Assembly: GCF_000282475.1 (NCBI RefSeq) | Contig: NZ_AKJF01000129.1 | Span: 1 to 42,352, forward strand | From: Pseudomonas sp. GM78 | GTDB taxonomy: Bacteria > Pseudomonadota > Gammaproteobacteria > Pseudomonadales > Pseudomonadaceae | Direction: 5' to 3' | DNA length: 42,352 nucleotides | Shown: piece after piece, positions 1 to 42,352 of the stretch | How the letters are laid out: every line of letters starts with the position of its first letter | How positions within the stretch are numbered: the stretch's first letter is position 1 | The notes under the pieces: generated by a model | Seen by the model: the letters and a program-made list of their open reading frames with translations, nothing else | Told to the model about the DNA's origin: nothing | The model's database searches: none | Made by a program: the position numbers and the translations under genes

Positions 1-608
1 ACCTTGCCCAGCCCCGGCGCATAGAACAGCTTGCCGCCGGTATTGAGGTCTTCGACGATCAGGCCGATGTTGTCGCCCGGGTGCGGGTCGAAGCGGTGCG
101 GCGAGTAGGGGGGCGCAGCGCTGCGCAGTGGCAGCGGGGTGAACCGCAGGTTCGGGCAGGCCGGGATGCTGAAGCTCTGGTCGAGTTCTATGCGGTTCCA
201 GTTCAGGCCACCGTTCCAGTGGGTCAGCATGTTGAACAGGGGGAACCCGGTGCTCAGATCCTCATGGACCATGTCGGTGCACCACACCTGATGCGGGCAA
301 CCCTCGCGCAGCATGAGCAGGCCGGTGGTGTGGTCGATCTGGCTGTCCATCAGGATGATCGCGCTGATCCCGGTGTCGCGCAGTGCGCGCCCCGGCTGTA
401 GCGGCGCGAAGGATTCCAGCTGCGCGCGTATGTCCGGCGAAGCGTTGCACAATATCCAGTGCACGCCATCGTCGGACAAAGCGATGGAGGACTGGGTACG
501 CGGCAGCGCGCGCAAGCTGCCGTCGCGCACGCCTCGGCAATTGGGGCAGTTGCAGTTCCACTGGGGAAAACCGCCGCCTGCGGCGCAGCCAAGAATCTGG
601 ATAAGCAT
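1..608 (-). CDS. pqqB: PqqB, coenzyme PQQ biosynthesis protein (3' part outside window)
   Basis: The reverse strand is open from an ATG at 608 down to the window edge, giving about 202 residues of a family that is usually about 300 long, so the C-terminus is missing. The N-terminus reads [19 protein letters not shown] followed by N-C-P-N-C. This is the PqqB signature with the zinc-binding cysteines 19, 21 and 24 of its metallo-beta-lactamase fold. PqqB acts in the cytoplasm in maturation of the quinone cofactor from the PqqA peptide; recent work on the family assigns it a hydroxylase role. A GGGAA ribosome site lies just upstream. It follows pqqA, and the PQQ-dependent dehydrogenase that needs the cofactor lies upstream on the same strand. 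pqqCDE are expected beyond the window but not visible. Confidence 0.95.
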
Positions 609-649
609 GACCGGTTCCCACAGGCAGTCACGCGAGAGCGCGACCGCGG

Positions 650-673
650 AAAAAGGTCCCCAGCAAGCTGGGG
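650..673 (-). terminator. Attenuator-like hairpin between pqqA and pqqB
   Basis: A perfect 7-bp stem (CCCCAGC at 658-664, GCTGGGG at 667-673) is followed, in the reverse-strand direction, by ACCTTTTTC. That is an intrinsic-terminator layout placed after pqqA and before pqqB. It would let pqqA be transcribed in excess over the biosynthetic enzymes, which suits a peptide substrate consumed one for one with the cofactor. Confidence 0.65.
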
Positions 674-733
674 CAAGGTTGGCGTGGCGCCTCGTTCGTG
701 GAGCGGACGTAGACGCGGCACCACGCTAAAGGG

Positions 734-805
734 TTAGCGGTTGGCGAAGTACATGGTGACTTCGAAACCAATGCGCAGGTCGGTGTAGGCAGGTTTGGTC
801 CACAT
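734..805 (-). CDS. pqqA: PqqA, PQQ precursor peptide
   Basis: This is a 23-codon gene. The peptide begins [20 protein letters not shown] and ends ANR. Glu15 and Tyr19, in the conserved E-x-x-x-Y arrangement, are the two residues that PqqE crosslinks to make pyrroloquinoline quinone. A GAGGAA ribosome site lies seven bases before the ATG. It sits 108 bp downstream of the PQQ-dependent alcohol dehydrogenase and upstream of pqqB, all on the reverse strand, so cofactor supply is co-located with its consumer. No clear promoter was found in the 108-bp gap, so it may share the dehydrogenase transcript or have a promoter of its own. Confidence 0.96.
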
Positions 806-913
806 GATCGAGTTCCTCGTTTTTTGGATGGTTAGCTGCAAAAAGTGATTGGGCATTTTTGCCTGGTTCGGTGGCAAGTCAGGTCATCCCGGCTCGCCAC
901 CTTTGCACTGCCT

Positions 914-3010
914 CTATGGCGTGGCCTTGGTCGCAACCGGTTGCTGTGCCTTGAGGTAGGCGGCGTACTCCTGGCTCATGACGTAGTGCTTGATCTTCTC
1001 GACATCGGCCGGCTCCAGGCTGTCCTTGAAGGCGGGCATGCCCAGAGGCCGCAGTACGCCATCCAGGACAATCTGCTGGAACAGGTGGCGGCGGGCATCG
1101 TCGGATTTGCGCAGATCGGGGATCAAGCCACCACTCTGCGCGCCCACACCGTGGCAGACGGAGCAGTAGGCGCCGTACAGCTGCTGGCCGGCGGCGATAT
1201 CCGCGGCGGGCGCATCGACCGGTTTTGGCGTGCGGTTCACGGCCACCACGGCTTTTTCCGGCAGCGGCGGCAGGGAAGCCTTGCCATCGAGTTTGAACAC
1301 CAGCAGGCGGCTGATGTTGCCGGCCCCCGGCGCCAAGGCGGCATCGCCTCCGATCAGCGGGGCGACCCCGCCCCAGCCGGCCATCACGGCGATGTACTGC
1401 TCACCTTCCAGGCTGTAGGTGATGGGGGCGGCGACGATGCCGGTCTGTGCGCCGAACGACCAGAGCTTTTCTCCCTTGTCTGCGGAGTAAGCGATGAAGT
1501 TGCCGTTGGCCGTGCCCTGGAACACCAGGTTGCCGGCGGTGCTCAGGGTGCCGCCGTTCCAGTAGTGGTCGTAGGGTACGCGCCAGGATTCCTTTTGCTT
1601 GACCGGGTCCCAGGCCAGCAGTGCGCCGGAAACAGCCTCGCGGGGAATCTCGGTGGCGTCGGAGAAGCCCGCGCCAGTGTTGAAGCCCTTGCGCTTGACG
1701 AAGTCCTTGCCTTCGTTGCGATAGACACCGGGGATCTCCTGATAGGGAATATAAACCAGGCCGGTTTGCGGGTTGAACGACATCGAATGCCAGCCGTGCG
1801 CGCCGAAGGGGCTCGGCCACATGACGATGGGCGCTTTCTCGTAGCGCACACCGGGCGCCTCCACCGGCTTGCCGGTCGCCAGGTCGATCTTCTCGGCCCA
1901 GGTCACCTTGCCGAATTTTTCGGCAGAGAGCAGCTCGCCGGTCTGGCGGTCGATGACGTAGAAGAAGCCGTTTTTCGGCGCTTGCATCAGCACCTTGCGT
2001 GGCTTGCCGCCGATCTCCAGGGTCGCCAGGGTAATCTGCTGGGTGGCGGTGAAGTCCCAGGAGTCGCCCGGCGTCACCTGATAGTGCCAGGCCAGCCGAC
2101 CGGTGTCCGGGTTGAGCGCGAGGATCGAGGACAGGTAGAGGTTGTCGCCGCCACCGGGGCTGCGCAGCTCGCGGTTCCACGGCGAACCGTTGCCGGTGCC
2201 GACGTACAGCAGGTCCAGTTCAGGGTCATAGGCCATGCCGTCCCACACGGTGCCGCCACCGCCAAGCTTCCAGTATTCGTCACCTTTCCAGGTCTTGGCC
2301 GCTTCGGCCAGCTCAGGGTGTTCGTAGGGCTGATTCGGGTCACCGGGCACCGTGTAGAAGCGCCAGGCCATCTTGCCGGTCTCGGCGTCATAGGCGGAGA
2401 AGTAGCCACGCACGCCGTATTCGGCGCCACCGTTGCCGATGATGACCTTGCCCTTCACCACACGCGGTGCGCCGGTGATGGTGTAAGGCTTGCTGTTGTC
2501 GGTGGTCTGCTGGCTCCACACCTCTTTGCCGGTTTTTGCGTCGAGGGCAATCAGTCGGCCGTCCAGGGTGCCAATGAAGACCTTGCCGTTCCACAGCGCG
2601 ACACCGCGGTTGACCGCGTCACAGCAGGCGTCGCGGGCTTTTTCGCGGGCGATTTGCGGATCGAAGGTCCAGAGCGTCTTGCCGGTGCGCGCATCCACCG
2701 CCATCGCGCGGCTCCAGGACAGCGATGTGTAGAGCACGCCGTCGGCGAATAGCGGCGTGGCTTCCAGGCCGCGGTGGTTATCCAGGTCGAGGGACCAGGC
2801 CAGGCCCAGCTTGCCGGCGTTCTTCGCGGTGATCTGGTCCAGTGGGCTGAAGCGCTGTTCGTCATAGGTGCGGCCATGGCTGAGCCATTGGCTACCGTCT
2901 TGCTTGCTGGCAATGATGGCGGCCTGGTCGACCTGTGTGGCGACGGCCAGCGGCGCGAGCAAGGCGAAGGCCAGGCCAGCGAGAATTCGGGATGCAGACT
3001 GCGTGTTCAT
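914..3010 (-). CDS. PQQ-dependent quinohaemoprotein alcohol dehydrogenase (type II, periplasmic)
   Basis: The 698-residue protein oxidises primary or secondary alcohols to aldehydes or ketones in the periplasm, passing electrons through its own haem c to a cytochrome or azurin. A signal peptide covers about residues 1-24. The eight-bladed PQQ propeller contains the vicinal disulfide Cys129-Cys130 ([11 protein letters not shown]), the Ca-site Glu197 (GAEYGVRG), Asn274 (GTGNGSPWN) and the catalytic Asp319 (GDSWDFT). The C-terminal cytochrome domain has CSVCH at 616-620 and a methionine ligand near 658 (LGMPAF). This layout is that of soluble type II ADHs such as 1-butanol dehydrogenase, not of the haem-free ExaA type. 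It lies 55 bp after the outer-membrane protein gene, in the same operon behind a sigma-54 promoter, and just before pqqA. The actual substrate cannot be read from sequence. Confidence 0.93.
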
Positions 3011-3065
3011 AGACGCAGGACTCCTGTTGTTTGAATTGGAATGAGACCCTGGCGAGCGGCGGTGG

Positions 3066-3998
3066 CTAGAAGATCTGCAGGATGCGCAAGTTGATGCGCC
3101 TGTCCTCCTCGAAGCCGTTGTCCACCGCGATATCTTGACCGTAATTGACCATCAACTGGGTGCCCGGGGTGACGAAGTACGAGGTGCCGACCGTGAATTT
3201 GCTGGTGCCCGGCCTGTCATCCATATCCACGTCACTGATGTTGCTTTCGCCGCCCCAGAGCTTCGAAATGCCCGCGCGCACATCGAAACGCTCGGTGAAG
3301 TTGTAGCGTAGAAAAGCCTGGCCCTGATAGAGCGGGTCCTGCTTCTGGGTGACGCCGGCGCTGCCGAAGTCATTGTTGTGGCCGAAGAACGTCACGTCGC
3401 CGACCAGATCGAGGGTCACCTTTTCCGTCAGGCCGGTGATATAGCCGGCTTGCAGGGCCAACTTCCAGCGGTTCTCGCCGAGGTTGATCTGGCGGTCCTT
3501 GTCGTAGCTGCCGGTGGGCACGTAGAGGAACGGGGTGATACCGAAGTAACGGCGATTTTGCGGTTCATTCAGCAGCCAGACGGTGGCGGCGAGGATCAGG
3601 TCGCCAGTGCCGCTGTCGCTGCCCAGGTCTTGCAGATCATCCTTGGCTCGCAAGTTACCGAATGGCAGGAGAAACTGCGGGTCGACGATGTAATCGCCGA
3701 TCTTGGTGAAGTGCACGCCGCGCAGGATACCGATGTCGGAATCCAGGCCGGCGTCGATCGGTACCTTGTGGCCGTCGGCGTATAGGGCATTGCGCTCGGC
3801 ATGCTGGTAATAGACCAGGCCCAGATTGGTGCCTTCGGGAAGGGCGGTGTAATCGCCGGCATCGACGTCCACAGCCGTGGCGCTGCAGGAGAAACCGGCC
3901 AGCAGGCCGAATAGCGAAGCGTGCAACAGATGGACCAGACGACGCTCGTGTGGCGGCCAGCCCGGGCTACGACGAGCCGGCTCTGTGCTCATTTTCAT
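3066..3998 (-). CDS. Outer-membrane protein of the MetA-pathway phenol-degradation family
   Basis: The 310-residue protein matches the Phenol_MetA_deg family, beta-barrel proteins often encoded beside aromatic or alcohol degradation genes and thought to aid entry of hydrophobic substrates. A signal-like hydrophobic stretch ends near the Ala-Val before DVDAGDY. Alternating strands and a terminal Phe (LRILQIF) suit an outer-membrane barrel. I chose the ATG at 3998 because AAAGG lies seven bases upstream; a longer frame to 4031 has no ribosome site. It is the first gene behind the -24/-12 promoter at 4074-4089 and precedes the alcohol dehydrogenase by 55 bp. A paralogue with about half its residues in common lies at 9456-10379. 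Its transport role is a family-level inference. Confidence 0.85.
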
Positions 3999-4073
3999 GT
4001 CATTACCTTTATTGTTTTTGTTTATGATCAACTTAGTGCCGGAGCGGTTATCCGGACTAACGTGAAGTCATTG

Positions 4074-4089
4074 AGCAGAGCTTGTGCCA
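4074..4089 (-). promoter_or_regulatory. Sigma-54 (-24/-12) promoter of the ADH operon
   Basis: The reverse strand reads TGGCACAAGCTCTGCT. The invariant GG and GC are separated by exactly ten bases and the TGGCAC element is perfect. It is about 75 bp upstream of the first operon gene (start 3998) and faces away from the sigma-54 activator gene at 4257. Confidence 0.85.
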
Positions 4090-4160
4090 GCTTTTCCTTT
4101 GTTGTAAAAAATACTTTTAAATCAATGACTTGAGTAATAATAAGAAGTGTCGAGGCAAGC

Positions 4161-4176
4161 GCGGGAATTGTCCCGC
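4161..4176. promoter_or_regulatory. Candidate upstream activator site for the ADH operon
   Basis: The inverted repeat GCGGGAATTGTCCCGC (six-base arms, four-base centre) lies about 72 bp upstream of the -24 box, a normal distance for an enhancer-type site. Its TGTCCCG(C/T)T core recurs in the inverted repeat at 8224-8248 upstream of the other sigma-54 promoter, which points to one shared activator. Confidence 0.55.
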
Positions 4177-4256
4177 TGTATCGCTGGCTCAAATTGAGAC
4201 AGTGGCTTGGGGGCGAGCTGGCCCACTTCGAGACATTCGGCCGCGAGACGCATGCC

Positions 4257-6161
4257 ATGCCCAAATTCAACAGCCCCGCGACAACCCCTTCGCGCAAGCG
4301 TTTTGTCGATTCACAAGTGATCGAGAGATCCTGGCAGCGCTCGCAGAATTACGGCCTGTGCCAGCGTGACAACCTGCTGTTTGACGCGCCGGTGGTCGCC
4401 AGTGGCGCGCAGATCGCCGAAAGCAATCGCCTGTTGCTGAGCTGCGCCACCCCGGAGATGGAGCAACTGCACGCCGCTTTATCGCCGAAGGACTGGGTGC
4501 TGGCCTGCCTCGATCTGGAAGGCGTGGTGCTCAGCAGCCTGGGCCGGGTCAGCCCGGACAACCGCGAGTTGAATCAGGTGTTCCGCGTCGGCGCGCAGAT
4601 TTCCGAACAGAACGTGGGCACCACCGCCCCGAGTTGCGTCCTGACCGAGGGCGACTCGGTGTTTTTCGTCGGCGAGGAGCACTACCTGGAGGAGGCTCGC
4701 CAGTTCTCCTGCCTGGCCACGCCGATCTTCGGCCTGGACGGCGGCATCGTCGGGGTACTGGACGCCAGCAGCAAACACGGCGTGCCCTCGGTCTACACCC
4801 TCGATTCCCTGGTGTTTGCCGCCCGTGCCATCGAAAACCGCATGTTCGCCCAGCTCGGTGACGTGCTGCTGGTGCACCTGCACCATCGCCTGGACATCCT
4901 CGGCACGCCACTGGAAGGCTTGCTGGCCTTCGACCCGGCCGGCAAATTGCGCTGCGCCAACCGCATCGCCGCCCAGTTGTTGAAGCTCGACGGGATCCAG
5001 GCCGGCCTGGATTTCGCCGAACTGTTCGACATGCCCTTCGTCCATGCCACCTGTTACTGCCGCCACGACCTCAGCGCGCCGTTGCGCCTGCGCAGTCACC
5101 ACCGCGGCGAGCTGCATGCCTGCATCACCCTCGGCCCAGGGCAGAAGCCGGTGCGGGGGCCGCGTCCGGTACCCTTGCGTGGGAAAACCGCCGAGCCGCT
5201 GCCACCGCCGCAATCGGGCCCCTGCCTGCAGGATCCCGCCCTGCAGGAGGCTCTGGCCCGCGCGCACAAGGCCTTTGCCCGCGACATCCCGGTGTTGATC
5301 AACGGTGAAACCGGCACGGGCAAGGAGGTCTTCGCCCGTCTGTTGCACGACGCCAGCAGCCGCGCCGGCGAAGCCTTCGTTGCGATCAACTGCTCGTCCA
5401 TCCCGGCCAGCCTGATCGAGTCGGAATTGTTCGGCCACGCCGAAGGTGCCTTTACCGGCAGTCGCAAGGGCGGCGCCAGCGGCAAGATCGAACAGGCGCA
5501 CAAGGGCACCCTGTTCCTCGACGAGATCGGCGACATGCCCCAAGAACTGCAAGGTCGCCTGCTGCGCGTGCTGCAGGAGCGTAGCCTGACGCGCCTTGGC
5601 AGCAGCGAGGTGATCAAGGTGGACTGCGCGCTGATCTGCGCCACCCACCGCGACCTCAAACAGCTCAGCGCCAACAAGGGCTTTCGCGAGGATCTCTACT
5701 ACCGCATCAACGGCCTGCGCGTGGTCCTGCCGGCATTGCGCGAACGCCACGACCTCGCCGCGCTGATCCAGCACCTGTTGCGCGCCGAAGCCACCGCGCA
5801 GCATGCGCCCAGGCTGAGCAAGGTGGCGCTGCAGGCGCTATTGGCGTACCACTGGCCGGGCAATGTCCGCCAGCTTTACCAGACCATCCGCCTGGCCGCC
5901 GCCCTGGCCGAGAATGAGGGAGAAATCGGCCTGCAGCACCTGCCGGACGACGTATTGGAAGTGTGTGACACCCAGGTCGAGTCAGCGGCAGCCAGGCCGC
6001 AGCTGCAGCCGCAGGCGGGGGATACCTTGCAGGCCTCGAAACAGCGCGCGATCAAGGCGGCGGTGGAGGCGAGCGGCGGCAACCTCTCGGCTGCCGCGCG
6101 CAGCCTGGGGATCGGGCGAGCGACCCTGTACCGCAAGCTCAAGGGAATGCAGGAGAATTAA
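4257..6161 (+). CDS. AcoR-type sigma-54-dependent transcriptional activator
   Basis: The 634-residue protein is an enhancer-binding activator of sigma-54 RNA polymerase. Its N-terminal region (SQVIERSWQRS, then a GAF-like sensor near 60-180) suits the AcoR class that responds to alcohols, diols or aldehydes. The AAA+ domain has Walker A GETGTGKE near 350, the sigma-54 loop GAFTGS at 397-402 (usual form GAFTGA), and Walker B LFLDEIGDM near 419. A Fis-type helix-turn-helix (AARSLGIGRATLYRKLKG) ends the protein. The ATG at 4257 is preferred over a TTG at 4194 because it begins just before the conserved N-terminal block. It is transcribed away from the ADH operon and converges on the DUF4242/ALDH operon. 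Both operons carry -24/-12 promoters, so they are its probable targets. Confidence 0.93.
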   Translation: MPKFNSPATTPSRKRFVDSQVIERSWQRSQNYGLCQRDNLLFDAPVVASGAQIAESNRLLLSCATPEMEQLHAALSPKDWVLACLDLEGVVLSSLGRVSPDNRELNQVFRVGAQISEQNVGTTAPSCVLTEGDSVFFVGEEHYLEEARQFSCLATPIFGLDGGIVGVLDASSKHGVPSVYTLDSLVFAARAIENRMFAQLGDVLLVHLHHRLDILGTPLEGLLAFDPAGKLRCANRIAAQLLKLDGIQAGLDFAELFDMPFVHATCYCRHDLSAPLRLRSHHRGELHACITLGPGQKPVRGPRPVPLRGKTAEPLPPPQSGPCLQDPALQEALARAHKAFARDIPVLINGETGTGKEVFARLLHDASSRAGEAFVAINCSSIPASLIESELFGHAEGAFTGSRKGGASGKIEQAHKGTLFLDEIGDMPQELQGRLLRVLQERSLTRLGSSEVIKVDCALICATHRDLKQLSANKGFREDLYYRINGLRVVLPALRERHDLAALIQHLLRAEATAQHAPRLSKVALQALLAYHWPGNVRQLYQTIRLAAALAENEGEIGLQHLPDDVLEVCDTQVESAAARPQLQPQAGDTLQASKQRAIKAAVEASGGNLSAAARSLGIGRATLYRKLKGMQEN

Positions 6162-6174
6162 CGCCGCAGGCAAG

Positions 6175-6202
6175 GCCGCGCTCCGCGAGGAGCGGCGGCT
6201 TT
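6175..6202. terminator. Hairpin between convergent activator and DUF4242 genes
   Basis: GCCGCGCTCC (6175-6184) pairs with GGAGCGGCGGC (6189-6199) around a GCGA loop, with one bulge, and is followed by TTTGCGC on the forward strand. It lies 13 bp past the activator stop and 15 bp before the end of the opposing gene. The T tract is short, so its strength is uncertain. Confidence 0.5.
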
Positions 6203-6214
6203 GCGCATGAGGTA

Positions 6215-6487
6215 CTAGCCGGCGGTGTTCGCGCCGATGATATTGACTACTTCGGCCACGCTGTTGGCCGGGAAGCCGCCTTGCGCGGCGTGTTCGCGGA
6301 TCAGCTGTTCGTTCGCCGCGATGTACAGGCAGTAGACCTTGTCGCCCGTCACATAGCTGTGCAGCCATTGGATGTGTGGCCCCATGGTGTTGAGCACGGC
6401 ACAAGACTTCTGCGAGATGGCCCGGAGTTCTTCGGCCGAGAGTTTTCCAGCACCCGGGATTTCCCGTTCGATGACAAATTGAGGCAT
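6215..6487 (-). CDS. DUF4242 (SCO4226-like, putative metal-binding) small protein
   Basis: The 90-residue protein begins MPQFVIEREIPGAGKLSAEE and matches the DUF4242 family of small ferredoxin-like alpha/beta proteins; one Streptomyces member binds nickel. The function is unknown. It contains the family's LHSYVTGDKVYCLYIA core and a C-terminal helix with EVVNIIG. The start is set by GAAGGAA upstream of the ATG at 6487; an upstream in-frame extension has no ribosome site. It follows the aldehyde dehydrogenase by 94 bp and should be co-transcribed with it from the sigma-54 promoter at 8114, making it part of the alcohol/aldehyde oxidation response. Confidence 0.8.
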   Translation of the reverse strand: MPQFVIEREIPGAGKLSAEELRAISQKSCAVLNTMGPHIQWLHSYVTGDKVYCLYIAANEQLIREHAAQGGFPANSVAEVVNIIGANTAG

Positions 6488-6581
6488 GACAGTTTCCTTC
6501 AAATGAGAGGGTGAGCGATGACGCATCACCCGGGATAAAAATGGCAAAGACCGCGCGGGTCGGCCCCAGCCTGAAAGGGGT

Positions 6582-8072
6582 TTACAGTTTGATCATCACC
6601 GTCTTCAGTTCGGTGTAGTGGTCGATAGCCGCAGCGCCCAGTTCGCGGCCGACGCCGGAGAGCTTGTAGCCGCCGAAGGGCAGTACCGGGTCGAGCGCGC
6701 TGTGGCAGTTGACCCAGACCGAGCCGGACTTGATGCGCGGAATCATGCGGTGCACCGCGCTCATGTCGTTGGACCAGATGCTGGCGCCCAGGCCGTAGCT
6801 GTTGTCGTTGGCCAGGTGCACGGCCTGGTCGAGGTCGTCGAAGGGCATGGCCACCAGCACCGGGCCGAAGATCTCCTCCTGCACCAGGCGATGCTTCTGG
6901 TCGACGTCGACGATCACCGTGGGCTGGACGAAGTAGCCGGGACCGAACTTCTCGCCGCCGCAGGCGATGGTGGCGCCCAGTTCGCGGCCCATCTCGATGT
7001 AGTGGTGCACCCGATCCTGTTGCTTGGCGGAGATCAGCGGCCCCATGGCCACGCTGGGATCCAGGCCGTTACCGAGCTTCATGCCATTGGCGATATCGAC
7101 GATATCGCCCACCACCCGGTCGAAGTGCTTGCGGTGCACGTACAGGCGTGAGCCGGCGCAGCACACCTGGCCCTGGTTGAAGAAGATGGCGCTGGCGGCA
7201 CCGGCGGCGGCCACCTGCAGGTCGGCGTCGGCCAGTACGATGGTGGGCGACTTGCCGCCCAACTCCAGAGTGACGCGGGTCATGTTGTCCATGGCCGCCT
7301 TGCCGATCTGCTTGCCCACTTCGGTGGAGCCGGTGAAGGTCAGCTTGTCCACACCCGGGTGACTGGTCAGCGCCGCGCCGGCGTTGAGGCCGGTGCCGGT
7401 GACCACGTTGAACACGCCGGTTGGGTAGCCGGCTTCCAGCACGAGTTCGGCCAGCTTGAGGGCACTCAGCGGTGTCTCGTCGGCCGGCTTGAGTACCAGG
7501 CTGCAACCGGTGGCCAAGGCCGGGCCGAGTTTCCAGCAAGCCAGCATGAAGGGAAAGTTCCAGGCCACGATGGCGCCGACCACACCCACCGCCTCGCGAC
7601 GGATGAAGGCGTGGAATTGGCTGTCGGGCATCAGTGGCAGGGACGGATCCACGGTGCTGCCCGAAAGCTTGGTGGCCCAGCCGGCCATGTAGCGCAGGGA
7701 GTCGATGGACAGTTGGACGTCCACCAGGCGGGCCATCTGCACGCTCTTGCCGTTGTTCAGGCATTCCAGTTCGGCGATGACCTGGGCGTCGCGTTCGATC
7801 AGGTCGGCCAGCCGCCACAGCAGGTTCTGGCGCTCGCGCGGGCGCATGCGGCTCCACGCGGAGTCATCGAAGGCGAGTCGCGCGGCCTGCACGGCGCGGT
7901 CCACATCGACATGGTTGGCCGACGGTACTTCCAGCAGAACGTTGCCGGTGGCCGGATTGCGCACGGGCAGGGTCGCGCCGCTGGCGGCGTCCATCCATTG
8001 CGCGCCGATCAGCATGCGCGGTTGCCTGGAGAGGAATTCGACGGTCTTGGGATGCAGCGGTAAGTGTTCCAT
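6582..8072 (-). CDS. NAD(P)-dependent aldehyde dehydrogenase
   Basis: The 496-residue cytoplasmic enzyme is a classic ALDH of usual length. It shows the NAD-binding WNFPFMLACWKLGPALATG segment, the GSTEVG turn, the general base Glu270 (TLELGGKSP) and the nucleophile Cys304 (GQVCCAG), with EEIFGPVL near the C-terminus. The N-terminus (VEFLSRQPRMLIGAQW) resembles phenylacetaldehyde-type dehydrogenases, but substrate cannot be fixed from this. It should oxidise the aldehyde made in the periplasm by the PQQ dehydrogenase to the acid. It is the first gene of a two-gene operon behind a perfect -24/-12 promoter at 8114-8129, and is divergent from an AraC regulator gene. Confidence 0.93.
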   Translation of the reverse strand: MEHLPLHPKTVEFLSRQPRMLIGAQWMDAASGATLPVRNPATGNVLLEVPSANHVDVDRAVQAARLAFDDSAWSRMRPRERQNLLWRLADLIERDAQVIAELECLNNGKSVQMARLVDVQLSIDSLRYMAGWATKLSGSTVDPSLPLMPDSQFHAFIRREAVGVVGAIVAWNFPFMLACWKLGPALATGCSLVLKPADETPLSALKLAELVLEAGYPTGVFNVVTGTGLNAGAALTSHPGVDKLTFTGSTEVGKQIGKAAMDNMTRVTLELGGKSPTIVLADADLQVAAAGAASAIFFNQGQVCCAGSRLYVHRKHFDRVVGDIVDIANGMKLGNGLDPSVAMGPLISAKQQDRVHHYIEMGRELGATIACGGEKFGPGYFVQPTVIVDVDQKHRLVQEEIFGPVLVAMPFDDLDQAVHLANDNSYGLGASIWSNDMSAVHRMIPRIKSGSVWVNCHSALDPVLPFGGYKLSGVGRELGAAAIDHYTELKTVMIKL

Positions 8073-8113
8073 GGGCGAGGTCTCGTTGTTGTGATTTTTG
8101 TCCCGGACCCCGG

Positions 8114-8129
8114 AGCAACGCCTGTGCCA
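8114..8129 (-). promoter_or_regulatory. Sigma-54 (-24/-12) promoter of the ALDH operon
   Basis: The reverse strand reads TGGCACAGGCGTTGCT, an essentially perfect match to the consensus, with GG and GC ten bases apart and TTGC at -12. It is about 42 bp upstream of the ALDH start. Confidence 0.9.
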
Positions 8130-8223
8130 GCCCTGCCCAAAAGCACCGCGGGCGCTGGCCCCCGGCTTTACCGGTGGGCAACCCGCACCGCAACGACGAA
8201 AGCGGGGCTGTATCGAACCCGTA

Positions 8224-8248
8224 CAACTGTCTCAGAACGGGACAGTTG
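8224..8248. promoter_or_regulatory. Candidate upstream activator site for the ALDH operon
   Basis: Perfect eight-base arms CAACTGTC (8224-8231) and GACAGTTG (8241-8248) flank a nine-base centre, about 95 bp upstream of the -24 box. The reverse strand contains ACTGTCCCGTT, close to ATTGTCCCGCT in the site upstream of the ADH promoter. It is most likely a binding site of the AcoR-type activator, although the divergent AraC protein (start 8346) is an alternative. Confidence 0.6.
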
Positions 8249-8345
8249 CCGTAAAAAAGCCCTTTACGAAGGTTCACTGGCACCGGATGATCTCGGCCAG
8301 CAAAAGCATTAACCCGACCCTAAAAAAATAAAAACAGGTGTCTGC

Positions 8346-9374
8346 ATGCATCTCGAACATGCGTTGCTGACCGATGTCAGCGGCAAGCCGATACACCAGC
8401 CCCATAAAGTTTTTTCAACCGAGTGGGATGAAATCAGCAACTGGTCCGATCGCGTCTACATGCCCTATCGTGTCTCCCCCAAAGGGCAAGCCATCAAGCC
8501 TCATGCGAGCATGCATTCATCCAGGATTGGCGAGTTGACGCTGACTCGTTTTGGCTATGGCGTGGCGGTGAGCGTCGATGACTTTTCGCCCGAAGCGGGA
8601 AATGCGCTGCTGCTCACGACCATTCGCGGCAATGCCCGACACTGGACGCAGCGGTCAGCCACTGAAGATACGGCAGTGGGTGAGTCCTTCATTGCCGATT
8701 GCAGTCGTGTCGATTACCGCATCGACCTTGACCCGGATCACCTGCAGCTGAACCTGACGATCCCCCATGCACTTCTGGAACGGATGGCGCAGCAGTGGTT
8801 TGGCTTCGTGCCCGATGACCGGTTCTGGAGACACAAGTGCGTCATCGGCGGGGTCGGTTCGAGCTGGCTAAGCCTGCTGGAGTACACGGCCCGGTGTGTT
8901 GCCGAGGCGAGCGAACACATGGCTGAGGGACGCATGGGGGCTCATCTGGAGCAAATCCTGTGCGTTCATCTGTTGCGAGAGTGGGCTGACCGCGCCGCAC
9001 AGGCTGGGCTTGATTTGAATAGTCCCATGAACCGGATTGCGCCCCGTTATGTCAGGGCTGCCGAAGCGTTCATGAGTGCCAACGCCGCGAGCCTGCCGAC
9101 GATGGCAGAGGTTGCCAGTGCGGTCGGGACCAGTGTGCGCGCATTGAGTGGGGCCTTCTCGCGCTTTCGCGGCATGACGCCCGGTGCATTCTTGCGCGAG
9201 CAGCGGCTGCAGGGGGTGCACCGCGATTTGTTGGCGACGGATCCGGAGTCGGGCACGACAGTTTCTGCCATCGCCTTTCGGTGGGGCTATCTGAACCTGG
9301 GTGAGTTCGCGGGAACCTATCGCAAGCGTTTCAGTGAACTGCCCTCGCAAACCTTGCAGCGCCGGCTTCGCTAG
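8346..9374 (+). CDS. AraC-family transcriptional regulator
   Basis: The 342-residue protein has an N-terminal AraC_binding_2 (cupin-like) sensor (about residues 20-210) and a C-terminal double helix-turn-helix (about 235-340). Landmarks include MAEVASAVGTSVRALSGAF and the second-helix region FRWGYLNLGEFAGTYRKRF. AGGTG precedes the ATG. It is divergent from the ALDH operon and convergent with the second MetA-type gene. Its position within the alcohol-oxidation cluster suggests it adds a second level of control, perhaps over the esterase and second outer-membrane gene, but no binding site could be assigned. Confidence 0.9.
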   Translation: MHLEHALLTDVSGKPIHQPHKVFSTEWDEISNWSDRVYMPYRVSPKGQAIKPHASMHSSRIGELTLTRFGYGVAVSVDDFSPEAGNALLLTTIRGNARHWTQRSATEDTAVGESFIADCSRVDYRIDLDPDHLQLNLTIPHALLERMAQQWFGFVPDDRFWRHKCVIGGVGSSWLSLLEYTARCVAEASEHMAEGRMGAHLEQILCVHLLREWADRAAQAGLDLNSPMNRIAPRYVRAAEAFMSANAASLPTMAEVASAVGTSVRALSGAFSRFRGMTPGAFLREQRLQGVHRDLLATDPESGTTVSAIAFRWGYLNLGEFAGTYRKRFSELPSQTLQRRLR

Positions 9375-9383
9375 CGGGTCGAC

Positions 9384-9429
9384 GAAAAAAAGGGCACCGG
9401 GAGTGACGTCCAAGTCACCCTCGGTGCCC
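9384..9429 (-). terminator. Intrinsic terminator after the second MetA-type gene
   Basis: GGGCACCG (9392-9399) pairs with CGGTGCCC (9422-9429), extended inward by GTGAC/GTCAC. On the reverse strand the stem is followed by a run of seven T. It ends the reverse-strand operon at 9456-11617; the forward side lacks a T tract but the stem may also slow transcription from the AraC gene. Confidence 0.8.
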
Positions 9430-9455
9430 CCAGAAACCCAGCCATGAGTTGCGGG

Positions 9456-10379
9456 TCAGAACACCCACAACAGCCGCAGGTTGACCCGCTGTTCTTCCTT
9501 GAAGCCGTTGTCGACCGATACGTCCTGGCCATAGTTGAGCAGCGCCTGGAACGTAGGGGTCATCCAGTAGGATCCTCCGACACGGTACTTGCTGGTACCG
9601 GGTTCATCGCCCTGGTCCTGACCGTCAATGCGCGACTCGCCGCCCCAGAGTTGAGACGCACCGACGTGCACCGACAGCTTGGGTGTCACGGCGTACCTCA
9701 GGTAGGTCTGGGCTTGCCATAGCGGTTTCTGGCGCAATGTCAGGCCTTGACTGGTGAAGTCGTCATTCTTGCCAAACACGGTGACGTCGGCGGTGAGGTC
9801 CAGGGACAACTTTTCAGTGAGGCCGGTCACATAGCCGGTCTGCAACGTCATCTTCCAACGGTTTTCACCGAGGTTGAGTATATCGTTGTGGTCGTAGCTA
9901 CCGGTCGGCACGAACAGGTAGGGCGCAATGCCCCAGTAACGGTTTTTCGCCGGATCATTCACGAGCCACAGGGTGGACGCCAGAATCAAATCACCCGTGC
10001 CACTGGTCTGTCCCAACGCGTCGTTGTCGCGTGTTCCTTCCAGGCGGCCGAATGGCAACAGGAACTGCGTATTGATCGTGTAGTCACCCAACTGCTGGTA
10101 ATTGGCGACGCGCAATATGCCGATGTCCGAGTCGAGTCCCGCCTTGATCGCAACCTTGTCACCGTCACTGTACAGCGAGCGCCGTTCGGCATGTTGCAGG
10201 TAGAGCAAGCCGATATTGCTGCCGGCTGGAAGCGCAGCGGAATATTCGCCAGCGTCTACATCGATGGCTTGGGCGTTGCCCGCCAGGGTGGCCAGGAGGA
10301 AACCGGCACCGATCGTTGAAGCATCCAATGCGCATACTGTGAAGCGAGCGCGCGCAGGGGTACGCGTGGAGATCTCCAT
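9456..10379 (-). CDS. Second MetA-pathway-type outer-membrane protein
   Basis: The 307-residue protein is a paralogue of the one at 3066-3998. Shared blocks include the DVDAG start of the mature chain, the HAER and [10 protein letters not shown] segments, [19 protein letters not shown] ([10 protein letters not shown] in the other), LGENRWK, GLTEK, LWGGES, and a terminal aromatic strand ending LLWVF. A basic N-terminus and hydrophobic stretch (GAGFLLATLAGNAQA) form a plausible signal peptide. It is 53 bp downstream of the esterase gene, in the same direction, and is followed by a strong terminator. The two copies in one cluster may handle the ester and alcohol forms of a hydrophobic substrate; this is inference. 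Confidence 0.84.
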   Translation of the reverse strand: MEISTRTPARARFTVCALDASTIGAGFLLATLAGNAQAIDVDAGEYSAALPAGSNIGLLYLQHAERRSLYSDGDKVAIKAGLDSDIGILRVANYQQLGDYTINTQFLLPFGRLEGTRDNDALGQTSGTGDLILASTLWLVNDPAKNRYWGIAPYLFVPTGSYDHNDILNLGENRWKMTLQTGYVTGLTEKLSLDLTADVTVFGKNDDFTSQGLTLRQKPLWQAQTYLRYAVTPKLSVHVGASQLWGGESRIDGQDQGDEPGTSKYRVGGSYWMTPTFQALLNYGQDVSVDNGFKEEQRVNLRLLWVF

Positions 10380-10432
10380 GAGTCACCTGTTTTGTTATTG
10401 TTGGTTTTAGAGAGGGGAAATCAGGAGCTGGA

Positions 10433-11617
10433 TCAGCTGGTCAAATTGCGGTAAGCCGCCGTTTCGAAATCCAGATAAGCGTTGGTTGATACAGGGTCTA
10501 CGAATGGCAAGATCTGAGTGGCCCAAAAACCACCGATGCCATTCTTGCTATCGATCCAGTAGAAGAGATTGGCCAACCCCGCCCACGCCAAAGAGCCCGC
10601 GGGGCGACCGGTGGGGGCGTCCTGTTCGTTGATCATGAAACTCAACGCCCACGACTTTGGCATCCCGGGGAAGAATTCCGCCGTGTGGGAAATAGTCGGA
10701 TTCACGCAGGGAAGGGCTTTTATTTTCAGGTTGTCGAGCCCGTTTTTTTCGGCGAAACGAATCGTCTCAGGCTTCAGGATCCGTCCGTGGTCACCCTGTC
10801 CATCGTTAAGCCAGGCCCGGATGAACAGGCAGTAATCCTTGACTGTCGAGAACAGGCCATGGCCTCCCATGTGCACTTCGGGTTCCGGCGGGAGGAGGGA
10901 GCCTTCGATTGCGCTCAGCGATCCATCCTCCTCACGCTGATGCAGGCCAGCCCGTCGCTGGAACATCGAAGGGGTCATGGTAAACGCCGTGTCCGTCATG
11001 CCCAGAGGCTCGAAAATACGCTGCTGCATGACCTCACCCAGACGCTTGCCGGTAATGGCCTCGACCACAAGGCCAGCCCAATCCAGGTTGGAACCGTATT
11101 CCCATTGCTCACCAGGCTCAAACAGCAAGGGCGTCTTGAGTGCAGCCAACGACGCGCTGATGATGCTGGGTTGGCGTTGTTCCTGGACCAGCCTGTAGTA
11201 GTGTTCGTTGAAAAACTCGTAACCCAGGCCTGCCGTATGAAGCAGAAGCATGCGGGTGGTGATGTGTTTTTTGGCAGGGCGAAGCCGTGGGTTGCCGTCG
11301 CTATCAAACCCGTCGAGCACCTTGAGTTCACCGATCATCGGCAGGTAGTCCCTGGCGGGCGCATCGAGATCCAGTCGGCCTTCCTCGACCAACTGCAGCA
11401 CGGCCGTGGCGGTTATCGCTTTCGTCGTGGAAAACATCGCGAAAACACTGTCGGTGGTCATTGCCTCTGGCTGGCCGAGCGTTCGTTGCCCCGAAGCACC
11501 CTCGTAGAGCAAGCCGTCGCGGCCGGTGACTGCAGCGACTACGCCTGGGACGCGTTGCGGTCCGGCGGTGGCGCTATCGAGTATCTGGTTGAAGGCGGAT
11601 GTAGTACCTGGATTCAT
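10433..11617 (-). CDS. Serine hydrolase / esterase of the beta-lactamase (class C, EstB-like) family
   Basis: The 394-residue protein carries the S-x-x-K nucleophile motif at Ser63-Lys66 (MFSTTKA) and the tyrosine motif Tyr174 (WEYGSN). These are the catalytic elements of class C beta-lactamases and family VIII carboxylesterases. A Gly-rich GGHGLFST segment lies near the middle. No signal peptide is apparent (it begins MNPGTTSAFNQILDS), which argues for a cytoplasmic esterase rather than a periplasmic beta-lactamase. AAGGAG lies upstream of the ATG. It heads a two-gene unit with the second MetA-type protein. In context it could release an alcohol from an ester and so feed the PQQ dehydrogenase. 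Confidence 0.87.
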   Translation of the reverse strand: MNPGTTSAFNQILDSATAGPQRVPGVVAAVTGRDGLLYEGASGQRTLGQPEAMTTDSVFAMFSTTKAITATAVLQLVEEGRLDLDAPARDYLPMIGELKVLDGFDSDGNPRLRPAKKHITTRMLLLHTAGLGYEFFNEHYYRLVQEQRQPSIISASLAALKTPLLFEPGEQWEYGSNLDWAGLVVEAITGKRLGEVMQQRIFEPLGMTDTAFTMTPSMFQRRAGLHQREEDGSLSAIEGSLLPPEPEVHMGGHGLFSTVKDYCLFIRAWLNDGQGDHGRILKPETIRFAEKNGLDNLKIKALPCVNPTISHTAEFFPGMPKSWALSFMINEQDAPTGRPAGSLAWAGLANLFYWIDSKNGIGGFWATQILPFVDPVSTNAYLDFETAAYRNLTS

Positions 11618-11939
11618 TATTCTTGTTCTCCTTAATCCTAACCCCGGTGCGCTTGGCTAGCGCCTGGGGCGAGATGTGCAGTGACAGGACTGATTGGGCC
11701 GACGTGAAGCAATGAACGTCGGGCCAGGGGAGAGTAAGAAAATAAAACTGGAGCGTTTGTCGGCTGCCGGCAGAGGCCGTCGGAATCCGGCATTTATCCA
11801 GGTTCCCGTTCCTGTCTAAGGGAAACCTTTAGCCGCACTGGAGATTTCCCCCCTTCGGACTGCTGTTCATCTTGATACCGGCGCGGCGTCTACTGGCTTA
11901 CCTTGCGCCTACCCATAAAAATAAGAATGGAGATGTCAG
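11618..11939. promoter_or_regulatory. Divergent intergenic region between esterase and OprD genes
   Basis: This gap separates two divergent units. It holds an inverted repeat, TGGGCCGACGT (11695-11705) and ACGTCGGGCCA (11716-11726), matching at 10 of 11 positions around a ten-base loop. No T tract follows it, so an operator is more likely than a terminator. A GGAGA ribosome site for the porin lies at the right end. No convincing promoter boxes were recognised. Confidence 0.4.
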
Positions 11940-13181
11940 GTGAAGCAATCTTGCCGTGGGCTCGGTATTGCCAGTGTGATCGGGGTTATCTGTTCGCCAT
12001 TGGCAGCCTATGCCGATGTGATTGATGACAGTCACTTCAAAGTCGATACGCGTAACTTCTACCTGCACCGTAACTACACCAACACCAATGCACCGGTGTC
12101 TGAAGTGCACAGTTGGTCCCAGGGTTTCGATGCGCAGTTCACCTCCGGCTACACCGACACGGCCCTGGCCATCGGCCTCGATGTGGATGCGCAATACGCC
12201 GTGCGCCTGGACTCCTCGGGCAACGACGGTTCGCTGCCGTACAGCGTGAGCAATCAACAGACGGCCGACGACTACAGTCGCGCCGGTGCAACCTTCAAGA
12301 TGCGCTACAGCAAGACCGAGTTGAAGGTCGGTGACCTGCGCCCGCAATTGCCGGTGGCGTTCGATGACCCCAGTCGGCAACTGGACACCATCTACCAGGG
12401 TGCCGTGGTCGAGTCCAAGGAGGTTGACGGATTGACGGTGACTGGCGGGCGTTTCTGGTCTGCCGTGACACGGGAATCTTCCAATCACGAGAAATTCTAC
12501 AAATTTGGCTCCACCGATAATCTCGACAGTGATGCCCTGGATTTTGGCGGTGTCACTTACGACATCAGCAAGACGCTGCAAGCCAGTTATTTCTACGGCG
12601 TCTTGCACGATATTTATCAGCAGCACTATTTCGGCCTGATGCACATGGCCGACCTGGGCAATGGCTACAAACTCAAAACCGACTTGCGCTACTTCAATAA
12701 CAATGAAGACGGCAATGCCTTGAACGGTCCAATCGACAACCGCTCCTACGGTGCCTTGTTCAGCTTGCTCAAGGGCGCGCACATGTTTGGCCTCAGTTAC
12801 CAGCGCATGCTCGGTGACAGCGTGTTCCCGACCATGAACGGTTTTATCCCGCAACCTTACCTGGTGCACTGGTCGTCCCTGGGTTTCGTGCGCCCGGATG
12901 AAAAGTCCTGGGGCGCGCGCTACAGCTATGACTTCGCCGGAATGGGCGTGCCGGGGCTGAAGTTCTTTACCCGCTACATCAAGGGCACGAACTGGGACCG
13001 CGGCGGCAACCTGAGCGACAACCAGGAAAGCGAACGCTACCTGGGACTCAACTACGTGGTGCAGAGCGGGGCGCTGCAAGGCCTTGGGCTGGATGTGCGC
13101 AACATCGATGTGAAACAGAAGTACGGCTACGACTACAACGAATTCCGTGTCGCCACGACCTACACCTGGAAGTTCTGGTAA
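11940..13181 (+). CDS. OprD-family outer-membrane porin
   Basis: The 413-residue protein fits the OprD substrate-specific porins in length and pattern. It has a signal peptide of about 26 residues (ending PLAAYA), then the family's DDSHFKVDTRNFYLHRNYTN, GRFWSAVTRESSNHEK, and the terminal strands with EFRVATTYTWKFW ending in aromatic Trp. The start is a GTG with GGAGA ten bases upstream. Such porins import basic amino acids, aromatic acids or other small carboxylates. It is followed by an MFS carrier 41 bp downstream, so the two probably move one substrate across both membranes. The substrate itself cannot be assigned. Confidence 0.92.
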   Translation: MKQSCRGLGIASVIGVICSPLAAYADVIDDSHFKVDTRNFYLHRNYTNTNAPVSEVHSWSQGFDAQFTSGYTDTALAIGLDVDAQYAVRLDSSGNDGSLPYSVSNQQTADDYSRAGATFKMRYSKTELKVGDLRPQLPVAFDDPSRQLDTIYQGAVVESKEVDGLTVTGGRFWSAVTRESSNHEKFYKFGSTDNLDSDALDFGGVTYDISKTLQASYFYGVLHDIYQQHYFGLMHMADLGNGYKLKTDLRYFNNNEDGNALNGPIDNRSYGALFSLLKGAHMFGLSYQRMLGDSVFPTMNGFIPQPYLVHWSSLGFVRPDEKSWGARYSYDFAGMGVPGLKFFTRYIKGTNWDRGGNLSDNQESERYLGLNYVVQSGALQGLGLDVRNIDVKQKYGYDYNEFRVATTYTWKFW

Positions 13182-13222
13182 GCGCATTTACTCCATAACA
13201 AGACAAAAAGGAGCAAACACTA

Positions 13223-14578
13223 GTGAATATACAGGTCGATAACGCGGTCCTGCAGCGCAAGAAAACCTACGTGTACGAGTGGTACGTAGTGGCCCTGTGC
13301 ATGATCGCCTACATCTTTTCATTCGTGGACCGGCAGATCCTGGCGCTGATGATCGAGCCGATCAAGGCCGACCTGCAGATCAGCGATACCCAGTTCAGCC
13401 TGCTGCACGGGCTGGCCTTTTCGTTGTTCTACGCCTTCATGGGCATGCCCATCGCCTACCTGGCCGACCGCTTCAGCAGGCCGAAGATCATCGCAGTCGG
13501 CGTGGTGTTCTGGAGCCTGGCGACGGCAGCCTGCGGCCTGAGCAAGAACTTCCTGCACATGTTCCTCGCGCGCATTGGCGTCGGCGTCGGCGAAGCGGCC
13601 CTGTCGCCCTCGGCCTACTCGATGTTCAGCGACATGTTCCCCAAGGAGAAACTCGGCCGCGCGGTGGGCATCTACTCGATCGGCTCGTTCGTCGGCGGCG
13701 GCCTGGCCTTCCTGGTGGGCGGTTATGTGATCGCCATGCTCAAGGACATGCACACCATCGAGGTCGCCTTTCTCGGCGCGATGAAGGCCTGGCAGCTGGC
13801 GTTCTTCATTGTTGGCCTGCCCGGTATCGTTGTCGGCCTGCTGATCTGGCTTACCGTGCGCGACCCGGCGCGCAAAGGCCTGCAGGTCGATGCCCAGGGT
13901 CGGGCCAAGAAGGTCGCGATGAGCGATGGCTTGCGCTTTCTGGGTCGCCACCGTGCCACCTTCACCTGCCATTACCTGGGCTTTTCGTTCTACGCCATGG
14001 TGCTGTTCTGCATGATGAGCTGGAGCCCGGCGCTGTATATCCGCAAGTTCGGCCTGTCGCCCATGGAGGCGGGCTACATGCTCGGTACCGTGCTGTTGCT
14101 GGCCAACACTGCCGGGGTGCTATTCGGTGGATGGCTCACCGACTACCTGGCCAAGAAAGGCCATCAGGATGCCGCGATGCGTACCGGCGTGATTGGCGCC
14201 CTGGGCATGCTGGTGCCGGCCGTGCTGTTCCCGCAAGTCGATCAACTGTGGCTGTCGGTGACCCTGTTGGTGCCGGCGATGTTCTTCGCCTCGTTCCCGA
14301 TGCCGGCTTCCACCGCGGCGATGCAGATCCTCGCGCCGAACCAGGTGCGTGCACAGGTCTCGGCGGTGTTCCTGCTGATCAGCAATCTGCTGGGGTTGGG
14401 CCTGGGCACCACGCTGGTGGCGCTGTTGACCGACCGGTACTTCGGATCGCCGGCGGCGGTGGGCTCGTCGATGTCGTTGGTGATCGCGGGGGCGTCGGTG
14501 TTGACCGTAGTTCTGCTCTGGCGTGGTTGCCGGCGTTTCCGCGAAAGCTATGCCCGGGAGTATCCGACCCACGCTTGA
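13223..14578 (+). CDS. MFS transporter
   Basis: The 451-residue inner-membrane carrier has about twelve hydrophobic segments, the MFS motif between helices 2 and 3 (ADRFSRPK) and the start FSFVDRQILALMIEPIKADL. That start resembles the Spinster-like and related anion/sugar-acid carriers. The start is GTG at 13223, with AAGGAG nine bases upstream. It is co-directional with the OprD porin and followed by a strong hairpin, so porin and carrier form one unit. Likely job: uptake of the substrate oxidised by the downstream dehydrogenase pair. Confidence 0.9.
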   Translation: MNIQVDNAVLQRKKTYVYEWYVVALCMIAYIFSFVDRQILALMIEPIKADLQISDTQFSLLHGLAFSLFYAFMGMPIAYLADRFSRPKIIAVGVVFWSLATAACGLSKNFLHMFLARIGVGVGEAALSPSAYSMFSDMFPKEKLGRAVGIYSIGSFVGGGLAFLVGGYVIAMLKDMHTIEVAFLGAMKAWQLAFFIVGLPGIVVGLLIWLTVRDPARKGLQVDAQGRAKKVAMSDGLRFLGRHRATFTCHYLGFSFYAMVLFCMMSWSPALYIRKFGLSPMEAGYMLGTVLLLANTAGVLFGGWLTDYLAKKGHQDAAMRTGVIGALGMLVPAVLFPQVDQLWLSVTLLVPAMFFASFPMPASTAAMQILAPNQVRAQVSAVFLLISNLLGLGLGTTLVALLTDRYFGSPAAVGSSMSLVIAGASVLTVVLLWRGCRRFRESYAREYPTHA

Positions 14579-14606
14579 TTGGTCATAGTCCATGATCGGT
14601 GCCTCG

Positions 14607-14634
14607 GCCCCGCTGCGTTTGTACGCAGCGGGGC
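14607..14634 (+). terminator. Hairpin between MFS and AraC genes
   Basis: A perfect 12-bp stem, GCCCCGCTGCGT (14607-14618) and ACGCAGCGGGGC (14623-14634), with a four-base loop. No T tract follows, so it may be a Rho-aided stop, an RNA-stability stem or an attenuator ahead of the AraC gene. Confidence 0.6.
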
Positions 14635-14664
14635 TGAAACACTTCCAGGCCAGGAGAATCCCTG

Positions 14665-15639
14665 ATGCTCAATGACGTACACCTGCTGGAACGGCATAGC
14701 CTGCTCAGCTCGGCCGATTACCGCGAGATCAAGGACAAGGTCAGCCATTACCTGTGTCCGCACAGCTTCAACGTGCTGCGTGACGAGCCGATTCATACCC
14801 GGCTCAACGGCGTTTTCTTCGGCACGTCGGCGCTGCTCGACCTGCGCTATGGCGCGCCGGTGGAGATCAGCATCGGCGACATTGCCGACCAGTACCTGTT
14901 TCGCATTACCTTGCAGGGGCATTGCCAAGTGGCCCACGGGCGGCGCAGCGCGGCGATGCAGTCGGGCTGCCTGAGCGTTTCCTCGCCGTTCGCGCAAAGC
15001 CGCATCGTCACCGACGGGCAGTGCCGCAACCTGATCCTGCGCGTCGACCGCGATGCCCTGCAGCTGCAACTGCAACGCCTGCTTGGGCGCAGCCTGCGCC
15101 AGTCGGTGATCTTCGATGTCAGCGTCGACCCCCTGGGCGCCGGGGTCGTCAGCCTCTATCACACCCTGGACTACATCTGCCGGCTGTATTGCAGCGGGGT
15201 GGACGGTTCGCGACTCGCCGGCGGCCTGTCCGACTACCTGATGCAACTGCTGCTCACCCAGCTGCCGCATAACCACTCGGCGGATCTGTTGGTGGATTCG
15301 CACGCGCCGCTGCCGCACCACGTGAAGAAGGCCCGTGATTACATCGAGGAGCACCTGGGCGAGCCGATCAGCCTGGCGACCCTCAGCGAGCTCTGTGGCG
15401 TCTCGGCCCGCACCTTGCAGAACGGCTTCAAGCAGTTTCTCCAGCAAGCGCCGGTCGAGTACATCCGTGACCGTCGTCTGGCGGTGATCCACGCGTCGCT
15501 GCAGCAGGGCAATACCGACGATAGCGTCACCGATATCCTGTTGCGGCACGGCATCAACAGCTTCGGGCATTTTTCCAGTGCCTATCGGCAACGCTATGGC
15601 TGCCTGCCGTCGGACACCCTGCGCCGATACAAGCATTGA
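14665..15639 (+). CDS. AraC-family transcriptional regulator
   Basis: The 324-residue protein has an AraC_binding_2 sensor (about residues 40-190) and a C-terminal double helix-turn-helix (about 218-320). The latter includes ISLATLSELCGVSARTLQNG and the closing segment FGHFSSAYRQRYGCLPSDTL. It lies between the transporter genes and the dehydrogenase pair, all on the forward strand. The 96-bp gap downstream contains an 11-bp direct repeat at 20-bp spacing, which fits the tandem half-sites AraC-type activators bind. It is therefore the probable local activator of the opine-dehydrogenase-type gene. The inducer is unknown. Confidence 0.9.
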   Translation: MLNDVHLLERHSLLSSADYREIKDKVSHYLCPHSFNVLRDEPIHTRLNGVFFGTSALLDLRYGAPVEISIGDIADQYLFRITLQGHCQVAHGRRSAAMQSGCLSVSSPFAQSRIVTDGQCRNLILRVDRDALQLQLQRLLGRSLRQSVIFDVSVDPLGAGVVSLYHTLDYICRLYCSGVDGSRLAGGLSDYLMQLLLTQLPHNHSADLLVDSHAPLPHHVKKARDYIEEHLGEPISLATLSELCGVSARTLQNGFKQFLQQAPVEYIRDRRLAVIHASLQQGNTDDSVTDILLRHGINSFGHFSSAYRQRYGCLPSDTLRRYKH

Positions 15640-15645
15640 GACTTG

Positions 15646-15676
15646 TGCGCAATCGGTCAGTCGGCTGCGCAATCGG
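15646..15676 (+). promoter_or_regulatory. Direct-repeat operator (putative AraC-family site)
   Basis: TGCGCAATCGG occurs twice exactly, at 15646-15656 and 15666-15676, 20 bp start to start, or two helical turns. The site is about 60-90 bp upstream of the opine-dehydrogenase-type start at 15736. A further perfect palindrome, GGGCGGTGCCGCCC, follows at 15686-15699. The spacing is typical for AraC-family activators. Confidence 0.65.
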
Positions 15677-15735
15677 AGGAGTCCGGGGCGGTGCCGCCCG
15701 ATAGCATCGAGTCTCTTACAAGAAGGAGCAACTCG

Positions 15736-16842
15736 ATGAAAATTACCGTGCTGGGTGGGGGACATGGCTGCTACGCCGCTGCTGTCGAGATGGCTGAAAA
15801 GGGGCATCAGGTCCGCCTGTGGCGTCGCGATTCGGCAGCGCTCAAGGAGCTGCTGGCCATCGGCAGCCTGACCATCAGGGACTATCGGGGCAGTCGCCAA
15901 TTGTCTGTCGGTAAAGCGGGCGACAAGCTGTCGCTGACCGACGACCTGGCCGAAGCCCTGGGCGACGCGCAACTGGTGATCATCCCGCTGCCGTCGACTT
16001 CCCACGAAGACCTGGCCAGGCACGTGGCACCGCACCTGCACGACGGCCAGGTGGTGTTCCTGCCACCGGGCACCTTCGGTAGCTACGTGTTCGCCAAGGC
16101 CATGGCTGACGCGGGCAACCAGAGCAAGGTCGCCTTCGCCGAAACCGGCACGCTGCCGTACCTGGTGCGCAAGCATGGCACCAGTGACCTGGTGATCAGT
16201 TGCTACGCCACCCGCCTGCCAACCGGCGTATTCCCCAGCAATTTGTCCGAGCATGCGTTTGCGGTATTGCGCGAGGCCTACCCGAGTGTCGAGCCAATTG
16301 AAGACGCCCTGAGCGGCGCGTTGATGAACGCAGGCCCCATCATCCACCCGCCGCTGATCATGATGAACGCCGGTCCCCTGGAGCATTTTGAAGCCTGGGA
16401 CATTCACAACGAAGGCACCCAGCCGTCGATCCGTCGCGTGACCAACCAGCTGGATGCCGAGCGCGTGGCCGTGCGCGAAGCACTGACCTACGGCGCACCG
16501 CACTTTCCGCTGGCCGATCACTACAACACCAGCGAAGGCGAGGAGTGGATGTACGGTCGCGGTGCCCATGGCAAGCTGACCGACAGCGGCGACTGGCGCG
16601 AAGACATTGACCTGCAGAAACATCGCTACATGCTCGAAGACACCCGCCTGGGCCTGTCCTTCCTGGTGTCCGTCGGCCGCTGGGCCGGTGTGCCGACTCC
16701 GGTTGCCCAGGGCCTGCTGAGCATCGCCTCGGTCGTCGCCGAACGTGATCTCTACGCCGAAGGCCGTACCCTGGAAAACCTCGGGCTGGCCGATCTCGAC
16801 CGGGTGCAGATGACCGAGCTCCTGACCAGGGGATTGAACTGA
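15736..16842 (+). CDS. Octopine/nopaline (opine) dehydrogenase-family protein
   Basis: The 368-residue protein opens with a Rossmann nucleotide-binding motif (ITVLGGGHGCYAAAVEMAEKG). It has the opine-dehydrogenase C-terminal domain with the conserved catalytic-type His in PIIHPP and the segment GTQPSIRRV. Family members interconvert an imino form of 2-oxo acids plus amino acids with N-(carboxyalkyl) amino acids using NAD(P)H. In bacteria with catabolic clusters the oxidative direction is common. AGAAGGAG sits before the ATG at 15736, and an upstream in-frame extension to 15643 would run through the operator. The stop overlaps the next start by one base (TGATG), so the pair is translationally coupled. 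The real substrate is unknown. Confidence 0.86.
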   Translation: MKITVLGGGHGCYAAAVEMAEKGHQVRLWRRDSAALKELLAIGSLTIRDYRGSRQLSVGKAGDKLSLTDDLAEALGDAQLVIIPLPSTSHEDLARHVAPHLHDGQVVFLPPGTFGSYVFAKAMADAGNQSKVAFAETGTLPYLVRKHGTSDLVISCYATRLPTGVFPSNLSEHAFAVLREAYPSVEPIEDALSGALMNAGPIIHPPLIMMNAGPLEHFEAWDIHNEGTQPSIRRVTNQLDAERVAVREALTYGAPHFPLADHYNTSEGEEWMYGRGAHGKLTDSGDWREDIDLQKHRYMLEDTRLGLSFLVSVGRWAGVPTPVAQGLLSIASVVAERDLYAEGRTLENLGLADLDRVQMTELLTRGLN

Positions 16843-17840
16843 TGAACGCCGCGCTGCCCCATGTCAGCGTGGTCGGCGCCGGGCGGATGGGCGAGGGCAT
16901 TGCCCTGGCGTTCATCCATGCCGGCCTGCCGGTGACCCTCATCGACATCAAGGACCGAGCCGAGGAAGAGCGCCACGGCTACTTCGAGCGCGTGCGCAAT
17001 AACGTGCGCAGCGAACTGCAGATGCTGGTACGCCTCGGCATGCTCCAGCCGGAACAGGCAGACATCGCGCTGTCGCGCCTGACCCTGCAATCCCGATCCG
17101 GGGCAGCAGAGACGTTGCGCCTGAGCGAGCTGGTGTTCGAAGCCGTGCCGGAAGTCATCGAGGTCAAGCAGCAGACCTTCGCCTGGGTCAGCGAGCATGT
17201 CCCGGCGTCGGCGATCATCGCGTCGACCACCTCGACCTTCCTGGTCACCGAGTTGAGCGAAATGGTCAGCACGCCTGAGCGCTTCGTCAACGCGCACTGG
17301 CTCAATCCCGCGCACCTGATGCCGCTGGTGGAAGTCAGCCGCAGCGCAGCGACCTGCCCACAGGTGGTCGAGCGACTGCTGCAACTGCTCAAGCGCATCG
17401 GCAAGGTGCCCGTGGTGTGCAATCCGGTGGCCGGCTACATCGTGCCGCGCATCCAGGCACTGGCGATGAACGAAGCCGCACGGATGGTGGAAGAGGGCGT
17501 GGCCAGCGCCGAAGATATCGACACCGCGGTACGCGTGGGTTTCGGCTTGCGCTTCTCGGTGCTGGGCCTACTCGAGTTCATCGACTGGGGTGGCGGCGAC
17601 ATTCTCTACTACGCCTCGCGTTACCTCAGTGGCGCGCTGGCCCCGCGTTTCGAGTCGCCACAGGTGATCGCCGACAACATGCAAAACGGTCGCAACGGCT
17701 TGCGCGATGGCCAGGGTTTCTACGATTACCGTGAGCTGGACGTGGACGCCTACAAGCAGCAGCGCATCGGTGCCTTTGTCAGCAAGCTGGCGTCGTCGGG
17801 GTTGACGCCAGCGTTTGATGGGGCGTTGCGGCAGGGCTAA
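16842..17840 (+). CDS. 3-hydroxyacyl-CoA dehydrogenase-family protein
   Basis: The 332-residue protein has the N-terminal NAD-binding fold VSVVGAGRMGEGIALAFIHA, the family's TSTFLVTELSEMV and FVNAHWLNPAHLMPLVEV segments (catalytic-type His), and a C-terminal helical domain with GFGLRFSVLGLLEFIDWGG. The length is nearer that of L-carnitine or L-gulonate dehydrogenases than of the roughly 280-residue butyryl-CoA enzymes. It may therefore oxidise a free 3-hydroxy acid. It overlaps the opine-dehydrogenase-type gene by one base. Its last 30 codons recur in altered form at 29931-30020, and its last nine or ten at 31438-31466; see the findings. Confidence 0.88.
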   Translation: MNAALPHVSVVGAGRMGEGIALAFIHAGLPVTLIDIKDRAEEERHGYFERVRNNVRSELQMLVRLGMLQPEQADIALSRLTLQSRSGAAETLRLSELVFEAVPEVIEVKQQTFAWVSEHVPASAIIASTTSTFLVTELSEMVSTPERFVNAHWLNPAHLMPLVEVSRSAATCPQVVERLLQLLKRIGKVPVVCNPVAGYIVPRIQALAMNEAARMVEEGVASAEDIDTAVRVGFGLRFSVLGLLEFIDWGGGDILYYASRYLSGALAPRFESPQVIADNMQNGRNGLRDGQGFYDYRELDVDAYKQQRIGAFVSKLASSGLTPAFDGALRQG

Positions 17841-17869
17841 GTTGCAGGGCCCGGGTGCCGGGCCCTGAT
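17751..17869. repeat. 119-bp direct repeat, copy 1 (3' end of hydroxyacyl-CoA dehydrogenase gene plus hairpin)
   Basis: This stretch aligns without gaps to 29931-30049, with about 15 mismatches by eye (near 87% identity). It covers the last 30 codons including the stop, and the downstream hairpin. Similarity stops abruptly on both sides. The right end is four bases before the stop codon of the next gene. It forms the left border of the glucarate island. Confidence 0.85.
17846..17868. terminator. Terminator-like hairpin after the hydroxyacyl-CoA dehydrogenase gene
   Basis: A perfect 10-bp stem, CAGGGCCCGG and CCGGGCCCTG, around GTG. It is shared between the forward-strand dehydrogenase gene and the convergent MFS gene ending at 17873. 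A T run (GTTTT) follows 11 bases later. The second repeat copy carries the same hairpin at 30026-30048 with two compensated or loop changes. Confidence 0.65.
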
Positions 17870-17872
17870 CCG

Positions 17873-19246
17873 TCAGGCGTTTTCGCGAGAAGGCTCGGCA
17901 TCCTCGATAACGACACGCTCGAAGCGCCCGGCAAGTACCACATAACCAAAGATCCCCAGCAGGCCGTGAGCCGCCACAAACCATAGCGCCGAGTCGAATG
18001 ATCCGGTCCTGGCAACAAAATAGCCAATGACCACCGGCGTTATGATCCCTGCGACGTTACCGATGCCGTTGAATACCCCACCACTCAAGCCCACCATGCT
18101 TTTGGGCGCTGTGTCGGACAATACTGCCCAGCCCACCGCCGCCAGTCCCTTGCCGAAAAATGCCAGGGCCATCAGGGCAATCACCATCCAGTTGGCGTCG
18201 ACATAATTTGCCGATACCAGGCTGGAGGCCAGCGCCATGCCAATCACGAAAGGGGTCTTGCGGGCCCGGGAGGGATGAACGCCACGACGGATCAGGTAGT
18301 CGGAAACCACCCCGCCCAGCACACCTCCCGAAAAGCCGCATATCGCCGGCATCGCCGCCACCCAGCCCGCCTGCATGATCGTCATGCCGCGTCCCTGGAT
18401 GAGGTAGATGGGGAACCAGGTGATGAAGAAGTAGGTGAGGGCGGTGATGCAGTATTGGCCCAGGTAGATCGCCCACAGTGTCCGATTGTTGAAGAGCTGG
18501 GCGACTTCCTTCATGGTCAGTTTTGGCTTGGTGACCTTGCGCGTGGCTTCCAGATCCACCAGGGCACCGCCGTCGCGCATGTATTGCAGTTCGGTCTCGG
18601 TCAGTCGCGGATCACTGTGAGGCTCGTGATAAAGCGCGAACCAGAACACCGTCGCCACCAGGCCGAGCCCGCCCATCCAGATGAAAACATGTTCCCAGCC
18701 CCAGGAATGGGTCAGCCAGGCCATGAGCGGGGCAAAGACTACAACGGCCATGTATTGCGCGGAGTTGAACAGCGCGGACGCAGTGCCGCGCTCACTGGTT
18801 GGGAACCAGCAGGACACGATGCGGTTGTTGGCCGGGAATGCTGGAGACTCCACCAGGCCGAGCATGAAGCGCATGCCGAACAAGGTGAGCGCCGCCGTGG
18901 AGCCCACAAGCCCGATCCAGCCCACGGTGCCTTGCATCATGGTGAACAGGGACCACAAGAACAGGCTGCAACCGTAGACCCTTCTTGCCCCGAATTTGTC
19001 GAGCAGCCAGCCGCCTGGAATTTGTCCCAGGGCATAAGCCCAGGCAAACGCTGAAAAAATCATTCCCAGCATGATGGGGTCTATCCCCAATTCCTTGATC
19101 ACGCCCGTACCGGCGATGGACATGGTTGCCCGGTCGGCATAGTTGAGAACGGTGACAATGAAAATCAGCGCGAGGATGACGAACCGGCGGCGTCCGACAT
19201 GGGCTTTTTCAAACGCAGTCGCCAGGGGTGCGGTCTTGGAGGTCAT
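17873..19246 (-). CDS. MFS transporter of the glucarate/galactarate (GudP-like) type
   Basis: The 457-residue inner-membrane protein belongs to the anion:cation symporter branch of the MFS. It opens FVILALIFIVTVLNYADRAT with the DRAT motif, followed by GQIPGGWLLDKFGARRVYG and FNSAQY in mid-protein. These are hallmarks of GudP/GarP D-glucarate and D-galactarate carriers. GGAGAG precedes the ATG. It is 59 bp downstream of the D-2-hydroxyacid dehydrogenase gene on the same strand. Within the island it would import glucarate or a related sugar acid in symport with protons. A second carrier of the same superfamily lies at 25205-26569. Confidence 0.88.
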   Translation of the reverse strand: MTSKTAPLATAFEKAHVGRRRFVILALIFIVTVLNYADRATMSIAGTGVIKELGIDPIMLGMIFSAFAWAYALGQIPGGWLLDKFGARRVYGCSLFLWSLFTMMQGTVGWIGLVGSTAALTLFGMRFMLGLVESPAFPANNRIVSCWFPTSERGTASALFNSAQYMAVVVFAPLMAWLTHSWGWEHVFIWMGGLGLVATVFWFALYHEPHSDPRLTETELQYMRDGGALVDLEATRKVTKPKLTMKEVAQLFNNRTLWAIYLGQYCITALTYFFITWFPIYLIQGRGMTIMQAGWVAAMPAICGFSGGVLGGVVSDYLIRRGVHPSRARKTPFVIGMALASSLVSANYVDANWMVIALMALAFFGKGLAAVGWAVLSDTAPKSMVGLSGGVFNGIGNVAGIITPVVIGYFVARTGSFDSALWFVAAHGLLGIFGYVVLAGRFERVVIEDAEPSRENA

Positions 19247-19305
19247 GGTGCTCTCCGGCTTCCTTCAGGGGAAGTTTTATTGTTGGAGTGAGTAGCGCGC
19301 GTCGC

Positions 19306-20244
19306 TCAGCAAGCGACGGCGGTCGGCAGCGGCGAACCGGCAAAGCAGGCGTGCAGGTTGGCCAGCACGATTTCGCCCATGGCCAGTCGGGTTTGTTCGG
19401 TAGCGCTGGCGCGGTGCGGTTGCAGCACCACGTTGCCCAGCGAACGCAGGGCCTCAGGTACGCGGGGTTCATCGGCGAACACATCAAGGCCTGCACCGGC
19501 GATGGTGCCGTCGCTCAAGGCGGCTATCAGTGCTTGCTCATCGACCAACTTGCCGCGGGCGACATTGATCAGATAGCCATTGGCGCCCAGGGCCTGGAGC
19601 ACCGCCGGGGTGATGATCGCTTCGCCTTTGTCGGCGGAGGCTGCCAGCATCAGCACATCGCTGCGGCGCGCCAGTTCGATCAGGTCGGGAACAAAGTGGT
19701 AGCCGCTTTGCGGCTGCTCACGCAGGTCGGTGTAATTAACCGTCATGTCGAATGCCTGGGCGCGTTTGGCGATCGCATGACCCACCCGGCCCAGCCCGAC
19801 GATCCCGAGTTGAATGCCGGTCACTTTGCGTGCCAGTGGTTGCGCGACGGTGCCCCACTGGCCTTCACGCACGATGCGCTCGCCGGTGGCGAGATCGCGC
19901 AGGGTCATGATCAGCAAACCCATGCCCATGTCCGCGACGTCATCGGTCAGCACGCCGGGGGTGGTGGTCACCTGAACTCCGCGATCCGCAGCGTTCGCCA
20001 GATCCACGGCATCCGTGCCGATGCCGCTGATGGCGATCACTTGCAGCGCTGGCAGGCGGTTCATGATCGCATTCGGCAGGCCCTTGGCGCCGCCGGTGAC
20101 CACACCGCGAATGCTGTGGCCCACCTGATTGAGAAATGCGTCCTGGTCGGCGGCCTCGTAGAGCCGGTGAACGGTGTATGACGCCTGGAGCCGGGCATCG
20201 ATCAGATCCGGTACAGGTTGGGTGAGGAGGATATTGATCTTCAC
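19306..20244 (-). CDS. D-2-hydroxyacid dehydrogenase (glyoxylate/hydroxypyruvate reductase-like)
   Basis: The 312-residue enzyme has the NAD(P)-binding GIVGLGRVG (147-155) and the catalytic triad Arg230 (NVARGKL), Glu259 (DVFADEP) and His277 (LQPHRAS). This is the usual arrangement for D-isomer-specific 2-hydroxyacid dehydrogenases. It probably reduces a 2-oxo acid such as hydroxypyruvate, glyoxylate or 2-ketogluconate. It is divergent from the LysR gene, with a palindromic LysR-type site between them, and is followed by the GudP-like carrier. It is not a known step of the glucarate route to 2-oxoglutarate, so this two-gene unit may serve a side substrate. Confidence 0.88.
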   Translation of the reverse strand: MKINILLTQPVPDLIDARLQASYTVHRLYEAADQDAFLNQVGHSIRGVVTGGAKGLPNAIMNRLPALQVIAISGIGTDAVDLANAADRGVQVTTTPGVLTDDVADMGMGLLIMTLRDLATGERIVREGQWGTVAQPLARKVTGIQLGIVGLGRVGHAIAKRAQAFDMTVNYTDLREQPQSGYHFVPDLIELARRSDVLMLAASADKGEAIITPAVLQALGANGYLINVARGKLVDEQALIAALSDGTIAGAGLDVFADEPRVPEALRSLGNVVLQPHRASATEQTRLAMGEIVLANLHACFAGSPLPTAVAC

Positions 20245-20337
20245 GTCGCGTTCCTTGAGTTGGATTTATTGGGGCGGGCGACAAGCAGCTGCCTGCGTGT
20301 GGTTCCAGAGTAGGAAAACGATCGATGCTGGTCTAAC

Positions 20338-20358
20338 ATTGATACTGTATCGATCAAT
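20338..20358. promoter_or_regulatory. LysR-type operator between hydroxyacid dehydrogenase and LysR genes
   Basis: ATTGAT (20338-20343) and ATCAAT (20353-20358) are inverted and contain the T-N11-A core expected for LysR-type regulators. A second palindrome, GATACTGTATC, is nested at 20341-20351. The site lies 15 bp before the LysR start, where it could control both divergent genes. Confidence 0.65.
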
Positions 20359-20372
20359 ACAAGAATTGAATC

Positions 20373-21263
20373 ATGGAGCTCCATCAACTTCGCTGTTTTG
20401 TCATGGTTGCCGAAGAGCTGCATTTCGGTCGGGCAGCCAAACGATTGTTCATGACCCAGCCCCCGCTGAGCCGCCAGATCCAGATGCTGGAACGTTCGCT
20501 GGGTGTGACCTTGCTTGAGCGCAGTAACCGCAACGTGCAACTGACGGTTGCCGGGCAGCATTTCCTGCGTGATGCCCGGCATGTCCTGGCGTACACCGAG
20601 CAGGCGGGAACGGCGGCCCGGCGCCTGGCGCGAGGGGAAGCGGGGCAATTGCTCCTGGGGTTTACAGCGGTCAGTGGCTACCAGCTGATTCCCGGGCTGC
20701 TCGGGCATGCCGCGCAACGGCTCCCGGACGTAGGTTTTGAATTGCATGAAATGGTCTCGGGCGCCCAGACGGAAGCCTTGGCGGCGAGCATGATCGACGT
20801 CGGTTTCGTTCGGCGAGCGGCGCCACACCTGGGGTTTGACTCGCAGTTGATTTGCAGCGAGCCGTTGCTGGTGGTGATGCCCAACGCGCACCCGCTGGCG
20901 CAGCAAACGACGATTGCGGTGGCCGATCTGGATCAGCAACCCTTCGTGATGTATTCGCCGGATGAAGGGCGGTATTTCTACGACTGCATCGTCGGCTTGT
21001 TCGCCATGGCGGGCGTATCGCCGCGTTACCTGCACTACCTGGGGCAGACCCATTCCATACTCGGGCTCGTCCGTGCGGGCCTGGGGCTGGCGATCGTGCC
21101 AGCCGCCGCTCGCGAGCTGTACCTGGGGCATTTGCAGTTCCGTCCCCTTGAGGATGCTCAGCCGCGAGCAGAGGTGTACATGGTTTCCAGGCGCGACAAC
21201 GACAACCCGGCACTGCCGCCGTTCCTGCGCATGGCGCAGGAGTATTTCCACGCACTCGGTTGA
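20373..21263 (+). CDS. LysR-family transcriptional regulator
   Basis: The 296-residue protein begins MELHQLRCFVMVAEELHFGR and has the LysR winged helix-turn-helix (AAKRLFMTQPPLSRQIQMLE). A substrate-binding domain of the periplasmic-binding type runs from about residue 90 to the end. The length is standard. It is divergent from the D-2-hydroxyacid dehydrogenase / GudP-like pair and is the likely regulator of both through the palindrome at 20338-20358. It converges with the GntR gene at 21278, 14 bp from its stop, with no room for a separate terminator. The inducer is probably a sugar-acid intermediate; this is inference. Confidence 0.92.
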   Translation: MELHQLRCFVMVAEELHFGRAAKRLFMTQPPLSRQIQMLERSLGVTLLERSNRNVQLTVAGQHFLRDARHVLAYTEQAGTAARRLARGEAGQLLLGFTAVSGYQLIPGLLGHAAQRLPDVGFELHEMVSGAQTEALAASMIDVGFVRRAAPHLGFDSQLICSEPLLVVMPNAHPLAQQTTIAVADLDQQPFVMYSPDEGRYFYDCIVGLFAMAGVSPRYLHYLGQTHSILGLVRAGLGLAIVPAAARELYLGHLQFRPLEDAQPRAEVYMVSRRDNDNPALPPFLRMAQEYFHALG

Positions 21264-21277
21264 TGCGCCAACCGGGT

Positions 21278-22012
21278 TTATCGGAAGGTGGCGTGGCGTA
21301 GACGCTCACGGATGTTGCCCAGATGGAGATTCATGGCCGCCTTGGCAGCCACAGGGTCGCCATCGGCAATGCCCTGGTAAATCGCCTGGTGTTCGTGTTG
21401 CAGGCGCAGCCCATACTCGATTCGATCCCCGCCATTCAAGGCGGCGCTATTGAGGCGCTTGCGGGGGATGAGATCGATGCCGAGGTGGTCGGTGATGTCC
21501 ACGAAGTAACGGTTATCCGTCGCCAGGGCGATCTGTCGGTGAAATTCATGGTCGGCCGCTGCCGCCACGTCACGACTGATGCCCGGGTCTTTCAGTATGT
21601 CGAGGGCCTTGTGCATGCATGCCAGATGCTGCGGATTTCGCCTTTGGGCGGCGAAACCCGCGGCTTCCACTTCGATACTGATACGCAGCTCGATGACGGC
21701 GAGTACATCTTCAAGGGAGGCATTGGAGTTGGGGTGCACGTCGCCATCGGGCGTGTCGCTGACGAATGAGCCGATACCGTGCCTGGTAATGACCAGCCCA
21801 CGGGTTTGTAATTGCGAAATGGCTTCGCGCACGACGGTTCGGCTGACGCCATGCTCGGCCATGACTTGCGCTTCTGCAGGCAGTTTCTGCCCGGGTTGCA
21901 GTGCGCCGCTGGTGATGCGCTCGCTCAGCACCTGGGCGAGTATGGACGACAGGTTTCTGGATTGGTTGAAGCCTTTTGGCCGGCGATGCAGGGCGTGGCA
22001 AGGCGCGATCAT
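21278..22012 (-). CDS. GntR-family (FadR/FCD) transcriptional regulator 1
   Basis: The 244-residue protein has an N-terminal winged helix (LPAEAQVMAEHGVSRTVVRE, then RHGIGSFV) and an FCD ligand domain with the metal-ligand pattern DHEFHRQIA and HLGNIRERL near the end. The start at 22012 is chosen over an upstream frame at 22150 because AGGG precedes it and the extension would run into intergenic sequence. It lies 113 bp after the semialdehyde dehydrogenase, on the same strand, possibly as the last gene of the glucarate operon. A second, related GntR/FCD protein sits at the other end of that operon (27934-28644). Confidence 0.9.
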   Translation of the reverse strand: MIAPCHALHRRPKGFNQSRNLSSILAQVLSERITSGALQPGQKLPAEAQVMAEHGVSRTVVREAISQLQTRGLVITRHGIGSFVSDTPDGDVHPNSNASLEDVLAVIELRISIEVEAAGFAAQRRNPQHLACMHKALDILKDPGISRDVAAAADHEFHRQIALATDNRYFVDITDHLGIDLIPRKRLNSAALNGGDRIEYGLRLQHEHQAIYQGIADGDPVAAKAAMNLHLGNIRERLRHATFR

Positions 22013-22125
22013 GATGGTGTCCCTATAAGCCCCAATGTGTATTGAGCCCGTCGATGGCCGTCGGCGTGACGTGTTTTCAAAGTTCGGCGGCGCAACCTTC
22101 TGCGCCGCGTACCTGGCCAGACGGG

Positions 22126-23709
22126 TTAGCCAATGGCGGCGTCGCTCCACTCGCTATTGACCAGGCGTTTGAGTTTGAGTGGATTGCTGTTTTGCAACGC
22201 TGCAGGTAACAGCGCGTCGGGATAGTTCTGGAAGCAAACCGGGCGCAGGAATCGATCGATCGCCAGCGTACCGACGGAGGTGCCGCGCGAATCCGACGTT
22301 GCCGGGTAAGGCCCGCCATGCACCATGGCTTCACACACCTCGACGCCGGTGGGGTAGCCGTTCACCAGAATGCGTCCGACTTTTTGCTCCAGCACGGGAA
22401 CAAGCCATTGGTACTGTTGCAGGTCTGCCGGCTCGCCAATCAGCGTGGCGGTCAGCTGACCCCGTAGCGAGTGAAGCGCGAGCTTGAGCTCGTGGTCGTC
22501 TGCCACTTCGATCACGATCGTGGTCGGGCCAAAGACTTCTTCCTGCAGCAACTCGTCACCCTCAAGCAGCAGGCTCACATCCGCCTTGAACAGTTGTGGT
22601 CGGGCTTGATTGCCGGTCTGCTCAGAGCCTGCCAGGTGGGTGATGCCGGGGTGGGCGTGCAAGTGCTCCAGCCCTTTGCTGTAGCTGCGCAGGCCGCCTG
22701 CATTGAGCATGGTTTGCGGTGCCTGGACAGTCATTTGGCCTTGCAGATGCTCAAGGAACTGTGCGAACTGCGGGGATTTGATCCCGATCACCAGGCCAGG
22801 ATTGGTGCAGAACTGGCCGCAGCCCATGACCACGGAGGCCGCCAGATCCCTTGCCACGGTTTCACCGCGTGCAGACAGCGCGTCTGGCAGCAATACCACC
22901 GGGTTGATGCTGGACATCTCGGCAAACACCGGGATGGGTTGTGGGCGCGCTGCCGCCATCTTGCACAAGGCGTTGCCGCCGCCCAGCGAGCCGGTAAATC
23001 CGACAGCTTGAATGGCCGGATGCTTGACCAGCCATTCGCCTACGCCGCTACCGAAAATCATGTTGAATACGCCCTTGGGCATACCGCTGCGCTCAGCCGC
23101 GCGAATGATCGCGCAGCCCACCTGGTCGGCTGTTGCCATGTGGCCGCTGTGCGCCTTGAAGACGACAGGGCAGCCAGCCGCCAGCGCGGCAGCGGTATCG
23201 CCACCGGCAGTCGAAAACGCCAAGGGGAAGTTGCTGGCGCCAAACACCGCGACCGGGCCGACACCGATACGGTATTGACGCAGGTCGACTCGCGGCAGTG
23301 GCGTGCGATCGGGCAGGGCCAGGTCGATGCGTGCACCAAGAAAGTCGCCACGGCGCAGCACGTTGGCAAACAGGCGCATCTGGCCACTGGTGCGTGCCCG
23401 TTCGCCTTGAATACGGCCTGCTGGCAACGCGGTTTCCTGGCAGACGATGGCGTCGAAGTCTTCGCCCAGTTGATCAATTTCGTCTGCAATGGTATCGAGA
23501 AATTCGGCGCGGCGTGCCGGGCTCAGTTGTCGGTACTCAACGAACGCGTTTTCGGCGGCCAGGGCTGCGCGGTCTACTTCGGCCTCTGTGGCTTGAAAAA
23601 AATCATACGGCAGAGGCTGGCCGGTGCTTGCGTCCAGGCTCTTGAGCCGTTGTTCGCCGTCGGTGCTACGTTCGCCAGCGATAAAATTCTGGCCAAGCAG
23701 TGTGAGCAT
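22126..23709 (-). CDS. 2-oxoglutarate semialdehyde (2,5-dioxovalerate) dehydrogenase
   Basis: The 527-residue NADP-type ALDH oxidises 2,5-dioxopentanoate to 2-oxoglutarate, the last step of the glucarate route. It has the start MLTLLGQNFIAGE, the general base Glu264 (VFAEMSSINP) and nucleophile Cys301 (GCGQFCTNPG). The FCTNPG motif and about 525 residues characterise the KGSADH branch. It is 100 bp downstream of the glucarate dehydratase gene on the same strand, with a small hairpin between them. With the two dehydratases it completes conversion of D-glucarate to a TCA-cycle intermediate. Confidence 0.93.
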   Translation of the reverse strand: MLTLLGQNFIAGERSTDGEQRLKSLDASTGQPLPYDFFQATEAEVDRAALAAENAFVEYRQLSPARRAEFLDTIADEIDQLGEDFDAIVCQETALPAGRIQGERARTSGQMRLFANVLRRGDFLGARIDLALPDRTPLPRVDLRQYRIGVGPVAVFGASNFPLAFSTAGGDTAAALAAGCPVVFKAHSGHMATADQVGCAIIRAAERSGMPKGVFNMIFGSGVGEWLVKHPAIQAVGFTGSLGGGNALCKMAAARPQPIPVFAEMSSINPVVLLPDALSARGETVARDLAASVVMGCGQFCTNPGLVIGIKSPQFAQFLEHLQGQMTVQAPQTMLNAGGLRSYSKGLEHLHAHPGITHLAGSEQTGNQARPQLFKADVSLLLEGDELLQEEVFGPTTIVIEVADDHELKLALHSLRGQLTATLIGEPADLQQYQWLVPVLEQKVGRILVNGYPTGVEVCEAMVHGGPYPATSDSRGTSVGTLAIDRFLRPVCFQNYPDALLPAALQNSNPLKLKRLVNSEWSDAAIG

Positions 23710-23781
23710 ATCGATCTCCGTGGGCCTCAGGCTGAGCAGTGGATGCGTGTCTGAAGCCGGTTGATGAGGTGGCGTAGGTCG

Positions 23782-23800
23782 GGGGCACTTTGGGTGCCCC
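23782..23800 (-). terminator. Hairpin between glucarate dehydratase and semialdehyde dehydrogenase genes
   Basis: GGGGCAC (23782-23788) and GTGCCCC (23794-23800) form a 7-bp stem with a five-base loop inside the operon. There is no T tract. It may reduce read-through or protect upstream RNA from decay. Confidence 0.4.
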
Positions 23801-23809
23801 GCCTGAGGA

Positions 23810-25162
23810 TCAGCGCACCAGGCAAGGTTGCTTGTTATTGAAGCTCCAGCCCGGAATCAGGAACTGCATCGCGACGCTGTCATCCCGCGCGCCGAGCCCC
23901 ATGCCTTTGTACACTTCGTGGGCCTTGGCCACCGCGTCCAAGTCGATCTCTACACCCAGGCCATGTTTGGTCGGAACCTTGACGTAGCCGCCTTCTATTT
24001 TCAGCGGCTCTTTGGTCAGGCGCTGGCCGTCCTGCCAGATCCAGTGGGTGTCGATCGCGGTGATTTCTCCCGGTGCGGCGGCTGCGACTTGAGTGAACAT
24101 GGCCAGGGAAATATCGAAGTGGTTGTTGGAATGAGAGCCCCAGGTCAGGCCCCATTCGTGACACATCTGGGCCACGCGGACGGAGCCCTGCATCGTCCAG
24201 AAGTGCGGGTCGGCAAGCGGGATGTCGACCGATTGCAATTGGATGGCGTGGCCCATTTCGCGCCAGTCGGTCGCGATCATGTTGGTGGCGGTCTTCAGTC
24301 CCGTGGCGCGGCGGAATTCAGCCATGACTTCGCGGCCCGAGTAACCGTTTTCCGCGCCGCACGGGTCTTCGGCGTAGGCCAGGACATGATGCTGATCGCG
24401 GCACAAGCGGATGGCTTCTTTGAGCGACCAGGCGCCATTGGGGTCGAGGGTGATTCGTGCATCGGGAAAGCGCTCGGCCAGTGCCGTCACCGCTTCGATT
24501 TCTTCATCGCCGCTGAGTACACCGCCCTTGAGCTTGAAGTCGTTGAAGCCGTATTTGGCCTTTGCCGCTTCGGCCAGGCGCACGACCGCCTCGGCGGTCA
24601 TGGCTTTCTCGTGACGCAATCGGAACCAGTCATCATCCGCGTCGGACTCGTTTCGGTAGGCCAGGTTGGTGGCATTGCGATCGCCGACGTAGAACAGGTA
24701 GCCGAGCATTTTCACCGCATCGCGTTGCTGCCCTTCGCCCAACAAGGCCGCCACCGGAACCTCGAGGAATTGACCCAGCAAATCGAGCAGGGCGGCTTCC
24801 ATGGCGGTCACGGCATGAATGGTGATCCGCAGGTCGAAGGTTTGCAGGCCGCGACCGGCCGCGTCACGGGAGGCGAAGGTGGTGCGCATCTGATTGAGGA
24901 TGCGTTGGTACTGGCCGATGGGCTGGCCGATCACCAGGTTACGAGCGTCTTCGAGGGTCTCGCGGATGCGTTCACCCCCCGGTACTTCGCCCACGCCGGT
25001 ATTACCGGCGCTGTCCTTGAGAATGACGATGTTGCGAGTGAAGAACGGGCCGTGGGCGCCGCTCAGGTTCAGCAGCATGCTGTCGTGGCCCGCAACGGGT
25101 ATCACTTGAAAACTGGTGACGACAGGCGACTTGGTGGTGTTGGCAGTATGTTCAGCGTTCAT
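23810..25162 (-). CDS. gudD: D-glucarate dehydratase
   Basis: The 450-residue enolase-superfamily enzyme dehydrates D-glucarate (and often L-idarate) to 5-dehydro-4-deoxyglucarate in the cytoplasm. Catalytic and Mg ligands are in place: the K-x-K pair Lys210/Lys212 (FKLKGG), Asp240 (LDPNGAW), Glu265 (EDPCG), Asn294 (ATNMI) and His344 (GSHSNNH). Each sits five residues later than in the E. coli enzyme. The start has TAGGAA upstream. It follows the MFS carrier by 42 bp within the reverse-strand operon kdgD-like, MFS, gudD, ALDH. Confidence 0.95.
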
Positions 25163-25204
25163 GGCAAGTTCCTATGAATAGAGGTCGTTCAGCGATCAAT
25201 GGGG

Positions 25205-26569
25205 TCAGTGCGCTTTGACTGTCGCACCCGTTGGAGCGCCGTTCGGCGATGTCGGCAGGGAGGATGGCTTGGGTGAAGTCCTGGCAAAAAACACCAGTAT
25301 CGCGGCGAGTACCGAGGTACCGGCCAGGCCATAGAGGCCGCCTTGAATCGAGCCGGTGGTCTGTTCCAGGAAGCCGAAAGTCGTCGGTGCCACGAAACCA
25401 CCCAGGTTACCGATCGAGTTGATCAGCGCGATGACCGCGGCGGCGATACGGGCATCCAGGTAGCCCTGGGGAATGGGCCAGAACAACGAGGACGCAGACT
25501 TGAAGCCGATGGCAGCGAAGCAGATGGCGACGAAGGCGAAGATCGGCCCGCCGGTGGTGGACAGGAACATGCCGGCAGCTGCAATCAACAGGGCGGTGGC
25601 GACCCAGGCTTGCTGGAATTTGAACTTGCCCGACAGCGCCGCAAAGGAGTACATGGCGATGATCGAGATCAGCCAGGGAATCGAGTTGAAAAACCCGACC
25701 TGTACGTCACTCAGGTCACCCATCTTCTTGATGATGCTGGGAAGCCAGAAGGTCGCGGCGTAGATCGTCAGCTGAATGCAGAAGTACAGGGCGCAAAACA
25801 GCAGGATCTGACGATCCTTGAGGAGCTTGCCGATGGTCGGCTTGATGGTCGTCAGGGCTTCACGCTCACGTTGCTCCTGATCGATAGCGCCGACCAGTGC
25901 ATCTTGCTCTTCTCGCGTCAGCCACTTGGCGTCGTGGGGTTTGGAGTCCAGCCAGAACCAGACAAAACCGCCGATTACGACAGAGGCCAGGCCTTCGATG
26001 GCGAACATCCACTGCCAGCCGTGAAAACCAAAACCTTCGATCTGCAACAGGACACCCGACAGCGGGCCGGAAATCAGCGACGCAACGGCAGAACCACTGA
26101 GAAAAATCGCAATGGCCTTACCGCGCTCGACGCCTGGCAACCAGCGGGTGAAGTAGTAGATCACGCCAGGGAAGAAGCCTGCTTCGGCCACGCCGAGCAA
26201 GAACCGCAGAATGTAGAAGTGGGTTTCGTTCTGGATGAACGCCATCATCGTGGCGACGATGCCCCAGGTGAACATGATGCGCGTCAGCCAGATACGGGCT
26301 CCGACTTTTTGCAGCAGCATGTTGGAAGGTACTTCGAAGAGGGCGTAGCCGATGAAAAACAGGCCGGCACCCAGCCCGTAGGCGGCAGCACCGATACCGA
26401 GGTCATGTTCCATGTGCGTGCGCACGAAACCGATGTTGACCCGGTCGATGTAGTTGAGGATGAACATGATCACGAAAAGCGGGAGTACATGTCTCTTCAC
26501 TTTGCTCACGGCGCGCGCGAGAACCGAATCATCTTCTGCAACGACAGATGCATTGTTTGAATTGTTCAC
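25205..26569 (-). CDS. MFS transporter of the ACS (sugar acid/tartrate/phthalate) type
   Basis: The 454-residue protein has about twelve membrane segments, with LPLFVIMFILNYIDRVNIGF at the start and YALFEVPSNMLLQKVGARIW between helices 2 and 3. These are marks of the anion:cation symporter branch, to which GudP and tartrate carriers belong. The start is a GTG with GGAGA eight bases upstream. It lies between the kdgD-like gene and gudD in one operon and is the likely main glucarate importer. The other carrier at 17873-19246 may differ in substrate. Confidence 0.88.
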   Translation of the reverse strand: MNNSNNASVVAEDDSVLARAVSKVKRHVLPLFVIMFILNYIDRVNIGFVRTHMEHDLGIGAAAYGLGAGLFFIGYALFEVPSNMLLQKVGARIWLTRIMFTWGIVATMMAFIQNETHFYILRFLLGVAEAGFFPGVIYYFTRWLPGVERGKAIAIFLSGSAVASLISGPLSGVLLQIEGFGFHGWQWMFAIEGLASVVIGGFVWFWLDSKPHDAKWLTREEQDALVGAIDQEQREREALTTIKPTIGKLLKDRQILLFCALYFCIQLTIYAATFWLPSIIKKMGDLSDVQVGFFNSIPWLISIIAMYSFAALSGKFKFQQAWVATALLIAAAGMFLSTTGGPIFAFVAICFAAIGFKSASSLFWPIPQGYLDARIAAAVIALINSIGNLGGFVAPTTFGFLEQTTGSIQGGLYGLAGTSVLAAILVFFARTSPKPSSLPTSPNGAPTGATVKAH

Positions 26570-26650
26570 AATTCAAATCTCCCACTGATTATTTTTATGC
26601 GGGTTTGAGCGTGTCGCCGGCGGCTTGGCCGCCGGTTGTAGCGGGTCGAG

Positions 26651-27562
26651 CTACTGGGGGCCAAGCTTCCTGATCAGGGCGTCCAGTTCTTCCATTTCAT
26701 TTGGCAGCAAGTCGGTCAGTGGTGCTCGCACGGGGCCGGCATCGTGGCCCACCAGTTTGGCGCCGGCCTTGACGATACTCACGCCATAGCCTTCGCAGCG
26801 ATTGCGGATATCCAGGTAAGGCAGGAAGAAATCATCGATGAGCTTGCCCACGGTTTCGTGGTCTTGGGCAGCGATTGCCCGGTAGAACTCCATGGCCGTT
26901 TTCGGAATGAAGTTGAATACCGCTGAAGAGTAGACCGGCACGCCCAGCGCTTTATAAGCCGCGGCATACACTTCGGCGGTTGGCAGGCCACCGAGGTAGG
27001 TCAGGCGTTCGCCCAGGCGGCGACGAATCGAAACCATGCTTTCAATGTCGCCCACGCCGTCCTTGAATCCGATCAGGTTAGGGCAGCGATCAGCCAGCTT
27101 TTCCAGGCTGTCGGCGTTCAATCGGCAGACATTGCGGTTGTAGACCACGACCCCGAAGTCCACTGATTTGCAGACTTGTTCGACGTGAGCGACCAGGCCT
27201 TCCTGGCTGGCTTCGGTCAGGTAGTGAGGTAGCAGCAGCACACCCGCCGCGCCGAGACGTTCTGCTTCCTGGGCGTAAGCGATGGCTTGGCGGGTAGGGC
27301 CACCGGTGCCGGCGAGAATCGGCACTTCGCCACGGCAGGTGTCCACCGCAACCTTGATGATTTGCGAGTACTCGCTTGCTTCGAGCGAAAAGAATTCGCC
27401 TGTGCCGCCCGCCGCGAACAACGCGCTTGCGCCGTAGGGGGCCAGCCATTCAAGGCGCTTGGCATAGGTGTCTGCACGGAAGTCGCCGGCTGCGTTGAAG
27501 TCGGTCAACGGAAAAGACAGGAGGCCTTCAGAAAGGATGGACTTGAGTTCTTGAGGATTCAT
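26651..27562 (-). CDS. kdgD: 5-dehydro-4-deoxyglucarate dehydratase (decarboxylating)
   Basis: The 303-residue protein is a class I aldolase-fold (DapA family) enzyme that turns 5-dehydro-4-deoxyglucarate into 2,5-dioxopentanoate, CO2 and water. The Schiff-base Lys167 (IGFKDGVGD) and catalytic Tyr141 (VVVYNRN) are present, as is the [10 protein letters not shown] substrate loop. The start at 27562 (MNPQELKS) gives exactly the usual 303 residues; an in-frame ATG five codons upstream is less likely. It is the first gene of the glucarate operon, behind a promoter whose -10 box overlaps a putative GntR site. Confidence 0.94.
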
Positions 27563-27933
27563 GTGATTCGCCTGCATCGCTGGTTTTTGTCGAGATGTCT
27601 GGTGCGCTTGTGTTGATAGACATCATACAAGTGGTTTTTCTGATCTGCAATGCAATGGAGGATGTTTTGTTTTCGGAAGAGGGCGGAAAATAACTTTATT
27701 GGGTGCGATGCCCAGTGTCTATTGGGGTTTAAGTGCTTTTCTGGGTGGGGTTTGGGTGGCCTGGCATGTCAGACAAGTGCTAGCTATATCGCTCAATCTG
27801 AGGCTAATAGATATGTTGTCATACAAGTAGATGCCGTTCTATGATTCGAACCAGCGGACTACCTCCGCATTTCGCCAGAGAATCTCTGGTGGGTGTTAAG
27901 CTCTGCGGAGCAAAATCCTGTGGACTCGAACCT
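27563..27933. promoter_or_regulatory. Divergent control region of the glucarate operon and GntR regulator 2
   Basis: This 371-bp gap holds a reverse-strand promoter for the kdgD operon: TTGCAG (27645-27650 complement), 17-bp spacer, TATGAT (27622-27627 complement). Two GntR/FadR-like sites share TCATACAA. One, at 27620-27630, overlaps the -10 box. The other, TTGTCATACAA at 27816-27826, is a perfect T-N-G-T-N3-A-C-N-A palindrome upstream of the GntR gene. The composition is AT-richer than the neighbouring genes. Confidence 0.65.
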
Positions 27934-28644
27934 ATGCAAATTGAAAGCGGAGCGCCTGTCCGTAGACGATCCAATAATCTGGCTCAGGGCGTGGTGGAAG
28001 CACTGACCCAGCGCATCTTGCTCGGACAATTGAAGCCAGGCGAAAAGCTGCCCTCGGAATCGACCATCGTTCTCGAGCATGGCGTGAGCCGCACCGTTGT
28101 CCGGGAGGCTATCTCCAAGCTGCAAGCTTCGGGTTTGGTGGAAACACGCCACGGCATCGGCACATTTGTGCTGGAGCAACCCTCCCAGCCAGGGCTGCGC
28201 CTGCATGTGGATACGGTTGCAAAAGTCAGGAGCATGCTGGAACTGAGACTGGGCCTGGAGGTGCAGGCCGTTGCGCTGGCAGCCGTTCGCCGCACGGACG
28301 ATCAGCTCGCGCGCATGCGCCAGGCCTTGAGTGATTACCAGGCGTCGTTGGCCAACAACGACAGTTGCGTCGAGGAAGACAAGCGCTTTCACCAGATCAT
28401 TGCCGAGGCTACCGGCAATACGTTTTTCACGGAAATCATGCAGCACTTGGGCAATGCCATGATTCCCCGTACCCAGGTGAAGGTCGACGAGCGCGGAGGC
28501 GCCGACTTTTCGAAATTGGGGCACCTGGCGAACCTGGAGCATGAAGCGATTTTCAACGCGATCAAGCGCCAGGATCCCGATGCGGCTCGAGCGGCGATGG
28601 TGCTGCACCTGACGAACAGCCGGGATCGGTTTTCGGGAGATTGA
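27934..28644 (+). CDS. GntR-family (FadR/FCD) transcriptional regulator 2
   Basis: The 236-residue protein has the winged helix LPSESTIVLEHGVSRTVVRE and RHGIGTFV and an FCD ligand domain (DKRFHQIIAEATGN, HLTNSRDRF). It closely resembles regulator 1 through the DNA-binding helix. I chose the ATG at 27934 (MQIESGAPVRRRSNN) because the domain begins shortly after; a start at 27841 is possible, and neither has a strong ribosome site. It is divergent from the glucarate operon and is the likely repressor acting at the two TTGTNNNACAA-like sites. Its last 83 bases overlap, on the opposite strand, the extended end of a dihydrofolate-reductase-like gene. Confidence 0.9.
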   Translation: MQIESGAPVRRRSNNLAQGVVEALTQRILLGQLKPGEKLPSESTIVLEHGVSRTVVREAISKLQASGLVETRHGIGTFVLEQPSQPGLRLHVDTVAKVRSMLELRLGLEVQAVALAAVRRTDDQLARMRQALSDYQASLANNDSCVEEDKRFHQIIAEATGNTFFTEIMQHLGNAMIPRTQVKVDERGGADFSKLGHLANLEHEAIFNAIKRQDPDAARAAMVLHLTNSRDRFSGD

Positions 28645-29221
28645 AGTGGTTCTGTAGCCGTGGAGAGGGAGCTTTCACTCCATCATCGGCTTTCACGTCC
28701 AGGATGCATTCGATAGCACCGCTGTGCAGCGTGCGCTGTTTTCTGAGGATGACCTCAAGCGCGCGGTCAACGGGCAGCACAGGAACGCCGGAGCCGAGAA
28801 AGACCGGAATGGTGGTGATGAACAGTTGCTGCAACTCCCCGGCGTCGGCAAAACAGGCAGCCGTTTTGCCGCCGCCAACGAGCCAGACATTCTTGCCCTT
28901 CGCCGCTTGCCTGGCCCTGGCCGCGATGGCTTCGGCATCACCGCGTACGAAGGTGATATCCAGGTTGGCGGGGACTGACAGATTACGGTTGCTCATGACA
29001 AAGGCGGGCACATCCTGGTAAGGCCAGTCATCGGGAGCGTTCGACATGATCCAGTCATAGGTCTGCGACCCCATGACCACCGCTCCGACCGTCTGGTAAA
29101 AATCATCATAGGCCGTTGCGTCATCCCCCAGCGCAAAGTTCTCCAGCCAATCCAGTTTGTGTTGTTGAGTGGCAATAAAACCATCCAGGGTGGCGGCTAC
29201 GTAATAGACCAGCGTCGACAT
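28562..29221 (-). CDS. Dihydrofolate reductase-family (RibD C-terminal-like) protein with extended tail
   Basis: The 219-residue protein begins MSTLVYYVAATLDGFIATQQ and has the NADPH-binding VWLVGGGKTAACF segment of the RibD_C / DHFR-like family, whose members reduce unknown pteridine or pyrimidine compounds. AAGGAAAC precedes the ATG at 29221; an upstream extension to 29305 is not supported. Related proteins normally end close to the last beta-strand (here about residue 180, ECILDVKA). The remaining roughly 38 residues are Pro/Ser-rich and are encoded antisense to the end of the GntR gene. The native stop may have been lost at a junction. Functional status is uncertain. Confidence 0.82.
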   Translation of the reverse strand: MSTLVYYVAATLDGFIATQQHKLDWLENFALGDDATAYDDFYQTVGAVVMGSQTYDWIMSNAPDDWPYQDVPAFVMSNRNLSVPANLDITFVRGDAEAIAARARQAAKGKNVWLVGGGKTAACFADAGELQQLFITTIPVFLGSGVPVLPVDRALEVILRKQRTLHSGAIECILDVKADDGVKAPSPRLQNHFNLPKTDPGCSSGAAPSPLEPHRDPGA

Positions 29222-29930
29222 GTGTTTCCTTTTAATCAAGCAGCGGGAAATGACCCGTAAATGAAGAGCCCCCTCTGGTAAGTGGCGAGGAGCGATCGTG
29301 ATCATTTATTTCGGAAGGGCGAAGATAATGCAGTTTCTACTTGGCAGGGGCTTTGCCTGTTTGACGCTGTTAAGTGCCGCCGCGCATGACAAAGCGCTGC
29401 CGCAAAGAGGCATGCCGCTCGGCCACTCTTTCGATACGCGATACCAACCGTGAAGTGGAAAAATCGGTGCCCACGTGAAAAGCCGACTCAAGTAACAGAC
29501 CAGGGCAGGCCGGGGTCGATAGCCTGCTTTAATCAAAGAGCTTTTTGGCAGATGCACCGTGTACCATCTCCTTGGTAATGGGATAAGCGTGTTTACTTGG
29601 CGAAGTAGCAAAATTTTATGTGTCGTGCAGCTTGTAAAGTGATCATTGATCACAAGGTGCAGTTGAGCTTTTGATTTTAAATTTTAGGCGTCGTGCGGCT
29701 GTTATAGTTAGATTTATAATTGACTATTTAGGCTGAAAATCAAATGGTAAGTAAGTAACAATGTATTGCAATGGCCCGAAATGACGGGGCGGGAAGCCAA
29801 CCTCTAGGAATGATCTGTAGGAGTGATCTGAAAAAGCCGAATATCCAATAAATAGAGAAAAAGTGGACAGAGAAAAAGAGAAAAAAGTGAGAAAAAGATG
29901 AGTCCATTTTAGTCCCGTCCCTTTTAGTCA
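29222..29930. other. AT-richer intergenic stretch without a convincing gene
   Basis: I see no supported coding region here. A 115-codon reverse frame (29306-29653) starts with GTG inside a palindrome and has no recognisable domain. Visible structure includes the palindrome GTGATCATTGATCAC at 29639-29653 and an imperfect 27-bp direct repeat (29611-29637 and 29679-29705, about 21 matches). A purine-rich tract with repeated AGAAAAAG runs over 29850-29900, ending in TCCCGTCCCTTTTAGTC right at the border of the 119-bp repeat. The mix looks like mobile-element debris. Confidence 0.5.
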
Positions 29931-30049
29931 TACAAGCAGCAGCGTACCGGCGCCTTTGTAAGCAAGCTGGCGTCGTCGGGCTTGGCGCCAGCGTTCGAAG
30001 GGGCGTTGCGGCAGGCTTGAGCAGCAGGGCCCGGATGTCGGGCCCTGAT
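29931..30049 (+). pseudogene. 119-bp direct repeat, copy 2: detached 3' end of a hydroxyacyl-CoA dehydrogenase gene
   Basis: This copy carries 29 in-frame codons and a TGA matching the end of the gene at 16842-17840, then the same terminator hairpin. There is no start and no upstream similarity. The protein tail differs at few positions (RIGAF to RTGAF, LTPAFD to LAPAFE, final G to A) although about 15 bases differ, so most changes are silent or conservative. That pattern indicates descent from a working allele of a related strain rather than decay in place. It forms the right border of the glucarate island. Confidence 0.8.
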
Positions 30050-30114
30050 TGCGCGACGTTTCAGTTGGAGTTCGTCAGCTCGCAGGAACAAATCCGAGGG
30101 ATTTCACGCAACAG

Positions 30115-30366
30115 TTAAAACCAGTATTCTTTTTTTCCTCCGTCATTACTCCTGCTTATCAAGGTTTTTCTGTTCAGATTTGATGTCGGGGTATTGTTTG
30201 TGTCTGAGTTGGAAAGAATCGCATTAATTGATGATTCAGCATACTTTTTTCCGTTGTCTTTAACGACTTGCCTTTCTTTCATCCAGCTTTTTAGATCTTC
30301 GACAGTGAAGGGCTGAGCAAGATGGCCGAGTTCAGTCGCTTCATAAATTTTTTGAATGAGTGGCAT
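30115..30366 (-). CDS. Small hypothetical protein, AT-rich
   Basis: The 83-residue product begins MPLIQKIYEATELGHLAQPF and ends KKEYWF. I do not recognise its family. It looks genuine: a predicted helix-rich first half (VEDLKSWMKERQVV), a polar second half with SSINAILSNSD, and no long opposing frame. The start at 30366 has GGA eight bases upstream. A longer frame to 30441 would translate an octamer repeat and is less likely. Base composition and codon use are clearly lower in GC than in neighbouring genes, suggesting recent arrival with the mobile debris around it. It lies between repeat copy 2 and an integrase remnant. Confidence 0.55.
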   Translation of the reverse strand: MPLIQKIYEATELGHLAQPFTVEDLKSWMKERQVVKDNGKKYAESSINAILSNSDTNNTPTSNLNRKTLISRSNDGGKKEYWF

Positions 30367-30405
30367 ATAGTTTCCATGGCAAGTGCTTTTGCAGATTTTC
30401 AGACC

Positions 30406-30436
30406 TTGAACGTTTGAACGTTTGAACGTTTGAGCG
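30406..30436. repeat. Tandem octamer repeat (TTTGAACG)
   Basis: Four head-to-tail copies of TTTGAACG (the first lacks one T, the last reads TTTGAGCG), directly upstream of the small hypothetical gene on the reverse strand. They may be a slippage-prone tract or iterated protein-binding sites. Confidence 0.7.
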
Positions 30437-30569
30437 TTCATGTGCGTATTCCAATAATTACGCAGTGATCGAACATTGCAAGAATTTCGTAGTAGGCATT
30501 TCTATGTCTATTAAGTGAAGTGACGCTACCAATTTGCCATTGCCGTGTCTACCGTCCACTTTTGGCCGG

Positions 30570-30600
30570 ACAGCGACGGCCTGGCATTGACCGTCGCTGT
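30570..30600. repeat. Perfect 10-bp inverted repeat next to the integrase remnant
   Basis: ACAGCGACGG (30570-30579) and CCGTCGCTGT (30591-30600) flank an 11-base centre, immediately past the 3' end of the integrase fragment. No T run follows on either strand. It may be a recombinase-associated site or an RNA hairpin. Confidence 0.6.
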
Positions 30601-30606
30601 GGCTGG

Positions 30607-30780
30607 TCAGCCGCACGGCTGTTTCGCCATTTCCAGGGCGTCATCGAACTCGATCACCAGGTATCTGACGGTACTTTCAAGCTTCGTTTGGCCTGGCAGG
30701 AGTTGCACTGCTCTCAGGTTCTTCGTCTTACAATAGATCAGCGATGCCTTGGTTCTCCGTAGCGTGTGGGTGCTGTACAT
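30607..30780 (-). pseudogene. Tyrosine recombinase (phage-type integrase) C-terminal remnant
   Basis: The reverse strand encodes YSTHTLRRTKASLIY, NLRAVQLLPGQTK and ESTVRYLVIEFDDALEMA. This is the C-terminal catalytic end of a tyrosine recombinase: H-x-x-R (HTLR), the normally LLGHT box, and the nucleophile Tyr in STVRYL. The usual LLGHTK reads LPGQTK here, so the second conserved His is replaced by Gln and a Pro is introduced. The N-terminal two thirds and the first catalytic Arg are absent; upstream sequence is unrelated. The fragment is therefore inactive. It lies between copies 2 and 3 of the duplicated dehydrogenase tail, where a past integrase would be expected. Confidence 0.75.
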
Positions 30781-30893
30781 GGTTGGAGGAAAAAAGGGGG
30801 AACGACCCACAGAGAGGACAGCCACTTGGCCCGGTAGTCCGTGGCTGTCCAGGTGAGCAAGACTCATCGGTTGTTTTCGATTGGGAGTCGACC

Positions 30894-31208
30894 TCACTCC
30901 TTGATAATGGCGCCGCCTATATGGGCCAGGAAAAACACAGAGTCTTCGAGCGCTTCTGCGTCATGTTGCTCCCCAGGTCCCATTCTCAGATAGTCGCCTG
31001 GTGACATTACCAGATCACCGAAGCGGATCTTTCCCGACACCATAAGGATCTCCTCCGGCCCTTCATGGTCATGCAGTGGAAAGCGTGCGCCAGCTTCAAA
31101 CGCAATAAAGTCCGAACCCGTTCCGTTCTCCCCCCACACGGTGGAAAAGCGAACGCCCGGGATACCGGTTTCTTCGTACTGGCGAGCCGATTTGGTCAAG
31201 TGAAGCAT
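30894..31208 (-). CDS. Cupin-domain protein (ChrR-like)
   Basis: The 104-residue protein is a single small cupin barrel. Metal ligands are visible: His46 and His48 in PLHDHEG, Glu52 or Glu53 (PEEILMVSGK) and His82 (GPGEQHDAEA). AGGAGG precedes the ATG at 31208, an ideal ribosome site, so expression is likely. Relatives act as anti-sigma-like sensor domains or small metal-dependent enzymes; a specific role cannot be given. It stands alone between the integrase remnant and the REP pair. Its GC content is closer to the chromosome than that of the small gene at 30115. Confidence 0.83.
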   Translation of the reverse strand: MLHLTKSARQYEETGIPGVRFSTVWGENGTGSDFIAFEAGARFPLHDHEGPEEILMVSGKIRFGDLVMSPGDYLRMGPGEQHDAEALEDSVFFLAHIGGAIIKE

Positions 31209-31588
31209 GGCTACCTCCTTCTTGAAACGGGTCTGGTAGCCCGTATTTCAAGGATCTATTCAGGTGGTATCGCACAACGTCATTGCATGCAATGGCGTTA
31301 CTTCCGGCAATCAAACCTTGTTAGTGAGTAGTGTCCCCGCTGGTGGATGTTTAAGCGCCGGAGCAACATAAAGATTAGACATTTTTTTTGTTACGTGGAC
31401 TACGTAGGACAGGAGGTACGAGACGTCCTCATGTAGTCGTTCGATGGCGCCTTGCGGCAGGCTTGAAAATGACGGTCGAATGCCAGCCGCCACTGTAGGA
31501 GCGAGCTTGCTCGCGATGGTCGTCAGGGCACCGCGTGCAGTCAGGCTGCCCTCGTTATCGTTGACGTCCTTCGCGAGCAAGCTCGCTC
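31209..31588. other. Intergenic region with gene-tail fragment and REP pair
   Basis: No gene is supported here. The left half (31209-31437) holds the cupin gene's upstream region and AT-rich sequence including a run of eight T near 31382. The 29-bp dehydrogenase-tail fragment follows, then a convergent REP pair. A 99-codon reverse frame (31311-31610) crosses the REP and is not credible. Confidence 0.5.
31438..31466 (+). pseudogene. Third, 29-bp copy of the hydroxyacyl-CoA dehydrogenase gene tail
   Basis: In frame this reads F-D-G-A-L-R-Q-A-stop (31440-31466). It matches the end of the true gene (FDGALRQG) and of copy 2 (FEGALRQA). At base level it agrees with copy 2 (29992-30020) at 26 of 29 positions and with copy 1 (17812-17840) at 23 of 29. 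There is no gene upstream. It may mark the original junction between the dehydrogenase gene and the chromosomal sequence that now begins at 31467. Confidence 0.65.
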
Positions 31589-31593
31589 CTACA
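31494..31593. repeat. REP pair (BIME-like)
   Basis: TGTAGGAGCGAGCTTGCTCG begins at 31494 and its inverted partner ends at 31593, about 55 bp of spacer between the units. This is the common Pseudomonas REP class. The stop codon of the adjacent acetyltransferase gene (31589-31591) lies inside the right unit. Confidence 0.9.
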
Positions 31594-32269
31594 GAACAGC
31601 ATTGCGACACTCCGCCAACCCTTTCACCTGCCCCGAATCCGTCTGGTTTTCATCACTCAACCAGCGTTCGAACCCCGCGCCAATCGCCGGCCATTCCGAG
31701 TCGATGATCGAATACCAGGCGGTATCCCGGTTCTGCCCCTTGACCACCATATGCTGGCGGAAGACGCCTTCGAAACTGAAGCCCAGGCGCTCGGCCGCGT
31801 ATTTGGAGCGGGCGTTGCCGTTGTTGCATTTCCACTCGAGGCGCCGGTAGCCGAGGGCGAACGATTCCTTGGCCAGCAGGTAGACGGCCTCGGTGCTCTT
31901 GGGTGAACGTTGCATCGGCGCGCCGAAGGTGACGTGGCCAATTTCGATGCGGCCCTGGGCCGGGACGATCGACATCAGGCTGAGGATGCCTTGCACCTCG
32001 CCGCTGGCGCGGTCGATCACGCTGAAGAAGTAGGGGTCGCTGCTGGCGGCGTGGTTGTCCAGCCAGTCGTTGAATGCGCTGCGTTCCGGGAAAGGGCCGT
32101 AAGGCAGGTAATCCCACAGTTTCGGGTCGGCGCCTGGACCTTGCAGGGCGTTGAACAAGTCGTCGCCGTGGCGCGCCGGGTCGAGTTTTTCCAGGCGGAT
32201 GAAACGCCCTTCGATCAGTTGGACCGTCGGGGCCGGGACGCCTTTCCAGTCGGCGAGTGAAGTCGGCAT
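31589..32269 (-). CDS. GNAT-family N-acetyltransferase (RimJ/RimL-like)
   Basis: The 226-residue protein matches the large GNAT branch that includes ribosomal-protein and amino-acid acetyltransferases. It has LIEGRFIRLEKLDPARH at the start, IEIGHVTFG in the central strand, and YRRLEWKCNNGNARSKYAAERLGFSFEGVFRQH, which holds the acetyl-CoA-binding helix. AAGGAGAA lies upstream of the ATG at 32269; an in-frame extension to 32380 overlaps the upstream gene and is rejected. The stop codon is formed by the edge of a REP element. It follows a second GNAT gene by 17 bp in one unit with the PaiB-like gene. The substrate is unknown. Confidence 0.9.
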   Translation of the reverse strand: MPTSLADWKGVPAPTVQLIEGRFIRLEKLDPARHGDDLFNALQGPGADPKLWDYLPYGPFPERSAFNDWLDNHAASSDPYFFSVIDRASGEVQGILSLMSIVPAQGRIEIGHVTFGAPMQRSPKSTEAVYLLAKESFALGYRRLEWKCNNGNARSKYAAERLGFSFEGVFRQHMVVKGQNRDTAWYSIIDSEWPAIGAGFERWLSDENQTDSGQVKGLAECRNAVL

Positions 32270-32286
32270 GCTGTTCTCCTTGAACC

Positions 32287-32733
32287 TTAGATGGCTTTGC
32301 GAAACTGGATGAAACCCGGACGCTCGGCGATGCGCTCGTAGAGCTGGATCGCGGTGGCGTTGGTTTCGTGGGTCAGCCAATGCACCTTGTTGCAGCCGTC
32401 GGCTTTGGCCGTGGCGTAGACGAATTCGATCAGCTGGCGACCAACACCGGTGCCTCGGGTTTCGGGCGCTACCAGCAGATCCTGCAGGTAGCAGGCGTTT
32501 TCAATGCTCCAGTTGGAACGATGGTAGATGAAATGCACCATGCCCACCGCCTTGCCGTCGGCCCAGGCGAGGGCGGCGTGGGTGGGTTCGTTCGGGTCGA
32601 GCAGGCGCTGCCAGGTGCTTTGGCTGACGGTGTCTGACAGTTCGGTGTTGTAGAAGCGCAGGTAGGCCTGCCACAGCGGCAGCCATGCGGCGTGGTCGTC
32701 GGCGCTGACCGGGCGGATGTCGATCTGACTCAT
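32287..32733 (-). CDS. GNAT-family N-acetyltransferase
   Basis: The 148-residue protein has the GNAT core YLQDLLVAPETRGTGVGRQL, with the Q/R-x-x-G-x-G/A pyrophosphate loop, and HWLTHETNATAIQLYERIAE as the C-terminal helix and strand. It starts MSQIDIRPVSADDHAAW. The ATG at 32733 has AAGGA six bases upstream; an ATG two codons earlier overlaps that site. It lies 9 bp downstream of the PaiB-like gene and 17 bp upstream of the other GNAT gene, so the three are probably co-transcribed. Confidence 0.9.
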   Translation of the reverse strand: MSQIDIRPVSADDHAAWLPLWQAYLRFYNTELSDTVSQSTWQRLLDPNEPTHAALAWADGKAVGMVHFIYHRSNWSIENACYLQDLLVAPETRGTGVGRQLIEFVYATAKADGCNKVHWLTHETNATAIQLYERIAERPGFIQFRKAI

Positions 32734-32742
32734 GTTCATTCC

Positions 32743-33366
32743 TTAGGGCATAAAGTGGGCGAGGGCCCGGTCGTGGGCATCGGGGCTGGCAGCCAGCCCT
32801 GCGCGCACGCCGGCGATGTCGCTGGCGTTGCGGTTCTGGCTGAGCTTGCGTTTGCCTTCCAGGCGCTGGATCGGTAGGGCGAAACCGACGATGGCCTTGA
32901 GCATGCCGTCGATGTAATCGGCCGGGGCATCGGCGACTTTCCACGGTTGCGCGCGACCGGCTTCGTGGCGATCGGTCAAGGCGCTGACCAGTGAGCGCAG
33001 GCGATCGGCATCGGTGAACACTTCAGCGCTGCCATAGGCATGCACGGCCACGTAGTTCCAGGTCGGCACGACTTTGCCGTCCTCGGCTTTGCTCGGGTAG
33101 AACCCGGGACTGACATAGGCATCGGCGCCGGCAAAAATGACCAGTGCTTCGGCGCCGTCCTGCAGTGCTTTCCACTGTGGGTTGGCCTTGGCGAAATGGC
33201 CATACAGGGTGCCGTTGGGACCCTCGTCGGTATTGAGCAGCAAGGGCAGATGACTGGCTTGCAGGCCGTGTTCGCCATGGGTAACCAGCACGGCGAGGCG
33301 GGTGCCGAGGATCTGTTGCTGCAGCTCATGCAAATCGTTGAGGGCAAAGGCGCGGGGCGTATACAT
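32743..33366 (-). CDS. PaiB-like FMN-binding protein
   Basis: The 207-residue protein begins MYTPRAFALNDLHELQQQIL and contains SHLPLLLN, GHFAKANPQWKAL, AYVSPGFYPSK and VPTWNYVAVHAYG. These mark the PaiB/FMN_bind_2 family with a split-barrel flavin fold. Bacillus PaiB was described as a negative regulator of sporulation and protease genes, but Gram-negative members are more likely flavin enzymes. AAGGAA lies eight bases before the ATG at 33366. A very long reverse frame continues upstream across the MocR gene, but that part is antisense noise. It is divergent from the MocR regulator gene, which probably controls it. Confidence 0.9.
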   Translation of the reverse strand: MYTPRAFALNDLHELQQQILGTRLAVLVTHGEHGLQASHLPLLLNTDEGPNGTLYGHFAKANPQWKALQDGAEALVIFAGADAYVSPGFYPSKAEDGKVVPTWNYVAVHAYGSAEVFTDADRLRSLVSALTDRHEAGRAQPWKVADAPADYIDGMLKAIVGFALPIQRLEGKRKLSQNRNASDIAGVRAGLAASPDAHDRALAHFMP

Positions 33367-33456
33367 GGAAATATTCCTTGGCGAATGCCTGCATCCTAGG
33401 CAGGCTATTGGTCTGTTGTAAGAGCCATTAACGACAAATTTCATAGGTCCATTGCC

Positions 33457-34989
33457 ATGACGGATGCGTCGCTGTCCTTGTCCTTCAACCCGGCGGGTAT
33501 CGAACTCGACCGCCGCCAGGGCTTGAGTCGCCAGCTCTATCAGGCCTTGCGGGTACGGGTGCTCGACGGGCGCCTGGCCAGCGGTACGCGATTGCCGGCG
33601 AGTCGGGATCTGGCGGCGGCCCTGGCGATTTCCCGTAACAGCGTGGTGCGGGCCTACGACCAGCTCTACGCCGAAGGGTTTATCGAAGGGCGGGTGGGTG
33701 ACGGGACCTATGTCGCACAATTGCCCCAAGCACCGTTGCCGGGCAGGAAATCTGCGCCGAAAGTACTGCCGGACGTCGCTGCCAAGGGCCTGGAGGTGCC
33801 AGTGGTGCCAGCCGCTAAAGTTGCCCGCAGCGGCGCATTGGCGCGGTTGGAAAACAACCACCTGCCGACGCCTCCCAGCGGTCCGCCGCGGGCCTTTCGG
33901 GTCGGCGTGCCGGCCTTCGATCTGTTTCCGTTCGAGGTGTGGGCCAAGCTCAATGCGGCGTTCTGGCGTAAACCGGATCTGCAGCAGCTGTGTTACGGCG
34001 CGCCCCAAGGCGATGCGCGATTGCGCGGGATGATCGCCGCGTATTTGCGCAGTTCTCGCGGCATGCAATGCACGGCGGAGCAAATTGTCGTCACCAGCGG
34101 CGCGCAGCAAGGGATCAGCCTGTGTGCGCAGTTGCTGGTCGAGCCGGGGGACGGGGTGGCGGTTGAAAACCCCGGGTATCGGGCGGCCGGGCATGCGTTT
34201 GCGGTGGCCGGTGGGCGATTGCACGGCATCGCGGTGGACAGCGAGGGCATTGATTGCCGCGAACTGGCGCGCCTGGACGATTGTCGCCTGGCGTACGTGA
34301 CGCCCTCGCATCAATACCCCTTGGGCGTGGTGATGAGCCTGGCGCGACGCCTGGAATTGCTGGCCTGGGCCGAGCGCAGCCAGGGCTGGATCGTCGAGGA
34401 CGATTATGACGGCGAGTACCGATACAGCGGCGCACCGCTGGCTCCCTTGGCCGCGCTCGATCGTCACGGGCGGGTGCTCTATGTCGGTACGTTCGGCAAA
34501 GTGGCCTTTCCCGCCCTGCGCCTGGGCTACCTGGTGCTGCCGCCGGCATTGGTCGAGGCGTTTGCCCAGCGGCGGGCGGTGGATGTGCGGCATTCCGAGG
34601 TGAGCACCCAGGCGGTGATGGCCGAGTTCATGGCCGCCGGACATTTTCAGCGCCACGTGCGGCGCATGCGTCGTGCCGCGTTGAGCCGGCGCAACACGCT
34701 ATTGGCCAACTGGCCGGCGGACATTGCCGGTGTCGGCCAACTGCCGAGCGTGGCCGCCGGATTGCACATGACGGTGACGGTAGACACGCTGGCCCGCGAA
34801 CAAGCACTGATAGAAGCCGCGGCCAGCGTCGACGTCGAGATCAATGGCCTGAGCAACTACTGGCTGGCGGATTCGAACAACACACCCGATCAACGCGCCG
34901 GGCTGGTATTGGGGTTTGCCGCGGTGCCGGAGGAGGCGATCAGCGCGGCACTCGGAAGATTGAGCAAGGCCTGGCGCAGGACTCGCTGA
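33457..34989 (+). CDS. MocR-type (GntR/aminotransferase fusion) transcriptional regulator
   Basis: The 510-residue protein joins an N-terminal GntR winged helix (LPASRDLAAALAISRNSVVR, about 15-85) to a fold-type I aminotransferase domain (about 145-505). The PLP Lys348 lies in TFGKVAFPALRLGYL, with EDDYDGEYRY just before it. PdxR and related members bind pyridoxal phosphate and control vitamin B6 or amino-acid genes. It is divergent from the PaiB-like gene; the 90-bp gap between them holds ATTGGTC and ATAGGTC repeats that could be operator half-sites. The stop codon falls in the loop of a terminator-like hairpin. Confidence 0.93.
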   Translation: MTDASLSLSFNPAGIELDRRQGLSRQLYQALRVRVLDGRLASGTRLPASRDLAAALAISRNSVVRAYDQLYAEGFIEGRVGDGTYVAQLPQAPLPGRKSAPKVLPDVAAKGLEVPVVPAAKVARSGALARLENNHLPTPPSGPPRAFRVGVPAFDLFPFEVWAKLNAAFWRKPDLQQLCYGAPQGDARLRGMIAAYLRSSRGMQCTAEQIVVTSGAQQGISLCAQLLVEPGDGVAVENPGYRAAGHAFAVAGGRLHGIAVDSEGIDCRELARLDDCRLAYVTPSHQYPLGVVMSLARRLELLAWAERSQGWIVEDDYDGEYRYSGAPLAPLAALDRHGRVLYVGTFGKVAFPALRLGYLVLPPALVEAFAQRRAVDVRHSEVSTQAVMAEFMAAGHFQRHVRRMRRAALSRRNTLLANWPADIAGVGQLPSVAAGLHMTVTVDTLAREQALIEAAASVDVEINGLSNYWLADSNNTPDQRAGLVLGFAAVPEEAISAALGRLSKAWRRTR

Positions 34990-35019
34990 AAGCGCGAGTC
35001 CTGGCAGGCACGGGTTGTT
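34978..35019 (+). terminator. Hairpin at the end of the MocR gene
   Basis: AGGACTCGC (34978-34986) and GCGAGTCCT (34994-35002) form a perfect 9-bp stem with the TGA stop in its loop. GGTTGTTTTT follows 11 bases later. It lies between convergent genes and may serve both strands. Confidence 0.6.
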
Positions 35020-35021
35020 TT

Positions 35022-38000
35022 TCAGGAACCCGAAGCGGCTGGGTTGTTGGATGACAAGAACAACTCATCCGCCAGTTTCGGGCTGATTTCACTGCGGTAC
35101 ACAGCGATCAACTCGTTGTTGGAGACAGGCTTTCGCTGATCCAGTGCACCGCCGAGCAGGCGTTGGGATTCGGTTTTCAGGTGGGCGGCGGTGTAGGTTT
35201 TAGGGGCGGTGTCCGGGCCCGAATAGTGGAAGTGGGCGTACCAAAGCACTTTTGCAGTGCCCTGTTCGCGTATCTCGTACTCCTCGAGATAGTCGTTTTT
35301 ATGCGCCTTGAGTCGACGTCGGCCGGGTGTCTTGGCGATGGTGATCAGTTTCTTGCTCATCAGCCATTCAACACGGGCCGCGGTGGGGGGCTGTTCCTTG
35401 GTCATGCGGATTCGGGTCGCGCGACCTTTGTCGTGGAGCTCTGTCGCGCGTTCGGTGAGCTGTTTGGCCAGTAGTGCGGCTGACCCCGGCCCGTCGTCGG
35501 TCGAATTATTATCGGTGAGGGCGTCTTCGATCGTATCGGCTGCTTTTCGCAGGCGATTGGCGTGCAGTTCAAACATCTCCTCGATTTCCGTGGGATTGCG
35601 TCCCGCCACCTTCGAATGACCCTCGGTTCGGCGAATGAACGACTGCAATTGATCCACCAGCAGCTGGCCCTTCTGCAGGCTGGTTGGCAAATCAGGACGT
35701 ACCTGGGCAGGTGCCTGCTCTGGCGCAGATTCATGCTCGACCCACACGCCAGGTGTTTTCTCATGGAAGGTCGCGGTGACTTTTTTGGTCAGTGGTGATA
35801 TTACGTCGACCCATTCGGTGTTGTCTGCCTCCGAGCGCGCACGGGGTTTGCCGACCACCGTACCTTTGTAACGGGTCTTGATGATGCGTTTCGAGACCGG
35901 GGCAGGGCGAGAAGGGCCGGGGGGCGGTTCGAGCGATTTGCGCTCATGCAACAGCTCGGTGAGCTGTTTCACGCTGTGTTCCTTGAATGCTTCGATCCGC
36001 TGGCGCATCAGGTCCAGAGGGGGTTGCAGCAACTGCCGCGGGTATTCGCCAGGCAGGTCGAGTATTCGCAGGTCGAGGATGGCGAACTGCTCCACCAACT
36101 CACTGAAACCGTCGATCCGCTCAGGCAGGGGCAGTGCATCGTCCTGTTCGGCGAGGTCCAGCGCAGATTGGACGGTCAGGCCCGTATCCTCGACTAGTTG
36201 TGTCATGGCTTGTCGGGCCGGCGCCGTGTCCACCCTGGTGCTGTCACTCAGGCAGAGTTCCTGGGCAAGGCTGATCTGGAACAGTTTCAGGTCCTGTAGT
36301 GCGAATCGAGGCAGCGCTTCCTTGCCCTCTTTGGCCACTTCCGCCGCTTCCTTGCCCAGCCGCTTCAGCTCTTCGATGCGAGCCTGGGTAAACTCGATCT
36401 TGTCGATAAAGCCCTGGGTCAGGTCACTGGTGAGCTGGTGGGTCTGGCGGGGAGTCTGTGTGGCGTCCCCCGGCTCGTTGTCCAGCAGCGCGAGGGATCG
36501 ACGCATGTGTTCGCCAAACGCCCTGTCTTGCTGCGTGAACCACGTCTTCGTCAGGTACAACTGATGATCCAGGCAGTCGACCAGGACCGCGCGGTAGTTG
36601 GGGATCGATTCAATGCTGTTGTAAGCCTTGAGCTGTTCGATGAAAGTGCCGAACTCGACCAAATGCGCATCCAGTGTTTCGATCAGGCGCTGCCGATGGG
36701 GGGCGGCCACCTCGGTGGCGGGCGCCGTTACTGCATCCTGCGCGGCATGGAGTTCCTCCATCAGCTGGTCTTTGCGACTTTCAAACGCTGTCAGTTGCTG
36801 CTTCAGCGTGTCTTTGCGCTGCTGGTTTTGCAGGGCGAGCGCTTTGCGGCTGCGGCCTCCGCCGCGCAGTCTCAAGCGTGTATCGATGAACCATTGTCCC
36901 TGTGCGGAATGAATCAGCAGGGGACCTGTGCGTGACGGTGTCATGCGCGAGTCGATGATTTGCACATCGCCATCGTCGTTGAGCCAGACCTCGAACCAGC
37001 GCTGGCCGACCTGGGCATACCACTTTTGCGCGAGCGGGCTCAGGTAGCGGTGGGGGCCGGGTTGGTTCGACGGGTTTTCGAGCCCGGCGGGTTTGGCGAT
37101 GGCCAACCGGTCCAGCACGGATGCCAGGCTCGCTGGCGACAAAATGCCGAAGGAGTGCAGGGGTGTCGGGTGGTTGTCGGGCAGGTGGTGAGCGACGATG
37201 TCGGGCATCTGCGTCACGGTGGTGGCCGCGACCGGTTTTTCGAGCGCTGGCGTGGCGGTCTCAAGGCGGGGGGCGCGCGGCTTGTTGCGCGTGGCGGCGT
37301 GGTGCGCCAGGACCATGCCCAAGGTCAGGAACAGATCGGTCAGCGCGGTCCATGCATGCGCGGAATCATCCGCTTCCCGGGCTTCGCGCGCCTGTTCCAG
37401 ATCGTCCATGATCTGCCAGATCCAGGCGGCCGTCGCAGCCGTACGCCCGAGAAAGGGCAACGTCACATTGAACAGCATCCAGGCCGCTTGTTTGAGGGTA
37501 GCCCAACGGCTTTGCGCATTGGACACCGACTGCCGGTCGGCCAGGGTGATCAAGGCGTTGGCGTTGGCGCTGAACAGGGCCGGCAAGGCAGGTTGCGGCA
37601 TAGGCGACGAACCCAGGGTCACGGCGCCCATCATCCCCAGCAGCGAGGCTGGATCGACCAGCCATTGGGACAAGGTCCAGACGGAAGGCAGCTCGCCAGG
37701 GAACACGTACTGCGAGTAATTGAAGCGAACGTCGTCGGCCAGCCAGGCCAGGACCGACTGGCGCAACGCCTTGCTGTGCTTGATGGCGTAGAGCAGGTCC
37801 GCTTCGCCGGGGTATTGCAGCAGTGGATGATCGAGCAGTGGCCGATACAGCAGGCAGGGGCCTTTTTCGGCGTGTCGCGGCCCGATCACGAACATGTTGG
37901 CGACTTCGTCAGCCTTGCCGTCGTTGCGTCCGCCTGGAATGAAAGCCAGTGGGCGAATGATGATTTCCAGGCCCTCGACATAACGATCCGCTGCCTTTTC

Positions 38001-39599
38001 CTGCAAGGCCGCGAAGACATAGCGATAACCCAGGTCATCGATGCCGGCTTCGCCACGGATCTTCGATTGCAGCGTTTGCAGCGGTAGCTGAATGCGCAGG
38101 TCGTCGGCGTAGAGCTGCTGGCGCCGGGCCGTTTCTTTCGGGTCGTCGAGCAGTGTGCGCTTGATCAGCCCGGGGTAGGTTTCGCCGATGTTCACGGCGC
38201 TCACCAGGCTGTCCAGATAGGCCGGCGTCAACCATGACGCCACCGCTGATCCGTCACGGTATTGCACGATTTTGTCACCCCAGGGCAGGGCCGTCAGGTT
38301 CTGCAACGCCAGGTCGACGAGAGACAGCGTGACGGTCTCGGTCTTGCCCGGCACCGCAAATGTCCCGAGGATCACCGGGCGCGTGCTGCTGATTTGAACG
38401 TCTTCCAGGCGCGGCAGGGTGGCTTGCGGATGATCCTTGGTCATCTGCTCTCGCAAGGCGTTTAACGTAAATTCGCGCAAAGCAGCAATGCCATCGTTGA
38501 ACGACTTCCCGGCATGTTGCTCGCGCAACAAGGCCAGGTCCATCAAGTGCCGACTGTAGCGAGTGAGGTCTACCGTCGAGGCATCGAGCAGCCAGTCCTG
38601 CAGCTGATGCTGGACCTGGCTGAAACGCGTGGGTTGCTGTTGCACGAGCTTTTCGAAATGACCGGGCGCCGCTGCAATCCGTGGCGTCAGCATCGATATC
38701 GCCGTCTCACTGAGTGAGCCGATGGCCTGGATTTCCAGGGCGATCAACGCACAGGCCTGCTGCTCGAAAAAATTGCCCGTGGGTTCGTAAAGGCGCCACT
38801 GCAGTTTTCGAGCATTTATCGATGAAGTGAAGCGCTTGCGAAGGGCTTCGCTAAATGCTGCCAGCGAGCCGTACTGACTGAATCCGTCGGTGATCGAATG
38901 CGTAACGACCAGCGTGCGTTCCCCCAGCGTGCCGACAATGACGGCGGTGTCCATCAGCTGTCGGTGTTCGCTGCGCTGTTGGTCGAGCTCGTCGATGTCG
39001 ATCAGGCAGGCGCGTGTCTGGTACTTGTCGTGTGCCTGGCGATCGGCCTGTTGCGGGTGGTTGTAGACGGTCAGGGCCAGGGCCCGCTGGTCTTCGTCCC
39101 AGTCATCGGGTTTGCCGTCGTTCCAGAGGCTGTGCAGGCCTTCGCTGATTTGATGCCAGCGCGGTTTGTCGGGGGCGATGGTTTCATTCCAGTAGTCCAG
39201 TTGTTGTTCCTGGTAGGCCACGAAAAACAGCCGGGCCAGGCGATTGAGCAGGCAGCCGATAGCATCGATCTTTACCGGCAGCTTGATGCCCGGCTCGACG
39301 CCCGGTTGCCGGGTCAGGAAATGTTCCCCGTCGATGTAAGTGGCTGTCGCGCCGGACAGGACCAGCCGTACCAGGGCGTCGGTCAGGGATTCGAAGCGGC
39401 TGTTGCCGGGCAGGACCTGGTTGTCGGTAAGGGTCCAGACGGGCGTGGCAACCATGGTCAGGTTTGGATCGATGTGCAGTTGCGGATATTCGGTGTCGAG
39501 GGCGGTGCGGATCGAGGTCGAAGCGACTTCCCTGATCGAGGGGCCGGTCACCAGTTGAGTGAGAATGTCGTCGGGGTTGCTGGAGGGGGTGGCGGGCAT
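35022..39599 (-). CDS. Very large DUF6543-type (dermonecrotic-toxin-like) protein
   Basis: The 1525-residue protein resembles the DUF6543 / 'dermonecrotic toxin domain' proteins common in fluorescent pseudomonads. Typical N-terminal blocks are LTDALVRLVLSGATATYIDG and LLNRLARLFFVAYQEQQLDY. Two hydrophobic stretches occur near residues 700-735 (QAAWMLFNVTLPFLGRTAAT) and 750-770 (TDLFLTLGMVLAHHA). A charged coiled-coil-like segment lies near 920-960, followed by a long helical C-terminal part. No signal peptide, leucine-rich repeats or NEL ligase domain are apparent. The ATG at 39599 has AGGAAAC upstream; a start at 39653 is less likely. It stands alone. Target, toxicity and route of export are unknown; a host- or competitor-directed effector is the family expectation. 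Confidence 0.78.
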   Translation of the reverse strand: MPATPSSNPDDILTQLVTGPSIREVASTSIRTALDTEYPQLHIDPNLTMVATPVWTLTDNQVLPGNSRFESLTDALVRLVLSGATATYIDGEHFLTRQPGVEPGIKLPVKIDAIGCLLNRLARLFFVAYQEQQLDYWNETIAPDKPRWHQISEGLHSLWNDGKPDDWDEDQRALALTVYNHPQQADRQAHDKYQTRACLIDIDELDQQRSEHRQLMDTAVIVGTLGERTLVVTHSITDGFSQYGSLAAFSEALRKRFTSSINARKLQWRLYEPTGNFFEQQACALIALEIQAIGSLSETAISMLTPRIAAAPGHFEKLVQQQPTRFSQVQHQLQDWLLDASTVDLTRYSRHLMDLALLREQHAGKSFNDGIAALREFTLNALREQMTKDHPQATLPRLEDVQISSTRPVILGTFAVPGKTETVTLSLVDLALQNLTALPWGDKIVQYRDGSAVASWLTPAYLDSLVSAVNIGETYPGLIKRTLLDDPKETARRQQLYADDLRIQLPLQTLQSKIRGEAGIDDLGYRYVFAALQEKAADRYVEGLEIIIRPLAFIPGGRNDGKADEVANMFVIGPRHAEKGPCLLYRPLLDHPLLQYPGEADLLYAIKHSKALRQSVLAWLADDVRFNYSQYVFPGELPSVWTLSQWLVDPASLLGMMGAVTLGSSPMPQPALPALFSANANALITLADRQSVSNAQSRWATLKQAAWMLFNVTLPFLGRTAATAAWIWQIMDDLEQAREAREADDSAHAWTALTDLFLTLGMVLAHHAATRNKPRAPRLETATPALEKPVAATTVTQMPDIVAHHLPDNHPTPLHSFGILSPASLASVLDRLAIAKPAGLENPSNQPGPHRYLSPLAQKWYAQVGQRWFEVWLNDDGDVQIIDSRMTPSRTGPLLIHSAQGQWFIDTRLRLRGGGRSRKALALQNQQRKDTLKQQLTAFESRKDQLMEELHAAQDAVTAPATEVAAPHRQRLIETLDAHLVEFGTFIEQLKAYNSIESIPNYRAVLVDCLDHQLYLTKTWFTQQDRAFGEHMRRSLALLDNEPGDATQTPRQTHQLTSDLTQGFIDKIEFTQARIEELKRLGKEAAEVAKEGKEALPRFALQDLKLFQISLAQELCLSDSTRVDTAPARQAMTQLVEDTGLTVQSALDLAEQDDALPLPERIDGFSELVEQFAILDLRILDLPGEYPRQLLQPPLDLMRQRIEAFKEHSVKQLTELLHERKSLEPPPGPSRPAPVSKRIIKTRYKGTVVGKPRARSEADNTEWVDVISPLTKKVTATFHEKTPGVWVEHESAPEQAPAQVRPDLPTSLQKGQLLVDQLQSFIRRTEGHSKVAGRNPTEIEEMFELHANRLRKAADTIEDALTDNNSTDDGPGSAALLAKQLTERATELHDKGRATRIRMTKEQPPTAARVEWLMSKKLITIAKTPGRRRLKAHKNDYLEEYEIREQGTAKVLWYAHFHYSGPDTAPKTYTAAHLKTESQRLLGGALDQRKPVSNNELIAVYRSEISPKLADELFLSSNNPAASGS

Positions 39600-39712
39600 G
39601 GCCGTTTCCTGTGTCCGGTGAAGCGCTGAGGGGACAGCGCGGGGTTCGGGCACGGTAGAGGGCAGGTGGGGGCGGGAGGTGGTAGATACTTATTGCAGGC
39701 AAAATAGAATTC

Positions 39713-39809
39713 TGTAGGAGCGTGCGGCGATCCGGCTTGCCCGCGAAGGCGGTCGAAAGGTCAGTGCAATACTCGAGGCCGCTTTCGCCGGCAAGCCGGG
39801 CTCCTACAG
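39713..39809. repeat. REP pair
   Basis: TGTAGGAGCGTGCGGCGATC at 39713 and the inverted CTCCTACA ending at 39808 form a convergent pair between the DUF6543-type gene promoter and the end of the PotF-like gene. It is a variant of the REP class at 31494. The 244-bp gap holds nothing else I can name. Confidence 0.8.
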
Positions 39810-39843
39810 GATTCTCCGTTTACTCAGTTCCCTGTGTATCGCT

Positions 39844-40944
39844 TCAAGTCCCCGACTTGATCTTGGTCCACGCCCGGGTGCGTGCGCGTTCGGCATCGCG
39901 CGGCAGCGGTTGCAGGGTGTAGAGGGTGCCCATGGCCGCTTCGGTCGGGTACAGGTTCGGGTTGTTGCGAATCGCCGGGTCGACCAGTTCCGTGGCGTCC
40001 TTGTTCGGGTTCGGATAACCCACGAAGTCGCTGACCGGCGCGATCACCTGGGGTTGCAGCAGGTAGTTGATGAAGGTGTAGGCGTCTTCCGGATTCTTCG
40101 CGCCTTTCGGGATGGAGAGCATGTCGAACCAGATCGGCGCACCTTCCTTGGGCAGGCGCATGTCGACTACCACACCGTTCTTGGCTTCCTTCGCGCGGTT
40201 GGCCGCCTGGGAGAAGCTGCCGGAATATCCGACGGCGACGCAGATGTCTCCGTTGGCGATGTCGGCCATGTACTTGGACGAGTGGAAGTAGGTGACGTGC
40301 GGACGGATCTTCATCAGCAGCGCTTCAGCCTTGTCGTAGTCCGCAGGCTTTTTGCTGTTTGGGTCCAGGCCAAGGTGTTGCAGGGCCAGGGGCAGGATCT
40401 CCGACGGCGAGTCGAGCAGGGCGACGCCGCACTGCTTGAGCTTGCTGATGTTCTCTTCCTTGAAGATCAGGTCCCAGCTGTCCACCGGCGCGTTTTCACC
40501 GAGTGCGGCCTTGACCTTGTCCGGGTTGAAACCGATCAGGATGGTGCCGTACATGTACGGGACGGCGAACTTGTTGCCGGGGTCGTTGGCCTCGATCAGC
40601 TTCATCAGCTTGGGATCGAGGTGGTTCCAGTTTGGTAGTTTGCTGCGATCCAGTGGCTGGAACACCCCGGCTTCGATCTGCTTGGCCAGGAACACGTTGG
40701 ACGGCACCACCACATCGTAGCCGGAGTTGCCCGTCAACAGCTTGGCTTCCAGCGCTTCGTTGGTGTCGAAGATGTCATAGACCAGTTTGGTCTGTGGATT
40801 CTGGGTCTTGAAATCTTCCAGGGCCTTGGGGGTGATGTAGTCGAACCAGTTGTAGACGCGCAACGTTCGTTCTTCTGCATGAGCGCCGCCACCGAGCACC
40901 GTGGCGCACAGGGCCGGAACGATAAACCGCTTGAGATTTTTCAT
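39844..40944 (-). CDS. Polyamine ABC transporter periplasmic binding protein (PotF/SpuD-like)
   Basis: The 366-residue protein has a signal peptide (about residues 1-23, ending GGGAHA) and the PotD/PotF fold. Landmarks are RVYNWFDYITPKALEDF, the SGYDVVVPSN strand, FAVPYMYGTILIGFN, and YSGSFSQAANRAKEAKNGV. It would bind putrescine, spermidine or an acetylated polyamine in the periplasm. It lies 17 bp downstream of the acetylpolyamine amidohydrolase gene, so the two form an operon. No permease or ATPase gene follows; it must share a membrane complex encoded elsewhere or reflect an 'orphan' binding protein that widens its range. Confidence 0.92.
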   Translation of the reverse strand: MKNLKRFIVPALCATVLGGGAHAEERTLRVYNWFDYITPKALEDFKTQNPQTKLVYDIFDTNEALEAKLLTGNSGYDVVVPSNVFLAKQIEAGVFQPLDRSKLPNWNHLDPKLMKLIEANDPGNKFAVPYMYGTILIGFNPDKVKAALGENAPVDSWDLIFKEENISKLKQCGVALLDSPSEILPLALQHLGLDPNSKKPADYDKAEALLMKIRPHVTYFHSSKYMADIANGDICVAVGYSGSFSQAANRAKEAKNGVVVDMRLPKEGAPIWFDMLSIPKGAKNPEDAYTFINYLLQPQVIAPVSDFVGYPNPNKDATELVDPAIRNNPNLYPTEAAMGTLYTLQPLPRDAERARTRAWTKIKSGT

Positions 40945-40961
40945 TATTTTGCGATTCCTTG

Positions 40962-41990
40962 TTAAGCGTTTTCAAAGCCTTCAAGAACGTTGACGGCGTT
41001 GATGCCGATCTCTTCTACCGCGTAACCGCCTTCCATCACGAACAGGGTCGGCACGCCAAGCCTGGCGATGCGTTTGCCCATGGCCAGGTAATCGGGGCTG
41101 TCGAGCTTGAACTGGGAGATCGGGTCGTCTTTGAACGTATCCACGCCCAGGGACACGACGACGATGTCGGCGCCATAGGTTTCGATCTCGTTGCAGGCCT
41201 GCTCCAGCGCCGCGCTCCAGCTATCCCAGCCGCTGCCGGCGGGCAAAGGATAGTTGAAGTTGAAGCCTTCACCGGCGCCTTCGCCGCGCTCGTCCTCATA
41301 GCCGAGGAAGAACGGGAACTCGGCTTCCGGGTGGCCATGGATCGAAGTGAACAGCACGTCGCTGCGCTCGTAGAAAATCGACTGGGTGCCGTTGCCGTGG
41401 TGGTAGTCGACATCGAGGATCGCGACTTTCTTGTGGCCCTGGTCGAGAAAGGCTTGCGCTGCGATGGCCGCGTTGTTGAGGTAGCAGTAGCCGCCCATCA
41501 AGTCACTGGCGGCGTGGTGTCCTGGTGGGCGGCACAGGGCGAAGGCACTGCGGGCGCCGCGCTGGATTTCTGCTTGCGCGGTGAGGGCGACTTGCGCCGC
41601 GCTGTACGCTGCTTGCCAGGTGCCGGCGGTGATCGGCGCGCCGCCGTCGAAGCTGTAGTAGCCCAGTTCGCCGTGCAGGCTGGTAGGCTTGATACGACGC
41701 AAGGTACGGGCCGGCCAGGTGTAGGGCAGCAAGTCACCGTCGGTGTTGAATGCGGTCCAGCGCGCCCAGGCACCTTTGAAAAAGTCTAGGTAGTCGCGGC
41801 TGTGGATGCGTTCGATTGGCCCCAGGCCAAAATCCTTCGGTGCTTCTACCGGGCCCAGGTTCTGCTTTTGCACACGTGACAACACGTGGTCGGCACGCGA
41901 AGGCATTTCAAAGCAGGGCTTGAGTTGCCCGTCGATGAGTTCGCATCGGCCGTGGTGCAGGTGGTGATCGTCCGAGTAGATCGTCAGCAT
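40962..41990 (-). CDS. Acetylpolyamine amidohydrolase (histone-deacetylase family)
   Basis: The 342-residue zinc enzyme removes acetyl groups from N-acetylputrescine, acetylcadaverine or acetylspermidine. Zinc ligands Asp195 and His197 (DVDYHHGNG) and Asp284 (LGVDTFKDD) fall at the positions known from the Mycoplana enzyme. The His158-His159 pair (RPPGHHAAS) and Tyr in EGGYAV complete the active site. Length and the MLTIYSDDHHLHHG start match Pseudomonas AphA/AphB proteins; which of the two paralogues this is cannot be decided here. It is the first gene of an operon with the PotF-like protein, linking uptake to deacetylation of polyamines for use as carbon and nitrogen. Confidence 0.94.
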   Translation of the reverse strand: MLTIYSDDHHLHHGRCELIDGQLKPCFEMPSRADHVLSRVQKQNLGPVEAPKDFGLGPIERIHSRDYLDFFKGAWARWTAFNTDGDLLPYTWPARTLRRIKPTSLHGELGYYSFDGGAPITAGTWQAAYSAAQVALTAQAEIQRGARSAFALCRPPGHHAASDLMGGYCYLNNAAIAAQAFLDQGHKKVAILDVDYHHGNGTQSIFYERSDVLFTSIHGHPEAEFPFFLGYEDERGEGAGEGFNFNYPLPAGSGWDSWSAALEQACNEIETYGADIVVVSLGVDTFKDDPISQFKLDSPDYLAMGKRIARLGVPTLFVMEGGYAVEEIGINAVNVLEGFENA

Positions 41991-42336
41991 TTTATTGTTC
42001 TCCGCAGTCGGGTTCGGTTGCTCACAGTCTTGCGGCGCGGACGATTTCGGAGAACGGCAGGAAAGGCCAAAAGGGGATTAATGTGGCCAAAATATTTGAC
42101 CGAAATTCGCCCCTGCAGATGAGTATTTGGATTGGGTGTATATCCGTTGCTGCGGTAACGGCCACCTATGGTTTCGCCCGGCGAGTCACTTGGAAACACC
42201 TGTAGGAGCGAGCCTGCTCGCGATGGAGGTCAACGATAACGCGCCCTGTCTGGATGATCGCGTGGTTTGGCAGTCCATCGCCAGCAGGCTGGCTCCCACA
42301 GGGGATTGGGGGTATCTGTAAAAGTCAGGTCGGCTG
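41991..42336. promoter_or_regulatory. Upstream region of the acetylpolyamine operon
   Basis: This gap contains two exact GGCCAAAA repeats at 42065-42072 and 42085-42092, 20 bp apart start to start, which would suit a dimeric regulator. The rest of the gap up to the REP pair shows no gene. Short open frames here have no ribosome sites or recognisable product. Confidence 0.45.
42201..42302. repeat. REP pair
   Basis: TGTAGGAGCGAGCCTGCTCG at 42201 and the inverted partner ending GGCTCCCACAGG at 42302 form a convergent pair of the same class as at 31494. Confidence 0.85.
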
Positions 42337-42352
42337 TCAGGCCGCCTCGCTT
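42337..42352 (-). CDS. Possible last codons of the next reverse-strand gene
   Basis: The last bases of the window read, on the reverse strand, S-E-A-A-stop, with the TGA at 42337-42339. This is a plausible gene end after the REP pair, but four codons cannot identify it. Confidence 0.25.

Follow-up and report, generated by a model that had tools for sequence, protein, structure and literature searches.

Downstream of an intact 3-hydroxyacyl-CoA dehydrogenase-family gene in Pseudomonas sp. GM78, further, probably older 3' ends of the same gene are stacked one after the other. Apparently, foreign DNA was added twice at the end of this single metabolic gene, the second time with sugar-acid genes, and the fossil ends give the order of the additions. 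We assign a probability of about 0.54 to the explanation that the stack of displaced ends was built by at least two successive additions of DNA through one-sided homologous recombination. The window, i.e. the whole stretch of DNA analysed, consists of 42,352 bp of contig NZ_AKJF01000129.1.

Three ends of one gene and the DNA between them

The dehydrogenase gene (16842..17840, + strand) was identified by Pfam 3HCDH_N (3.1e-49) and 3HCDH (4.3e-19) and by NCBIfam PRK08269, above its cut-off; its 3' end would have been regenerated repeatedly. Three copies of this end lie on the + strand, at coordinates that a sequence-only reading of the window had already given correctly. Copy 1 (17751..17869) is the live gene end, i.e. 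the 30 final codons including the stop, with the terminator. Copy 2 (29931..30049), a displaced and probably resident gene end with its terminator, aligns to copy 1 over 119 bp without gaps (104/119 identical, 87.4%), and the terminator stem is common to both. Copy 3 (31438..31466), which would be the oldest displaced end, comprises the final 29 bases including the stop and is identical to copy 2 at 26 of the 29 positions and to copy 1 at 23 of the 29; the next best place for it in the window, on either strand, reaches 19/29. A scan allowing 3 mismatches matched only copies 2 and 3, and 100 shuffles yielded no match. The changes between copies 1 and 2 had been described as mostly silent, which is barely true: six of the ten changed codons are silent (one being the stop) and four alter the residue. 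One of these four, T to A at codon 19, affects a position that is invariant in all 31 orthologues compared; copies 1 and 2 also differ by D/E.

The DNA between copies 1 and 2 is referred to as cargo A, and the small segment between copies 2 and 3 as cargo B. Cargo A is composite, consisting of a three-gene module, a glucarate cluster and a RibD_C gene. Module 1 (17873..21263) contains genes for an MFS transporter and a D-2-hydroxyacid dehydrogenase on the - strand and for a regulator on the + strand, which we take from its translation to be of the LysR type. This module occurs separately elsewhere in the genus; 22 of 328 genomes matched it at E <= 1e-250, the best match outside the species having about 80% identity, and in the 5 other genomes whose DNA was compared it was 75–79% identical. 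The dehydrogenase block was absent from all 5 module 1 loci examined (18–19 kb each), and no donor was found there.

Module 2 (21278..28644), assigned by Pfam and NCBIfam, is the glucarate cluster, with genes for a regulator, an aldehyde dehydrogenase, glucarate dehydratase, an MFS transporter, KdgD and a second regulator. Judging by their translations, both regulators are presumably of the GntR/FadR type. The earlier description of a complete glucarate cluster fits this region, in which glucarate dehydratase and KdgD score above their NCBIfam cut-offs. No specific cut-off was reached for the aldehyde dehydrogenase or the transporter, whose assignment is by family. The RibD_C gene (28685..29230, - strand) is followed by the AT-rich right end of cargo A (29338..29930). 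Here, at 29909-29926 and 4 bp from copy 2, lies a CCGTCCC(C)-type repeat, and a related repeat lies 7 bp from the gene-end remnant in the same-species genome G264. The repeat was found at 15 places in 5 genomes looked up. At four of these loci the ORFs were judged by eye from their first residues; one of them, in locus L233, begins like what we presume to be an IS110-type transposase.

Directly behind copy 2, the last codons of an alpha/beta hydrolase gene remain (30050..30074, - strand), matching the hydrolase gene found 3' of the dehydrogenase gene in P. umsongensis (locus L015); the assignment as alpha/beta hydrolase is our assumption. Cargo B further contains three features on the - strand. 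A small orphan ORF (30115..30441, 108 aa) had no Pfam match at E <= 0.01, and only DUF7669 at E 0.1. The decayed tyrosine recombinase recognised earlier was borne out as a C-terminal stub of about 58 residues (30619..30792), with 83% identity over 58 aa to a full-length relative and a match to Pfam Phage_integrase at E 0.015, below the cut-off. The third is a cupin gene (30894..31208; ChrR cupin-like by Pfam). The family of the stub is widespread: with 30050-31437 as query, 81 of 298 genomes (its own included) matched, and the matches listed fell in the stub, apart from the locus of the window itself and a single match in the cupin region. The stub therefore says little about this site. Copy 3 is followed by a spacer shared with G264 (31467..31604), consisting of about 25 bp and a REP pair (inverted repeat 31493-31525/31562-31594), and by a gene at 31605..32265 (- strand) that we take from its translation to be acetyltransferase-like.

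The same site in relatives

Of eighty loci retrieved, the 32 with at least 86% protein identity served as orthologues; the other 48, none above 73%, were left out. Because locus L031 has a different reading at the 3' end, it was excluded when gene ends were compared, and G274, taken to be the same assembly as L015, was counted once. One comparison set of 49 loci includes several from genomes that were entered twice.

The sequence-only reading had named strains with an empty site and strains with other cargo at the same gene end as support for insertion, and both were found. In L020 and L022, which form one clade (99.6% identical), the stop of the gene is followed by 59 bp and then by the homologue of the gene at 31605. 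P. putida 17522 (L003) carries an ORF and a RibD_C gene at the gene end, so that there too a RibD_C gene sits between the dehydrogenase gene and the 31605 homologue. P. umsongensis (L015) carries the hydrolase, a CGNR-type regulator, gudD, gudT and a regulator, so that its gud genes lie right of that hydrolase. The proposal that the sequence from 31467 onward is the ancestral neighbour had to be corrected, as the neighbour common to other species begins at 31605; of the loci examined, G264 alone matched 31467-31604 as a whole.

No second gene end was found in the loci of the 32 relatives (DNA to at most 10 kb downstream). Among 40 genomes with the gene, a long second end was present in one, the window's own, in a comparison that scored two candidate places per genome and would miss short stubs. 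Self-matches in the loci of the 32 relatives fall in the bases after the stop and are REP-like.

G264 carries the glucarate cargo at this site, without copy 2 and without cargo B. It is 96.7% identical to the window up to 29366; 29852-31448 is missing, and the match picks up again within copy 3, where a stub of about 18–19 bases remains. Against copy 2 this stub scores 17/18 by eye and against copy 3 15/17, which places it slightly nearer to copy 2. An assembly artefact in the window is unlikely, because G264 joins the same cargo to the same gene end in one contig, with the stub where copy 3 lies. The earlier view of successive additions at one gene end, in which the gene was kept whole and old ends were displaced, is supported by the empty site, by the sites with other cargo and by the arrangement in G264.

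Origin of the copies and route of the additions

The bases directly after copy 2 (30050-30067) match the end of the P. umsongensis hydrolase gene at 16 of 18 positions at the same offset, compared with 8–11 of 18 at any offset in 30 other relatives. Copy 1 is followed by the MFS gene, and the hydrolase remnant is absent there. Since copy 2 keeps hydrolase codons of the P. umsongensis type, it was probably resident before copy 1 arrived, an order based mainly on this hydrolase junction.

In the best trees of the gene ends, which also include G275 and G277, copy 1, copy 2 and the end of G264 were united with ultrafast bootstrap values of 99 (90 nt) and 98 (119 nt; bases after the stop were retained in 18 of the 36 rows and masked in the others), and L015 joined this group next (96 and 95). 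Copy 2 groups best with the gene ends of its own species, and the AU test leaves other placements open. It did not reject copy 2 with L015 (p 0.37 and 0.10), with copy 1 alone (p 0.21 and 0.40) or outside the group of the window, G264 and L015 (p 0.38 and 0.30). A position outside the wider group with L007 and L009 was rejected at 90 nt (p 0.015; SH p 0.16) and not at 119 nt (p 0.055). The trees are weak, and favour but do not prove the relationships of the copies. A distant donor for copy 1, though compatible with them, had no evidence in its favour.

The gudD-gudT genes of the window, L015 and L020 are equidistant (89.4–89.7%), whereas the window and L015 are closer in the block (92.5%) and in the right flank (93.8%); the gud genes were therefore not simply inherited with the site. 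To the left of copy 1 there is only a local drop against G264, with 88.0% identity at 16808-17107 and 95.7% in the next 300 bp. This drop is a putative allelic exchange in the dehydrogenase gene. A clear donor tract was not found, and the block overall fits ordinary descent.

The order of events, the mechanism and the donors, as we infer them, would be as follows. In the ancestral order, the dehydrogenase gene would have been followed by the acetyltransferase-like gene at 31605. The first addition would have brought DNA with its own version of the gene end and cargo B, leaving the old end as copy 3. A later addition would have brought copy 1 and cargo A, leaving the then-resident end as copy 2, which would retain a few codons of its former hydrolase neighbour. 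On the left the incoming DNA would have paired within the dehydrogenase gene, and on the right it would have been joined without homology, either by homology-facilitated illegitimate recombination or by a single crossover with a circular fragment. By inspection, no likeness to the dehydrogenase gene was seen to the left of 29931 or of the joint in G264. The donors were probably close relatives, and G264 would subsequently have lost copy 2 and cargo B, rather than never having had copy 2. The 29 bp of copy 3 seem short for homologous pairing, so this end must have been eroded or joined otherwise. This point counts against the reading, as do the failure to find a donor or a clear donor tract, the weakness of the trees, the absence of second gene ends from the loci of the 32 relatives, and the G264 stub being nearer to copy 2 than to copy 3.

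Recombination with the allele of a related strain had been offered earlier only as an alternative; with the hydrolase junction of a sister species lying beside copy 2, it fits better than the integrative-element action, like that of islands at tRNA genes, that was then put first. For the latter, two elements with tyrosine recombinases would have entered the gene's 3' end by site-specific integration, each restoring the gene in the manner of e14 in icd, and their integrase genes would later have been lost. We consider this rather unlikely, though far from negligible. The geometry equals that of e14 in icd, with a regenerated end on one side and a displaced fragment on the other, and the D/E difference between copies 1 and 2 may be compared with the aspartate/glutamate change reported there (PMC6379469). 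A recombinase stub is present in cargo B, and the gene-end trees are compatible with an outside origin of either end. However, the displaced ends start about 90 (copy 2), 29 (copy 3) and 19 (G264) bases from the end of the stop, counting the stop, which argues against a fixed crossover site, although erosion of the remnants could blur one. An integrase may also have been lost, but the stub inside cargo B was the sole recombinase found: of the 10 cargo A proteins, 7 were scanned with profiles and none proved to be an integrase (the three regulators were judged from translations), and tblastn with the stub's own recombinase family found none in the loci of the 32 relatives, G264 and G274. Moreover, cargo A consists of modules that are found separately elsewhere.

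Less likely still is a tandem duplication in place, starting from inside the gene end and followed by deletions and replacements, in which no gene end came in from outside. Copy 2 is nearest to copy 1 and to the gene end of G264 (79/90 each) and is grouped with them in the best tree, as such a duplication would have it, and P. umsongensis has gud genes on the right of the hydrolase. But the neighbours of the copies are wholly different, copy 1 being followed by the MFS gene without a hydrolase remnant, L015 has gud genes no nearer to the window's than L020 has, and copy 3 at the ancestral flank requires a second event. That copy 3 is a chance match or artefact, leaving a single event, is very improbable in spite of its mere 29 bp and the about 18 bp of the G264 stub, given the 0 matches in 100 shuffles, its end exactly at the stop codon, its place before the 31605 gene, whose homologue comes next after the dehydrogenase gene in L020/L022, and the stub at the same place in G264.

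Comparison with known systems

Successive additions by one-sided recombination resemble a process in Vibrio cholerae in which effector-immunity modules displace type VI effector genes one after another. A new module is placed at a conserved sequence upstream, what stood there before moves downstream, and events stack with the newest nearest the upstream anchor; homology-facilitated illegitimate recombination has been proposed there (PMC5361080). Unlike those remnants, which are immunity genes and may be useful (PMC5361080), the ones described here are no more than short gene ends, and metabolic genes form the cargo. In the displacement of rhs C-termini, an intact gene is likewise followed by dissociated 3' fragments, whose core pieces vary in length; the fragments all come from the same clade and a circular intermediate has been proposed (PMC2935791). 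There the tip alters the protein (PMC2935791), whereas the regenerated dehydrogenase end encodes nearly the same protein end.

Prophage e14 duplicates 163 bp of the end of icd in E. coli, with an aspartate/glutamate change (PMC6379469). As at our site, duplication gives a protein gene a regenerated 3' end that differs slightly in amino-acid sequence, but e14 acts site-specifically (PMC6379469), whereas here an integrase was not found and the joints lie at differing points. Closest in taxonomy is the effector swapping at vgrG 3' ends of P. aeruginosa, in the same genus, with a dominant breakpoint at the 3' end of a conserved gene. Breakpoints on the opposite side are less precise, and the pattern was interpreted as homology-facilitated illegitimate recombination (PMC11751169). 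In that system effector genes are exchanged, and stacked gene ends are not mentioned in the part of the account drawn on here (PMC11751169). A narrow literature search combining homology-facilitated illegitimate recombination with catabolic genes retrieved, in the text it covered, no account of such a stack, which may still be reported.

We tentatively suggest, while holding it improbable as a rule, that whole catabolic clusters could quite generally be loaded at the ends of ordinary catabolic genes without an integrase: pairing within the gene would guide the insertion, the newcomer's own end would keep the gene functional, and the stack would record the order. The locus illustrates, in a form that can be tested, how entire metabolic clusters may be added in bacteria beside a working gene without breaking it. 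Should such events be common, one could look for leftover gene ends throughout a genus and use them to order acquisitions, and they would explain islands without integrases.

Gene-end copies and the DNA between them

The dehydrogenase gene (16842..17840, forward strand; 3-hydroxyacyl-CoA dehydrogenase family) has its final 90 bases and terminator (copy 1, 17751-17869) repeated without gaps at 29931-30049 (copy 2, 104/119 identical). A shorter repeat, of the final 29 bases only, lies at 31438-31466 (copy 3, 26/29 identical to copy 2). Ten codons differ between copies 1 and 2; six changes are silent (stop codon included) and four are non-silent. A scan of the window allowing 3 mismatches found copies 2 and 3 only, with 0 matches in 100 shuffles. 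A 120-base query against the own 7.29-Mb genome, of which the window is one entire contig, returned copies 1 and 2 only. The three gene tails placed at these coordinates by the sequence-only reading were confirmed by alignment and by the scan.

Between copies 1 and 2 (cargo A) lie a first module (MFS transporter, D-2-hydroxyacid dehydrogenase and LysR-type regulator), a glucarate cluster (glucarate dehydratase, KdgD, aldehyde dehydrogenase, transporter and two regulators) and a RibD_C gene. Glucarate dehydratase and KdgD exceed the NCBIfam cut-offs; the regulators were named from their translations and are presumably of the types given. The first module was matched at 75-79% in all five other genomes examined, each time without the remaining cargo A within 18-19 kb, so cargo A is a composite. 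Cargo B, the stretch between copies 2 and 3, holds an orphan ORF, a recombinase stub and a cupin gene. Of these, the stub aligns with the final 58 residues of a full-length recombinase, and its relatives are open frames of approximately 200-225 residues in most loci listed. The cargo B segment was matched in 81 of 298 genomes, among the matches listed nearly always within the stub. The orphan gene carries a short 8-bp tandem repeat, TTGAACGT, at its start (30406-30437).

The site in related genomes

Orthologous loci from named genomes were compared (n=32). In four of these (L020, L022, L003 and L015) the dehydrogenase gene lies near a homologue of the acetyltransferase-like gene that starts at 31605 in the window. 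In L020 and L022, which are 99.6% identical, only 59 bp separate the stop codon from this homologue, which makes this an empty site. At the same site, L003 (P. putida 17522) carries one ORF and a RibD_C gene, and L015 (P. umsongensis) carries a putative alpha/beta hydrolase and a putative CGNR-type regulator, followed by gudD, gudT and a regulator. The remaining 28 loci gave no match to the 31605 flank; there the dehydrogenase block lies elsewhere or the locus sequence ends first. The dehydrogenase gene was found in 40 of 398 genus genomes (E <= 1e-30) and the acetyltransferase-like gene in 231 (E <= 1e-120). Among the matches listed, the two were close together only in the own genome, the same-species genome G264 and G274 (taken as L015); draft genomes may split them across contigs. 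What lies to the left of the acetyltransferase-like gene varies in general: the loci compared (n=49, with some genomes represented more than once) fell into seven groups.

The G264 alignment covers window 1-29366 at 96.7%, continues weakly to 29851 and restarts at 31449. No match to 29852-31448 was found at this place, which lacks copy 2 and cargo B. The cargo in G264 ends at an 18-base stub with an altered stop codon, GGCGTTGCGGCAGGCCTG, matching copy 3 at 15/17 (alignment) and copy 2 at 17/18 (by eye). In both genomes the spacer and the REP pair come next, so the two strains share a remnant where copy 3 lies. Repeated insertion at the dehydrogenase gene end, as proposed from the sequence alone, is well supported by the empty site, the different cargo in L003 and L015 and the G264 remnant.

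REP-type repeats occur at 31493-31594, in the spacer left of 31605 shared with G264, and at 42198-42301. Identity between the window and G264 is 88.0% at 16808-17107 (start of the dehydrogenase gene), 95.7% over the next 300 bp and approximately 96% elsewhere; this drop points to allelic exchange within the gene. Two genes, at 3066-4031 and at 9456-10379, are an old duplicated pair: in relatives, each matches the region belonging to the other at approximately 67% (3369-3905 and 9756-10262).

The resident gene end

The bases 3' of the copy 2 terminator match the last hydrolase codons of L015 at 16/18 positions at the same offset; 30 other relatives gave 8-11/18 at any offset. Copy 2 seems to retain the neighbour that the gene had before cargo A, which would make copy 1 the newer end. 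Copy 2 is altered at a codon invariant in 31/31 orthologues, as expected for an end no longer used.

Gene-end trees grouped copies 1 and 2 with the G264 end (ultrafast bootstrap 99 for 90 nt, 98 for 119 nt), with L015 joining next (96 and 95, respectively). Tree support for this grouping is weak: AU tests still allowed copy 2 to sit with L015 (p 0.37, 0.10), outside the group formed by the window, G264 and L015 (p 0.38, 0.30), or with only copy 1 (p 0.21, 0.40). The only placement rejected was copy 2 outside the wider group with the loci L007 and L009, at 90 nt (AU p 0.015; SH p 0.16) and not at 119 nt (p 0.055).

In gudD-gudT, the window, L015 and L020 are mutually equidistant (89.4-89.7%), while window and L015 are closer in the block (92.5%) and right flank (93.8%), so simple inheritance together with the site does not account for the glucarate genes.

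Mechanism and associated functions

Under site-specific integration one would expect an integrase and a crossover at a fixed point; one-sided homologous recombination should leave variable remnant lengths and right joints without homology. Both features expected of the latter were seen: measured back from the end of the stop codon, the displaced ends begin at approximately 90, 29 and 19 bases, and by inspection the right joints lack homology. A donor tract left of the new gene end was not clearly seen. We infer, with a probability slightly above one half (about 0.54), that older gene ends would have been displaced by one-sided homologous recombination. Insertion by integrative elements, favoured by the sequence-only reading, was not supported. 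Integrases could since have been lost, but this is less likely: the displaced ends show no fixed crossover, no integrase was among the cargo A proteins scanned (7 of 10), and a recombinase query against the 32 loci, G264, G274 and the window matched the stub alone. Local duplication is more doubtful still, given the equidistance of gudD-gudT.

At both right joints, 4-7 bases separate the remnant from a CCGTCCC(C)-type repeat (29909-29926 in the window; contig C1, 2318005-2318022 in G264), and a small array of the motif occurs on another own-genome contig (C108, 48006-48121). These repeats may resemble those near Y1-type transposases.

The layout agrees with sequential displacement of type VI effector genes (PMC5361080) and with rhs C-terminal displacement, whose core fragments vary in length (PMC2935791). 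A dominant breakpoint at a vgrG 3' end in P. aeruginosa has been interpreted as homology-facilitated illegitimate recombination (PMC11751169), and such recombination is rare in E. coli conjugation (PMC3240628). The integrase-based analogue is e14 in icd (PMC6379469). Unlike in the compared systems, the gene here is catabolic, the cargo metabolic and the leftovers without evident use.

In L025 (11088-18043) and L028 (11087-18232), which are 94.8% identical over the block, the same dehydrogenase gene is followed by homologues of the porin (85%), gudD (79%), an MFS gene (66-67%) and the aldehyde dehydrogenase (72%). Upstream of the block, L028 (429-2008) carries neighbouring relatives of the L015 hydrolase (90% aa) and of its CGNR-type regulator (75% aa), and this pair seems to travel with the block. 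In L020 and L022 gud genes are located upstream of the block. The recurrent pairing of gud genes with the dehydrogenase gene hints that the latter is functionally linked to sugar acids.
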